This document shows, piece by piece, positions 1 through 64,000 of a DNA stretch of 64,000 nucleotides; the first letter of the stretch is position 1, and each line of letters begins with the position of its first letter. The notes beneath the pieces were generated by a model that saw nothing but the letters and a program-made list of their open reading frames with translations, ran no database searches and had not been told where the DNA came from. The stretch is from Paramacrobiotus metropolitanus (taxonomy: Eukaryota > Tardigrada > Eutardigrada > Parachela > Macrobiotidae), in assembly GCF_019649055.1 (NCBI RefSeq), contig NW_026570271.1:1-64000 (forward strand), written 5' to 3'. A program made the position numbers and the translations under genes.

Positions 1-3000
1 ACTGTATCAACATACCTCAAATGTTAAGCCGTTTATCATAAAATGTGCCGACGGCATGATTTTGGTAGCAGATCTTATGTAATGACTTATATCAATACGA
101 AAACGTATCGAAGTTACAAAATTTATTCGAAACTCGTACCCGCGTCTTCGCAACTGTTTAGCCAAAACGTTAAACAGACGCAAACGCAATACAAGAAGAA
201 CAAAAGAACAAAAGCTTTATCGGTCGACCGACATGTAAGTAAACAATATCTCGCTTAACAAAAAACAATTTTAGAAAAATAAAAAAAAACCAGCCAAATT
301 CCAAGATCACCTACGACCACCCATGTTAATTGCCAACTGTCCCGACACCGTCGCGGTTCTGGTTCAATGCAAATAACAATGTAAGATATTGCAGCTAAAG
401 CGACAGCTTTGTCGGTCGACCGACATTGATCGCCTCGCCACATAACCTAAAAAGCGATTTTGATCCATGTGTCGCCGTTATTGAGTATCAAAGCTTTTCT
501 GCAGAATCCTGTTAAGTAATCACTTATCAAAGGCATAGTTTCTATGCAAGGATATGATCGGTCGACCGACAATAATTATCCTCAAAAGCAAAAATCGCCA
601 AAAAAAAGCAAAAGCCTTTCCAAACAAAAACCAAACTGCTCCAGTTTACCTAGTTGGAAGCAAAACATTGACGACAAAATACCTGACACTGCCCACGCGG
701 TGGCTGCATTATTTTTGCTGCCGACTACGCTCACCGTAGGCTACTTTCATGCTGCTTCTGATTGGCTGCATGACAGTTTCAGTGCTCACCGCAGGTTCAC
801 GTTCAGAGCCGTTGCGCCCAAGCTGATTTTGACAGCCAGTTCTGGTTGGCCGCTGGCTACAGCGAGATCATTTTGATTTTATTATTCCAAAAATTATAAT
901 ATACAAATATATTATAATATATAAGTCATATTTGCCAAACGCTAATTAGCTTAATTCCTGTCTGGATAACTGTATGCAGGTCTATGGTTTTCTATACGGT
1001 ACCGACTGCATGGCGGATAGCTGTTAAATTACAAGATTAGAATCCCGCAACCAACCACACATAATTGTTAGTTACAACTTTTGCGTCATTACTTTTTAAA
1101 ATAAGTATGTTCGTTGCACCATTTGCTGAATGTTGCAGTTCTTCGGTGCAACAGATTGACAGCTTGTATATAGCTTACTTGTATATAGCGGTTTTCATAG
1201 TAATGGAGCGCTCATAAATCGAGGAATTTCTGATGAATTTCATCATGAAATCGGTTCTATACTTCCGGAAAACGAAGTCCGGAAACTCAGGATTGCAGGT
1301 AACACTATGGCCTAGACCGAGAGGAAACAGCAAACGAGAAATAAAAACCGTTGCTGGACTGCTTACATGACGAAACCGGAGGTGCTGTCAAGCGGGTACC
1401 TGTTTCCAAAATCGCCGAATGGATTTGAATAATTATGATGCTGATTCTGTGTACCTTTGGTGGTCTTGGATTTTTGTGATTAAGTGAAGTTTACGAATGC
1501 AGACGATTATGAATGTCTACACAAATTATTGTTTCCGGCACAAAGTACATGGTTGTTTTTGCTCATAATCAACAGATACTGTACATATTTACCAGTATTG
1601 TACCGTACTGTAATGTATCTGGAAAGAATAACGAGCTTTAGTTTAGAAACTGGAGGTTTATTGTTTTCCTGCACGGTTCTGTTTACAGGAGTGTTGTAAC
1701 GGAATCACTGTAATTTTTGAAGTCTTATGTGCATAATATAATTATGTTGTGAATAATAAGGCAAGAATGTCGAAAAGTGTCAAAACCTATAAACCCTTGG
1801 CATCAAAAAGTACTGCGTCATAAATACAGATACGCACAAGAGCTACTAAGTATACAGATATATGCATACTTGATAATATTATTATTATAAGATGCCTCAG
1901 AAATAGTCTAGAATTTTCTCAGACAAGAAATTTCAAAGAAAGCGGACAGCTCTACTATACCGACTATGTATCATCCAAAATATGTATCCTCAACATATAA
2001 GTTTCTATACTTGACTTACCCAGAGCAGTGCTGGCAAGATGCCACAAGCTTTTTAATTTAATTCCAGATATGACATCACAACTTAGCTACTGCGGATAAA
2101 ATTTAATATTTCGCTACCTATTACGTTTTCCCCATCAAAACACAAGATCTCCAAAAAACGTGTTCGGTGCCGACGGTACATCATGATTCGAAAAAAAAAC
2201 ATGTGCGTGATAACTTCGGAGACAAACAACATGCAGAGTACGTGAGATAAACCTACAGAATTCAGCACATACAAACTGTGTAATCGTAAAGCAGGCATCG
2301 CCCCCTTCTCAAGATTAGCGGATTGTGTGCACCCTTGGCGAAGATATCAAAAGCACCGAGATTTTTATGGTACATTGCAGCTCGGTTTATTCCCCAGCCC
2401 ACTCGTAGATTCTAATATTTTAACGTCTAACAATACAATAACTAACAATAATAAAAATGCTAGGAAAGCCTAACCATCACTCGAAAAATAAGTTTGAAGT
2501 TCTTCTGTGCCGTAAAGTACGAAAGGTCAACTTTTGTATTTTAAATACGAAAGGTCAACTCAACCAACCAAGCTACTATCTGTCATTTGGTCGTTGCAGC
2601 GCTTCCTCTTGTATGACAAAGAAACATCATGAGAAATTAATAAATCTACTATTTATACCAGAGTTTTACTTGAATTTTGGTGCTAATTCTCCAGAAATGG
2701 AATTTATCACAGTCTTATTATCTACCTATTGTCATCAAAACGTTAGCGAAAACATATTTGTTTTGGAATTCTCAACTTTCCAAACATACTTCAAATTAAT
2801 TTGAATTTCTTTACATCTTCCTGTGTCAGTTTTGTTTTACGTTAGAAATTCGAAATTGCCGAGGAAAAACTCAGCGGAAATCGAGCTACCGCAGGTCCGC
2901 AACCATGTACATGCTGCAGCGAGCAGCATTTATACGCCCCCTACCTACCGCAAGAGCCGATAAGAAAATCGGTTCTGCCGCCGCCTGCACTACCTCTAAC

Positions 3001-4088
3001 TTACAAATTTTCACGATGCCGTTTGCTTATGTTAACGAGACGCGCGCCAAGGCACACTGAGAGGTTTTTATAAATTCGTGTTAAAAGTTTCAAACGGATA
3101 AGGAAAATCCTTATACTTTGTACTACGTAAATCCGGTGCGTTAATCGTGTCGCTAGCAGTTATTTCCATGAAGGCCGTTTTTGGTGTCAAGGAGCTTCGT
3201 CGGAAAACTAGGACGCAATTATACAGATTAGCGGAAGCGCGACCTTGTCGAGCTGCTAAACGGAAAATTGCTTTTCTCCGGATGTCATGAAGGAGGCCAC
3301 AGTCAATAGGTTTATCGCTCGATTGCCTTTGAAATATCTCACAGCAGGGTTGGCCGTATACGGAACGTTTATATAACAGCACGCGCTGTTACCAACGGGA
3401 TAGTGACGATGCAAACAAGACCAAGGTTTCTTTAATTTATGGCTCTGCAGGTTTCTATCCCGCTGTTTGGTTAGGAGCGTGTATGAACGTGCGACCGGAT
3501 CCCGAACAATCTTGATAACTTATTTACAATTGTTTGTCATATGTTTAACGACCGTACGCGGTTTCTGCGCGCAACTGCTAGAAAGACGGCCACAGTTAGC
3601 GGGATACACAGGATTATAAGCGCGCGATATTCACCGGATGCAAGCATGCAAGTGCTGGATCTCGCCTGAATGCCAGTGTAAAAGTGTGCCGGATGCCTGA
3701 GCAAAAACAAAGCGTGAGCGACACTTGATTCGTAGAAGAATACACATCCGATTCTGGCCTCGGTTCTTGCCACACGTGCATGTTACGGCAATTTGAGAAG
3801 GATGACAGTGATCCAGTCTGGACCGTTTAAACTAGATCTTCCGATTACTCTTTATACTGAGCCTGCTTTAAATATTTTACACTCCAGTAATCGGAGGTTC
3901 GCGTCAACCTTGATCGGAGGATAGCGTGGCCTGAAAGCCGGTTACGCTGTACCTAGTTTTGTTCGACAAATAAATAACACCCGCTGTTAAACAGCCCAAA
4001 CCGGCGCTTCCTGTCGCTTGAGTGGAAAATCGACGAACTGATCCTATCGTCGTATTGACCTGCAATTCTTGCCCGCGTAATTTATGAA
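1..4088. other. Intergenic region upstream of the GPCR, no gene seen
   Basis: Several open frames of 60-115 codons occur, but none has recognisable domain composition, paralogs in the window or matching splice signals. The only structure I see is a palindrome-centred motif present three times in 220-571 and a 9-bp inverted repeat (CCGATTACT/AGTAATCGG) near 3840-3895, about 200 bp before the GPCR start codon. Confidence 0.6.
220..571. repeat. Three copies of the 14-mer TCGGTCGACCGACA
   Basis: The identical 14-mer lies at 220-233, 412-425 and 558-571. Its core CGGTCGACCG is a perfect palindrome. The sequence between copies is not repeated, so this is not a simple tandem array. It could be a binding-site cluster or remains of a dispersed repeat. 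Confidence 0.75.
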
Positions 4089-5230
4089 ATGAACACTTCA
4101 ACAGCCTCCGCAATTAACCAGACGCTGCTCATTAAAAACTCCACCGTCATCCTCAACATCGCCCATTTTGTGACGTACATGACGGTGTCTAGTCTGGCTT
4201 GCTTGTTCACCGTGGTCATCTACCTCCTTCTGATAATCCTAACTTTTCGCCGGCGTTTTTCTCTCGCCGGATCTCGATTTTTGTTGGTCCATCAGTTTTT
4301 AGCGGAACTGCTGATGGTCGGGGTGCACTGGCCGATCATGCTTCTGCAGATGCTGCTAGCGCGCCACCGTATATTCACTAGCAATACCTTCTGCCGGCAC
4401 TATATGTTCTTCTACCTCGTCAACATAACGGCCGCCCTGTGGGGTCTGTGCGCGCTGTCGTTTAACCGCTTCATCGCCATAATCTATCCGCATCTCTATG
4501 CTCGCTTCACACGGAAACGCTTCCTCATCTCGCAAGTGTTATCCTTCTGGATCCTGGGAATTATTATCCACATACCGTTCTACGTCGACACCGGTTACAA
4601 CGGCCTGGTCGCGGAGCCCCCATGGTCGTTGTGCAATTTCGCCCATCAAGGCGGTCAGGTGTTCGTGATCGGGGCGGCTCTGCGCATCCATCTCCCGTTG
4701 GCGGTATCCGGTGTCACGCATGTTATCGTCCTTTGCCAGGTGGTCGCCTCCCGTCTGCATGCTGGCCGCATTGCCACGGAAGGTGCCGCCCCCGCGGCTG
4801 TCAGCGGAGCGTATCGGAAACGGGTGTTGCTGGCCAAAATGCTGTTTGTTAACTGGGTTGTGCACTGTCTATGTTTTGCCACGTTGCCGATATTTCAATC
4901 GCTGCTGCCGGTGTGGATGTTCAAGGAGATGCTGACGTTACCGTGGCTGCGCGATATATTCTATGGTGGATATCTTTCTACTCCGGTAAATATATTTGGG
5001 TGTATTTATTATCAGTAAACCAAGTTCGTCAGAAAGGCATAAGAAAATATCAATAATTTTGGTTAAATGCGATATAGGTGCTGTTTTACGCGATGAACCA
5101 GGAATGCCGCGACGCCGTGAACAGCGCTTTACTGTGTTTGCCATCGCCAGGTGTAAAAGTCGATCCGTCTAGCAATGTACAGAGCCGTAAAGATCAGCCG
5201 GAAACAGCGTTATCAAAAGCAGCTTCTTGA
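4089..5230 (+). CDS. Rhodopsin-family G protein-coupled receptor, two exons
   Basis: Predicted 349-aa seven-transmembrane receptor of the plasma membrane. Exon 1 is 4089-4985 (299 codons) and exon 2 is 5078-5230; the 92-bp intron starts GTAAAT, ends ATATAG and is phase 0. Joining them completes the TM7 motif as TP-VLFY, an NPxxY variant; without splicing the frame stops inside TM7. The N-terminus has three N-glycosylation sequons (residues 2, 10, 17). TM1 is near 33-53, TM2 63-90, TM3 106-130, TM4 147-166, TM5 193-219, TM6 247-272. C102 and C182 can form the usual TM3-EL2 disulphide. The DRY motif is NRF (126-128), and TM6 has no CWxP. The ligand cannot be told. It lies on the opposite strand from, and outside, the HTH gene array. 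A deletion relic of a close paralog lies near 58687. Confidence 0.85.
4986..5077 (+). other. GPCR intron
   Basis: 92 bp, GTAAAT donor, ATATAG acceptor, phase 0. Splicing removes an in-frame stop at about 5016 and restores TM7, helix 8 and the cytoplasmic tail. Confidence 0.85.
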
Positions 5231-6464
5231 GAGAGCGACCAAAAGTGTTTCGGAGGCTCAAAGATGGCTTAATGTCCACTAATAACAAGTGTCTAGTAGA
5301 GATCATGTTTGTGGCGTCAGAGTGCTCATTTAACGGATTCCGGCATTGATTATATATAGAGATGAGTGACTGAGAGTACTACAATATTTGCATTCACATA
5401 ATAATATAAATTTACGTGATCTGCCCAGACGGGAAAAGTGGATTCACCTACATCTATACATGCATGATGTATGCAGTATGATTGGCTGATAACAATAATT
5501 CAAACCAAAAAAACATCACGTGACCTTCGTTTGTTTTAAATTTATCAGTTTTTCCAAAATAGTTAATTCATCCCTCAGCTCCTTTGCATTTTTTTCACCA
5601 GTTTTCCACCAGTTGTAGTGCTGTACATTCTAATCCCAAGTAATAGAAATGCTTTTTTTAAGAAACGAATGAAAAGCTGATTTTCAGAAAAATATGATCG
5701 CAGGCTTCGTAATTCAATGACATAGACGGCATCCGTCTGGAAACCGGCAAGAGTATGCAACACAGGAAAAATTGAATTTCATAATAAATCAGTCGTTTAA
5801 ACTTCCATGTCGTTTTTTGTTTGAAATTTTGAACGAATTCTCATCAGAATTAGTCTCACATCGGTCGCGAAAAAATAAACACCTTAGTTTTTTTTCCAAA
5901 TGTTCACTACCACACATCTTGTGACCAGTCAGCGCGAAAAAACTTCTAACAGTTGAAAATGTGGTCAATTTGACACGTGATGAATAAGTTCCATAATAAC
6001 AGAGACAGATTATGGCGGATTGTTCACTTGTTACGACAAGATTCTGAGTGCTTCCGGAAGAAAATGCATAAAGAGCAGCTAGCTGTGCCACGATACTTCA
6101 TAGCGCCGTGAGCGGACACTAATTGTCGACCGGAATAACCTCGAACTTACGTATACATAAACAACAGCACCTGAACGGTTCACGCTTAACCAGAACAATT
6201 TCTAGAAATTCATTTTGAAGGGTTAACGGCTAAATAACGGACGCGGAGTACTTCACCTTACACAACCCAAATAAGGTTGATAAATTTTCACATTTAATTC
6301 AGAATCGTATAAAGTGTTGTTTGACAGCTAAAGAATGGTCTCCTAAAAGGCAAAAGTTTATGCAGGTGTTTGCTTTTTCGAAAGAAGCAATGTATAACAT
6401 TATAAGAACGAGCAGTCATATAAACACAGCGCTTCCGAGATGCTGCATACTCCGCTACAGTAAT
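5231..6464. other. Spacer between GPCR and G1; holds the G1 3' flank
   Basis: No gene seen. From about 5930 to 6464 the sequence is recognisably similar to 13810-14271, the 3' flank of G2: shared blocks around the GACAGC/GACAGT-TAAAGAATG motif and around GCGGATTGTTCA/ACGGATTGTTCA. The duplicated unit of the array therefore extends roughly 500-600 bp beyond the stop codon and probably includes the 3' UTR. Confidence 0.6.
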
Positions 6465-9400
6465 CTAATTTCTTGCAACTGCGTGAGTGATGGAGCTGTT
6501 TAAATTATTCCGCGACTGGTACGCAATAATGTGTCCGCCCATCTTCATAGGTTGCCGACTTTTGAATGAACATCCCGTGCAGCGCAGAAACACGTGCTTC
6601 GCCAATAGAAGACGATGAACCTGAACAGTCAAATGTGACAAGAACTGATCCTCATCGTCCGACGACACACGGCAAATACGGCATTGATATTTCGCCGAGA
6701 CGATCTCGGTTTCAGAGTCTGGCGATAGCGGTGATTGTGGAGCAGCGTTTCTTGCGGATATGTTCAGGACGGTGGCAGCCGTATTTGCAGACTCCTCTCG
6801 TTCGGTGCCTGGGCTAGGGGAAATGTTTTCCGGTGGATCCGGTTCCACGTGATCTTCATCAAGCGCAACGTTTTGTTGGTAGTGCCGCATGCCAAAATAA
6901 TCATCGAAGGAGCACCAACGATTCTCAGCAAACCCAGAAGCAGTAATTTCTATAAAAAAGTCGCTTTCCTAAATAATACTCAACCAATATACCTTCGGCC
7001 AAGCAAAGATTTTGATTTACTGTAAGTTAATTTTAATCTTTATATAATAATCGCGTAAGCCTTAATCTTTGTTGAGTTCGCCAGCTCGATACGCTGAACC
7101 AAACTGTCATGACTATGGATCATTTGATAGCCCATAACGTGTAGATTAGCCATCACAAATTAGTTTTTGAAGAAAATGATACGTTTGAAAGAAAACGTTC
7201 AAAAACTTTAACATATAAAGTCTATGGGAAAAGCTGAGAACCCACCACTGCTAAACCGACCACCCCACCACTGTCTCAACAGCTTAAACACGCTTTTTTG
7301 ACAATTCCTCTGCAGTTGATTAGAACTTGGAACTTTGCGTTCCATAACAGATTATCCCCCGCCGTACTTGCTGTTTGTACATTAAACATTTCTCATCCAA
7401 GTTAAACACTTGAAAAAAAAACTGTACAAACATGGCCGAGAAGATTCTGGGACTGCTGGACGGCTCGCAAGTCTGTTTTCAAGTACTACCGGACCTCCGT
7501 GGTGGTTTTCGCGTAGTTAAACTGTAAAGTGCCTTCAGGGGCGGGCGCGGTTGGCTTTCTTGCTGAACTGCCGGTGATTATTTGTAAAAGCCGATTTTTC
7601 GAAATTTGCTGCTTTATGATGTAGTTTTTACTAGAAAAAGCTGTTCAAAAAAGGCAAGTGGGCAACTTGGCATTTATAGGGTTTAGCATTGAAGAACAGC
7701 AAGCTCTTTGCACCGCTTGGTATGTGGTGTTCGAGACCGTGTGATACATGAAATATTAATGCAAATCCACCACAGTGGAGCTTCGAGCTAACAATAAGGT
7801 GAAATGCTTCATTATTAAGTAACAAAAGGACTTCTGGAAAACTGAAAATGATTTTTTAAAAAATTTGTTATACAGATAGCGCTTTAGAAGGCGGAGCCTT
7901 CTGCGACGCCGAGCTGTGGCGCAAGCGAAGCTCGAATAGCAGCAAGCAAGCACGAAAATTCCCGGTTTTGAAAAAGCGGAGAAAGAAACACAACGAAATG
8001 CTTATGTCTTCATATAATAAAAGTGGTTTGACTGTGCTCTGTGGTCAAAGCAACAGCAAAAGAGGTTACTATCACTCTTTCAGTTCACTGATTGTTAAAT
8101 TGGGATATAAAGGCCGGCAGTGGTGCTGGTGGTCAAACTGGGGGATAGTTAGTAAAGTCGGGTAAAAAAAAGTAGTAAAGTCGGGTCGGCTATTAAGTCG
8201 GGTAAAAAATAGATTCAAAAATTGCAGAATGACACAAACAGGAAGAGACAACAGGTTCTAAAAATAACTTATGTAGTCTCTAAGCACCAGTTGCACGAAT
8301 TTTAACTGATTGGTGACTGATCTGGAAATAAAGAATTAGATCGGAAGCTGTTGACAAAAATTGTCTGCTTTTGGGGAAGAATTTTACATTTCAAGTCTGA
8401 TGTCATCTCTGCAGTCAAAGGGAAATGCAAATTTTCCCGGAAATTGTATCGTCAACTGTGGACTTAGGTATATAAGAGAATTCTAAGCTTCGTTCATTAA
8501 ACCTACCCGTAGCCGTAGGTCCTGTAATTGCGTGCAGTTATGAGTTTTAATTTTTGCACTGGATTATGATTTGTCCATCGTATTATTTATTCCGCGCAAT
8601 TTGCGCGGGGTCTGCTAGTGGTCACATAAAGGCTCATTTTAATCACTCGCTAGAAGTACGTATTTTGCAGTTTGCCTAATTATCCTAATTATAATCGGAA
8701 GAACCGATTGACCTTTAATTCAAAAAGATACGCACCTGTTTGACTCTCGCTGGTGCGGCAGTTGTCGATGTTCGTTACTTCCCCAGGTTCTGTTGATCCA
8801 TTTACAGAGTGTAGAGAAGGAACCTTCGCAGTGCAACTGCCATTGGGCGATGGACCTGTGTCGCTTTGTTTACCTTCACCGCTGAGTGAAACCTCGTTTT
8901 CTAAAGTTAAAATCGGTTGCTGTTGTTGGTCCTCAGATGGGATCCGCTTTAGTCGGGGAGATGTTGGGACCGGTGTCGCAGTGATGGGATCTACGGCTGC
9001 TTCCGCTCTTCTCAGCTCGATATCATCGGCGCCTACAGCTTCCAAAAGGGGTAATGCAACTAGAGTTGCGCAAATTCCTGATTTATCTATCGCAGTCAAT
9101 GGTTGTGCCTAAAGACAAGAATTTCGGAATCAGGGCAAACGGCCACAAGATTTGTTGTTTATTTCGCGTTAGATCTAGTAGTACTGCAGCTCTGCGGCAC
9201 CCAACAAATCAATAAATAGCCGTCACACTGGACTGTCTTACATCAACCTGTTGAACAACCACCGGTGATTTGTGTGATTCTTGGCTTCTGATGCCTCGAT
9301 CCACGGAGTCCCTGTTCGCATCGCGCAATGGGGTGTCTTTGAACATGAAGCAGGCATCGATGTGCTGCTTTACTGATGCACAGGAATATCCCTGTTTGCG

Positions 9401-12400
9401 CAGTCCCAAAATAATGTACTGCAGCTTGTGGTACCGGCTGTGGTCGATGTTCGTAACGAGTGGAAGCGCTTGCATGATCGGGTTTACCAAATGTTGAGAC
9501 GTATTAGCGGTCCGTTCAATGGACGTTCCACTGTCCGCTGTGTTATGTTGATCCTGTGGAGCGATCCTGCTATCGTACGATAGCAGCCGCTGTGTATCCT
9601 CTGTGCGTTCGCTCAGAGCCTGTTGGCTGTGCGCAGACGCGACTGAAATAGCGGGACAAAATTTAGGCGAAACTCGGGTAGCCTTTTTACATGAACTATA
9701 TATTTGCTCATTGTTCAATATACATAATAACGCGTTATTGTTCAATAACGCGAAAACATTTCTACCGAGTGCCTACAGCAAAACTAATGTTTGTTCTCTG
9801 TTATAATAATAAGTAAATTTTAAAGAATCTAGCTGAAGCTTTTCGATATCTCTGCATACCGGTAAATACCATGCAGATAAAAAAGGAATGGTGTTCCTTA
9901 TCCCACCAAAAAAAATAAGTACGAAGTATAACTACGTAAAGCTGATTGTTCTCTGCAGAACGATATCCTTCTGTTGTTCATAATGATATGATCTCATAAA
10001 ATCTTGGTTTGGAAACATTATGTATGATGTAGTAATCTAATCGATATACCCGTGAATGTTTATTCGTATACGTACTATGCAGGCACAAACAAAATATGTA
10101 TTTTGCGTGATTTTCAATCAATTTCTTGTTTATCTAACGGCTGCAAAGATGGGAAAAACTATAGTTACCCGTGTTGTGCAACGCACTGGGTTCCGGCGCC
10201 TGTGCTGTTTCACTGCGACACACCGGCGGACTTGAAGTCGGTGAAGCATGTGGAGTATTTCCAGATATATAATCTCCGTGGTGTTCAATCGTGGGTGCGC
10301 GTCTGCGTTTAGTTGCTGGACCGCTCGGTGATTTGACAGTGTTGGCTGGCTGGGACACCGAAGTGCCGGATGTGGTTGGAGATCTTGGGCCGGACTTGAG
10401 GATAGTGCGGGCACGTTCCGTCGTTAAAGCCGCTATCTTGGCTGAATTGGCTAGCTTATACTTTTCACCATAATCATCGTCACAGGAACTGCGTAGTAGC
10501 TCTCCACGACCGCTGCCTTCGGAAAAATTGTGGTCGTCTGTTTCTGAAATTTGCTAACAAGCATTTGAGATGTGTTGTATTTAGTAATTGCCTAATAAAT
10601 CACAACTTATAAGTTAAGCTCTCATCACTTAACTCTCCTGACAACTGCACATGGTAGCGTAACTTGTGGTAGAACCCAGAACTCTGTTTACTAGGTAACT
10701 AAGATAAATCGCACAACTAATATAGCGTAACTCCCAGCTCCGTATATGCGGTGGAATTCATAAATATGTCACACTCACATCCGGTGACGCTATGCTTATT
10801 GCTTACGAGGGTATATGCTGTAACGCCGTTTTGAAGTCCATTGTATCTTAACGCTGACGGCGGTTGAGTTTTTCATATCTGCCGAGGTCTGGTTAGTATC
10901 CCAGCTATTGCGAATCACCACCGAGCAGTTTACTTCCACTCAATGAATTCGCGCAACGTACATTATATTGCAGTATGTTTTACCAACATAAAAAGATTTC
11001 GTTTTCCCACTTACTTTTGGCGGAATCCCGATTCGCGACACCTTCTTTGACGTCATGTGCAACCAGTTGCATACCAGATGTACCTTCTCCGTGGTGGAAA
11101 TCCGTTGGAGTGTGTCCGCAGCTAGAACAGTTGCAGTGTCTCCGTTTGCAGTCAGAATTTCGGGGCCTCCTCGCCATTAACCGAGCTGACTTTCGGCGCT
11201 CAGCGACAACTCCGCGCCCACAGGTATCGCTACCTCCCAATCGATGCGCCGACCGACTTTGATCCAGCCCATGTGCCTCCACTCCGCGATGCTCGGTAGT
11301 TTCGGCATCGTGCAGACGATGTACGTTCGGTGTGGTGAGTTCGCGGGCAGCATCTACAGGTAAAATACCAACAACGGCATTGTTGTTCGAGTGCTCTAGG
11401 GTGATGTTGTCGGACCGATGCCCTGCTCGATCGTCGGCTTCAGCTGCATCTTGGTTACCGGCAGGTGGATGCATATTCGCTGTAGCCACCGTGACCTCGG
11501 GATTTGTACCAGTATGATCGACAATAAGACTACAGGATTGCTTGGGTATAGGGTCTGGATTATACGGTTGTATGGCTTGTGACGGCGACATTCGATACTC
11601 AGGTGCTGCCTTGTTACCATCGTTCTCCTTAACCCGCAGTGCCTGAACGATACGTTCCTCATCGTCACTATGAGAATTCAGTCCGAGTGTAACTTCCATG
11701 AGCGGCCGCATTTCCGGTGTGCCGGATTTCTGATCGGCATGTCTAAGAATTTCTGCTATCATGCCTTGACATATTTTAAGCTGTTTTGATATGGATCGAA
11801 ATGATAATCCTTCAGCACGAAGTTGCAGAACAGCCGCACGCCTCTGCTCGTATTTTTGCCGGTTGCGCTCCTGAAATGTTCTCCTATTTTGCTTCAACAA
11901 CATTCTGAGAGTATCTCGGTGTACGCCGAACTTTTCAGCCATGTACGCCATAGTGCGACCTTCTTCAAAGCATTTAAGTATCGCTTCTTTCTTCTTCTGA
12001 CTGACAGAAATTCTATCCCTTGCGGCAAAATGAAGTCCGGCGTACTGAAGTGCAGCGCCTGTGGCATCAGCTGCTACGTTAGCCTCGCGTGCAATATCAG
12101 CTTTTGAGTAACCGCGATGGAACAACTGCATTATCGTATGTTTTTGCTCTTTAGTAAGGCCATTCAGTCGCCGCAGTTGATTGACGGTAGTCGTGCTTAC
12201 GTTGAACTGCTTCGCAATTTCTGCTGGATTGTGCTCTCCTTGGCATGCAAGCTGCTGGATCTCTTGTTTCTGCTCCTCAGTCAGCTGGGTTCGACAAAGT
12301 CGTTCTTTCTCGTATAGAAAGTTTCTTAGTGAAGTAAGCTTGATTCCGGCGCGCTTCGCGATTTGCTGATGCGGGGAGCCAGCTTTGCATAGTTCACGTA

Positions 12401-12443
12401 TTAGCTGTTTTTTCTCTTCGTCCAGTTCTTTTTTCTTTGGCAT
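6465..12443 (-). CDS. G1: multi-HTH plus zinc-finger protein, five exons
   Basis: Cleanest member of the array and the reference for the others. Exons on the minus strand: E1 11015-12443, E2 10169-10543, E3 9242-9642, E4 8736-9108, E5 6465-6949. Donors begin GTAAGT, GTAACT, GTAAGA, GTGCGT and acceptors end AG. The total is 3063 nt, a 1020-aa protein. E1 carries five HTH repeats at about residues 9-46, 54-93, 96-135, 147-187 and 196-236, then a long polar linker and a basic tract (RKSARLMARR). E3 carries a sixth HTH near 672-705. E5 (from residue 860) holds the motif SFDDYFG and a C2H2 finger (C-x2-C-x12-H-x5-H, from 949), then C-x2-C-x12-H (from 983). The start is the first ATG after a conserved TAG|GACA acceptor, so a non-coding 5' exon is likely. 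Nuclear DNA binding is inferred; targets are unknown. I know no named family with this order of domains. Confidence 0.8.
6950..8735 (-). other. G1 intron 4 with a possible Helitron end
   Basis: 1.8-kb intron between E4 and E5 of G1, much longer than the same intron in unit E (about 185 bp at 14745-14929). Most of the excess is therefore inserted sequence. No coding domain recognised. A Helitron-like 3' terminus lies at 8592-8619. Confidence 0.6.
8592..8619 (+). mobile_element. Putative Helitron 3' terminus
   Basis: A GC-rich hairpin (CCGCGCAA, 1-nt loop, TTGCGCGG) at 8592-8608 is followed after 6 nt by CTAG and then T. Hairpin plus CTRR before a target T is the classical Helitron 3' end. The 5' terminus (TC) and any Rep/helicase sequence were not found, so this would be a non-autonomous copy with an undefined left border. 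Confidence 0.4.
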
Positions 12444-12450
12444 GGTTGTC

Positions 12451-12584
12451 CTACTCTATTTTTTAACATACGAACACTGACATACATACGTACAGATATG
12501 GTACACAGTAAGCCAGAACTGGCTGTAAAAAATATTCAGCTTAACAAAAATTTGTTGTATACATACTCGCAATTATCACTTACC
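12451..12584 (-). other. Predicted intron and 5' leader donor of G1
   Basis: A conserved acceptor (TAG|GACA, exon from 12450) lies 7 bp before the G1 ATG. A matching donor ACTG|GTAAGT sits at 12584/12583, giving a 133-bp intron in the 5' UTR. Homologous leader donors occur at 19257 (relic before unit E) and 33298 (G2). The sequence does not define the leader's start or promoter. Confidence 0.5.
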
Positions 12585-14271
12585 AGTACAAGCACCAGTG
12601 TACCACTATTAATAATGGGTGAACAGACTGCAAATTTGAGTACTTATATCCACGGTAGTTTCTGCCACACCTTTCGGTATATCACAGCTCATAGTTTGAA
12701 GATATAAATAAGCACAAATTAGCACCCTCCTAAGCACAAATTAGCACCCTCACAAAAAGTTCCGCAGCAGTAAGGGTACTCAAACATCCTTTACGAGTGG
12801 CTCTATAACTTAAAGGGGCCAGATCCTTTAACTTTTGGCTCCGCCTCTGCACTACCATTGGACGAAAGGCTCTAAAATTTTCCTCTCTTTAACTTAAAGT
12901 CCTTTAACTTAAAGTACCAAAATCGTTACTTTTCAGTATAGGGCCCGCTGAGTTGGAAATCGCTCATGCAAACTGAAACGGATTCTGCATCTAATGTGCA
13001 GATATCTTTTGCCGACTACTGAAATTTGTTTTCAATGGTTTTAGACTTTCTGTTCTTCTGCGAAATGGGAGGCGTAAACACCCATTCAAACCCATTTTAT
13101 CATTAACCGATTTAGAGAAATATGATTGGCTAGTGAGAGTTAAAGAGAAATCGCATCTATAACTTATAGAGCCGTTCGTAAAGGATGTTTGAGTACCCTT
13201 AGTAAAACTTAATGAAAGAGTCACAATTCAGGACTCGTGGTGAATCACAGTATTATCGAAAGATTGACATACCGTAGTACTAGCAGGGCAAACTAAATCT
13301 GAGATAGCACTGCGGCGCTCTCTCTGCCCTCTTTAAACAACACTCACATGTGCGTTCCTAATTTCCTATCCTTAACGAAGTAGGTAAACATTGCTGCCGC
13401 ACAGCCAAATTGTTGTGTGCAATATGGACAGCCGATGCGCGCTGGGACGGCATCGCTCAAGATGCCGCCCAGTGCGGGTCCCACTACGTGGGCTATTGAA
13501 CAGTGACAAGCATACTGATAAAATAGCAGAGTGTGATATTTCGTAACACTAAAATGCTATGAACGCTGTAATATCTTGTAAAATTATTTCAGCACAAAAT
13601 TACGCTAACGATTGGTGTTTTGGTGTAGCAGTGCTGGGCAACGGGCAGTCGCGCAGAGTGCACGCAGCCGATCGCGCAGATGTGCAATTTAAAAACAATA
13701 TAACAATATCGCCTGCAATCTCTTGCTGGTTGGTGAAAACAAACCTATTTGCGGGGAAGAATCTTTGTTCAACAATGTTCTATTCAAATGAGGAACATCA
13801 CACAAACCTCGGGACCAGTAAGCGCGAAAAAGCTCAACTCATTTTTTCAAAAAAGGTCAGTTTCACACTTGATGAATACGAATCATAATAGCAAGTAGTA
13901 ACATAAACAATAGACCTGTTATGGACGGATTGTTCATTTGTAACGGCAAGATTCTGATTAGACAAATTGCATAAAGATCACCTGCGCCAGGGTTCGCCAA
14001 GGCAACACATACCAGCGGCTGAATCAAAAGACTGATAATTTGCAAACATTGAATTGCTCTTTCATTATTACACGAAGCGTTCCTAAAATATGGCGCAGAG
14101 TGTTTCACCTTACAGACCAAAATAAGATTGGAACATTGAAACCAAAAGCATTTAAAATGTTGTCTTGACAGTTAAAGAATGTTCTCGTAAATAGTCCTCC
14201 AGTTGTTTGTTCCCAGGAACTGACTGATAAGAATGAGCAGCAAGCATTTTGATTGCAGAAGCGTCAGTAAT
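12585..14271. other. Spacer between G1 and G2
   Basis: Holds the G1 promoter region (to about 13260, similar to 33300-33530 and 19260-19490), a TA-flanked MITE (12773-13199), unassigned sequence (13260-13800) and the 3' flank of G2 (13810-14271). No gene recognised. Confidence 0.6.
12773..13199. mobile_element. 427-bp MITE with TA target-site duplication
   Basis: Terminal inverted repeats of about 24 bp or more start AGGGTACTCAAACATCC and end with the reverse complement, with similarity extending into GGCTCTATAA. TA flanks both ends (12771-12772 and 13200-13201). No coding capacity. TA duplication points to a Tc1/mariner-type transposase. The homologous promoter of G2 (about 33446-33530) lacks the insert and shows the empty site. 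Confidence 0.8.
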
Positions 14272-17200
14272 CTAATTCCTTGCAACAGAGTGAGTAATGC
14301 CGGTGTTTAAAGGATTTCGTGACTGATGCGTAATTATATGTTCTCCCATCTTCATAGGTTGCCGACTTTTGAATGCGCACCCCGTGCAGCGCAGAAACAC
14401 GTGCTTCGCCAGTAGAAGACGATGCTGTTGAGCAGCCAAATGCGATAGGAACTGATCCTCATCATCCCACGACACACGGCATATACGGCATTGAAATCTT
14501 GCCGTGGCGGTATCGATTTCGGTGTCCGGCAACAGAAGTAGTTGTGGAGCAGCGTTTCCTGTGGGTAGGTTCGGGATGGTGGCAACTGTCGCTGGGTCTT
14601 CTCGTTTGGTGTCTGAGCTAGGCGAAATGGTTTCCGGTGCTACGAGATCATCCTCACGCTCAACGTTTCGCTGGTAATGCCGCATGCCAAAATAATCATC
14701 GAAGGAACGCCACCGATTATACGCGCACGCCGCAATCAAAATATCTGCAAAATAGTCTTTCGTTCTATATAAAATACAACTAATATACCGTTGGCGAAAC
14801 TTCGATTTTATTTAATTTAAATGGTAACATAATGGCTCATTATAATCAGCCATTAGACGTATTTGCAGCTTACCTAATTATTCTGATTAAGGAAGAACCG
14901 ATTCGCCTTTGATTCAAAAATTCACTCACCTGTTTGGCACTCGCCGGTGCGGCAGTTGTCGATGTTCGTTATTTCCCCATTTTCTGCTGATATATTTACA
15001 GTGTGTGGAGAATCAACCTCCGCAGTCCAGTTGGCATCGAACGGTGAACCTGTTTCGTCCTGCTTTTCTCCACCACTGAGTGAAACCTGCTTTTCTGAAG
15101 CTGAATCCGGGTGTAGCAGCTGCTGGGCCTCAGAGGGCATTCGCTCAGGTCGGGGCGATTGTGGGCGAGATGTCGGAATGATGAGATCTACGGCTGCTTC
15201 CGCTCTCCACTGCTCGATATCACCGGCATCTTCGGCTTCCACTAGAGATACCGCAATTACCGGAGTTGCGCTTTTGCCTGCATCCCTTACTGCGGTCGAG
15301 GGTTGAACCTAAAAACAGAAGGAAAATTTCGAAATAAAGATAAGACTGCCATCAGATTGTCTTCGTTAGCAAATGCGCAGCCAAGAGCAGCTGAAGCAAC
15401 ATTTTATACTCCCCTGTTTTCCTGGGGGAAGTAATAAATTCGCAGCCTTGCGGTACCATAAAAACTAAATTTATAACTACACGTCACTCTGGACTAACTT
15501 ACATCTAGCTGCTGCCCAACCACCGACGGTTCATTGCTACTGATGTCCCGATCTGTGGCGTCGAAGCTGGCATCGCGCAATGGAGTGTTTTTGGACCGGA
15601 AGCAGTCATAAATGTGCTGTTTTACTGATGCATAAGAATATCCCTTTCTGCGAAGTTTCCAGACAACGGACTGCAGCTTGTGGTACTGTATGTCTTCGTG
15701 GTTTGTGAGGAGCTGGAGTGATTGCACGACCGGATTTGACAAAGCGTGAGACGTGTTAAGGGTCGGTTCGAAGGACGATCCGCTGTCCGCTACGTTATGT
15801 TGATCCTGTGGAGCGATGCTATATGTTTCGTGTGCTAGCGGCTGCTGGGTATCCTTTCTACCGATGGTCAGAATTTGTTGGCTGTGTACAGCAGTGACTA
15901 AAACAGGGAGAAAAAGTATGAACAACAGCAGCGGCATTTATTATCGGCGAGAGTCTACGAAGTACATAAGTATCATAGGTTCCACATTAGAAGACGTGAT
16001 AATTTTTTACTTCTCTCAGTTTGCGTGAAAATAATGATTATCACACACCAATTTTTCAAAAGTTTTTTTAATGTGGAACAGCGCACGGAATACCATGTCT
16101 CTGGTACCTGAATCGATATCGAAAATGCCGGAAGTGCACAAAAACATCGACATATGCAGATATCTCGTGAGTGCCTATTTGTGGACTAAGCAGGTAACCT
16201 TTACTACATTCGTATAATGGATTTGGCATGATCTTAAATCAATTTTGGGTTTCTCTAGCTGCATTGATGTGCCAAGTAATAAAATATCTCATACCGCTGT
16301 GGATATCCGTGCTGGGAAATGCGCTCAGCTCACGAAGTCCCGTCGTCTCTGTGGTTTCCGTACGAAGCACCGGCGGAGGTGAATCTGGTGAGGCATGACG
16401 TGAAGTGCGCCCCACTATCAAATCTCCGTGGTATGCAACCGTAGTTGCGCGTTTGCGTTTAGATGTTGGACCCTTCCGACGTTTGGTAGTCTTGGCTAGC
16501 TGGGACGTCGAAGTACTGAATGTTGTTTGAGCAGCACATAGCTGACGTCGAGGGCCGGACATGAGGATACTGCGGGCACGCTCCGTCGTGAGGCCCGCTG
16601 TCTTGGCTAGAGTGGCTAGATCATACTTTCCCCCGAAAAAATCATCATAGGAATTGCGCTGAAGCTCGCCGCCGATTTCGGGAAAATCATGACTATCTGT
16701 TTCTAAAATTTGCAGACAAGTTGCTGAGAGCTGGTGGTCTGGTCAATGCATTATAAATCAAATCGGAGCAGCAGGCAGTTACTTTTGCCAAAATACAAAA
16801 AAAAACGCCCTTGCTACGCATGCTAGCGCAACTTGCTGCTAGAACTGACTACTTTTCATTTTTTCGCACGAATCGCGTAAACTACATACTACGCGTAAAC
16901 TACATACTATGTGGTAGCGTAACTCGCAAGCTCGTGATAAATCTTAAATCTGGCGGTTGATGAATTTTCCATAACCGCCCGTCTGTTGGTCTCAGGCGTA
17001 CGTAAGCCGCTGCACATTAGAAACTGCAGTCGCTCTCGATATATTGTTTTATTTCGTTACAAAATAAAAACGCATCCTTATCCTACGTACCAGTTTGGCT
17101 TTTTCCGGAACACCGATTCACTCCTTCTTGGACGTCACGTGTAACCAGTGGCACACTAGCTGTACCTTCCTTATGGTGGAAATCCGTGGACGTGTTTTCA

Positions 17201-18032
17201 GAAACAGAACTGTCGCAACGTCTCCCTTTGCAGCCGGAGTTTTGGGACACCGTTGCCATTAACCGAGCATGATCGAAAGTGACAAAGGATTGTCCGGGAT
17301 TGGTGTCTGGAGGATCTGGTGGCAGGGTCTCCAACCGAGGCAACTTTCGGCGCTCATGTGCCACTGTATTACCACCGTCCTTGTTAACCCGTTTGGTCTG
17401 AAAGACATGTTCCTGATCGGGGCTATGCGATTTCAGTCCGGGTGTAGCACACTTGAGTTGATGCGCCTCCGGTGTGCTGGCTTCCTGGTCGGTATTTTCA
17501 AGAATGTGTTTTATCGTATAGAAACCCAATTTCAGTTGTTTTGCTATCGAAATAATTGATAATCCTTCAGCACGAAGTTTCAGAACAGTCGCACGCCTCT
17601 GCTCGTATTTCTGCCGGTTGCGCTCCGGAAATGTCTTTCCATTCTGCTGCATCAACACTTGCAGGGTAGCTTGCGATACGCCGAACTTTTCGGTGATGTA
17701 CGCCACACCGTAACCTTCTTCAAAGCAGTTCAGTATCCCTTCTTTCTGCTTCTGACTGACAGGAAGTCGATCCCGCGAGGGAAAACTGAGTCCGGCGGGC
17801 TGAATTACAGCGTCTGTCGCATCAGCTGCTACGTTAACCTCGCGTATAACGTCCGGTCTTGAGTATCCGCGATGGAATAATTGCATGATTGGTTTCTTCT
17901 GCTCTTCAGCAGGGCCAGTCATTCCCCGCATTCTCTTGATACGGTCTTCGAAGCCAGTGTCGTGTAGTTCACAAAATAGCTGTCTTTTTTCCTCGTCAGT
18001 ATCTACCGAGTAGGTTGTTTGGTATGGTTGTC
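14272..18032 (-). CDS. Unit E (3' half of G2), E1-E5 without a start codon
   Basis: E1 17091-18032, E2 16295-16702, E3 15503-15897, E4 14930-15308, E5 14272-14744. At the position of the G1 start codon (GGACAACCATG) this copy reads GGACAACCATA, and the frame is shifted, but the frame entered from the AG acceptor at 18033 in phase 1 is open to the donor at 17090. One HTH is lost: HTH1 is cut after TGFE and runs directly into HTH3, without a stop. Four repeats or parts remain. E5 has the motif SFDDYFG, finger 1 (C-x2-C-x12-H-x5-H) and a full finger 2 ending H-x3-H, the only copy in the window keeping the last histidine. It reads best as the downstream half of a fused gene. Confidence 0.65.
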
Positions 18033-21000
18033 CTGCTGTAGCAAAAGTCTCTTTGATTTTAACCCGGCAATGCCCGAGGTATCAAGGAATTTTTTATCGA
18101 AGTTAAAATTCATACTGTAGAACAACAATAATATAATGAACTTAAACTATTTTTTTCAAAATTTTTGCTGCAGTAGTTTAAAATTTGAAGGGTAGGTGGA
18201 AATTCCACCGCTTGGGCATTAACGATATACAATACGTACGGTGTGGGCAAGGTGGTTGCCGGTGCGACACCACACAAATTCCGTTGTGCACAACATTAGG
18301 GCTACTTGATCTACTCGAATCAACCTGGCTGTGGTAGCTGTTTACAATAGTTATCTTATGCAATTTAATTCATCATGAAAAGATTCTTGGTTGAATTTAT
18401 AATCAAAAAAATGTGTGATTTCCGGTCAGTATACAACAGGGTCATGGTGGGTTGCGCCAGTTTAATGTGCATTTCAACACTGATCACAGCCAGCCATATT
18501 TATGGTTGGCTGCTTCGATCACAACGTCGTTTTATTGTTCTTTCTCCTGTTGCAGTCGAAGAAATATTGTGATATTATAAGAAAAATGTTTTATTACCAT
18601 TTATGCTATTATAAAAGCACTCAGATGTCCTTATTTGTTCGATATTTTGATCAGTTAGCTGACAGTGTAATGGGCTGACCACTCTCTTAGTGCGCAACGG
18701 CTGAATCGTATGAAGTGTGCGGCTCTGGTCACTGTGCCTGTTCAGGCAGCATGTTACTGTCCTACCCCAATGCCCAAGCGGTGGAATTTCCACCAGCTGT
18801 TTTTGAAAATTCACAGTTTTTTACAGAAGAGCTGCAGACTTTTGTGTGATACTGAAATTGTAAGATATTCATATGCAGTTATCACTAATTTAATCCCAAA
18901 TTTTTATCATAACAGCCGATTTAGATACACTTCGTAGAACTTCACGTTATTTTTTCAGTGTTTTTTAAGCAATGTAGGTTTTTTATGGTGTGTTTAATCA
19001 AAAAACTAAAATTCACTGTGCAAAGAGTTATCTTTGCTCTATCTGATGCATATGTAACCAAAGCAATGACAATAGTCCTGGCGTTGTAAAAATTGGCGAA
19101 CTTTACTGGTGGTTTTTCCACCTAGCAGACGTTGCCGGGTTAATCACATACACACACACATAGCCACGGTTCAATATACAAGTTTCCACACAAATTTGCT
19201 TGAAAAATATACAACGCGATCATTTACTATGGGTATGTACTTTAGTTACAACTTACCGGTACCACTGGTAATACTCGGTGTGCAGCCCGCAAATAGAATA
19301 TATCGGCGGTAGTTTCTGCCAGCGAAGAACCCTTTCCGCCAATGACGGCCGGTATACCACTTTGTGAGGCTCGCTGCTTATACTCATTGGATTTTCATCC
19401 ACAAGAAGTCATTTCATTATCCAGATCAAATGCATCAACCAGAATTACTGATTAATGGAAAATCACAGTATTATCGAAAGGTGCAATTTACGGCTTTTAA
19501 AATACTGCAGTGGAGCGAAATAGACTAAAACAAGCGTTTCCGAAAGACGGAGCTGATGAAAACTTACTAAACAGGAATATATCTACGGCTACGTTCGAGT
19601 ACGTAAGTATCAATAAGGATGCAGCTCAACATAAGGAGTTGAGGTTCTTATTCACGACACCCATTAGGACTTAGTACATCAGGATCATAAATTGGGATTT
19701 GGTTTTTTGGTAATTAACAAGATAATTACCAAGAAAGCGCTATGCAGCCTAGAAGCCTGACCCCTTTCTGTAGCGAAGTCAGATCATTGCACAGCACAGC
19801 ATTGCAGTGGTACTGCTGAAACCGGATTAATATAAGTAAATTCAACTTACCGTCGGTTAGCTGGACCGCCTAGACGCAATGGTCGGTTGGGCTTCACAGT
19901 ATCCGTGTGCGTTCAGTTCTAAGCCCACGGAGCTAAATACGAAAACAATAATTGTATTAATATGCGCTGCCATCTCTTGACTGGTAGATGGAAACGTGGG
20001 GTGCGCGTGCAAAGTCTTTTATTCAAAAACGTCACACTATCCCAGCAATACAGTATGTTTAAGCCAAATCATGACACAAAGTTTTTTGAAAAAGAAAACA
20101 GGCCGCTGTTTTTGCCTGCCTGGTACTGGTTTCCTGCCAGGTGGTTTTCTCTAGGTTGCATGCCATCCAGGTCATGGCTGGCGTGGGTCATCCAGGTCAG
20201 GTGGGTCATCCAGGTCATGGCTGGCGCTGTTGGCCGGTTTGTCGATGCTGGCCTTTTCAGCCACGAGAGTGCAGTTCCCTTTAACGGCACGAGTTTTATA
20301 TGTGCCGGCCATAAAGGACATCGACTGACTCCAGGCTAACCTCGATAGGATAATAACACCATCCCCGCTTCTGCCCTTCCGGATGAGCGCGCGGTGGTAT
20401 CCAACAAACAGCTCCCACTTCTTCTTGCATTGTTTGACAGTCTTCGCCGGCTTTCCGTCTTTGGCAAATGCGTGGCATGGTCAGAAACTTTCATCCATTT
20501 GAACAGTTTCAGATCTGCCCGTTTGCTGAGACCATTTCCCTTCTCCCACAAGATTTTCCGGTTGTGTACTCCATCAGTTAACGTTGATCATGAATTTTGA
20601 TATCGCTAAAGGTCACAATTTCGACTTCCGTTGAGGTCTCGGCTGCGGTTGTGGTCTCATCAGGTTGTGCGTTTAAATCAACCTTTTTAGCTCGCGACAT
20701 GATTTGTAGTGTAGTGGCTACGCGCCATATTAGCGCGTAGCAACCCGCATGGCTGTGTTGACCTGTAGAGGACGCATTTTATGTGGTACTACGAGTATTT
20801 CATGATTCAGTATCTATCCGGCCAGAGTGGCACAATAAACATCTGTGCCAAGACGTGACAATTGGCGTGAAGTGTAGTATTCTCTGAACTCTGAAGCGGG
20901 AAAGGAGAAGAGGAAAGCGAGCGCTATATAATAAGAGATCGAAAATGACGACCACAACCGATCAATTGACCAAGTTCAATCCGGAAACCATGGACTGGAA

Positions 21001-24000
21001 GGCGTGGAAGTTTTGTATGATAATTATACTGTGCTGACCGACCTTCATACGGACAAGCACCGTGCCTTGCTAATAAACAGTCTGGACACGAAGGCCCTGC
21101 AGCTTTTAGTTTCGATGTGCAAACCCAAGATGCCGTCCGACTTCACACTGGGTGAACTGGTCACGAAGCTGGAAACGGCCTACGCCCCGTACACGAACCA
21201 AATAACCGAGTGGGCGCTGTTCTTCAGTCTTCGGCAGGACGAAAAAGAAAGCCTGGTGGACTTCGCGACGCGTTTACGTGACAAAACGATCCTATGCGAC
21301 TTTCCGGCAACAGTGCTGGAGAAGAATTTAAGTGCTGTGCTCGTGGCAGGCGTCAAAAGCGACGCAACAAGACGCTACCTAATGCTGCAAGAGCTGAAGA
21401 CGTTCGACGCCGCCCTCCAAATTGCTATCAAATATGAAACAAGCGTGAAAGAGGCGAGAAAAACTAATGTGGAAGAGAATGTGGTGAACAACATTAAGAA
21501 GCGAGAAATAAGAGTGAAGAAAGAGGAGAAGAGCAGTAGAGAAAAGAGACAGGAAGAGAATGATGACGAAAGTGGAAGTGAAGAAGAGATGCCGTCCCGG
21601 CGGAAATGTAAAAGATGTGGATCCTGGCGGCATACGCCAGAAGAATGCTGGTATAAAAACACCAGATGCAATGGTTGCGGCATGAAAGGCCATATAGAGA
21701 GGGCATGCCAGCAGAAGGACAACAAGAAGAAGGAAAAGGTCAATACCGTCTACAATGTCGAGGAAGATTATTTCGACATTTTGCCATAATGTTCTGCTTT
21801 TTCACTTCATTTTAAGGGTGAAGTAGTGTAGTGGCTACGCGCCATATTAGCGCGTAGCAACCCGCATGGCTGTGTTGACCTGTAGAGGACGCATTTTATG
21901 TGGTACTACGAGTATTTCATGATTCAGTATCTATCCGGCCAGAGTGGCACAATAAACATCTGTGCCAAGACGTGACATGATTGTTTTATAAAATGACCTA
22001 TATATTTTTAGTATTTAAATTATGGAATTATGAAGCGGCTGACAAATGGGAAATTGTGTACACGCACTGTGACGCACAGATGTCATTTAGTCAGTGCGTG
22101 TGCTAACAAAAGGGGTTTGTATTAGAGCACTTACGTAATAATTAATCGGTACATATAAACACGTGTCTACAAGATCTACATATGTACTAATGTACATAAC
22201 ATAATATTTATCTGGACATCCAGCTGGGCAGTGGTCAGTTGACCAAAAGTATGTATGACTGGGCAAAAGAAACCGGAGACCGTGTCAGAGAGGAGCCATC
22301 CTCTCGTACACCGAAGTCGCCGAAACCACGAATTTCGACGATTCGGTTTTAACACGATCATGTCCCCTCATAGTCATCCGTAAAAATGGGACGGAGAGTC
22401 GGGAACGGCGTCCTCTGTATCCTCATAGTCACTCGAAATCTGAACATTAATTAGTCGAAACTGCCGCTTTCGGTGAATAAAGTGGCGCCTTTAGGAAAAC
22501 AATAATTTTGCGGACGAACTTCCGATCTGAACACCATTTAGTCGGAACTGCTGTTTTCGGGGAATTAAGAGGCGCCTTTAGGAAAAACAGAATTTTGCGG
22601 ACGAACTTCCGATCTGAACACCATTTAGTCGGAACTGCTGTTTTCGGTGAATTAAGAGACGCCTTTAGGATAAACAGAATTTTGCGAACGAGCTTTCGGG
22701 CGTATAGTAAATTAACTATGCGACCGAAAATTTTCCGGTCGCATGAAAACGACCTTAACTTGATTAAGTATATTATGTAGTTCATTACCATAAACAATAG
22801 TTAATTTTTTTCTAATTAGCGATTGAAAACATACTTGAACAGTCGTAATGAAAAAAATTTCCACTGTTATTTCCCCGTAACCGAAAACATGAGACAGAAT
22901 ACCCTCGTACAGCATTCGCAAATTATCAATATGCAATACAAACGTCAAAAAAATACATGCAAAAATTTCATCCCCGTAACCGCGCGGATAACTTCGAAAC
23001 AGGAAATCATGCCTGCCACCATACGTACTCTGTTACAAAAACATGTGACACTGAAAAACCAAAGCGCTGATTAACCAGCTCAGTCCGCATTCCGTGCTCG
23101 GTCCACACAGTGCCGCTCCGATCATAGATTACCCGAGTTGGGACTCGCTCCGATCCCTGTAACTATATAAGTAATATTTATAATTAAAATTGCAGAGTGC
23201 TTGCATTTTCTTTAAGTAATTAGTTATGCTCGTACATCTTAAAACAAACGACGTCGGTTATGGAACTGCAGCGCAGTCATCTCAGCAGCAGCCACCCGAG
23301 AAATGTTGCCATCAACGGCAACAACGATACTGTTCGGCATTCGAACGCCGCCCAACAACTGCTGTGCCGGTTGCTGATCGGGGCCTGCAGTAACAGCACG
23401 CGACGACGACGGCGGTGAATGCGCACGAGCTGCAGTCAGCAGGTTTGGGTTGCCACAGTTGGGCAATCTGGAAGAGGTCCGTCTGCCCACACACAGATTA
23501 CGGCGACGCGCTAAACAAGTATTCATGTTTATCGTTCGGCACGAGTACACATTAAAATACTGTAACAGGCGAGCGCTACCTAGTGGAGTCGGTGTTCGCG
23601 CTGGGGGTGGACTTGGTGAGCATACACGAGCCGGTTCAGCTGTGCGTCCCCGTCGCGACCCACGCATTCCACGAGGCACACGTTTACGTCCTGCTCCGCG
23701 TGAACAGAGGACTGATCCTGGAAACCTGGTCGGAGATCGCGTGCTCGGCACTCCAACCGTAGATCCGCGCCCACGTGCCGCTGAGCGACGATACGCTAAA
23801 CACATAAACATGGGTACAGGTGCACATAAATAAATTTAAGTTTAAAATAGTACCGCTCGTTACTGCCGGTGGCTCCTGTCCGGCTGCTGCCGGTACTGGA
23901 GTAAACACCCGTTCAGGTACGACAGCACGTCCGCCACGAATAGCACGCCCAGAATTGGAGCCACGTCCACGCACACCTACAATAGCAGTTTTACAGATAA

Positions 24001-27000
24001 CTAACCAGGGCCCGATTGATGGCTTCCCCCTAACAAAAATGTCGTTAAAGACAGGGTACTCTGTAGGTACCGGGAATAATTCAAGAGATTTCATCGGCGA
24101 TCGTCCAGTGGGACAGGGCAAAAACAAATCTGATGTGTCGTATGTATTGTCAATGACTCAATGTATGCAGTACAGTATTGTGCGGTGTGTGCTTTGTAAC
24201 ATTAGGGACGGTTTATCGTACTGGTAAAAACTTCTTTTGAAGTACCTCTTCCCTAAATTTACTTTTGAACCTCTGGCTTGACAAAACAACTTCTATGTAA
24301 CCTTTCAGCTTATCGATTTATAAAAAAACCAATACTGTGCGCGGGCCTGCACATAAATGCAATACTTTAGTATGCAGATAGAAGCAAGAAGTGCAATGAT
24401 AGCGAAAACCGGTTAAATTTTCTAGACATTTTATACTGTAATCTGTAAGTTCGGTTTGTATTCGTATGAATATTTGGTAAAGAGGCAAATCTCCAGGTAT
24501 ATCAGCTAGCGCAGTGAGCGGGCCACAAACAATATTTTTTTACCAGTATAAGCAGAATTTGGGAATACGCACAGTACCGTACTTTGTTGATACATGGTAC
24601 AAACGATAAGTGCTAATTTTTTGCCACGTCCATTGAACCATTGCCCATGAAAATACTTTTTTAATTTTAAATATTCACTGTATCTACTCTATCTATAAAC
24701 AAAAACGAAATTTTCCTTAGGGGAAGCCTCGGACCAGGCACAGACAAGTGTGTATTAAAGTAATTTTCTGTCAGTTTTTGTTTCTTCAGCGGCTACTGTA
24801 CATACACAGGTCTAAAAACTAACAAATGTAATACCATACCGCTCTGGCTATCCTTGTTTTGAAATGCATTCAGCTGACAAAGTTCCGGGGCTTCTGCTGT
24901 TTCTCTGCGACAAACCGGTGGACTTAGATTCGAGGAGGCTTGTGGAGTGTGTTTAGCCACTAAATCTCCGTGGTGTGCAATCGTGGTTGCGCGACTGCGT
25001 TTTGATGCTGCACCGTTCTGACATTTAACTGTTTTGGCTGGCTGCGACGTAGAAGCAGGGGGTGTGATTAAAATATCACACAGCTGGCGTTTTGGGCCGG
25101 ATATCTCTCTGTTGCCGGCACGCTGTAGCTCGCCATGGCTGCTGACTTCCGACAAACTATGGCCGCCTGATTCTAAAATTTGCAAGTATTTGAGCATTTG
25201 AACATCTGAGAGCTGTTGTATTTTAATTTAGTCATTGCAGCATAAATCACATCTAGGGAGCAGGCGGTAGACTCGCTACAAGCGCTCGTACACAAAAGCT
25301 TAACTCTAGGTCTTGTGTAGCGCTGCGCTCCGCAGCGCTACACAATGCGCTCCGCAGTTAGATTTTCCTTTACGGCACCGACCGTCTTCTAGCCTCGATC
25401 CGCTAGGCAATTACAATTATTCGCATTAAAATATCTGGCGTGCACCAAGCCACCAGCCAGCCAAACGCATGTAACTTGTTTAAACAGTGTGGCGTGGCAT
25501 AAGATCTTGTTTGGCATAACCCATACATTTGCATTTTTCGCTGTTCTCCATCGTGCTCTCTCCGGATCGGCTTGTACATGGTATGATGGTAGCGCATCAT
25601 GGCTCGCATGGATCGCTTAACTTAACTGATAGCGTGACCTGCAAGCTCCGTATGTCTCAATTTTTCCGTAACGGTTAAAGCCAGGTATGTATGTAAGTGG
25701 TAAGACGCAGCAAATTTGAAACGGTATCACACCGTTCTTGGTACTTGTACACGTTATACTTGCAACATACTGCAAATCAGGCTGGTTAACCCTTATACCT
25801 ACCAGTTTTTCTTTTCGCGGAATCGATTTCCTTTTTCGCCATTAGGCGAGCCGATTTTCGGTGCTCAGAGACAGCTTCACGGCCGACGGCATCAGTAACA
25901 CCTGGTCGATGCGCCGACGGACCTTGGTCGAGCACACGTGATTCCACTCCGTGAAGCTCGGTGGTCACGACATCGTGCAGACGATGGACATTCAGTGTGG
26001 TGAGTTCTCGGTCAGCATCTACAGCCAAGATGTCAACAAGGGCATTGTTGTTCGACTGCCCTATGGAAGAGTTGTAGGAGCGTTACCCTGCATGATCTAA
26101 TATAAAGCCTCATTTTATTGAGTACATAGATGGTTGCAGCTTGATTGCACTTTCCACAATTATTCTATTCAAGCAAAAAGCGATTCATCTTCAATCCAAA
26201 AATACACACACCTTTTTGGCTCTCGCTGGTGCGGCAGTCGTCAGTGTTTGGGATTTTCCCAGTTTCTGTTGATCCATTTTTAGAGTGTGGAAAATGAACT
26301 TCCGCGGTGCAGTTGGAATTGGGTGATGACCTTTCATCGCGCTGCTTGCCTTCACCGCTGAGTGGACTCTCCCTTTCCGAAGTCGGCTGTTGTCGGTCCT
26401 CAGTTGGCAGCCGCTCAGGTCGGGGCGTTGCTGGGGGCGGTGTCGCAGTAATAAGACCTACGACTCTTTCTGTTCTCCACTTCTTGATACCCCCGGCGTC
26501 TTTAGCTTTCATTGGAGGTCGTACAGTTACCTGGGTTGCGCATTCGTCTGCATCACTTACTGCGGACGATAGTTGAGCCTAAAAACACGACGACAATTTC
26601 GAAATCAAGATAAGATTGCTACAAAATTTTATTGTCAGCAAATGCGCAGCTACTTCAGCAACAACAACCTTTTCAGCAACAGTTTACAGATGCCCTGCGT
26701 TTTTTCCTGCCATCTAAAGCTGATGCTATTAATTTCGCAGCCTTGCAGTATACCAAAGAAATTAGTAAACAGCCGTCACATGGATTAACTTACTCCAAGC
26801 GACTGGAAAACCTCCAATGATTCTTTGCTGCTCATGCATCGTGCTTTGGCATCGCTACTGGCATCGCGCAATGTTGTGCCTTTGGACAGGAAACAGACAT
26901 CAATCTGCTGCTTTATTGATGAACAGGAAAGTCCCTGTTTACGCAATTCCAAAACAACGGACCGCAGCCGTTGGTACTGGTGGTCGTCGTGGTTCGTAAC

Positions 27001-30000
27001 GGGTGGGAACGCTGGCATAATCGGGTTTGAGAAAGTGGGTGACGTATTGTCCGTGGGTTCGATGGGCGGTGCACTGTCCGCTGCGTTATGTTGACCCTGA
27101 GGAACGGTGCTACAAGCTCCGCTTTCGTACGATAGCGGCCATTGGGCATCCGGTATACTGACGCTCAGAGTTTCCAGGCTGAGTACAGCAGCGACTAGAA
27201 TATGAAAAAACGAATTAGGCACAACTCAAGCACGAGAAGTTTACATAAACCGATGCTTAGCATTCAATAAAATGCGAAAACATTACTGCCGAAACTACTC
27301 TACTGCAAAACGTGAACTTTTATGAGAACAAATTGGTACTGAGGAAAAGATCTATATTACAACCTGCCTCCCCGTAAACTTTAGATAGAACGAACAAAAC
27401 AATATAACAAAAATCTGCTAGCTAACGCCATTCGACTCTGCGTGTCTGGGAACGGTGTCACATGCATTTTGTTTTAAAAAAAAGATCAGCGTCAGAGACC
27501 GTTCGCAAAAGCCCGTGCCGGTAGACCAAAATCTCAAGGTGACCTTGAAAAAAATATTAAATCCTGTTGCACTGAGAAAGAAATTAAGGCATTATTCATT
27601 TTTTAGTTTCTGGTAAAAAATAAACAATGCCTTAATTTCTTGCTCTGTGCAACAAGATTTAATATTTTTTCACCACAAACTAAAAAATATTGTTATTCTT
27701 TTTGACCAGAAACTAAAAAATTGGCCGTTTTTATCGTCCAAATGGGCCGACTTTTCTTGCACTCCTTTTTATAGGTATTTACGGAGTAAAGTGTAAGCGC
27801 ATATCACGAGTACAATACAGTACATAGCCTGTCATATAAAATAATTATTCGTCTGACCAGGTGAGGTATTCCGTTGTATTATTATTATTATTATTATTAT
27901 TCATCGTGGAGCAGGTAGCCCATTTCCGGCTAGGGTGACATACTAGCTGGGATTTTAAACCTGGCCAAACAGTAGAATCTAAAAGTACGAGTACAGATAG
28001 ACAGAAAAGGACTCCTTAAACAAAACTGACACGGTTCAAAGCTTGCTTAAAAGCACCAATAGTGCGAATATCGAACAGATCAGAAAATTTAGAATCAACA
28101 AAAAATGTCCACAATTTATTAAGCTTCCAAGCAAAGGTCGTCTCGCCAACTTTCTTCTTCGCTTCCGCCTTTATCAGGATGCGGTTTCTATTCCGAAGGT
28201 TGTACGGCTTGATACGGTCGTCAAATTCCACCATCTCGCTGATGTACTGCGGCACATGGAATTTTTCCGGATGTTTGATCTTGTATAACCATATCGCTTC
28301 CTTTTGTTTCCATCTCGTGAAGAGCGGCAAGATCCCATGTTGTTTCATGAACGATTCCGTGGGTATCTTTGCGTAGTTTGCAGCCGCTCGGAGACCGTTA
28401 CGATGCATCGCGGCCAATTTATCACGCAAGCGCACAGATGCCCCGCTCCACACTGCAGAGCAGTAGTCCAGATGCGACTGAACAAAGGCATAGAAAAGCG
28501 CAATGCGCTGGGACACTGGTAGGCCGACTTTCACACGGTTTAACAGTGATATACCGTACCGAACACTCTTTTGGACTTTTTTAACATGGTCAGTCCAACT
28601 GAGATGTTCATCCAGTATCACTCCGAGATGTTTCACTGACTTTTCCGGTAGCAGCTGATGTCCGTTCAGCGAAACGCTTACGTTGGTTTCGCGGTTATGC
28701 GCTGAACTTATTAGCAATAATTTCGATTTTTTCTCATTGACGTATAAACGGTTAGATTTGAGCCACCCGTAGACTTCCGGTAGAGCTCTCGTTAGTTCGT
28801 CTGCTGCATCTGCTTTCGACTTGGCAACAGCATAGCAGATGGTGTCATCAGCAAAACTTTCTAACCGCACATTTGAAAACCGCAATTTCAATAGTGCATT
28901 AATGTAAATCGTAAACAAAATCGGCCCAAGTATGGAACCCTGTGGAACGCCAGCCCACACGTTTTCCCACGAAGAAAACTTGGTGCCATGACGTACACGT
29001 TGCGAGCGGCCGGTCAGGTACGAATGAAACCATGTTAGCGCTGAAGACTTTACACCCATATCGCGGAGTGTCTCTAGCAGAGTCATATGGCACACTGACG
29101 GAAAAGCTCTTTTTAAATCGAGGAATACAACGGCAACACACCTTTTGTTATCGACGGCTTTTTTCCAGGTCTCTGTTACCTTTAAAAGTAACGTCTCACA
29201 TGAATGGCCGTTCCGAAAACCAGACTGGTTCGGAGCAAGGATACCTTCCTTTTTCATAAATTTGTTCAGTTGTAATTGCGCACATTTTTCAAACAATTTT
29301 GACAAATTACAGAGCAGCGAGATCGGCCGAAATTCATCCGCTGTTGCCGGATGATTGCATTTTGGTAACGCGATTACTTCGGCAATTTTAAAAATTGCTG
29401 GAAAGACATTTTTCTTAAAACATTGATTTATTAAGTGAGTTATAGGCTCGACAAGTATGGGAGCAATTCCAGATAAGAGCCGATGTGGAACACCTTTCGG
29501 CCCCGCACATTTTTTCTTACTTAGAATTTTACCGAACATGTCAGCAACCACGTCGGGAGTAAGCTGATCAAAGGCAAATGTCGCCGTGTCAGACTCCTTC
29601 GGGATGACAGCTACGGGGTGGCGTTCACCATGCTCCCCCATTGTTGCAAAATGCTTGTTCAAATCATTTAGATCGTAGTTCAGATCAGCGTTAACGTTAT
29701 TTTTTCCCCGTAAACGATTAATTTCGCGCCACACCATTTTGGAATTTTGGACGTTTTTTTCGAAATATTCGCGTTTAGCGTTCTTCATCGCAGTAAACAA
29801 CTCTCGCTTCAAGTTTTTAAATTGCCGACAATTACTCTCATATTCTGAAGTACTTTTCGACATCTTTTTTCGCTTGTATGCGAGATTTTTATTCTTTATC
29901 AAACGCTTAATATGGCTGTTAATCCAAGGTGCATTGCTCTTCGAGACTCTTTTCGATCGTAAAGGATAGCACCTATCAATTATCTCAGTATTCAATCAGA

Positions 30001-33000
30001 ATCAGATACACCACCGCGAATGCACACATATTCTCAATCCGCCGATGAAAATATAAAAAAATATGAAAGTAAGTATTTAAATTCACTACAGTAGGGTAAT
30101 GAGTACCTTGGTTAAAGCAGTCGAGGTCAGCGCGAATGAGCAAGATTTAGCAAGCAACCGAACAAAATGCCAAAAACTGACAAAAGAACAAATTATATCA
30201 CAACCGAATTAATAAAAAGCAAAAACGACAACACAAGGGCTTTTTTGCAAAAAGAAAAGGGGTCAACTCACAGGAATCTTTCCTAAACAACTCAAAAAAT
30301 TGATTTCGATACTTACTATTAACGATACTATAGAGCGGACGATTTCGATACTTGTATTATTAACGAACGAGAGTGAGTTCTTTCATGATGCTTGATTGAC
30401 AGCCAATAGCAGTCCGATTATAATCGGATCATTGAGCCGGATCATAATCATAATGCGCCGATCATAATCAATAGCACTTACTCGTATTTTTCTTAATCTG
30501 GAAATTAAAAATTAGATTCATGAATGCCAAATACGCTAAAATAATTTATATTCTGAAAGCTAAAATATGCTGTCCATACAGGATAGTTTTGAAAAAATAC
30601 TAACAAAGGATACGTTCATGGTGAAGTTGTCCAGAGATTCAAAAGAACTGGTCGTTAATATCACGTTCCAGGGATTTTCAAAGGAGCTGACCTTTAGGTG
30701 CATTCCTGTGGCGGTCCAAGTTTAGCTAAAGCAGCCATTGTTCACAACAGAATGGTCAATGAACGTGCAATAAGCCATACTGCCACTCCCCGGCACGCAT
30801 TGTGCGCAAAATTAGCGACATTAGACCACAAGAAACGCAGAGGCAAAGTCGAAGGTGTTTCTTGTAAATAAATACCATGCGGATCCAAAATAACGGTGAT
30901 ATCTATCTCACCATAAAATATGTATTTCCAGGTGACTAAGTAAAGAAGATTTTCAAAGCCACAACTGATTATGTATTTAAAATGGCTTCCAATAAGTTTC
31001 TTGTTCCTTTAGCGGCTACTGTATCTGTACATACGTAAGTGTAAAGCTAACAAAAGATAATATCATACCGCTCTGGCTATCCTTGTTTCGAAGAGCATTC
31101 AGCTGACAAAGTTCCGGTGCCTCTGGTGTTTCACTGAGACAAACCGGTGGACTTAAATTTAGTGAGGCTTGTGGAGTGTGTTCAGCCACTAAATCTCCGT
31201 GGTGTGCAAACGTGGTTGCGCGTCTGCGTTTAGATGCTGGACCGTTCTGATGTTTGATTGCTTTGGCTGGCTGGAACGTAAAAGCAGTGAACGTAGTTGG
31301 AGCATCACACAGCTGGCGTTTTGGGCCGGACATATGTATACTGCCGGCACGCTCCGTCGTTAGTCCTGCTGTCTTGGGTATATTGGAGATGCTGTACTTT
31401 CCCCCGGTTAAATCATCGTAGGAACTGCGTTGCAGTTCGCCATGACTGCTGACTTCGGAAAAATTATGGCCGCTTGTTTCTAAAATTTTGAAGTATTTGA
31501 GAGCATTTGAACAAGTAATGAGAGCTACTGTATTTAGTCATTGCAGCATAAATTACATCCAGGCAGTAGGCGGCAGACTCGCTACCCTAAAAGCTTAACT
31601 CTAGCGTGGATCTAATAAATTCGCAGTTACTGTACAAGGCAGCGCAGGTTTGGTCACACGGATCGTTTAACTGGAAGCGTAACTTGCAAGCTCCGTGTAC
31701 ATCTCAGTTTTTCCGCAACGGCTAAGGGTTGATACGTACGTAAGCCGCTGCAAATTTGAATCCGCACACGCCTATCATGGTACTCGCGCACGGTATATTA
31801 TTTCGTTACAACATAAATCAGCTCGTCAACCCACGTACCAGTTTTTCCTTTCGCGGAACCGATTTCCTTTTTCGCCATTAGGCGAGCCGATTTTCGGTGC
31901 TCAGAGACAGCTTCACGGCCGACGGCATCAGTAACACCTGGTCGATGAGCCGACGGACCTTGATCGAGCCCATGGGATTCCACTCCTCGAAGCTTGGTTG
32001 TCACGACATCGTGCAGACGATGTACGTTCGGGGTGGTGGGTTTTTGGTCCGCATCTACAGGTAAGATGCCCACAACGGCAATGTTGTTCGACTGTCCTAT
32101 GGTAACGTTGCCGGAGAATTCCTTTGAATGTTCGTTGGCTGCATCTTTTTTGTTACAGGCAGGTGGATGCACATTCGCTTTGATCCCCATGTCCCGGGGA
32201 TTCGTAGAAGGATGATCAAAAATGGCACAACAGGATTGTCTGGGTACAAGGTCTGGATTATCCGGTTGTATGGTGTGTGACCGCGGCGACATTCGGCACT
32301 CATTTACAGCGTTGTTACTGCCGTTCTCGTTAACCTTCGGTGCCTGAACGAAATGGTCCTCATCGTCACTTTTAGAACTCAACCCGAAAGAAGCACACCT
32401 GGGCGCACGCGCTTCCGAGAAGCTGGTTTCGTTGTCGGCATTTTTAAAAATTCCTTTTATCGTACGGCGACTCATTTTGGGCTGTTTCTCTATGGATCGA
32501 AATGATAATCCATCAGCTCGAGGTTGGAGAACAGTCTTCCTCTGCTCGTGAATTTGCCGGTTGCGCTCCCGAAATGTTCTCCCGTTCTGCCTCAGCAACA
32601 TTTTAAGAGAAGCTTGTGATTCGCTGAACTTTTTAACCATATACGCCAGACTGCGACCTTCTTTAAAGCAGCTAAGTATCGCTTCTTTTTGCTTCAGATC
32701 AGCAGAAAGGCTATCCCGAGCGGCAAAACTGAGCCTGGCGTACTGAATTACAGCGGCTACTGCATCAGCTGCTACACCAACCTCGCGTATAATGTCCGCT
32801 TTTGAGTAACCGCGATGGAACAACTCCAAAATTGTTTGCTTTTGTTCTTTAGCAAGGCCAGTCAGTCGCCTTATCAGACTGACCGTCGTCGAGCTTATGT
32901 TGAACTGTTTGGCGATTTGTGCTGCACTTTGCTCTCCTTGGCATGCTTGCTGGATCTCTTGCTTCTGCTCCTCAGTCAGTTTGGTTCGACAACGTAAATT

Positions 33001-33120
33001 TTCCTGATAGAGGAACCTCTGTACTGAACCAAGGCTGATACCCAGGCGCTCCACGATTTGCTGCTGTGTGGAGCCAGCGTTGCGTAGTTCACGGATTAGC
33101 TGTTTTTTACTTTCGTCCAT
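14272..33120 (-). CDS. G2: fused multi-HTH/zinc-finger gene, eleven exons
   Basis: Predicted by joining units D, D' and E. Exons: 31839-33120, 31069-31479, 26794-27194, 26212-26578 (unit D: E1-E4); 25803-26060 and 24840-25172 (unit D': E1 tail, E2); 17091-18032, 16295-16702, 15503-15897, 14930-15308, 14272-14744 (unit E: E1-E5). The total is 5649 nt, 1882 aa, with every junction in phase. Unit D has a good ATG but no zinc-finger exon; unit E has a zinc-finger exon but no start codon, and its E1 acceptor is phase 1 and 942 nt long (divisible by 3). The product would have five HTHs, E3 HTH, then four more (one deleted), another E3 HTH, then the fingers. Introns hold a LINE, a gag-only LTR element and an RG-rich gene. 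The alternative is a truncated gene D plus a pseudogene E; RNA evidence would decide. Confidence 0.55.
18033..20068. other. Spacer upstream of unit E with relic promoter and leader
   Basis: 19110-19920 is similar to the G2 promoter (33290-33690) and to 35150-35870: it keeps a leader-type donor ACCG|GTAAGT (19257/19256) and a second donor-like GACG|GTAAGT near 19850. About 1 kb (18090-19100) has no counterpart in the other copies and contains a 26-bp inverted repeat pair. With unit E lacking an ATG, this promoter may be dead or drive a leader that splices elsewhere. Confidence 0.5.
18194..18794. repeat. Inverted repeat pair, possible MITE
   Basis: 26 bp at 18195-18220 (GGTGGAAATTCCACCGCTTG then GGCATT) recur inverted at 18769-18794 with no mismatch. 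GGTGGAAATTCCACC is itself palindromic. The pair encloses about 550 bp without a gene. No clear target duplication found. A further related end (GGTGGTTTTTCCACC) lies at about 19109. Confidence 0.55.
20069..20700 (-). pseudogene. Broken Myb/SANT- or MADF-like DNA-binding protein gene
   Basis: From an ATG at 20700 (MSRAKKVDLN...) about 40 codons are open and then a stop occurs. Further down, another frame reads KTVKQCKKKWELFVGYHRAL, the pattern of the last helices of Myb/SANT-like and MADF domains (QCKxKWxxL). The domain is split over frames with stops, so it is a decayed copy. The LTR element at 20705 inserted immediately before its ATG. A short direct repeat (GGTCATCCAGGTCAGGTG type) at about 20161-20226 adds low-complexity codons near its 3' end. 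Confidence 0.4.
20705..20860 (+). repeat. 5' LTR
   Basis: 156 bp, starts TGTAGTGTAGTGG and ends GACGTGACA. Contains AATAAA (polyadenylation signal) near 20833, consistent with a functional R region. A 14-bp internal inverted repeat, TACGCGCcatattaGCGCGTA, lies near its start. Confidence 0.9.
20945..21789 (+). CDS. gag: LTR-element Gag with two CCHC zinc knuckles
   Basis: The structural Gag polyprotein packages element RNA in the cytoplasm. The natural start is probably ATG 20945 (MTTTTDQLTKFNPETMDWKA), but that frame and the long frame from 21004 differ by one base, so there is a frameshift near 21010. The long frame runs 261 codons to TAA at 21789. It has an alpha-helical retrotransposon Gag region, a charged coiled-coil-like stretch (about codons 140-195), then CKRC-x4-H-x4-C and CNGC-x4-H-x4-C knuckles. 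The frame ends 32 bp before the 3' LTR, leaving no room for pol. The frameshift may make this copy dependent on Gag from others, although its LTRs look young. Confidence 0.8.
21822..21977 (+). repeat. 3' LTR
   Basis: 156 bp, identical to the 5' LTR apart from its first base (A in place of T). Followed by the TGATT target duplication. Confidence 0.9.
21983..23238. other. Intronic/intergenic stretch with an 87-bp tandem repeat
   Basis: No gene recognised. Contains the tandem repeat at 22451-22700; the rest is AT-rich unique sequence. It lies within the long predicted G2 intron and downstream of the RG-rich gene. Confidence 0.6.
22451..22700. repeat. 87-bp tandem repeat, about 2.9 copies
   Basis: Copies start at 22454, 22541 and 22628 (GTCGGAACTGCTGTTTTCGG...). 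87 is a multiple of 3, so both strands keep frames open across the array. The resulting small open frames (repeated RKFVRKI or RTNFRSEHHLVG) are repeat artefacts rather than evidence of a gene. Confidence 0.85.
23239..23976 (-). CDS. 3' part of a small RG/RP-rich basic protein gene
   Basis: Three exons with consistent splicing: 23854-23976 (donor GTACTA, weak), 23580-23795 (acceptor TTTAG, donor GTAGCG), 23239-23510 (acceptor TTTAG, stop TAA). The first two are 123 and 216 nt, and all junctions are phase 1. The translated parts are rich in Arg, Gly, Pro and Ser (GVRGRGSNSGRAIRGGRA; RGMRGSRRGRTAEPAR), as in RGG/RG nucleic-acid-binding tails. GC content is clearly higher than in the flanks, which supports coding. 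The first exon could extend upstream to about 24127 in the same frame, and the true start was not found. It lies on the same strand inside the predicted 6.8-kb G2 intron, and its phase-1 acceptors are compatible with the preceding G2 exon, so it might be an alternative G2 3' end instead of a separate gene. Confidence 0.45.
24128..24839. other. Intronic stretch, nothing recognised
   Basis: AT-rich, no open frame with family features and no obvious repeat. It may contain the unseen 5' part of the RG-rich gene. Confidence 0.5.
24840..26060 (-). CDS. Unit D': internal exons from a partial array copy
   Basis: Two exons of a third, truncated copy: 25803-26060 is the last 86 codons of an E1 (polar linker and EHRKSARLMAKK tract, no HTH) and 24840-25172 is a complete E2 (ESGGHSLSEVS... 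to QNKDSQSG). The E1 fragment begins at a newly placed acceptor (CTCTTCCATAG|GG) in phase 1, is 258 nt long, and ends at the usual phase-1 donor (ACTG|GTAGGT). E2 is 333 nt, phase 1 to 1. Both can therefore be spliced into G2 without a frameshift. The E2 lacks about 25 codons (YDD-GGKY region) present in other E2 copies. Confidence 0.55.
25313..25345. repeat. Perfect 15-bp hairpin
   Basis: TTGTGTAGCGCTGCG, loop CTC, then the exact reverse complement. GC-rich, in the intron between E1' and E2' of unit D'. A partial second copy (TGCGCTCCGCAG) follows at once. Absent from the same intron of unit D. Confidence 0.75.
26212..33120 (-). CDS. Unit D (5' half of G2), E1-E4 with start codon
   Basis: E1 31839-33120, E2 31069-31479, E3 26794-27194, E4 26212-26578. 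The start chosen is MDESKKQLIREL at 33120, aligned with the starts of G1 and G3; an in-frame upstream ATG (33201) would sit inside the predicted 5' UTR intron. E1 has five HTH repeats and the EHRKSARLMAKK tract. E2 contains SSYDDLTGGKY, echoing the SFDDYFG motif of E5. E3 has the sixth HTH (YQRLRSVVLELRKQG). There is no zinc-finger exon before the next block. The E2-E3 intron carries the LINE and a long hairpin. Confidence 0.75.
27547..27674. repeat. Long near-perfect hairpin in G2 intron
   Basis: Arms of about 45 nt (27547-27593 and 27626-27673) pair with only about three mismatches and one single-base length difference, around a loop of about 32 nt. An extra nested inverted pair (TTTTTAGTTTCTGGT at about 27600, ACCAGAAACTAAAAA at about 27700) overlaps it. 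It may be a MITE remnant or a transcribed hairpin; it sits just 3' of the LINE tail. Confidence 0.8.
27879..29995 (-). mobile_element. 5'-truncated non-LTR retrotransposon (LINE)
   Basis: Contains an intact reverse-transcriptase frame (28016-29995), then about 110 bp of 3' UTR ending in an (AAT)n tail seen on the plus strand as ATT repeats at 27879-27902. AAT-type tails are usual in I/Jockey/CR1-group elements. The endonuclease part is absent: an in-frame stop lies just upstream of 29995 and no endonuclease motif follows, the usual result of incomplete reverse transcription. Inserted in the E2-E3 intron of unit D, same strand. Confidence 0.85.
28016..29995 (-). CDS. Non-LTR retrotransposon reverse transcriptase, N-terminally truncated
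   Basis: 659 codons without a break; the frame opens at a TTG, so no genuine start codon exists. Residues 20-100 are the basic post-endonuclease linker (PWINSHIKRLIKNKN). The RT domain follows with FRPISLL (222-228), FLDLKRAF (291-298, first catalytic Asp), PQGSILGP (351-358) and FADD (381-384, catalytic pair), then the thumb region and the C-terminal YNLRNR-type sequence. This is the layout of CR1/Jockey-group elements, where the protein copies element RNA at a nicked target. An intact RT frame implies fairly recent insertion, but without endonuclease and start this copy cannot move by itself. Confidence 0.85.
   Translation of the reverse strand: MNTEIIDRCYPLRSKRVSKSNAPWINSHIKRLIKNKNLAYKRKKMSKSTSEYESNCRQFKNLKRELFTAMKNAKREYFEKNVQNSKMVWREINRLRGKNNVNADLNYDLNDLNKHFATMGEHGERHPVAVIPKESDTATFAFDQLTPDVVADMFGKILSKKKCAGPKGVPHRLLSGIAPILVEPITHLINQCFKKNVFPAIFKIAEVIALPKCNHPATADEFRPISLLCNLSKLFEKCAQLQLNKFMKKEGILAPNQSGFRNGHSCETLLLKVTETWKKAVDNKRCVAVVFLDLKRAFPSVCHMTLLETLRDMGVKSSALTWFHSYLTGRSQRVRHGTKFSSWENVWAGVPQGSILGPILFTIYINALLKLRFSNVRLESFADDTICYAVAKSKADAADELTRALPEVYGWLKSNRLYVNEKKSKLLLISSAHNRETNVSVSLNGHQLLPEKSVKHLGVILDEHLSWTDHVKKVQKSVRYGISLLNRVKVGLPVSQRIALFYAFVQSHLDYCSAVWSGASVRLRDKLAAMHRNGLRAAANYAKIPTESFMKQHGILPLFTRWKQKEAIWLYKIKHPEKFHVPQYISEMVEFDDRIKPYNLRNRNRILIKAEAKKKVGETTFAWKLNKLWTFFVDSKFSDLFDIRTIGAFKQALNRVSFV
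29996..31068. other. Remainder of the unit D E2-E3 intron
   Basis: No gene recognised. 30415-30475 has a short cluster of CGATTATAATCGG and repeated ATCATAATC words. No endonuclease frame upstream of the LINE. Confidence 0.6.
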
Positions 33121-33298
33121 TCCTTGGATGGTTGGTATGCTTGTTCTACCTAGATTTTTAACATACAGTACACTGACACAGTAACAATACATACGGTACA
33201 ACTCACAACTTCACAAAGTCACAACAAAAATCCCAACTTGCTTACAAAACATGCAGCGAAATAATTTTACTCTATGCACACTTTAGTTGACACTAACC
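33121..33298 (-). promoter_or_regulatory. G2 5' leader intron and donor
   Basis: An acceptor (GGTAG|AACA) about 28 bp before the ATG and a donor CCG|GTTAGT at 33298/33297 match the leader arrangement of G1 and of the relic at 19257. Upstream sequence (33300-33690) is shared with 19260-19690 and 35150-35480, marking the promoter-side part of the duplicated unit. Confidence 0.45.
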
Positions 33299-34205
33299 GG
33301 AACCACTGGTAATGCTAACAACTGACTGCACTTATTGAATATACATATCGCCACGTTTTTCCAGGCAAAGTCCTTTCGCTACTGACGGCCGGTGTATCAC
33401 GGTGGAAAGGTACTATGCTCTCTAATTATTCTCTCTGTTTTTTATTCACAAAAAGTTCCACAGCAGTCTAAATCGAATGAATAAATCATAATTCAAGACG
33501 CATGATGAATCGAGAGATATTGTCGAATGATGTACATAGTAACTAACTCTATTCTGAATGCAATATAATCAGTGCAATAGGGCGAACAGACTGGAGCCAG
33601 CGTTTCCCGGTGACAGCTATAAACAGCTATAAAGGTGCAGCTCTTGGCAAAAGGAGTGGAGGTATCTTATTTCACGGCGCCCATACATGATAACCTAGTT
33701 TGTTTTATTTTCAAAATATCAGCATATGCCAACAATTGTGTGAAAACAGTTCGAAATGACATTGCGAAAAGGAAGGGGTTTTGCTTTGCGGCGACGAGGT
33801 TGAGCGCTGCTCACTACTAACTTTGGCTGCTCTTCAGATCTGAGCTCTTCTCTGTTATAGTTTTGGAAAGGATTGCAGTTTCTAAAGCATATGTTGCGAT
33901 TAGCTCTGGTTATCTACAGAGGAAAATCTAAATAGAAAAAGCCGTTTTGGGTTAGATACCAGTATTGCTAATCCTCTGTCTGACATAAAGTTTATTAATT
34001 TTAATATTCTGGCTAATATCTTACTAACTTTTATCGTTAACGGCATCGCAAAATGGGCGGCTCAACCGGTAATGCGCACTTGGTGGCTCAAGCATAATAC
34101 GCCATACGGTATTAAACCTTCGCCAACATGCGATGCTGGTAAGTGGTACGTACTGGAAGCGCGCATTAATCGTTATATTACCTTTCTAGTGAAACTAATC
34201 ATTAC

Positions 34206-34261
34206 CTCGTACAGAATATAAAGAGAATAATTATTTTTATTCTCTTTATATTCTGTACGAG
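34206..34261. repeat. Perfect 25-bp hairpin
   Basis: CTCGTACAGAATATAAAGAG and the next five bases, a 6-nt loop, then the exact reverse complement. No flanking direct repeat noticed. The absence of mismatches suggests recent origin or selection on pairing. Confidence 0.9.
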
Positions 34262-34286
34262 TGAAACTGGCTTGCGCTAATAAAAA

Positions 34287-35102
34287 TCGTATAATGTCGA
34301 CCCAGCAGTGAGTCAATATATTAATGGAAGATAGGACTATATTACGGGTAGCGAGCCACCCGGTTTTCCAAGTCGATGGTACGTTTTTTCTTGATTTTGT
34401 TGTTCGATCGGTTCTTTGGGCTAAAATGAACTTATTAACGTTGCTTCTTTAGAAAAAAAACAACTTTCAAATTTTTTTTGGATTTTTAAAAAAAATAATG
34501 CGGCGGCTATTGGGCGCAGGACCCTCTTTTCGAATACTCGGGCGGGCGCAGTTCAAGGCAAACGGGGAACGGCTTTCGGCTGTCAGACTATTCATTTCAG
34601 TCAATTCCGTCTCCATGATTGCGATTCTGATGTCAGAAAATTATTTGCACGTGTCGTCGCAAAGATTTGTAAGCTACACCATTTCTAAGCGTACGCTTTA
34701 GATGATAAAGCGTAGTGCAGTGGCTCAAATCTTGCGACGAAACTGACAAGTACTGTATTTTTCTGACATTAAATTCGCAATCAGGGAGACTGAATTGACT
34801 AAAATGAATAGTTTGACAGCCAAAAGCCGTTTCCCCCTTGCTTTGAAATGAGCCCGCCCGAGTAAGCGGGGTCCTGCGCCACATAGTCCGCCTCGTTACT
34901 ATTTTAAAAATGCATAACAAATTTTGAGAGATGTTTTTTTTGAAAAGTGGCAACGTTGATAAGTTCTTTGTATCACAAAAAAATCGATCAAAATACAAAA
35001 TCAAGAAAAACACTTGGCTCCATTCTCGGGATCCGGGTGGCTCACTTCTCGGGATATACTCTTATCTCCTAACATAGCGGCTCACTATTCGGTGTATACG
35101 AG
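34287..35102. repeat. Large imperfect palindrome, arms about 400 bp
   Basis: The left half (34287-34693) can be followed along the reverse complement of the right half (34702-35102). Clear paired blocks are GAGCCACCCGG, GGCGCAGGACC, CTCGGGCGGGC, ACTATTCATTT and the central CGCTTTA/TAAAGCG. Divergence between arms is noticeable (roughly 75-80% by eye). No transposase frame. Consistent with a foldback-type element or an old inverted duplication. Confidence 0.75.
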
Positions 35103-35149
35103 TAGAGCTCCAACGCATTCCCAGTGGTTAAAAATATGTGCGACGTAAT

Positions 35150-35870
35150 CACTTACTGCGTTGTATTGTAGTTACCATTGGTAACAGCTATTGGTGTTCC
35201 GGTCGCCAGTGCCACGTAGAATCCCCTCGAGAGAACGGTCGATATACCACGATAATCGGATTTTGCGGTCTGATCTTTAATTATATTAATCGGATTCCCG
35301 TGCAGTAAGAGGAGCTAAATAAATTGATCATAATTCCTGGTGAATCAGAACGTTATCAAATCAAAATGTGCAAATGGCAACTATTCGATTCCGGTAGTAA
35401 AGCAATTCAGTAGACTGGAGCTAATTATCTGAAAAGGCAGAGCCGATATAAATTATTCTATTTAGGGGTACCTACTACCTACATACAAGTACTTGCAATT
35501 ACATTCGTACGTTTCCATACTTCGAAATAAGGATAAGGGTGCCAATATTTTTATCATAACACACTTTTACAGTTGCTTTTCGTAAGGCAAGTTAATTACG
35601 AAGAAACTGCGCAGTTTAATAGGCGCGATCACTTTCTGCACCGAAGTTCGAATACTACTCTACCGCAGAGAGCAAAGTTTTCCCCACTCGGTTGAATCGG
35701 CTCATGCTGTTGGCTGCCTAAATCGGGTCGGATGAATAGATGACCATACAGTTTACCGTCGGGCGTCTGTTAGCTCAGTGCAATGGCTTGCTTGGCCCAG
35801 AGCAATAATCAATCATTATGCATGCGTATTCGCCGTATTCGTCCATCCAGGAATGGTAGCCATCGAACAG
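35150..35870 (-). promoter_or_regulatory. Orphan copy of the array promoter/leader region
   Basis: Shares blocks in the same order with 19250-19920: the leader near a GTTACCATTGGTAAC/GTACCACTGGTAATAC element, a GATATACCACG/GTATACCAC block, a GTGAATCAGAACGTTATC block, and a second leader-like segment ending CCCGACG|GTAAAC near 35755. No family E1 follows before the palindrome and G2, 2 kb downstream. It might be an alternative, distal promoter of G2. Confidence 0.4.
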
Positions 35871-35942
35871 CAGTAATATAATAATGTTTCTTGCACACCA
35901 TAATAAGATTAAAAGTAGCGCATTTCTTTATGAACAGGAGTT

Positions 35943-35994
35943 ACAGGACCATAATATTACTAAACTAATTTGTTTAGTAATATTATGACAGGAC
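35943..35994. repeat. 38-bp palindrome flanked by 7-bp direct repeats
   Basis: A perfect 16-bp stem (CATAATATTACTAAAC) with 6-nt loop at 35950-35987 is bordered exactly by ACAGGAC on each side (35943-35949, 35988-35994). Exact borders resemble a target-site duplication around a tiny palindromic insertion. Confidence 0.8.
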
Positions 35995-36943
35995 AGATGC
36001 CTAATTTTGACTTTTTTTCCAATAAAATTAACTCCTAATTCGAAATTCAGCTTTAGGTTTTGAAAAACGTCTGACTAGCCTAAGATTCATAAAATAATTT
36101 CGAAATTTAATATTATTAATCCTACTCAATGGAATGTTCTGCAAAAGTTCTGCCACAAACGCAACTGGTCGATCGCGCAAAAACGCAACTGGTCGAGCGC
36201 TTCCGCGACCGACCAGATGATATTTGTAATCTAAAACCATAGAATATACGTACAACTTTATTGCCCATATCTCCTTATCCCCCGGCGCCACGTTCCTAAA
36301 AAATTTGCCACGTTCTAAGAAAGTTGCGCAACAGTTCTGAAGCAGCATGCCAGCCGGTCAGCCGAGCCGGAAGCCTTCCGAGTAACGAAATTCGTTCTTT
36401 GCATCAGTGACCTTACGATTAAAAACGCCGGTCTTATTTTCGCTGAAACCAGTTGTGCATCGCTGCGCTAAGGAGAAAATTCGGATTTTTTTGAAGCGCA
36501 AATTTCCAGCCGACATTCTATCATGTTCGTACAACAGTTCAGCACAACCATTGTATATTTTGAACTCCCAATGCGGTATTCCCTGCTCAAAGGGCCCGCC
36601 GTGGCAGTGTGGTGAAGGAAGCAGCTCACATACCAATGCAGCTCTTATAAGTTCTTCGGCGCAGAAATATTTTACTGCATTTTTTCGACTGTTTCAGTAA
36701 ACTAACGCGAGATGCGCAAAATGTTGGTAGGGTAATGTTAACTTAAAACCAAAATCCAAATACTTTCACTAACACAAAATTTATACAGAACTGAACATTT
36801 ACCACTGATTGTCAGTCGTGAAATTTCTATGCGGGCAACGGAAGCTTAAAATTAAATTTGAAAAAAGTGAACATTTAAATGGTGAGAATCAAACAAAAAC
36901 AGAATAGCAAAAGCTTGCAGCCAGACCACCAGCCAGCATTTTG

Positions 36944-39900
36944 TCACGAATTTGTGCCAAGTCCACAGTCCCTTGCAACTGAGTGAATAGTGGCATTGTC
37001 TTGAAGATTCCGTGACTGGTACGTAATAATATGTTGACCCATTTTCATGGGTTTCCGGCTTTTAAAGGCGCATCCCGTGCAACACAAGAACACTCCTTTT
37101 GCCAATATGCAACGATGTTCCGGAGCAGCCAAATGTGACAAAAACAGATCCTCATCGTCCGATGATACTCGGCATATATGACACTGATATTTCGCTGTCA
37201 TGATATCGATGTTTGCCGACAACGATGAATGTTGAACGGTATTTTCTGTAGAGCTGTGTCGAAGGTCCGCACCTGCATCTGCAAGTTCCGTTGGTTCTGT
37301 GTGTGGACTAGGCGGAATGGTTTCCGTAATTTTCTGCGCCACAGGATTGTCTTCGTGTGCAGTGTTTCGCTGATAATGCCTCATACCAAAATAATCGTCG
37401 AAGGAACACCAACGATAACCAGCGCACATTTGAGTGGGATTTTCTGCAAAACTGTTTTTCCTTATCTTGAATTACGCAGCGCAAGCCAAGGTTTTGACCG
37501 ATGTGAACGATCACATTTAAACGGTAATTAGTAAATCCTCAGTTTAAGTAGTCTCGTTAGCTGTGAAATCATTCGGCTTAACTCAAAGTCTTAAGTACAC
37601 ATACCTTTCAGGGCTTCACTGGTGCAGCATACATTCATTTGCTCAGCTTCCCTGGTTTTTACTGATTCACTACTGGCAATCGCAGCATGAACTTCAGCAT
37701 CATGGTTGCGATCCGGAGACGAACTAGGGGCGGGTTGCGCACTTTCGGCGCTAAGCGGATGTTTATTTGTTGGTGTCGAATCAATCTGCTCGTGTCCCTC
37801 ATTTAGGATCTGCTCTGGTTGAGGCGGTGCTAGCAACATTGGCACAGTGTTGGAATCTGCGACTGTGTCTGATCTCGGCGTCTCCGTATTAAGAACCTCT
37901 TCGGCTTCGAACGGATGTAAGGCAGTTCCCGCTGCGACGCTTGTATCGCGGTCACATATTGCTGTCGCAGTTTGAACCTCAAAAGATAATGAATTTGTCA
38001 AAACCCAGTTAAGATATCCCGAAAAAAGTACATAATTCTGGCTTAACAGTTGACGGTAAATGTTAACAAAGCACTGAATCGCACTATCGATAATTATTGA
38101 CAATGAAGCAGCCTCTTATATTCGATCCACAGATATTGTGCAATATAAGGGAAGTTTGATGTCGCACTGTACACCTCTCCTGTGCTGCCCCAGTCATCCG
38201 TATGGACTTAAACGTCAAGACACGCTTTCGCTCGAGAATCAAAAATCAAAAGAATCGAACATTTCATAAACTCCCAAGTGTGAGCCAAAGCACGCTGCCA
38301 CATTGGGCATTGCTGCCTGCGTCGCGCAACGGAAGTCTCTAAAATCTGGTTTTCTAAAACCGTTACGTTTGACGCGTTCGTGTAATCTTAATGTAGACAA
38401 GCAGGAAAGAGATTTTTTCAAGAATAGTTGGTATTAACTGCATTTCGAGATACGCATTTTAAAGAGACTCAATGCGCCTCAGAGGCTGTGAAAAGTGTGC
38501 AAATGTTAATAGTTGCTATTTATTATTAACTCAGTACAATCTGGATTTCGATTGATACGATTCATTTCGTACCCGATCTCAAGAGTTTTGTCTACTAACG
38601 GCAAAACCTTTAATAAGTAACATGGTACGGGTACAAACTATGCACCAGACCAAACCGGCATTTACAAAAGAAACACTTCCTCTATGCTATCCTGATCGGG
38701 GATCGTACCCATTACACAAATCGCGTTTCCCCGTTGTATTTGCATAGATATTCGCTGTTTAAAAAACTTTTTCGCCCGCTTTTGGCCAGTTGAAGTTGCT
38801 ATACCCTTTCCAACCGTTTCCACTAGCTTTTTAGTACCGTCTCCATAAGGTCCGTAAATTTCGATGGCTGCAGCAACGAAATTTGTCTACTAGCTCGGTA
38901 GCTCGGTCACTCACTCATGATAGAGAGATTTTGATGTTTGGTGTTGTACGAAATTAAGTACAATAATATTTATAAAATATTTTTCGGTTTTAATTAGTGT
39001 GCCTAATAAATAATAACGTATTGTCAAACCGGAAAGTAGAATGGATCGCTTCCGGCATCGTGCCGGCCAGTTTCCGGTCTAGGGAATTTAAAAACGAAAA
39101 GCATGTGGCCCAGTTCTGGATCGAGGCGGATCGTGTGGCGCTGTTCAATTTTTAAAAAAATTTGCTCGGTTATTGAGATCTGAAAACTATGGGGCGCCGC
39201 ACTTGGTACGGTATAGATCTTGCACTAATACATGCATAGCTTCTTTTCTTTATACATAAGTAATTATTCTTTGCTAAAATTTTACTCCGTCCCAAAAATA
39301 CGTATTTTAAAAAATTTCGCACCTTGAGAAACAAAAGTTTCACATATTGAGAGCTCTTTCTTTGCGAATGATCTCTTTTGCAATATGTAATGATATGCAT
39401 GTACGAGTATGTGTCTGTATTGTGCATTTTCATCAGACTGTTCCCTTTCCCTGCAAACTAGTATAAATACTTAATTTTTACTGTTTTTCATCTGCCCAAA
39501 AATATAAAGTTTTGCACAATGAGAAAACAAAATTTAAAAAACTGGGACATCTTACATCAAACGGCCGACCAATCGAGGGTGCTTCTTCGGGGCTGCCTTC
39601 GACCGCTTCTTCAGTACCTCCACTGGCATCTTGCAGTAACGAGGCGTCGGGTTGGCAGGAAATTTCGATTATCTGCCTTACTGCTTCATACGAAAATCCC
39701 TGTTCGCGCAATTGTGCAACAACGGCACGGAATTCGTAAAACTTATTTTCGTGGCTATCCGCAGCCATTTCCAGTTCTCGCGGGTCTGGCAATGGGGTGG
39801 GCGGATCGAATGGCAGCACGATGCATGGCTCATCGCACGTTCCAGCGTTATTGCTCTGTTGATTGTGTAGAGAAACTGGAAGGATGTTACCTGTATCAAT

Positions 39901-42900
39901 ACATGGTGATGGCGGCCGCTGAATATCCGCTATTTTTTTAATGTGAGAGTCGACCGAATTAACGATAGGCTGCTCGAACACGGCTTCCATTGAGGATTCC
40001 TCTGTAGAGGTCATGGCACTCTGGCGTCCAGAGCGAAGGATTTCCGGATCTGACGAGCATTGACACGGAGACTCCGAATCACCGCGGATGTTTTCTTCAT
40101 CTTGCAGAGCTGCCGATGATTACATAATTAGTAAATCCTCGGTTTAACTAGTCTCGTAAACTGTGAAAACATTCCACTTTAAATCAATGTCAAAGTGCAC
40201 ACCTTCCTGGGCATCTTTGGTGCAGCATGCGTCCATTTGCTCAGCATTCCCGTTTTTTACTGCTTCAATATCGCCAATCGCTGCAGGAACTTCTGTATTG
40301 CAGTTGCCATCGGGAGAAGATGGAGAGCACGGCTGGATACTTTCGGCGCTAAGCGGATGCTCGTTGTTTGCCGTCAAATCAGACTGTTCGTGCCCCTCAT
40401 CCGAGATCCACTCTGGCTGCGGCCTTGCTTGCAACAGTGACACAGTGCTCAAATCTGCGGCTGTGCCCGATCTCGGCGGCTCGGCATTGGCAACATCTTC
40501 CGCTTCCACCGGGCATAAGGCGGTTCCCGCAATGACGCATGCATCACGGTCACATACTGCTGTCACAGGTTGAACCTCAAAATATAATGCATTTGTCAAA
40601 ATCCAGGCAGGATATCCCGAAAAAATCATTTTTATAATTCTTGCCACCAAAGCCTAGAATCGCACGACCGATAAGAGCTGAAGCAACCACTTCCTTGCAC
40701 TGGATTTCTTTTGCAATATGCAATCGTAGATATATACTGTACAAATCTATGTTAGTGTCCTGCATCGGACTGGAAAGCTGATATGTATAGCTCGTTTTTC
40801 TCATATTCTTTGCTGCAATTTTACTTTTGCCCAACATTAAAAATTTAAAAAATTTGGCAGCATGAAAAAGCAAAACTCTTAGACAATTGTTCAACCTACA
40901 TCAGAGCGCTGACAAATGACGGATGGTTCTTTGTGGCTGCTTTCCACCGGTTCCCCGGTTCCTTCACAGGCATCTTCGAGTGATAAGGCATCGGATTGGA
41001 AACAAGCTTTGATGTGCTGCAGTATTGCTTCGTAAGAGTGTCCCTGTTCGCGCAGTCTCACAGCAGCGGATTGGAATTCCTGATATCGATTTTCGTCCCG
41101 GTCAGTAACCATTTCGCGTTCTTGCGTAAACGGGTTTGGCATTGGGGTGGGTGGATCGAATACTGGCACGATGGACGGCAAACTGCATGTTCCAATGGTT
41201 TCGCTATGTTGATTATCTGGAGAAACTGGAAGGATACCACACGCATCACCATCGGGTGATAACGGCCGTTGGTTATCTGTTATTTCTAACATGTCATCGT
41301 CGAGCGCAGACGTAGCGATAGGCTCTTTGTTCATGGTGCCCGCTAAGAATTTCTCTATGGAGGTCATAACAGGCGGACATTCAGACCCACAGATTCCCAA
41401 ATCCGGCTCACACTCACATGGAGACGCGGAATCACCATCGCTGGTTCCCGGACTGACTTCTGCGCCACGCTGATGTGCATCATCCTCTTCCGTGGCTAAA
41501 AAGAACAAAAAATAAATCAGGAACGATTCAGCCTGCTTATATGAAACCATTATTCTGCCCGATCTGCCGTAAGTAGAAATGCGGTGATGCCGTTAATAGT
41601 TTAAAGCGTGCTGAAAAATTTTAACGAGAGTAAAGATAAGGTCAGATCCACATTGATTGATTGATTGTTTATTGAGTAGCCAAGCCCGCAAACGTTTACG
41701 GGCACTACTCTAATTGTCGCTCCTCGCTATCTTGCTGGTCAAGGTAGCGAGCTACCTTGCTGGTCAAGGTAGCGAGCTACCTTGCAACAGTCTACCTGCC
41801 TGTCTCCTGAACTTTTAAACACTAGACACATACATAATATTTTCTTTACGCAAAAAGTTCGGAGTATAACGGAATTCACAACGGGGACCGGACATCAGGA
41901 TACCGCGGACACAGTCGACCCGTTGCCTAGGCCATACCGGTCAGGTGATAATTTCCTTCAAAGAAAGCATCAAAGCAATTCTGTTGCTGCTCGCCATGAC
42001 GGCTCAGCTTTAAAACAGTTTATCTGTTTGTTTTAGAAAGTAAGAAGAATAAATGAACCGTTTGTGGTCAAAACATTAGCCTCCTAAAGCCAGTAGTACT
42101 GTATGTGTCATGCACGTGATGACTCCTTTTATACGAGCCGCTGCAAATACCGTTACCACGAAGAATCGGCTTGCCTGGTCGGCAGAAAATGCTAACATGC
42201 AACGAATTAGTTGGGGGCGACCTTATCACTGTCATATGTTTTTATAGTGACAGCTAATGTCAGTTTTAACAATGTGGGATGTCAATTGTTAGCACTTAGA
42301 TAGAGATAGCACGATGTTGAGTAATTTTTGGCATGTTAAGAACCTTTGTTAAGAACCTTTTGCCAATGTACATGCGTACCAGTTTGGCTGTTTTCGGAGC
42401 CCGTATCCCTTGCAGCTTCATTGATGTCCCTCGCAGGTATTGCAGGCATTTCGTCTACATTTTCGGTGTTGTTGGGGGATACATGAATTTCCGCTGTGGT
42501 TGCTTTGACGTTGTCATGCGCAGAGAAATTATCACCATTGAAAGAATCGGCATGTCGACGTTTACTGCCTGGAACACGATGCTTCATGGCCTTCACCCGA
42601 GCCGATCTTCGACACCCGTTACCCGTAACGCTTATGTCGTCCTCATCCACCAGCGATGCCTGAGCCGTCGGATTATCTTCGACTCTATCCGATTCCAGTA
42701 CCCATTCCTCGGCTGACTTTGTATTGCTTAATCTAACGTTTTTCGGTTTGATCGATTCCTCGCCGGGTGTTTTCCGAATATTTCCCAGCGTCCTCCTGCC
42801 CATTTGAAGCTGTTCGGCTATAGCACCCCATGACAATCCTTCTTTTCGGAGCTTGAAAGCAGCAACTCGCGCCTGCTTGTGACTTCGTTGGGTGCGTTCC

Positions 42901-43468
42901 CGAAATGTTCTTCCATTCTGTCGCAGCAACATTTCAAGGGTGGCTTCTGATATACTGAACTTCTCTATGATGTACCGCCCACTGTGACCTTCTTCAAAGC
43001 AGTGAAGTATGTCTTCGTTCTGCTTCAGACTGATAGGAAATCTATCCCGCGCGGAAAAACTCATTTTCCTTTGTTGAATTAGAGCGTCTACGGCATCAGC
43101 TGCAACGTTAACATTGCGTATAATGTCCGCTCTTGAGTAACCGCGATAGAATAGCTGCATGATTGTTTTCTTTTGCTCTTCAGAAAGACCGGCCATTCGA
43201 CTCACGGTCGACTTGCTAATGTTGAACTTCTTCGCAATTTTTGCTGCACTGTAACCTTTTTGGCGAATAAGGTGCACGATTTCTTTATTCTGCTCCTCCG
43301 TCAGCTTAGTTTGACATGTTAATTTTTCCATTTTGAGAAGGTAGTTCAGAGAAACAAAAGTGATACCCAAGCGCTCCGCGATTTGATGCCGAGAGCAGCC
43401 GGCGTTACGTAGTTCGCAGAATAGCCGTTTTTTGTCCTTACTCATTCTTGTGGATTGGAGGGGGTGTC
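36944..43468 (-). CDS. Unit C (3' half of G3) with a duplicated E3-E4 cassette
   Basis: E1 42380-43468 has five HTH repeats (first KKRLFCELRNAGCSRHQIA) and the tract CRRSARVKAMKHR; it contains an ATG at 43445 (MSKDKKRL). Then E3 (40900-41495), E4 (40203-40575), a second E3 (39556-40109), a second E4 (37605-37977) and E5 (36944-37443). The two E4 copies are both 373 nt and start VQPVTAVCDRD / VQTATAICDRD; the E3 copies share the HTH (EFQSAAVRLREQGHSYEAIL / EFRAVVAQLREQGFSYEAVR). E5 has the motif SFDDYFG, finger 1 C-x2-C-x12-H-x5-H, and finger 2 with Tyr instead of the last His. E2 is absent. Confidence 0.75.
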
Positions 43469-46400
43469 CTACTTCAAACAAAGTGTTTATTACAGATTTT
43501 CAGCCCACTCTCCGCCTTTTTCAGAAAAGCGATTATCGAAAACATTATGGAAGTCGAGGACGGAAGTGCACAAACAAAAACGAAAGCTGCAACTAGAAAC
43601 TGCAACTACAGCAGTATCCCTTAAATGTGACGTCTGCCCAGTTCTTGTTTTGGAAATGATTGTTTACCATATTTCGCGTGTTTTTCTGGTTACAGGACAA
43701 AAATCTGTTAAACAAAATCGATACAAAAGAAAATGTATCTAAGAGGTGCCGTTCTGGGTTGCTCGTTATGATAGTGCGTTGCAGTCACGAAAAGCTTGTT
43801 AGACCTCTGAACTAGAGTTTTGCATTTAAATGTTCTGGCGCAAGCCAAAGTTTTGACCGACGTGAACAGTGAATTATCACATGGGAACTTACTACTTCAC
43901 TAATCCCCAGTGTAATTACTCTAGTCTTTTTAAGATTAAATCTTTAACTGCATGCAGCACGGAGCACATTATCTTAGTGAAACATATCGACTTCACCTCA
44001 AAGTACACGTACCTTTCTGGATTTCGCTGGTGCAGCATGCGTCAATTTGCTCAACATCCCCGGTTTTTACTGATTCAGTATCGGCAATTGCGGGATGAAA
44101 TTCTGCATCATAGTTGCAATCGGGAGCCGAACTAGAGCTGGGCTGTTGACTTTCGGCGCTAAGCGGATGCTTGTTTGTTGGCGTCAAATCAGACTGTTCC
44201 TGTCCCCCATTTGGAATCTGCTCTGGCTGCGGCGTTGCTAGCAACAGTGACACAGTGCTGGTATCTGCTGCTGTGTCCGAGCTCAGTGGCTGGGTACTGA
44301 CAGCATTTTCAGCTTGGAACAGGCATAACGCGGTTTCCGCTGCGACGAGTGTATCACGGTCGCATACTGCTGTCGTAGAATGAACCTTCCAAATATGGCG
44401 AATGTGTTAAAAACCACATAATACATATAGTCAGAAAAAAATTACAATTCCGGCTTAACGGTAGATTTCAACAAAGCCTTGGATCGCAATGATTGCACGA
44501 CCGATAAGAGCTGAAGCAACCTTCATACTGGATCTCTTTTGCTACCGTGTATAGATATGTACAGCTCATTTGCATCAGACAATTCTTTGCATAGTTAATC
44601 TTTGCTACAATTTTGCCCCTGCCCAACATTACAGATTTTAAAAATTGCGAACCCTGAAAAATGAAATATTTTTCATACTTAGAGCCATTTTTTTTTGCAT
44701 GGGATCTCTTTTGCTAATATATGCAATGACACGCATGTGTCACGATGTCTACACATACTTCGCTTCTACTCACGTTCCGACCGCTTACAGATTACACCTT
44801 CACGTTCCGTCCACCCATGATTTCAGATTACCCGCATGGGCCCATATAAAAACTAGTTTATAATACTATAAAGTATAAACGTACTTAATTTGTAACCAGT
44901 AGAAGCGTTTATTTCCAAAACGAATGCAACAAGGAATAACAAATAAATTTAACAGAAAACAAAGTTACAAAAATTTAGAGATCAACGAATCCATCCAAAT
45001 TTGCTATATAAAAACAAGGAATTATCACCAATTAAAATCACCAATTATCACCAAATTAATTAATAATAACCAATTCCTTAATTAGTTTTGATTTACTAGA
45101 ATTATCACCGTAAATTAATCACCGTAAAATAAAAATTTAACCCAGCATGTGAAAGACACTCGTCACTTAATTTGCGAACTGTTGGATTTCTTCTGGCGGC
45201 GTTTTTTGTTATCCGATTTCTCTTTCAGTGCGTCCAAAAATGCACTTTCAGTTGCAATAGCTCCCATCTGAGTGTCCAGTCGCGCATCTTTATTATACCG
45301 TCTTTTCGCTGGACGCTCAACGTTCAACAGCTCTTTGTATTCTTTTGCTGCTGTCTCAGCCGACTGCAAGGGAACGAAGCCATCCAAAACGCGCTTGGAA
45401 AATTCCATAATCTGGTTGATCTGGCTTTCAGTGTAGGCATGAATATTACGAAAAACCTGACGAATTTCCACAAAGTTTTCAGCATAAATTACACTTGCAG
45501 GGAGACTGGTTACAGGTTGGGTTTCTGGTGCGACTCCCGGAAAATCTTTACACACAACAGCTGGATCGTAAGGATAAATGCCCGCAGCAGCAAAACCCGA
45601 TACTATGTTCCTGTCCATATTAAATGTTTTCCAGTTATTCATCAGCTCAAAAGCAAAGTTCTGCTTGGACACCTGATAATAAAACCAATAATAATTTATA
45701 TAAAATGAACAAATTTATGAAAAACAAACTTTTCACATACCCCAACGGATGCGACTGACAAATTCTTTTCGCGCAGCACATTTTTCCATGCACGCTTTAC
45801 AGGACCGAACACCTTGAGATCTAGTGGCTGAGTCTTGCTTGTTTGTCCCGCCGGAAAAATCACAACGCGAATATTTTTTTCGGACTGAACGCACTTCAGC
45901 AGAAACTCTTCGTTGTACACGTGGGAGCTGTGCCCGTCCAGCATCACCAGATTCTACACAAAATACAAAATTAAATTATCAAAAAATTTTATGAATATTT
46001 TCATATGAATTATTCACTGAATTTTTAATTTTTGGCTTACCTTTTCAGCAGTCATATTAGGGATCACTTCTTTCTCGAAGTACTCCAGGAAAACATCATT
46101 ATCCATGATTCCGGACCGGTTCACACCCAACCAACAACGATCCTCTGTGCCAGCAATTCGCGATGTCAAATGCATTTTACCATCGTACAAAATCAACGGT
46201 CGAAGAATAAACCCTGCTGCATTTCCTCCGGCCAGAACTGTAATAAGTTCGCGATCATTCCCATCATAATAAGACAGGATATTCTTAGTCCCCTTCCGAG
46301 TAAAAACAAAATCCACTTTCTCCGCGGTAGAAAAGGCACTCTCGTCTAAGTTCCAAATCCCGTTTGCATCGTCCAGCCATCCGTCGATGTGCAGTTCACT

Positions 46401-49400
46401 CAGCAGCGTCACCCATCCCTGGCAAGTCTCCGCGGTCCACTCTCTACACTTTTTCCTGTTAACCCCATGGGTTACGCGATATGAAATCTCGGGATTTCTC
46501 TTTAGGAATCGATCTAACCAGGCGTGGCTAAACGTCGCTCCCATGCCTTTCTGCAGCGCGATGTTAACCACGAGCCTTCTCAAAAACGACTTGTTCATAG
46601 GCACGCCAATATCCGCGCATTTCAGTAGAAAATTAGCCAGGTACGTTTCTTCAGCATCGGTGAACTTTCTGCTCCAAGAACCTCTCGTCTGCGCAGGCTT
46701 CCCTTGAACTTTATCTCGAAGCGTGGTTTTTGGAATCCTGTAAAGTTTCGCTGCAGCACGCAAAGAGAACGTCCCATTACGAACCTGTTGCACGGCCAGA
46801 TAAAGACGATTCTCCCGGTCCATAATTCCATCAGTCACAAAAGTAGCATTAGCTGGCGCCGCGCTTTCAAACAGATTTGTACACACGATAACAAATAAAG
46901 AAACAAAACTGCAAAATGATAAGCAGTTTGTGAGAAACGAACAATAGAAGTACTAAAATACTTTGGTCTTGGAGAATTAAATTGAACGTGCTGATGAAAA
47001 ACAAACTGCACTTTGCAGTCAGCTGTTAATAACCACGTAGCCGCGCACTACAGGGGCTACAAATGCAATCGGGTGGACGGAACGCTAAAGTGTAATCTGT
47101 AAGCGGTCGGAACGTGAGTAGAAGCGAAGTATAGTTTATAGTTAATTTCCATCGTATATACTTTAATTTTTCCCCTATTTCGGTCACTTTAATTAAATGG
47201 TTTCATAATTTCCTCACCGGTCACACCACCGAAACGCGCGGCGTGCTATATGAACTGCTGATATTTGCTCGACTTTCCTTTTGGCTCGTTTTTTCGCTAC
47301 TTTGTGTAACCCGAACAAATCGAATATTCGTTCAAAACAAATTTAATACGGTATTTCAAAAGCTACTTTGTATGTTGAATCATGAATGCATGGAGGATCC
47401 GTCCTTCCTCCATTGCACCGGTCCATGTCCTGTTATGCCGGTTGTGTTTTTATAATCATGTATTGACGTTAATGCGTTAAAATGGAAGTTTTACTATGAA
47501 ACGTAGCCATTTCTATGAGTTTAATTTTGCTAGGGACTTTTGATACCTGGGGAGAGAAATATTAAATCATGCACCGGTAATTAAAGTGAGCGAAATATGA
47601 AACAAATCAAAGTATATTTGATAATTAATTATTACTACAGTTTCTCTCCTGCTCAACATTATCTATTTTAAAAATTCGGCACCATAAGAAAACAACATTT
47701 TTATAAAATGGGGTAACTTACATCAGACGGCCGACCAGTCAAGGATGTTTCTTTGTGGCTGCCTTGGATCTTTTCTTCGGTGTCTCCGTTGGCATCGTGA
47801 AGTGAGAGAGCGTCGGGAAGGAAAGAACCTTCAATATGCTGCCGTATTGCTTTATACGACCATCCCTCTTCGCGCAGTTGTAGAAGAACGGCCTGAAATT
47901 CGTAGAACTCAGTTTCTTCCCGGCCCGCATCCATTTCCTGTTCTTGGATGATCGGGTTTGTCAATAGGGTGGGTGGCTCGAATATCGACACAAAAAACGG
48001 CTCACTGCATGTTTCAGTGCTGTTGCTATGTTGACTGTTTGGAGAAACTAGAAGGGTGCTTCGCGTATCTCCATTGGGTGATGGCGATCGCTGCTTTTCC
48101 GGTATTTGTGTAATGTGACGGGCGAACGTATTGGCCGCTGGCTGGCCCACGGCGTCCGCCGATGGTTCCTCTGTAACGGTCACAGCACGCTGACGTCCAG
48201 ACCAAATGATCAAATCTGGCGCACATTCACACGGAGACGCCGAATCAGCACGGCTGTTTTCTTCGTCTTGCTGAGGTGCATCCTCATCTTCCGCGACTAA
48301 AATGGACAGAAGAGAATCAGGTACAATTCAGCTAACATGTTTACAGACTTACAGAGTACATAAAACGACTATTCAGCAGCAAGTGCATTAAGTAATTACG
48401 CGAAATACTAGTAAGGCGTGCTTTAGGACAGTAATCTGTTGCGAAACGATTAAACAAACTGCGATATACCGTACATAGGCTACATAGTAACAATCTGAGC
48501 GTTTTACGGCGGTTGCTTCAAACATTCACGGAAAGGTTCTTGAAAGAACTGACGTGTACGGGCGTACCGACCGCCCACATCGTACTACTTTACTACTTAT
48601 ACTGCCCCTGCTCTGCGATCCTACTTATACTGCCCCTGCTCTGCGATCTTTATTACTTCAGCTACTCGAGTCATGACCCCGTTTCCGAGTCGCGTCTTCT
48701 CAGAAGTCCCCAGCAGAGAACTTTGACCGCGACTTAACATTTCGTCGTGACCGTGACTTAACCGAGCGGCTCTACCTTTTGGTCTCATGTACGTTGTGAC
48801 CTCAGGTTTTGGTTCGTCCACGTGCTATGCTGTCGTAGTGTATAGGCTAGCTAGTTTATCCCTATTGTTCTTCGGTACCTGTGAGTACGTAAAGCGAGGC
48901 ATCTGCGTATGCCGAGTGTATATAAGCGCAGCGGTGCCCAGAGTAACATCAAGTGTTGAATAATTCCAACAAACTAGAGATTTGTTCTCGATGTGATTAA
49001 CTTCACGGTTTGCTCTGGTTCACATTTTCCAATGAGGATTCGGCTATCAGACCTCTTGGCAAATGTGACCTCGGCTTTCAGATTCGGCTATCAACGTCTT
49101 TTACTTTATACACGACAGAACATCGAGCGGTACTGGGACCGCGCCTGCAGTCTGTAGCGAGATACGATACGGTTAAATCTGAGCCGAGGTCATAGTCAGA
49201 ATCAGCACAATACAGAGAATGCTTTTATTGCATTCTGCATAAGAGCAGTTGGTTATTTTACGTACCAGTGTAGCTCTTCTCGTAATCCGTGTTTGTTGAT
49301 GCTTGAAGGATGTCATTCCCAACTGTTTTATCTATTTCCTCAGTGTTGTGGGCGGATTCATGAATCGCCGTTGTGGCTGCTTCGCCGTCGTCACGCAGCG

Positions 49401-50364
49401 AGGTATTAGCAAAACTGGAACAATCGACATATCGGCGTTTACTTCTGGTAACGCCATGCTGCTTGATCTTCAGCCGAGCCGACCGTCGACACCCTTCCCT
49501 TGTGTCACTTTTGTCGTCTTCATCAACTTTCAACGTTTGTCCTTTGCGGAGCTTTGCTTTGCGGTGCTTTGCAATCGGATTGTCTTCGGTTCTCACAGAT
49601 TCCAGTAGGCATTCTTCGGCTGACTCTGTGTTGTTTAAAGGACGCTCTTCCGGTTTAGTCGATTCCTGTTTGGACATTTTCCGTATTTTTATTAGCGTCG
49701 GCACGCTCACTTGAAGCTGCTTTGCTATGGCACTCCATGACCATCCTGCAGCTCGCAGTTTGCGAGCAGCAACTCGCGTTTGCTTGTGATTTCGTTGGAT
49801 CCGTTCCCGAAATGCTTCCCCATTCTGCCGCAGTAACAATTCGAGGGTGGCTGGTGACAAACCGAACTTCTCCCTGATGTGCGGTTCGCTGTGTCCTTCT
49901 TCAAAACAGCGAAGTATCTCTTCTTTCGTCTTCGGAGGGATGAGTGACGGTCCATTCCGCGCAGCAAAACTCTTTCCATTTGTTTGAATTACAGCTTCTA
50001 CGACATCCGCTGCTACATTAACCTGGTTCATAATATCCGCTTTTGACAAGCCCCGACGGAATAGTTGGAGGATTGTCTTGCATTGTTCTTCAGTAAGGTC
50101 CATCAGCTTCTGCACTCGCTGCACGGTCGACTTGCCAATATTGAATTTTTTCGCGATTTCTGCTAAACTGTACTCTTTTTGGCGAATAAGTTGTACAATC
50201 TCTTTACTCTGCTCCTCAGTCAGCTTCGTTCGACAAGTTAGTTTTTCCCTTTTGAGATGGCTGCTCAGCGACTCAAAAGTGATACCCAGGCGTTCCGCGA
50301 TTTGCTGCCGAGTGGATCCAGCTTTACGTAGTTCGTGAAAAAGTCGCTTTTGATCCTTATCCAT
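36944..50364 (-). CDS. G3: fused multi-HTH/zinc-finger gene, nine exons
   Basis: Predicted by joining units B and C: 49266-50364 (E1), 47722-48296 (E3), 44013-44385 (E4), 42380-43468 (second E1), 40900-41495 (E3), 40203-40575 (E4), 39556-40109 (E3 copy), 37605-37977 (E4 copy), 36944-37443 (E5). The sum is 5532 nt, 1843 aa. Unit B has no zinc-finger exon: the intron sequence 3' of its E4 breaks off at about 43840, just where E5 should begin. The acceptor before unit C's E1 (GAAGTAG|GACACC) is phase 1 and leads in frame into its own ATG, and the exon is 1089 nt (divisible by 3). The product would carry two five-HTH arrays, three E3 HTHs and one finger pair. No E2 is present. The alternative is an independent unit C gene starting at 43445 (1153 aa) and a truncated unit B. 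Confidence 0.55.
37978..39555. other. Intron between the E3 and E4 copies of unit C
   Basis: 1.6 kb against 324 bp for the equivalent E3-E4 intron between 40576 and 40899, so largely inserted DNA. It contains a retroelement RT C-terminus relic (38690-38885). Confidence 0.6.
38690..38885 (-). pseudogene. Relic of a reverse-transcriptase C-terminus
   Basis: An open stretch of about 65 codons reads ...IEIYGPYGDGTKKLVETVG... and ...FKQRISMQIQRGNAICVMGT. The pattern F-xx-AIE-xGPxG ... RIS-x-IQRGNA-xx-xMGT is typical of the extreme C-terminus of a widespread group of metazoan non-LTR RT proteins. The rest of the element is not seen. Related relics lie at 55801-56235, 56500-56640 and 57390-57450. 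Confidence 0.55.
41496..42379. other. Unit C first intron, with short repeats
   Basis: No gene. 41652-41690 has ATTGATTGATTG/TTTATTGAGTAG, a sequence resembling a retroelement 3' UTR end, and 41731-41784 holds 2.2 copies of a 25-bp repeat (CTTGCTGGTCAAGGTAGCGA + GCTAC) that is partly self-complementary. Confidence 0.6.
43469..44012 (-). other. Junction between units B and C
   Basis: 43500-43700 resembles 50400-50600 (upstream side of unit B), so it is a former promoter/leader of unit C. 43835-43990 resembles the E4-E5 intron of unit C (37480-37600; GCGCAAGCCAAAGTTTTGAC). The two meet where unit B's E5 should be, so a deletion removed E5 and the intergenic spacer. Confidence 0.6.
44013..50364 (-). 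CDS. Unit B (5' half of G3), E1-E3-E4
   Basis: E1 49266-50364: start MDKDQKRLFHELRKAG at 50364, just after the conserved GTAG|GTCACC acceptor. It has five HTH repeats and a GCRRSARLKIKQHG tract. E3 47722-48296 has the sixth HTH (EFQAVLLQLREEGWSYKAIR). E4 44013-44385 ends ACCTSEIQK at a phase-1 donor GTACGT. E2 and E5 are absent. Its E3-E4 intron hosts the pogo-like transposon. Confidence 0.75.
44758..44816. repeat. Left TIR of the pogo-like element
   Basis: 59 bp, paired with 47071-47129; preceded by TA at 44756-44757. Confidence 0.9.
45163..46823 (-). CDS. Pogo/Tigger/Jerky-type transposase, three exons
   Basis: Exons 46041-46823, 45741-45953 and 45163-45672; introns of 87 and 68 bp (GTAAGC...TGTAG, GTATGT...TCAG), both phase 0. 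Predicted 501 aa. The start chosen is MDRENRLYLAVQQ at 46823. Order: Psq-type HTH (about 1-45, TFSLRAAAKLYRIPKTTLRD), CENP-B-type HTH (about 55-125), then the DDE domain of the Tc1/mariner superfamily. The catalytic Asp positions are visible as NLDESAFS (end of exon 1 region), VMLDGHSSH (exon 2) and QPLDLKVFGPVKRAW (exon 2). A Lys/Arg tail (KKRRQKKS) may be a nuclear signal. It cuts and pastes the element by binding the TIRs and integrating at TA. No damage seen. Confidence 0.88.
47071..47129. repeat. Right TIR of the pogo-like element
   Basis: Inverted copy of 44758-44816, followed by TA at 47130-47131. Confidence 0.9.
47132..47721. other. Unit B intron right of the pogo-like element
   Basis: Nothing recognised; AT-rich intron sequence. 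An open frame of 70 codons (47243-47455, +) shows no domain and runs antisense to the host gene. Confidence 0.5.
48297..49265. other. Unit B first intron
   Basis: No coding features. 48593-48648 is an exact 28-bp tandem duplication (CTACTTATACTGCCCCTGCT + CTGCGATC). Confidence 0.6.
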
Positions 50365-52139
50365 TCTTGTTATTTGGTTTGGGTGACCTACTCCCACAAA
50401 GTGCATTGTCATAAATTTTCAGCCCTCTCCCTTACTTCAGTAATTCGAAACACGAAATAATACTAACAAAAACGGAAACAGCAGTTAGCAAGTGAGGGTG
50501 GCTACTGCAATGTCCATTTAATCTGAATTCTTCTCAATTGTTTGGTTTGGAAATGGTTGTGTAGTATATGTTGCGATTGTTTCTGGTTTCCTAGGTTTCT
50601 CAAAACAAAAGTTCCAAGCTGCCCATCTTTTCATTTCCATTGGCGGCTGGAATTTACGGTTGGAACTGATTACGTATATAGTGTAATTATACGTAAACAT
50701 TCCCTCACCAGTAGCGTGGGTCCTGGCGCTATTATGGAATAAAATTACTCTGGACAAGGAGAACTGCGCTTCACAAAATCTTTTTTCGAGTGCACTGGGG
50801 CCCATTTACTGAAGCAAAGTGCAAACTGAACGCTGTTAAACGTTTTTGGAATGCAATCTTACTCAAGGAAGAGTTCTACGACATAGCATATAGCGTTCAA
50901 ACGTATTCTGTCTGTAGCATTACAACTTTCATTTAGCTTTCATTTCAGAAACCTTTCACTGGCTAATTTTTTCTGCTTCCCGTATGGTTTGTTCTGTTCC
51001 GTTGTACTCAGAATGGTGCCAAGTGTCCAAAGGGGACACGTATGACAAAAAAATAAATTAAAGGTTGCATATTACGGACTAGTATGGCGGTGACCCATAT
51101 TCACAACGCCCGGCGTGTAGCCGCGGTTAAGGAAACAGCTCATAGAGTAATGCAGATTCTGTAAATGTTATACTGCATTGTTTCGGCTATCGGCGTAAAA
51201 TTGTTTTTATATATCTACCCAAATATCAGAAATCCACCTTATACAGCGTTAGTGGATTATTCTTAAAAGTACCACATACTCTGTACAGAATCCCTCAATT
51301 ACAATAAACATTTTTAAGTAGTTTTTAAGTATAAACATTTTTTTTACTCAGTAGAAACTGCTACAATTTTCAGTTTTGGTGTGTGTTACTGTGTTGCGCT
51401 TTTTGGCACATGTTCCGTACGTTACAGTTTATGGATTATATATTATGTAAGTACTACTTACAGAGAGCACTTGATTGCCGACATAGCAGAAACAATAATT
51501 TCAGTGCAGTGTCAGCAATAAAGTCAGAAGTGCTGTGACTTAAGAAGAAGCATACGATGACATAAGAAAACATAATACGACACAAAAAAAAAACAGAATC
51601 AAGCATAAGAAAATATAAGGGGGATCTGCGCCAGAAGCACCGACAAGTGTAACCGAATAATGGTCTGAACGACCAAGACGTCCAGCGGACGTTTTGGTCG
51701 GTCACAAACGTGAGTATTTGCCGTCGTCTGCTGTGCTTATTTCATACATACAGCCCTTGAACTGAAATAATACCTATGAATTTAATTTTTGATTTATTAA
51801 CGGCAAACAACGGCGAAAGCTTACAGGAAAGGTAACGGCGTGCCGCCGACTGCTGACAAAAAGAGCGTTAGTGTAAATTTACTTAAAAATCGTATTTAGA
51901 AATGCAAACCGTAGCTAAAATATCCTACAAGCTATAATACTACTACTTTCACCAAGATTTTTGAAATACTCATACAGTGCCCTGCTTACTCGTAAATGTG
52001 GTCCATTTTTTATTGCCTTTTCCGACAACTGATAGTTTATCATCATCGCCAAGAAAACTACAGCCATCTTAGTAGCAAACTGCTACAGATAGAATGCTTC
52101 TACAGCAAAGCCCATGGGCGACATCAGCATTCTACATAC
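50365..52139. other. Spacer between G3 and G4
   Basis: Close to 50387 lies the leader acceptor of G3 (GGGAGTAG|GTCACC), and 50400-50600 is the promoter-side block shared with 43500-43700. 51671-51699 has a 13-bp hairpin (GACCAAGACGTCC). No gene recognised. The last part should contain the G4 3' UTR. Confidence 0.55.
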
Positions 52140-55100
52140 TTAATCCGCTGCAATTGAGTGAATAATGCCATTGCGCAGGGCATTCCGCGACTGATACGTA
52201 ATAATGTGTTGGCCGATTTTCATGGGGCGCCGACTTCTGAAAGTGCACGCGGTGCAACGCAGAAATACATCCTTTGCTAGTAGAAAACGATGCTCCTTCG
52301 CTGCCAAATGCGACAAAAACAGATCTGCATCGTCCCAATACACGCGGCATAAATGACATTGATATCTTGCCGTGATGGTGTTGGTATCGGTGTTGGTTTC
52401 GGTGTTCGGCAATAATGACGCTTGTCTAGCGGCATTGTCTGTGGAACCGTTCTGGAAATCACCTGCAGCCTCATCAGGTTCTGTGCTTCGGTCGGATGCA
52501 AAGTCTTCTGGGGCATCCGACAACATAAAATTATCCTTTGTGCCGCTGTTCCGCTGATAACTTTGCATACCAAAGTAATCATCGAGGGAACGCCAATGGT
52601 TTCTCGCCCACGTCAAAGCATGAATATCTGTGAATTATTCTTTAATTATCCGGAATTCAACGTGAGTGACGATAATATCGAAGAGTTTCCGGATATATTG
52701 TCGGAATACACATATAAACGTACAGTAATTCCGACTAGTCGGAATACTCATATAACAGATCTTGAACCGCTTTAATTGTTTAACATGATTCAGTCGTGAT
52801 GTAATCTTATTTTTATCCTGAAGGAACGCATTCGCTAACCTTAATTTGTAATTTGACATACCTTTTTGCGGTCCGCTGTCTATGGTGCCGCAGTCGTGGG
52901 TGTGCAGAATTTCCACCGTTTGTACCAACCCATTCTCGGGAGACGTACGATAACTTTTTGCATTAAAGGCACAGCTACTGCCATTGAGCGATGGACTTCT
53001 GCTGCATTGTTTACTTCCGGTGCTGGGTGAAGGTTCGTTTTCTAACCATATAACGAGCCGCTGGCGCTCCTGACTTGACATCCCTTCCGGTCGTGGCGAA
53101 ACATGGCATTGGGGCGGAGTACCTCGATTTACAGGTGTATCCAGTCTGTTCTGCTCGGTTTCAGCAGCATCGTCAGCTCCACTCTGGCTTTGTGCGTTTA
53201 TCGATGCCTGGCATGCGTCAGGGCCACATAATCCAGTCGAATGTAAAGCCTAAAAATATAGGAAGCCTTTCAGAGCCTGCCGCTACAGTAAAGGTAAGAC
53301 GGCCATAAAGTTTTGTACAAAATGCTTAAGCATCTTGAGGGCAAAGATGAAAACAGAAGTTTATCTTCAATCTATATTCATTGCTGTTTCAAAAGGCGGA
53401 CTTTTTCAAGCCCCCAAAAAGGTTACCATTGCAGTAAAAGACTTTACATCCAGTTGACAAATCGATTTGCTCTTACGTGGCTGTTTTCTCGTTCTTCGGC
53501 ATCTCCACAAGGGCTTCGTAGCCGCCTGGCGTTGGAGATGAAGCAAGCATCGATCTGCTGCTTTATTGATTCATAAGAGCATCCATGTCTGCACAGTTGC
53601 ACAACGATGGATTGTAATTTGTGGTACCGATTGTAGCCAGGCTCCGTAAATATGTCCCGCGCCTCCATGATCAGCTGGTCCGGCATAACGGTGGGCGCAT
53701 TCGCGGCCGGTACAGAAGGCGACTCACCGTGCGTTTCTTTATTTTGATGCTCTGAATTGTTGCTATGAGCTTCTTTTTCGGGCGACAGCGAGTGTTGAAT
53801 ATCCAGTACACTTATAGTGGGCACAGGAACGACATTGAGCTCGCTTACAGCATCCGCTGAACATTTCTCTGTAGAGGTTGTACGCTGATGTCCAACGCGG
53901 AGGCTTACTAAATCCGACCCGGATAAACCAAAATAACACTGCAAGGGTGCTGAATAATCGAGGAGCACGGAACCATTGTTGCCGGTTTCCTGTCTGCTTT
54001 CTACTCCCCGCTGCACAGCATCCGCCTTTTCAGTGACGGGATCCAGGAGTAAAACAATTTTACAAGGCTCGCAAAAAAATAATTACTATTATAATCATGC
54101 AAACGTCATCGTCATAATTCCGTGTATAGTCAGAGCGACTGTGTTATGTTATGAATGCAAATATTCGAAGTACGATAAACTGGAAGGACATGATAATAAA
54201 TTCAACTGTCTTGATACTCAGTCGTTACAAATAAGAGTACGAAACTGACAGTTTTTGAAATGCAAAATATGTATTCGAAGTACGAGAAACTAAATAAGTA
54301 ATTGTCCTGATACTCAGTAACTCAGGCCGTTACAACGTGGACTTGCGCCCGAAATTGTGTTGAGTAATATTATGAGAGTCACTCGTTACTCACGTACCAG
54401 ACCGGCTTTTCTCGGACTTCCGAGTTTCCTGTTCTCCTTCGCCATAATGTGCTGACACATGCATTTTAGTCGAATCATCTTCGTCGTGCGAATCCGTAGC
54501 GGTGTGGCCGGAGCCAGAATAATTCCAGCGGCTCCGTTTGCAGCCGGAAGGGCTACGTCTGGCAGCTAATAACCGATCCAAACGTCGGCACTCTTGGACG
54601 TAATCATGACGACCACTTTCAGTAATTCTCGGTCGCTGTGCGCTTCGACCATGATCTAGAACATTAGACCCCTCGATTCCGCAGACCTGGGTAGCGGCTC
54701 CACTATGCGTAGGATGCTCAATCGAAGTGGTCGGTTCTTGTACGACATCTTCCCATAAGCTAATTCCAAATGCAGCGTTCGTTTGCGGCAGCTTTGCGAT
54801 CTCATTGACAGAGCATGGAAGTGCATAAGTATGAAAATGCGGGTCTGTTTCTATGACTGGTACGCGCTCAGCTGGCCTGATCGATTCTTGACTGGCATTT
54901 TCCAGTATACGCGTCACCGTTTTCCCGGTCACAATCCTCGTAAGTTGTTTCTTTTTGGTACTTACAGACCATCCCGCTGCTTGAAATTTCAGTACATCAG
55001 TTCGATCCTGTTGGCACTTCTGCCGGTAGCGATCCCAGAATGATTTTCCATTCTGATGCAGCAATATTTTGAGGCTGTTTCTCGAAAGGCCGAACTTTTT

Positions 55101-55643
55101 CATAATGTACAACTCACTGTGACCTTCTTCGAAGCATTCAGTTATTTGTTGTTTCTGCTCCTGACTGACAGGAATTCCATCCCGCGCGAGAAAACTGTGT
55201 CCGGCTCGGCGGAGTACAGCGTCTACGGTACGCCCATTTAACTTAACCTCCCGCATAATATCGGACCTTGAGTGGCCGCTATCGAACAGCTGGAAGATGG
55301 TTTTGTTTTGCTCTTCCGTAAGGCTGGCTGTTTGAAGGATTCGATTTACAGTCTTCACGTGCAGGTTGAACTGCTTCGCGATTTCTGTACGACAGGACTT
55401 ATTTTGTCGTGCTAGCTGTATGATCTCCTTCCTCTGCTCTACACTCAATACTGTTCGTCGTCCAGTTAATTTTTCCTCTTTGAAAACCTTTTTCACAGTA
55501 GACAGAGTGGTTCCCAAGCGGTGCGCAATTTCCGGTTGTGTGTAGCCTTTGTTGTGTAGTTCACAAATCAACCGACGTTCATTATCATAAATTTCTTCTG
55601 GCTGGATCATTCGTGCTGTGGCTAGCTGATCTTGCTCGACCAT
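52140..55643 (-). CDS. G4: multi-HTH plus zinc-finger protein, four exons
   Basis: Compact, most divergent member. E1 54398-55643, E3 53477-54003, E4 52862-53249, E5 52140-52627; 2649 nt, 882 aa. The start is MVEQDQLATARM at 55643, after the conserved GTAG|GAGACACC acceptor (an in-frame ATG at 55607 is also possible). E1 has five HTH repeats (first ERRLICELHNKGYTQPEIAH) and the basic tract ECRRLDRLLAARR-xxx-GCKRSR. E3 has the sixth HTH. E5 has SLDDYFG, finger 1 C-x2-C-x12-H-x5-H, and finger 2 with the last His replaced by Tyr. Two splice sites have moved: the ancestral E3 acceptor position (54036/54037) reads CG instead of AG, so the nearest phase-compatible acceptor is GGGGAG|TAGAAAG at 54003; the E3 donor is an earlier GTAAGA (53476). 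E2 is absent. Confidence 0.7.
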
Positions 55644-55800
55644 ACTGGCTAGGTGTCTCCTACTACCCGCGTTCTTTGCTGTGTAGGAAATGGACCTTGT
55701 TGTTTCCCGATGGCTTACTGATACCTTGTATTATGTACTCAGTTTGTAATACAATGAGAAGAAGCCTGCGCAAATTTAAACTAATTAAAATGATTGAATT

Positions 55801-56235
55801 TTAAACATTGAAAAAACATCCAAAATCGTTAGTATCATTACGAGCGCGCAGCGTGCCCAAAACGGCCGCTGCGTTTCCTCTGACTACTGCCAGGCTCAAA
55901 CGTTGTCTCAAAAAGGCCGTAGATCGAGGTTCCCCGGTTACTTCGCGGATCTTCCGGCCGACGAATCGAATCAGCTCCGCAAAAGACACTCCAAATGTCC
56001 CGAAAGTCTCGACTGCCAGAGGATAGAAGAGATATCCCAACTCTTCTACGAAATCGTATTTCCCGCGCTTACTGTTTTCGGCCATTTGGGCTACGCTCCC
56101 GGCTTTTCTCGAGCTAGCGTTCACGTGAGACACGGCCACGGTGTCCCAGCATGTCGCATCCCACACCACCGCCTTGCCGTCACGCACCGGAATCAGGGTC
56201 ATACCGTCATACCTTGTATTATTCAATTCTGGCAA
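55801..56235 (-). pseudogene. C-terminal fragment of a non-LTR retrotransposon RT protein
   Basis: 144 open codons: GMTLIPVRDGKAVVWDATCWDT ... SKRGKYDFVEELGYLFYPLAVET-GTFGVSFAELIRFVGRKI ... STAFLRQRLSLAVVRGNAAAVLGT. This order (W-D-x-T, Y-x-F-x-P-x-A-V-E-T-x-G, FLRQR-S-A-x-RGNA-x-x-x-LGT) marks the C-terminus of a common metazoan RT protein group. No RT catalytic core is nearby, so it is a fragment. Two weaker relatives follow. Confidence 0.65.
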
Positions 56236-56499
56236 GTACTTCTACAGATACAACGGTAATTTAACAATAGCAATTGCTGTAGTAAAAATAATATTGCTGG
56301 ACCTAAATATTAGGATTTATAATAAAACTGCTGCTCTACCCCAGTATGTACTGGCCTTCTTTTTTTCAGTAAGAGCCAATACAGACACATATATGGCGGC
56401 TCTAATGAATACTAAATAACTGGTCGCATTACCAAAACTGTTATTCATAATCTTGGGTAACCTATTCAGTGTAATCTTGGGTTGCTTCATTTCCTTAAA

Positions 56500-56640
56500 C
56501 TACCGCTTACGTAAGCGTTGTCTCAAGGACAACGTTTACCGGGCTCCTGGTAGCTTCACGGATCTTTTGGCTTATGAAACGCATCATTTTGGCAAATGCC
56601 ATACCATAAGTTGCTTTATCCACTCCGGAAAAAATTTTTA
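56500..56640 (-). pseudogene. Degenerate second copy of the RT C-terminus
   Basis: The reverse strand reads FAKMMRFISQKIREAT, matching FAELIRFVGRKIREVT of the fragment at 55801-56235, then diverges. Short and decayed. Confidence 0.45.
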
Positions 56641-56825
56641 AAAGAATTTTACAGCAGTGTTTGAGCTGTATGAGCGAAAAAGCTCCCAGTTTTTACTAGA
56701 GTAGTGCTGCTTTCGACGCGCTCAGTACAAGCGGAAGTCCTGAATTAATTGGTGGATTTTACCATCCTACTGAATCCAAAGTACAAATCAATGGCCATAC
56801 AGACTTTACTAATTGGCTATTCCGA

Positions 56826-56934
56826 TAGTCAAAGGGGGGGGACTATTTCATTTAAAAAAGGGGGTGACAATAAGTCAAAGGGGGTGCAAGGGGGTGACAA
56901 TAGTCAAAAAGGGGGTAAGGGCGTGACAATAGCC
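56826..56934 (+). repeat. Repeats of AAAGGGGGTGACAATAGTC, left block
   Basis: Three to four imperfect copies of a 20-30 bp unit built on GTCAAAAAGGGGGTGACAAT. A related direct-orientation block lies at 57745-57907. Confidence 0.75.
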
Positions 56935-57389
56935 ATTTCCTTTTATTTCACATTTATGAATTCCGCTTATACATATGTGCACAATGACCTTCTCAAGGTT
57001 CCTTTTTGCAGCTTGTACTATGCGTTACCTAGCCGCTAACAAAAGTCTGGCGTTGCAATGGCTGTAGAATGCGGCGGCTGGCTTCTGCGGCGATATTTTA
57101 AAAAAATTAAAAATTAATCCGCTGTGCACAAAATTGCCATTAAAGCTCACGAGAACTCAAAACGCAAACGAAGCTGACTGCACCCATCACCACTCGCCCT
57201 TTTAGCTACTGCCACCACCTTTCAGTTTATGTGTTATAATGTTGCCACCAGCGGCTTTTTTTTCAATTCTGTTCCGGCAGAAAAATCAGCGGCTCTTTTT
57301 CAATTCATGTTGCCACCACCGGCAGAAAAAATCGCATAGCAAAGCTTAATGGCACATTGGCACTTAATGGATCACTAAAATCCGGCCAT

Positions 57390-57450
57390 ATTTTTTATAT
57401 TGAACTTAGCATCTTCGGGATTTCATTTGCTGAACTCCGCAGCAAATGCG
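57390..57450 (+). pseudogene. Short RT C-terminus relic
   Basis: Plus-strand frame reads IFGISFAELRS, close to TFGVSFAELIR of 55801-56235. Too short to assign an element. Confidence 0.3.
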
Positions 57451-57744
57451 ATCACACAAAAGTGCACAATTATGACAATCTCTTCGTTGCTGCACGCGCG
57501 GAAACTAAATTCCGGTGTCCTCGCTTCCGGTTGATCTCAAGGCTTTCTTAATCAGTGGTGAAGACAGATTGGTACCGAGAGTTTCGCCAGCACCGCAGAG
57601 TCATAAACAAACGACTAGCCATCTTTCCACACCAAAAGCACCCAAAGGTCGTCGCCAGCACCTTTTGTACCTTTCTGGCAGTTCACAACACAACCTGTAC
57701 TAGCGCACGCAATGTCTTGTAGGAAATGATCAAGGAGTGCATGG

Positions 57745-57907
57745 CAATAGTCAAGGGGTGAGAAAGGTGGTGACAATAGTCCGCTTTATTTAAAAAAAGG
57801 GGGTGACAATAGCCAAAAGGGGGTGCGAGGCGGTGACAATAGTCCGCTTTATTTAAAAAAAGGGTGTGACAATAGCCAAAAGGGGGTGCGAGGTGGTGAC
57901 TGTAGTC
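57745..57907 (+). repeat. Repeats of AAAGGGGGTGACAATAGCC, right block
   Basis: Includes an almost exact 64-bp tandem duplication (AGTCCGCTTTATTTAAAAAA ... GGGGTGCGAGG), starting at about 57778 and 57842. Together with 56826-56934 it brackets about 0.8 kb that contains an RT relic. Confidence 0.75.
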
Positions 57908-58686
57908 GCACCCAAAATAAAAATAATTCATTTCTAAGGCGTGCTTTTCCTGTTGTTTTCGGGACATAATCACGATTTCTGAATTCTGCAGTTGGCCAAA
58001 AGATATTGTCGCGGTGTGTATTGTAGCCCCTGACGTCGGCGGTCAGGGATATAGGCACCCGTACCTATGGCAACGTCAGCAAAAGCGGTATTCTTCAAAT
58101 AAACAACTCCACCAGTGTAAAATTCTGTCCGACGTCAAAAGGCCTAGAAATTAGGGATGTGCACCACTTCCGGCTAACACTTAAAGACCACCCCAAAGCC
58201 AGAAATCATGGTTAGCCAGAAATCATGGTTAAATCATGGTAATCATGCCTGTTCAGGTATGAGGATCCATCTTTCACCAAACTGAATTCCACAATTTTCT
58301 GCAATTGTGTAACGATTTTTTAAAGATTGAGAGTGGGTGAAATTTGGTTTAGCATTTTGAAAAAATACGAGAACCGTGGCCTGGGAAACGGCATTACTTA
58401 CAAACGAGCGACACCAGACAAGGTTAAAACGTGTCTGCCGATCAGCGAAGCGTACTACATAGTTTACTCCGCTTGAACAGTAAAAATGTTAAATTTCAAC
58501 TATAATAATTCGGCACTGCCACCTGTTGATTGATCGATGCCCATTCTGCAGATCGCAGTTCGGGAAAAATTTTTAAATCATAATTGTCAGATTATGCAGT
58601 TGCAGTCATCGTCAATTAGCTAAGCCTCCGCTGGCCGGCGGGTCTTACTCGTCGCCTGTTTATCGCTAGTTAAACAGTTTTTTTAA
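57908..58686. other. Intergenic stretch, nothing recognised
   Basis: Only a short repeat (AATCATGGTTAGCCAGAAATC, 58203-58246). No gene. Confidence 0.55.
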
Positions 58687-58827
58687 AACTGCTGATGGTC
58701 GATGCGCGCAGGCCGATTCTGCGCTTACAGGTGCTTTAGCGCGCTATCCGCCGCCACCGCATCCAGCCGGAAGGTGCGGTATCGAAAGCAACTTCTCAAG
58801 GCAGCGTCCAACTAATTTCGGATGCAG
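58687..58827 (+). pseudogene. Deletion relic of a GPCR paralog
   Basis: 58687-58750 matches the TM2 region of the GPCR (AACTGCTGATGGTCG then GGCCGAT-CTGC-TACAGGTGCT-TAGCGCGCTA; GPCR 4308-4370). Directly after, 58767-58827 matches the end of the GPCR tail exon and the sequence beyond its stop (AGCCGGAA-GCG-TATC-AAAGCA-CTTCT; GPCR 5197-5260). Everything from TM3 to the tail is missing, so no receptor can be made. Confidence 0.65.
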
Positions 58828-61800
58828 AAATGTTCCTTACGTATCTTATTCTATATGTATCTTGTTTCATACGTATCATGGCTAGTTAAAGTGGGTAGTT
58901 AAAGTAGGCTAGGCTCTGTAGCAAAAATTCCTTGTGGACGCTGAATCGGTATTCACGCTTGATTAAACAGTAAGTGCAATACTTGTACTGTATCCTCGTG
59001 GTAAGTGTTCACGGTGAGTGGTGGCCCATTCTCAAGGCGCAAGGCCCGCAACCGCAATGGACATGCGTCCAGGCGTTGAATAACACGCTGACCGGAAATC
59101 ACAATTTCGAGCAGTTAGTTTGTGCCATGTCCCCGGTTTATTTCCGCGAGTTTCCCCCGACCATCTCGCATAGTATCGTTTCTTTGGATATTACGAATCA
59201 CATGCAGAGTACGCTGATAGGGTTTTCGGAAATGTCTACCTCTGTATAAGCATCAACACTCTCCCTATTTTTACTGCCGAAACGGCTGGGTTCAAGGAGC
59301 ATCGCTCGTAACACGCACGGCCCAAAGGGCGATTTCCTTTCTCCCTGCCCGTACTCCTGTGGAAGTTACTTTCCTATCTGATGTGATTTATATTTTACTG
59401 AAGTTTTGAAGCTAAATTCGAAGAAAAACGGACGCGAAATGCCAAATCAAACCATCTGCTTTAACGGCACAGATAAATACGATAACGGCACATTATTGCG
59501 CTGACATACTGTGCATGATAAGTACGCATGCAAAGTGACAAAAAATAAAAATTCAGATCTATCCGATGTTAGATGTCTATCAGATTAGTACATTTTTATA
59601 AGGTCTGCCGCTGAAGACTGTAGAATGACAATCCGAAAAATTATTATCATTCATTCACGTACTAGTTATAGTATAAGTTAGCATATCATACTAGTTAGCA
59701 TAAGTTTTGGCATGTAATTTGAAGTATTCTCAATATTCTGCAACCTCCTCCTGCTTAGCAGATTATGTGTCAACCGATAATTATCATATCGGTTTTTATA
59801 CATGACCACCAGTTTGGCTGTCTTTGTAAAGCAGTTCCTGTTAAAATACCGGTATGTCCACTTGGCCCACACAATATATCGTAGATGGAAGTCAAAATAC
59901 GACAAATGATTTTAAATAGGTAAGAGGGCGTTAGGATGCTTTAATATACAGGCGTGGTAGCGCCAAGTTGAAGACAGCGCATATTTAGTTCGCCCCCTCA
60001 CTTCCCTGTTCTTGTTGGTCCTCCTCAATTATTATGGATAAGACTATGGTTCATGGTACACCTATTCGAAAAAAAATTTTTGCTGTCGTTTGTATAGATC
60101 TCATATTATTTATATTTTAATTTCATTTCCGGTGAAATTTCGACTGACCAGCGTTTTCAGGGTATTTTGGCTTGCAACTTTTTTAACGGTCTTCGTAATT
60201 TTCAGTGTTTGTTTTTTTTTCTCATGTACTTTTCCGCCTATTTCAAGAAAAAAATAAGGTGGTTGGCTTTCTTTATCTTCCACAGGAAAGAGGAATTTTT
60301 TAAAATATGCTGTTTCCAAAAACCGACCGGGATTTTTTAGGTCGCCGTGGTAAATTCCCCTGTACACTTGTAAGGCCTCACTCGGCTTCTCCCGGCGTAT
60401 TTTCGCACAGACACAACTGTTAGGTGTCCTAGTTTTGTGTCTGCTCAGGGGGTAGTCGCTATTAGCTGCACTTCGTCCAACAAAATCTGGGACCTTCTGT
60501 GTCATCCAGGAATCTTCCCTTTGAGAGACCCTGCAGAATCGGAAACCAATCCGAATTTGGAACAATTTTGTTTTGTTTGTTGGCACAAATATCAGCCTTT
60601 ACGGTGATGAAAAGTACGAAAGAGACCCCGACGATCTGGATTTTTTGCGTAATTGTACGGCTTTAATATACGTCTATAAGGGTGGATATTTCAGTCAACT
60701 AACACCGCATTTTAATCAAAGTCAAACTTATAGCCAAACTAATTTTTCCTTTTTATTCAGTAAAAAATTTAAAGAGTGGTTTGAAATTCCAGTCCAAATA
60801 TCATTTCGGAGAAAAACTGGTGCATTTTAATTTTATTTAAATAACGCCATAAAATCATAGGTAACCCACTACTGTAGGGCTTGAATCGAAGTTTTTTTTT
60901 GTCTCGAATTTCTTTTTCTCTTCTAATCGAATTATTTCAAACTTAAAATCGGATTTCGTGACGAAATACGAGTTCTTTCAACGTTTATTTTCATTTTTTT
61001 CCCTGTACTGAATACAACCAATCACTTGGAAAGAATAATTAAAAATTATTATTTCTGAGTTTAAAAGTTTATTTTGTATCAACCTTTTTTATCTCCAACA
61101 TGTTAAAAATACGCTTAAATTTTTATCTTACATATCATGCAACGGAGTATTATCGCATATTGTACAAGAATCGTGGATCGATGCTATGTCATATTGTTAT
61201 GTAGAGTTTTAGACTAACGTATCCACAATTCACTCACTGTGCACAAAAACAGGTGGATGGAAAACATGCAACATGATCATTTAGCGGTGCTCTTAATCTA
61301 TAGATTAATCACTTACCAATATGATGTAAATAAATGGTGTACAAATATTCCGCGTAATTTTTTTCACGTGGATTGCAACAGACGGCCGATATAATAATTC
61401 TCATAATTTCAAGATCTGTCAGATCTTCGCTTATCCTGTTCAATTTTTTGTTAATAACAAATCCTGGCAATAATATGTAATCGATGAAATACTTTTATAT
61501 ACGATAGTTATTACGGAAAAAACGGTGATTAGTATCCAATCTGTGTTCCAAAATGGCACAAGCTATTGGGGATCGGGGAAACGAGTCTTTCCCAAACAAA
61601 CAGTCAATGCAGATTATGTTATGCTAGATATGTAAAAATGTGCAGCGTTGTGCTGTGAGAACTAATTCAGGATGTGGGCTTGTTTCCGTACTCCGTACTT
61701 GCAACGCCGAGAGCAGAAGAATTGTTAGGAGTTAATTTAAGCACGTTAAGCGTGGCCTTTTCTGGAAACAAAGCACTGGTATCTGTTTCGCTGTATATCG

Positions 61801-62162
61801 GCATCGCTGTCTCTATCTGGTTCCTCTTTGTCCTGAACCAGTAACATGAATAATAAATACCACTACTATCATACTATACAGGCAGAGGAAATGTTGATGG
61901 GTGTCACTGGTGTGCTTGCCCGATTCGCTTCCTGAAGATGTTATCGACACACAGTACGTATCATTCGCGAATGCAGTATTATCCACCGCTACGCATACGG
62001 CATACTTAACCACATTGTTAATTACCAACTTACCATAGGGTAACGGCCGCCCTTTTGGGTGGCCGTTATTTTTGATAACTTCATTTGAAAACCTATCTGA
62101 TTCGACAGCCCGCTTCATCGCCTTACAATACTCCATACTCGAATACGTCAGCGTCGGCCAAG
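58828..62162. other. Intergenic region, no confident gene
   Basis: 58974-59249 (+) is an open frame whose last part (EFPPTISHSIVSLDITNHMQ) resembles a leucine-rich-repeat N-cap, possibly one exon of an LRR protein, but no partner exons were found. 60110-60586 (-) and 60573-60830 (+) are open frames without recognised domains. 62041-62067 is a hairpin (AACGGCCGCCC, TTTT, GGGTGGCCGTT). The rest is AT-rich. Confidence 0.45.
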
Positions 62163-63586
62163 GTCAAAAGGAGGAAGGAAATTTTGTGTGGTCAAAAGGA
62201 GGAAGGGAAATTTTCTGGAGTCAAAAGGAGGAAGGAAATTTTTCGGGTCAAAAGAGGAAGGAAAGTTTCGCATTCAGTGACATAATGATAAAATTTTTTG
62301 ACGAAACGAATTTTATAACCCAACTCCCGGTAGCGCTTGAAACATGTCAACCGTTCACACGAAGAACAAGAAATCCAAAACAGAAAGTCCATTCAAAAAC
62401 ACGAAACAACAAAAATAAAGAAAAAAAAGCGACTGCGTTTGCTGAAGACATCGAATACTTTTGCTTACATAGGCATATGCTGATCATCCGAATTGTGAAA
62501 CCAAAATAAATACTGTACTACAGAAAAATCTACATACGCCGTTCAAGGTCTTCATCAACCCCTACAATTAATTTGCCGTTTAGCAAAAATTTAAAAAAGG
62601 AACTGCCTATAGGCATCCCCTCAGCCCCGTTATCTGTAGTATCCCTGTTTTCCGTTATGTTCTGAGGTTTCTTGACAATAATGGAGAATTCTAGTGATTG
62701 CACCCTGCTAAGTTTCCGTTGTGCAGCGACAGTTGCCTGGCACGAATCAATGCAATGGTCTGCGCTTGGTAGTGAAATACAGAAGGCACCTCAGCACCCC
62801 AGAGAATGCAGTATTTACCAAAGCTCCCACGCCCCACCCAACGCATCCGGCAAGCAGAGTCTGAAACTGGTTGCAAAAGGGGATGCCTATAGCAAACGGG
62901 GTGAAAGGTGCCTATAGCCTCACTAGTTAAAAATCAGTACAACGGATAATAATTTTTTTATCTAAGTGCTTTGTATTAGAATTGCCCAGCGACATCTTCA
63001 CGAAAATACTTACGGGAATGACGCTTTGTGCGAAATGCGTTCATATGCGTCGCTGTTTTTGTTCGTCCACCGGCTAGATTACACCCGTCAGCTACGTCGG
63101 TCTGGACACGGGAAAGCTTGGTTGTTTTGATGAGCTATAAAGGAATCAGACAAGATCACACCCGGTGCAGCATCGTAAAGGGCTTTTGTCCAACCGTTTG
63201 TCGCTACACAGACTTTGGTCGGGTAGTATACCGGTATGTTATTGTTATGTCGAGTTCAAGCGCAGTGCTCGGTATGGAAATAAGATGCAAGGCATTTGCG
63301 CGCCATTTTTCGAGCGATGATGCAATAGTCATTGAGGCAATAGTTATTATGGAATGCTCCGGACGTAGATTTAATAATTTATCGGTGGTTGTATTAAATA
63401 CGGAGTTTTAAGAAAAACCAAAAAAATTTTCCTTCCTCTTTGACCCGAAAAATTTCCTTCCTCCTTTTGACTCCAGAAAATCTCCTTCCTCCTTTTGACC
63501 ACACAAAATTTCCTTCCTCTAAAATTCCTTCCTCCTTCTGACCACACAAAATTTCCTTCCTCTAAAATTTCCTTCCTCCTATTGAC
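62163..63586. mobile_element. Foldback-like element with internally repetitive inverted arms
   Basis: The left arm (62163-62268) is built of units GTCAAAAGGAGGAAGGAAAT followed by TTTGTGTG, TTTCTGGA and TTTTCGGG in that order. The right arm (63424-63586) is the reverse complement with the same unit order and one extra unit. The matching order of the variable spacers shows that the arms are one inverted repeat, not independent microsatellites. The interior (about 1.15 kb) has no transposase; it holds a further inverted motif pair (TGCCTATAGGCATCCCC at 62604; GGGGATGCCTATAGC at 62879). Confidence 0.7.
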
Positions 63587-64000
63587 ATTGTCCACAGCGG
63601 CCCAGAGTCCTCGCTAGGTAAAGTAAATATTATATTCATCCGCACCAAACGATATTTGAATTTTGAATATTATAACTAGGAAAGTGCACTCGCTTTAGGC
63701 GGGCACTGCATGACCGAACCGTAGCCGGAAGATATAATTCAACGAGCGAGCGAAGCGAGCGAGTTCTATTCTTTAACTTCTGGGCCAAAAACAGCTCGTG
63801 CGCCCCATTAGTGTAGAGAAAACGGCTCCTTAGAATTACATTTAAGGTTTTTAATCGTTCTGTGACGAGCCCTAGGGCTGCCGAAAAACGCCAGAAGTGA
63901 CGAGAAAACTCTGCGTGGTCCGGAAGCGGAAGATGGGGTTTAACATAAAGGTCTACGGAAATGCGCTGCAACGATCGGCTAACCATAAGCTAATGGTTAG
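63587..64000. other. Window end, no gene seen
   Basis: An open frame at 63636-63986 (-) has no recognisable domain. 63750-63770 contains GAGCGAGCGAAGCGAGCGAG, a low-complexity motif. Confidence 0.5.

Follow-up and report, generated by a model that had tools for sequence, protein, structure and literature searches.

We give about even credence to the reading that the window (the whole 64,000-nucleotide stretch of Paramacrobiotus metropolitanus DNA that was analysed) forms the beginning of a giant tandem array, made up of host genes that encode proteins binding DNA sequence-specifically; these proteins would resemble the KRAB-ZFPs but would be built from helix-turn-helix (HTH) units and plausibly be directed against transposons. 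The steps supported by the evidence are the array, the predicted HTH fold, the consistency of splicing, purifying selection, the constancy of the C-terminal module, and a concentration of change at presumed DNA-facing positions in one subfamily.

Gene blocks and their domains

A tblastn search within the window showed that the exon modules E1–E5 recur on the minus strand between 6.5 and 55.6 kb (Table 1), in blocks that are also visible at the DNA level. Chance recurrence of E1 is excluded, since beyond the window it has matches as strong as 6.6e-82. The first-pass annotation had described seven paralogous blocks with a uniform set of modules. The recurrence on one strand was confirmed, but an HTH-bearing E1 is present in only six blocks (A–F), one of them shortened, and the seventh (24.8–26.1 kb) is an exon remnant. 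The RRSARL-type tract, the YDD-GGKY motif of E2, the HTH-like E3, and the DDYFG motif with Cys/His residues of E5 were all found in the window. The modules are, however, not uniformly present: E2 is missing from blocks A, B, and C, E3–E4 occurs twice in block C, and E5 is absent within the window from blocks B and D, giving a window total of four E5 copies. The position and phase of the splice sites are conserved across blocks, and uninterrupted joined-exon frames were obtained for blocks F, E, and C. A LINE-type reverse transcriptase ORF lies in block D, and a pogo-type element is inserted in block B.

Table 1. Exon modules of the HTH-array genes, by position in the window
Block	Module	Positions	Strand	Remarks
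F	E1	11015–12443	-	five HTH units, RRSARL-type tract
F	E2	10169–10543	-	YDD-GGKY-type motif
F	E3	9242–9642	-	HTH-like
F	E4	8736–9108	-	polar/acidic linker
F	E5	6465–6949	-	DDYFG motif, Cys/His module, stop; full joined frame 1020 codons
E	E1	17091–18081	-	truncated, three recognisable HTH units; start codon not placed
E	E2	16295–16702	-	
E	E3	15503–15897	-	
E	E4	14930–15308	-	
E	E5	14272–14744	-	joined frame 881 codons
Remnant	E1 tail, E2 fragment	24793–26097	-	E1 tail 26097–25795, E2 fragment 25227–24793; without HTH array
D	E1	31839–33120	-	five HTH units
D	E2	31069–31479	-	
D	E3	26794–27194	-	preceding intron holds LINE-type reverse transcriptase ORF (28016–29995)
D	E4	26212–26578	-	no E5 follows
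C	E1	42380–43445	-	five HTH units
C	E3, copy 1	40900–41495	-	
C	E4, copy 1	40203–40653	-	
C	E3, copy 2	39478–40119	-	open frame, exon ends approximate
C	E4, copy 2	37591–38115	-	open frame, exon ends approximate
C	E5	36944–37443	-	E1-E3-E4-E5 frame 870 codons
B	E1	49266–50364	-	five HTH units
B	E3	47722–48296	-	
B	E4	43993–44487	-	open frame; pogo-type element between E3 and E4; no E5
A	E1	54398–55643	-	four HTH units by HMM, fifth visible in alignment
A	E3	53477–54003	-	four alternative acceptors, all frame-preserving; longest version given
A	E4	52862–53249	-	
A	E5	52140–52627	-	joined frame 850–882 codons depending on acceptor

A Pfam profile search and a structure prediction bore out the earlier description of E1 as a run of HTH repeats. 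HTH_23, HTH_7, HTH_38, and CENP-B_N scored well over their cut-offs in the five full E1 arrays; in block F, HTH_23 reached 62.3 bits (cut-off 24.6) and HTH_38 52.1 bits (cut-off 27). CENP-B_N, like which several other HTH models score, gave 54.3 bits in block F, 35.6 bits in block B, and, below the cut-off of 21.2, 15.7 bits in the truncated block E. PAX (PF00292) reached 20.5 bits in block F (cut-off 22) and was not among the best 25 matches listed for the other four full arrays. AlphaFold2 modelled E1 as five three-helix HTH units with a mean pLDDT of 79, the units lying mostly at 80–92. Profiles and model together identify the E1 arrays as predicted members of the trihelical HTH domain superfamily. 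The full arrays have five HTH units in E1, and with the one HTH-like unit of E3, which was called by HMM in only two window ORFs, a gene in the window has approximately six. The range of 5–13 HTHs given earlier did not hold, as 13 were not found in the window; ten in one exon occur in three genes outside the window contig (C44, C151, and C204).

The best PDB sequence match of the array was 8vd6 (‘CAP REPEAT’, E 6.1e-9), which covered unit 1 only; the TALE-like BurrH 4cj9 matched weakly over 28 residues (E 0.0037). Foldseek with the array model listed nothing at E ≤ 0.001, and the VIA-align matches (Z 5.7–6.8) were mostly to single HTH units; a few extended over two or three but had a high rmsd. 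A match to the whole array was thus identified by neither program, although a missing match proves nothing.

No DDE transposase was listed for the HTH parts of the five E1 (best 25 matches), for E2, E3, E4, and two E5 (E ≤ 1), or for four E1 tails, the block E E1, one further E2, E3, and E5, and two further E4 (E ≤ 0.1). The earlier statement that neither DDE nor another catalytic domain is visible agrees with the Pfam scan of these window exons, in which no catalytic domain, KRAB domain, or C2H2 array was present. A Pipsqueak origin of the arrays was rejected, and the Psq link drawn in the first-pass annotation is not borne out: HTH_psq (PF05225) does not match the array HTH units, and only one of its 33 genome matches (E ≤ 0.001) is on the window contig, at 46692–46814, inside the pogo-type element of block B.

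In E5, two C2H2-like fingers had been proposed. The first site is such a finger (C-x2-C-x12-H-x5-H), whereas the second (C-x2-C-x12-H-x15-H) has an unusual His spacing, and the zf-C2H2_4 scores of E5 (21.7 and 21.1 bits) are below the cut-off of 27. The eight ligand columns are conserved in 41, 42, 42, 41, 42, 42, and 41 of 42 rows, plus 40 of 40. No PDB sequence matched E5 under E 0.12, and the predicted model was unusable (pLDDT 37). Since E5 is absent within 15 kb downstream of 39 of the 73 E1 loci, the C-terminal module is not universal.

Expansion of the family and selection on the arrays

Genome-wide, we found at least 73 E1 loci and at least 47 E5 loci, of which 44 and 35, respectively, lie on the window contig, where one 550-kb array, mainly head-to-tail, holds most loci of the family. 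The nearest relative of an E5 copy is its immediate neighbour in 15 of 31 compared copies (among the 35 on the contig), as against 2.0 expected by shuffling. The family is locally duplicated, and broken copies were seen as stop codons inside some genome matches, as fragments, and as truncated blocks. It is expanding and, as had been proposed, fast-evolving; it may also be lineage-limited. A prokaryotic or viral source found no support, as scans of the prokaryote and virus contig collections gave no relative; being seeded by short patterns, these scans provide weak evidence of absence. A search for SAHS lipocalins gave only two matches, which resemble ordinary FABP exons.

Purifying selection acts on the arrays, with a dN/dS of 0.12–0.65 across 13 close pairs, the 0.12 pair having a near-saturated dS of 1.68. 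In the five-HTH subfamily, amino-acid change is concentrated at the presumed DNA-facing positions 1, 2, 3, 6, and 7 of the recognition helix, which were chosen by general HTH geometry once the entropy table had been inspected. There pN was 0.32, approximately twice the 0.18 of the other columns, and dN/dS was 0.84 (bootstrap 0.56–1.28) compared with 0.38 (0.32–0.44) elsewhere. The excess was reached in none of 5000 permutations among polar columns and was present in all five units and in 15 of 16 pairs; in a sliding-register control, diversity peaked at the predicted DNA-facing register. Since dN/dS at these positions is not above 1, relaxed constraint is possible. The excess was not clearly reproduced in a small second subfamily, the distal one, with 12 of 29 held-out frames, six pairs, and two units: pN was 0.27 vs 0.19, and the permutation p was 0.07 over all columns and 0.38 when restricted to polar ones. 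All 41 arrays examined carry a net positive charge, with a median of +18. The binding of extended DNA targets claimed in the first-pass annotation is plausible in view of this charge and the helix-position excess in one subfamily, but the second subfamily does not clearly add to it.

Proposed role and alternative explanations

A full protein would begin with a run of five, in some genes as many as ten, trihelical HTHs and would contain polar linkers bearing basic tracts of the RRSARL type. A sixth HTH-like unit would often be present, and about one locus in two has the strongly conserved C-terminal Cys/His module. The recognition helices would run along an extended DNA target and diverge from one duplicate to another, which would give each gene a different site to read, and the constant module would provide a shared output, perhaps partner recruitment or dimerisation. 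Tandem duplication would yield new specificities and leave dead copies behind. In mammals, clustered zinc-finger genes silence jumping genes; by analogy, transposons are plausibly the targets of the HTH-array proteins, the likely purpose being silencing in the manner of KRAB-ZFPs or ZAD-ZNFs.

The evidence for DNA binding, i.e. the predicted fold, the helix-position excess, and the positive charge, would fit equally well with diversified ordinary transcription factors serving stress, development, or sex-specific programmes, and a C97 member (locus L100) has an acidic, hydrophobic C-terminal tail that by eye looks activator-like. The size of the array, the broken copies, and the diversified recognition helices would, however, be unusual for conserved regulators, and we consider this explanation rather unlikely. 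We find it improbable that the arrays are protein-interaction or RNA-binding scaffolds whose helix 3 diversifies for other partners, as net charge is positive in all 41 arrays examined and diversity is highest where the helix should be turned towards the DNA. The little basic charge in the unit 3 recognition helix of the window members would nevertheless suit such scaffolds, and the HTH domains of F-box A2 proteins are reported to bind proteins (PMC12062965), so that an HTH need not mean DNA binding. It is very unlikely that the genes are the decaying remains of a transposon, or of a mobile family in many copies, that duplicated in place, with relaxed constraint behind the apparent helix-3 excess. 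Such a past would fit the likeness of the HTH units to the DNA-binding domains of transposases and recombinases, the occurrence of fragments, stops, and truncated blocks, and a helix-3 dN/dS not above 1. Against it, the window exons scanned contain no transposase domain, the array is mainly head-to-tail with introns and conserved splice sites, dN/dS is below 1 elsewhere, and the C-terminal ligands are nearly invariant over 42 copies.

Comparison with known systems

Among the papers listed, the HTH-array family was not found by title in the literature on tandem or repeated helix-turn-helix or on broader topics, by title and abstract start in that on tardigrades and helix-turn-helix, or in that combining tandem HTH with Pipsqueak. 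The main text of the P. metropolitanus transcriptome paper is without ‘helix’, ‘zinc’, and ‘HTH’, the Hypsibius/Ramazzottius genome paper has neither ‘zinc finger’ nor ‘helix-turn’, and the tardigrade piRNA literature listed gave nothing usable. A P. metropolitanus paper on C4 zinc fingers covers another class.

The F-box A2 proteins of Caenorhabditis are likewise a multicopy host family with a tri-helical, Tc1/mariner-like HTH, which is reported to be a protein-interaction platform that does not act in transcription; there, one HTH is combined with an F-box and FTH, whereas here HTH arrays are combined with a Cys/His module (PMC12062965). The factors derived from Pipsqueak, pogo, and CENP-B are also DNA-binding HTH proteins of animals that have expanded in particular lineages (PMC10027918), but the present arrays lack an HTH_psq match, have five to ten units, and show no DDE in the exons scanned.

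Tandem trihelical HTHs are also found in the PAX paired domain and the DNA-binding domain of Tc3 transposase, which align to units of the array model (1u78, Z 6.8, rmsd 14.9 over 91 residues; 1pdn, Z 6.7, rmsd 1.7 over 49), but these have two units where the array has five, and Z values below 8 may reflect only a common arrangement. Like 8vd6 and BurrH, c-Myb is another helical array of solved structure; its complex 1h88 aligned over 124 residues (Z 6.0, rmsd 7.5). Tc1/mariner transposases have two HTHs followed by DDE, in contrast with five HTHs and no DDE listed in the exons scanned here.

To our knowledge, animals build their large, expanding DNA-reader families from zinc fingers or from single domains of the transposase type. 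A close likeness is to the KRAB-ZFP clusters of tetrapods and the ZAD-ZNFs of insects, with their large tandem arrays, diversifying DNA-binding repeats, and one constant module; here, however, an HTH takes the place of the zinc finger as the repeat, and the constant part is a Cys/His module at the C-terminus in place of KRAB or ZAD. It is a tentative and, on balance, somewhat doubtful proposition that a tardigrade lineage independently evolved a counterpart of the KRAB-ZFPs, with programmable arrays of five to ten HTHs reading extended DNA, a new C-terminal Cys/His effector, and, maintained against transposons, dozens of genes in a 550-kb cluster that duplicates rapidly. If this is true, an HTH array whose recognition helices diversify would amount to another answer to the same problem. 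It would also supply a natural collection of modular HTH readers for working out a recognition code, and it would indicate how a group of animals that tolerates desiccation may handle its transposons.

Exon modules and gene blocks

The window (bases 1-64000 of contig C51, 1,033,953 bases in length) has a GC content of 43.3%. Six-frame reading and tblastn within it placed five recurring exon modules on the minus strand: E1, with a helix-turn-helix (HTH) array; E2, with a YDD-GGKY motif; the HTH-like E3; the polar/acidic linker E4; and E5, with a DDYFG motif and a Cys/His module. The first-pass annotation had described seven paralogous blocks on one strand. The one-strand recurrence of E1-E5 held, and six of the blocks have an HTH-bearing E1, the seventh being a remnant.

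Features of the window and of the predicted E1 array (blocks A to F, paralogous gene copies, run 5' to 3' along the minus strand)
Feature	Position	Strand	Content
Block A	55.6-52.1 kb	minus	E1-E3-E4-E5
Block B	50.4-44.0 kb	minus	E1-E3-(pogo-type element)-E4
Block C	43.4-36.9 kb	minus	E1-E3-E4-E3-E4-E5
Block D	33.1-26.2 kb	minus	E1-E2-(LINE)-E3-E4
Remnant block	26.1-24.8 kb	minus	E1 tail, E2 fragment
Block E	18.1-14.3 kb	minus	E1 (three units only)-E2-E3-E4-E5
Block F	12.4-6.5 kb	minus	E1-E2-E3-E4-E5
Pogo/Tigger-type DNA transposon	44755-47132	minus	Separates E3 from E4 in block B; inverted ends of 62 bases with 95% complementarity; its ORF carries HTH_psq and Tc5-type DNA-binding domains
LINE-type reverse transcriptase ORF	28016-29995	minus	In E2-E3 intron of block D; 659 open codons; RVT_1 E 1.7e-34
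Gag-like element	20706-21977	plus	Identical 155-base direct repeats (20706-20860, 21823-21977) around single gag-like ORF (20935-21789)
Receptor ORF	4059-5018	plus	Rhodopsin-type, seven-transmembrane; 7tm_1 E 7e-18; immediately beyond array
Short tandem repeat	57753-57878		63 bases x two
Short tandem repeat	22438-22698		87 bases x three
Predicted HTH unit 1	residues 9-20/25-32/36-50		Three helices, AlphaFold2
Predicted HTH unit 2	residues 56-67/73-80/84-93		Three helices, AlphaFold2
Predicted HTH unit 3	residues 98-109/114-120/125-134		Three helices, AlphaFold2
Predicted HTH unit 4	residues 149-160/165-172/176-185		Three helices, AlphaFold2
Predicted HTH unit 5	residues 187-210/215-222/226-234		Three helices, AlphaFold2

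Exon joins and frames are predictions from the sequence. Exon ends are homologous across the blocks, and E1 ends ..TG/GTACG. (slash, exon end) in phase 1 in five of six blocks. E2 runs from phase 1 to 1, E3 from 1 to 0 and E4 from 0 to 1, and E5 starts in phase 1; E2 or the E3-E4 pair can thus be lost or doubled with the frame intact, and the blocks display exactly such frame-neutral changes. The predicted joined frames are fully open in blocks F (1020 codons), E (881) and C (870), and that of block A has 850-882 codons depending on the E3 acceptor chosen. Predicted open frames span E1-E4 in block D and E1-E3 in block B.

The gag-like ORF displays CCHC-type cysteine motifs by eye; its element gave no Pfam match at E<=0.001 and has the appearance of an LTR element that is very young and encodes gag alone.

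HTH array and terminal Cys/His module

HTH_23, HTH_7, HTH_38, CENP-B_N and other Pfam models scored above their cut-offs in the five full E1 arrays, and more weakly in the shortened E1 of block E (HTH_23 29.1 bits, cut-off 24.6). With the six E1 proteins of the window as input, AlphaFold2 predicted five three-helix units (mean pLDDT 78.9); the pTM of 0.44 means that their arrangement relative to each other is not fixed. The earlier proposal that the repeats form HTHs was therefore borne out. Of the 5-13 repeats proposed with it, five were found in full E1 arrays, and the maximum in one exon was ten, in three exons on contigs C44, C151 and C204 (HMM). The predicted units aligned with Tc3, PAX, resolvase and ParB-type HTHs at Z up to 6.8, values that support only a common arrangement, and Foldseek with the predicted array returned no match at E<=0.001. 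Net charge was positive in all 41 HTH arrays (median +18).

No Pfam family was found in the scanned portions of the E1 tails, E2, E3 and E4. Neither a transposase nor a KRAB domain was detected by Pfam in the exons scanned, in agreement with the first-pass annotation, which had seen no DDE or other catalytic domain. A Pipsqueak identity of the family was rejected on an HTH_psq profile search of the genome.

The E5 alignment covered 42 of 47 loci (4 from the window, the other 38 fetched, after removal of two from the 44 matched rows). The ligand columns of the first site, C-x2-C-x12-H-x5-H, were kept in 41, 42, 42 and 41 of the 42 rows, and those of the second, C-x2-C-x12-H, in 42, 42 and 41. 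In the second site the fourth ligand typical of C2H2 is missing, with Tyr in its place in 39/42 rows; the last His, at x15 and present in 40/40 rows, is a candidate for this ligand. A Cys/His pattern that left some slack in the spacing fitted 39 of the 44 matched E5 frames. Pfam C2H2 models scored below cut-off on E5, a PDB sequence search matched nothing under E 0.12, and the structure predicted for E5 was of too low quality (pLDDT 37) to be informative. Of the two C2H2-like fingers initially described, the first is found in its pattern and the second in part. Median identity was 0.56 for the terminal module vs 0.40 for the HTH arrays. E2 seems to be related to the DDYFG end of E5, since in two distal genes, at C51:551.7 and C51:556.7 kb, the E2 query and the E5 matches overlap.

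Spread, variation and selection

Single-protein queries against the own genome (169.8 Mb, 533 contigs), with matches merged into loci, gave counts that are all lower bounds: at least 73 E1 loci (E<=1e-5) over 18 contigs, at least 44 of them within the 11.7-558 kb stretch of C51 (36 of 44 on the minus strand), and at least 47 E5 finger loci (E<1e-12), at least 35 of them on C51 (33 minus). An E5 lay within 15 kb downstream of 34/73 E1 loci. The E2 and E3 queries gave at least 45 and 34 matches, and the HMM detected 272 HTH units in 72 frames (window and 60 fetched stretches). On contig C97 there are seven E1 loci but no E5 match. One C97 locus (L100, C97:200300-208900) has E1, E2 and E3 without the Cys/His module, and its frame at locus positions 3367-3708 ends in an acidic and hydrophobic stretch, activation-domain-like by eye. 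L041 (C44) and L057/L099 (C151) form a pair of near-duplicates, each gene having ten HTH units in a single exon; identity between the two genes is 0.88 in one half and 0.79 in the other, and the pair may reflect either a segmental duplication or allelic contigs. The distal half of the array (C51:300-558 kb) holds a diverged subfamily in which many E1 have two or three HMM-detectable HTHs and the E5 module is well kept.

The closest E5 relative was the adjacent copy in 15 of 31 cases on C51 (31 of 35 copies used; expected 2.0, maximum 11 in 2000 shuffles), and E5 identity dropped with distance (Spearman -0.40; 0/1000 permutations), which indicates that the array grew by local duplication.

In the 41 segments where four or more HTH units were detected, entropy was highest in helix 3 (mean 2.25 bits; linkers 1.97, helix 1 1.70, helix 2 1.61). 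Sixteen disjoint sister pairs (identity 0.52-0.88) were compared at helix-3 positions 1, 2, 3, 6 and 7, chosen from general HTH geometry with the entropy list already known: pN was 0.32 and dN/dS 0.84 (0.56-1.28), vs 0.18 and 0.38 (0.32-0.44) in the remaining columns. This excess was equalled in 0/5000 polar-column permutations and was seen in 5/5 units and 15/16 pairs; dN/dS was not above 1. When the same five offsets were slid along the unit, pN peaked at 0.32 at the predicted register, with 0.29 one residue on and at most 0.24 elsewhere. The excess was weak in the distal subfamily, where 12 of the 29 held-out frames gave six pairs compared over two units (pN 0.27 vs 0.19, p 0.07; polar columns 0.25 vs 0.23, p 0.38).

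For the E1 array, dN/dS was 0.12-0.65 in 13 close paralogue pairs, the 0.12 pair having a dS of 1.68. Among blocks D, E and F it was 0.55-0.65 for E1, 0.55-0.73 for E2, 0.64-0.70 for E3 and 0.68-0.86 for E4, and 0.39 for E5 in a single comparison (E vs F). By these values the family members behave as genes under loose constraint except at the C-terminus. Stop codons occur inside some matches of the genome search. The reading of the family as decaying relics is a rival.

Proposed function

We regard the family as an expanding DNA-reader array built from HTH repeats and apparently undescribed; no account of it was found in the literature, where subscription journals were thinly covered. The HTH units would read extended DNA, duplicates would switch target via helix 3, and the constant E5 tail would recruit a common partner or dimerise. 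Two further rivals remain: the proteins could be protein-interaction scaffolds, for which a report on the F-box A2 family (PMC12062965) offers a precedent of HTH proteins in this role, or they could be ordinary transcription factors.

Transposons are inserted within the gene array itself. KRAB-ZFP and ZAD-ZNF clusters have a variable array with a constant tail, local duplication, dead copies and positive charge, and transposon silencing is a frequent role of clusters of this kind. The HTH family has the same layout and, by analogy, may silence transposons.
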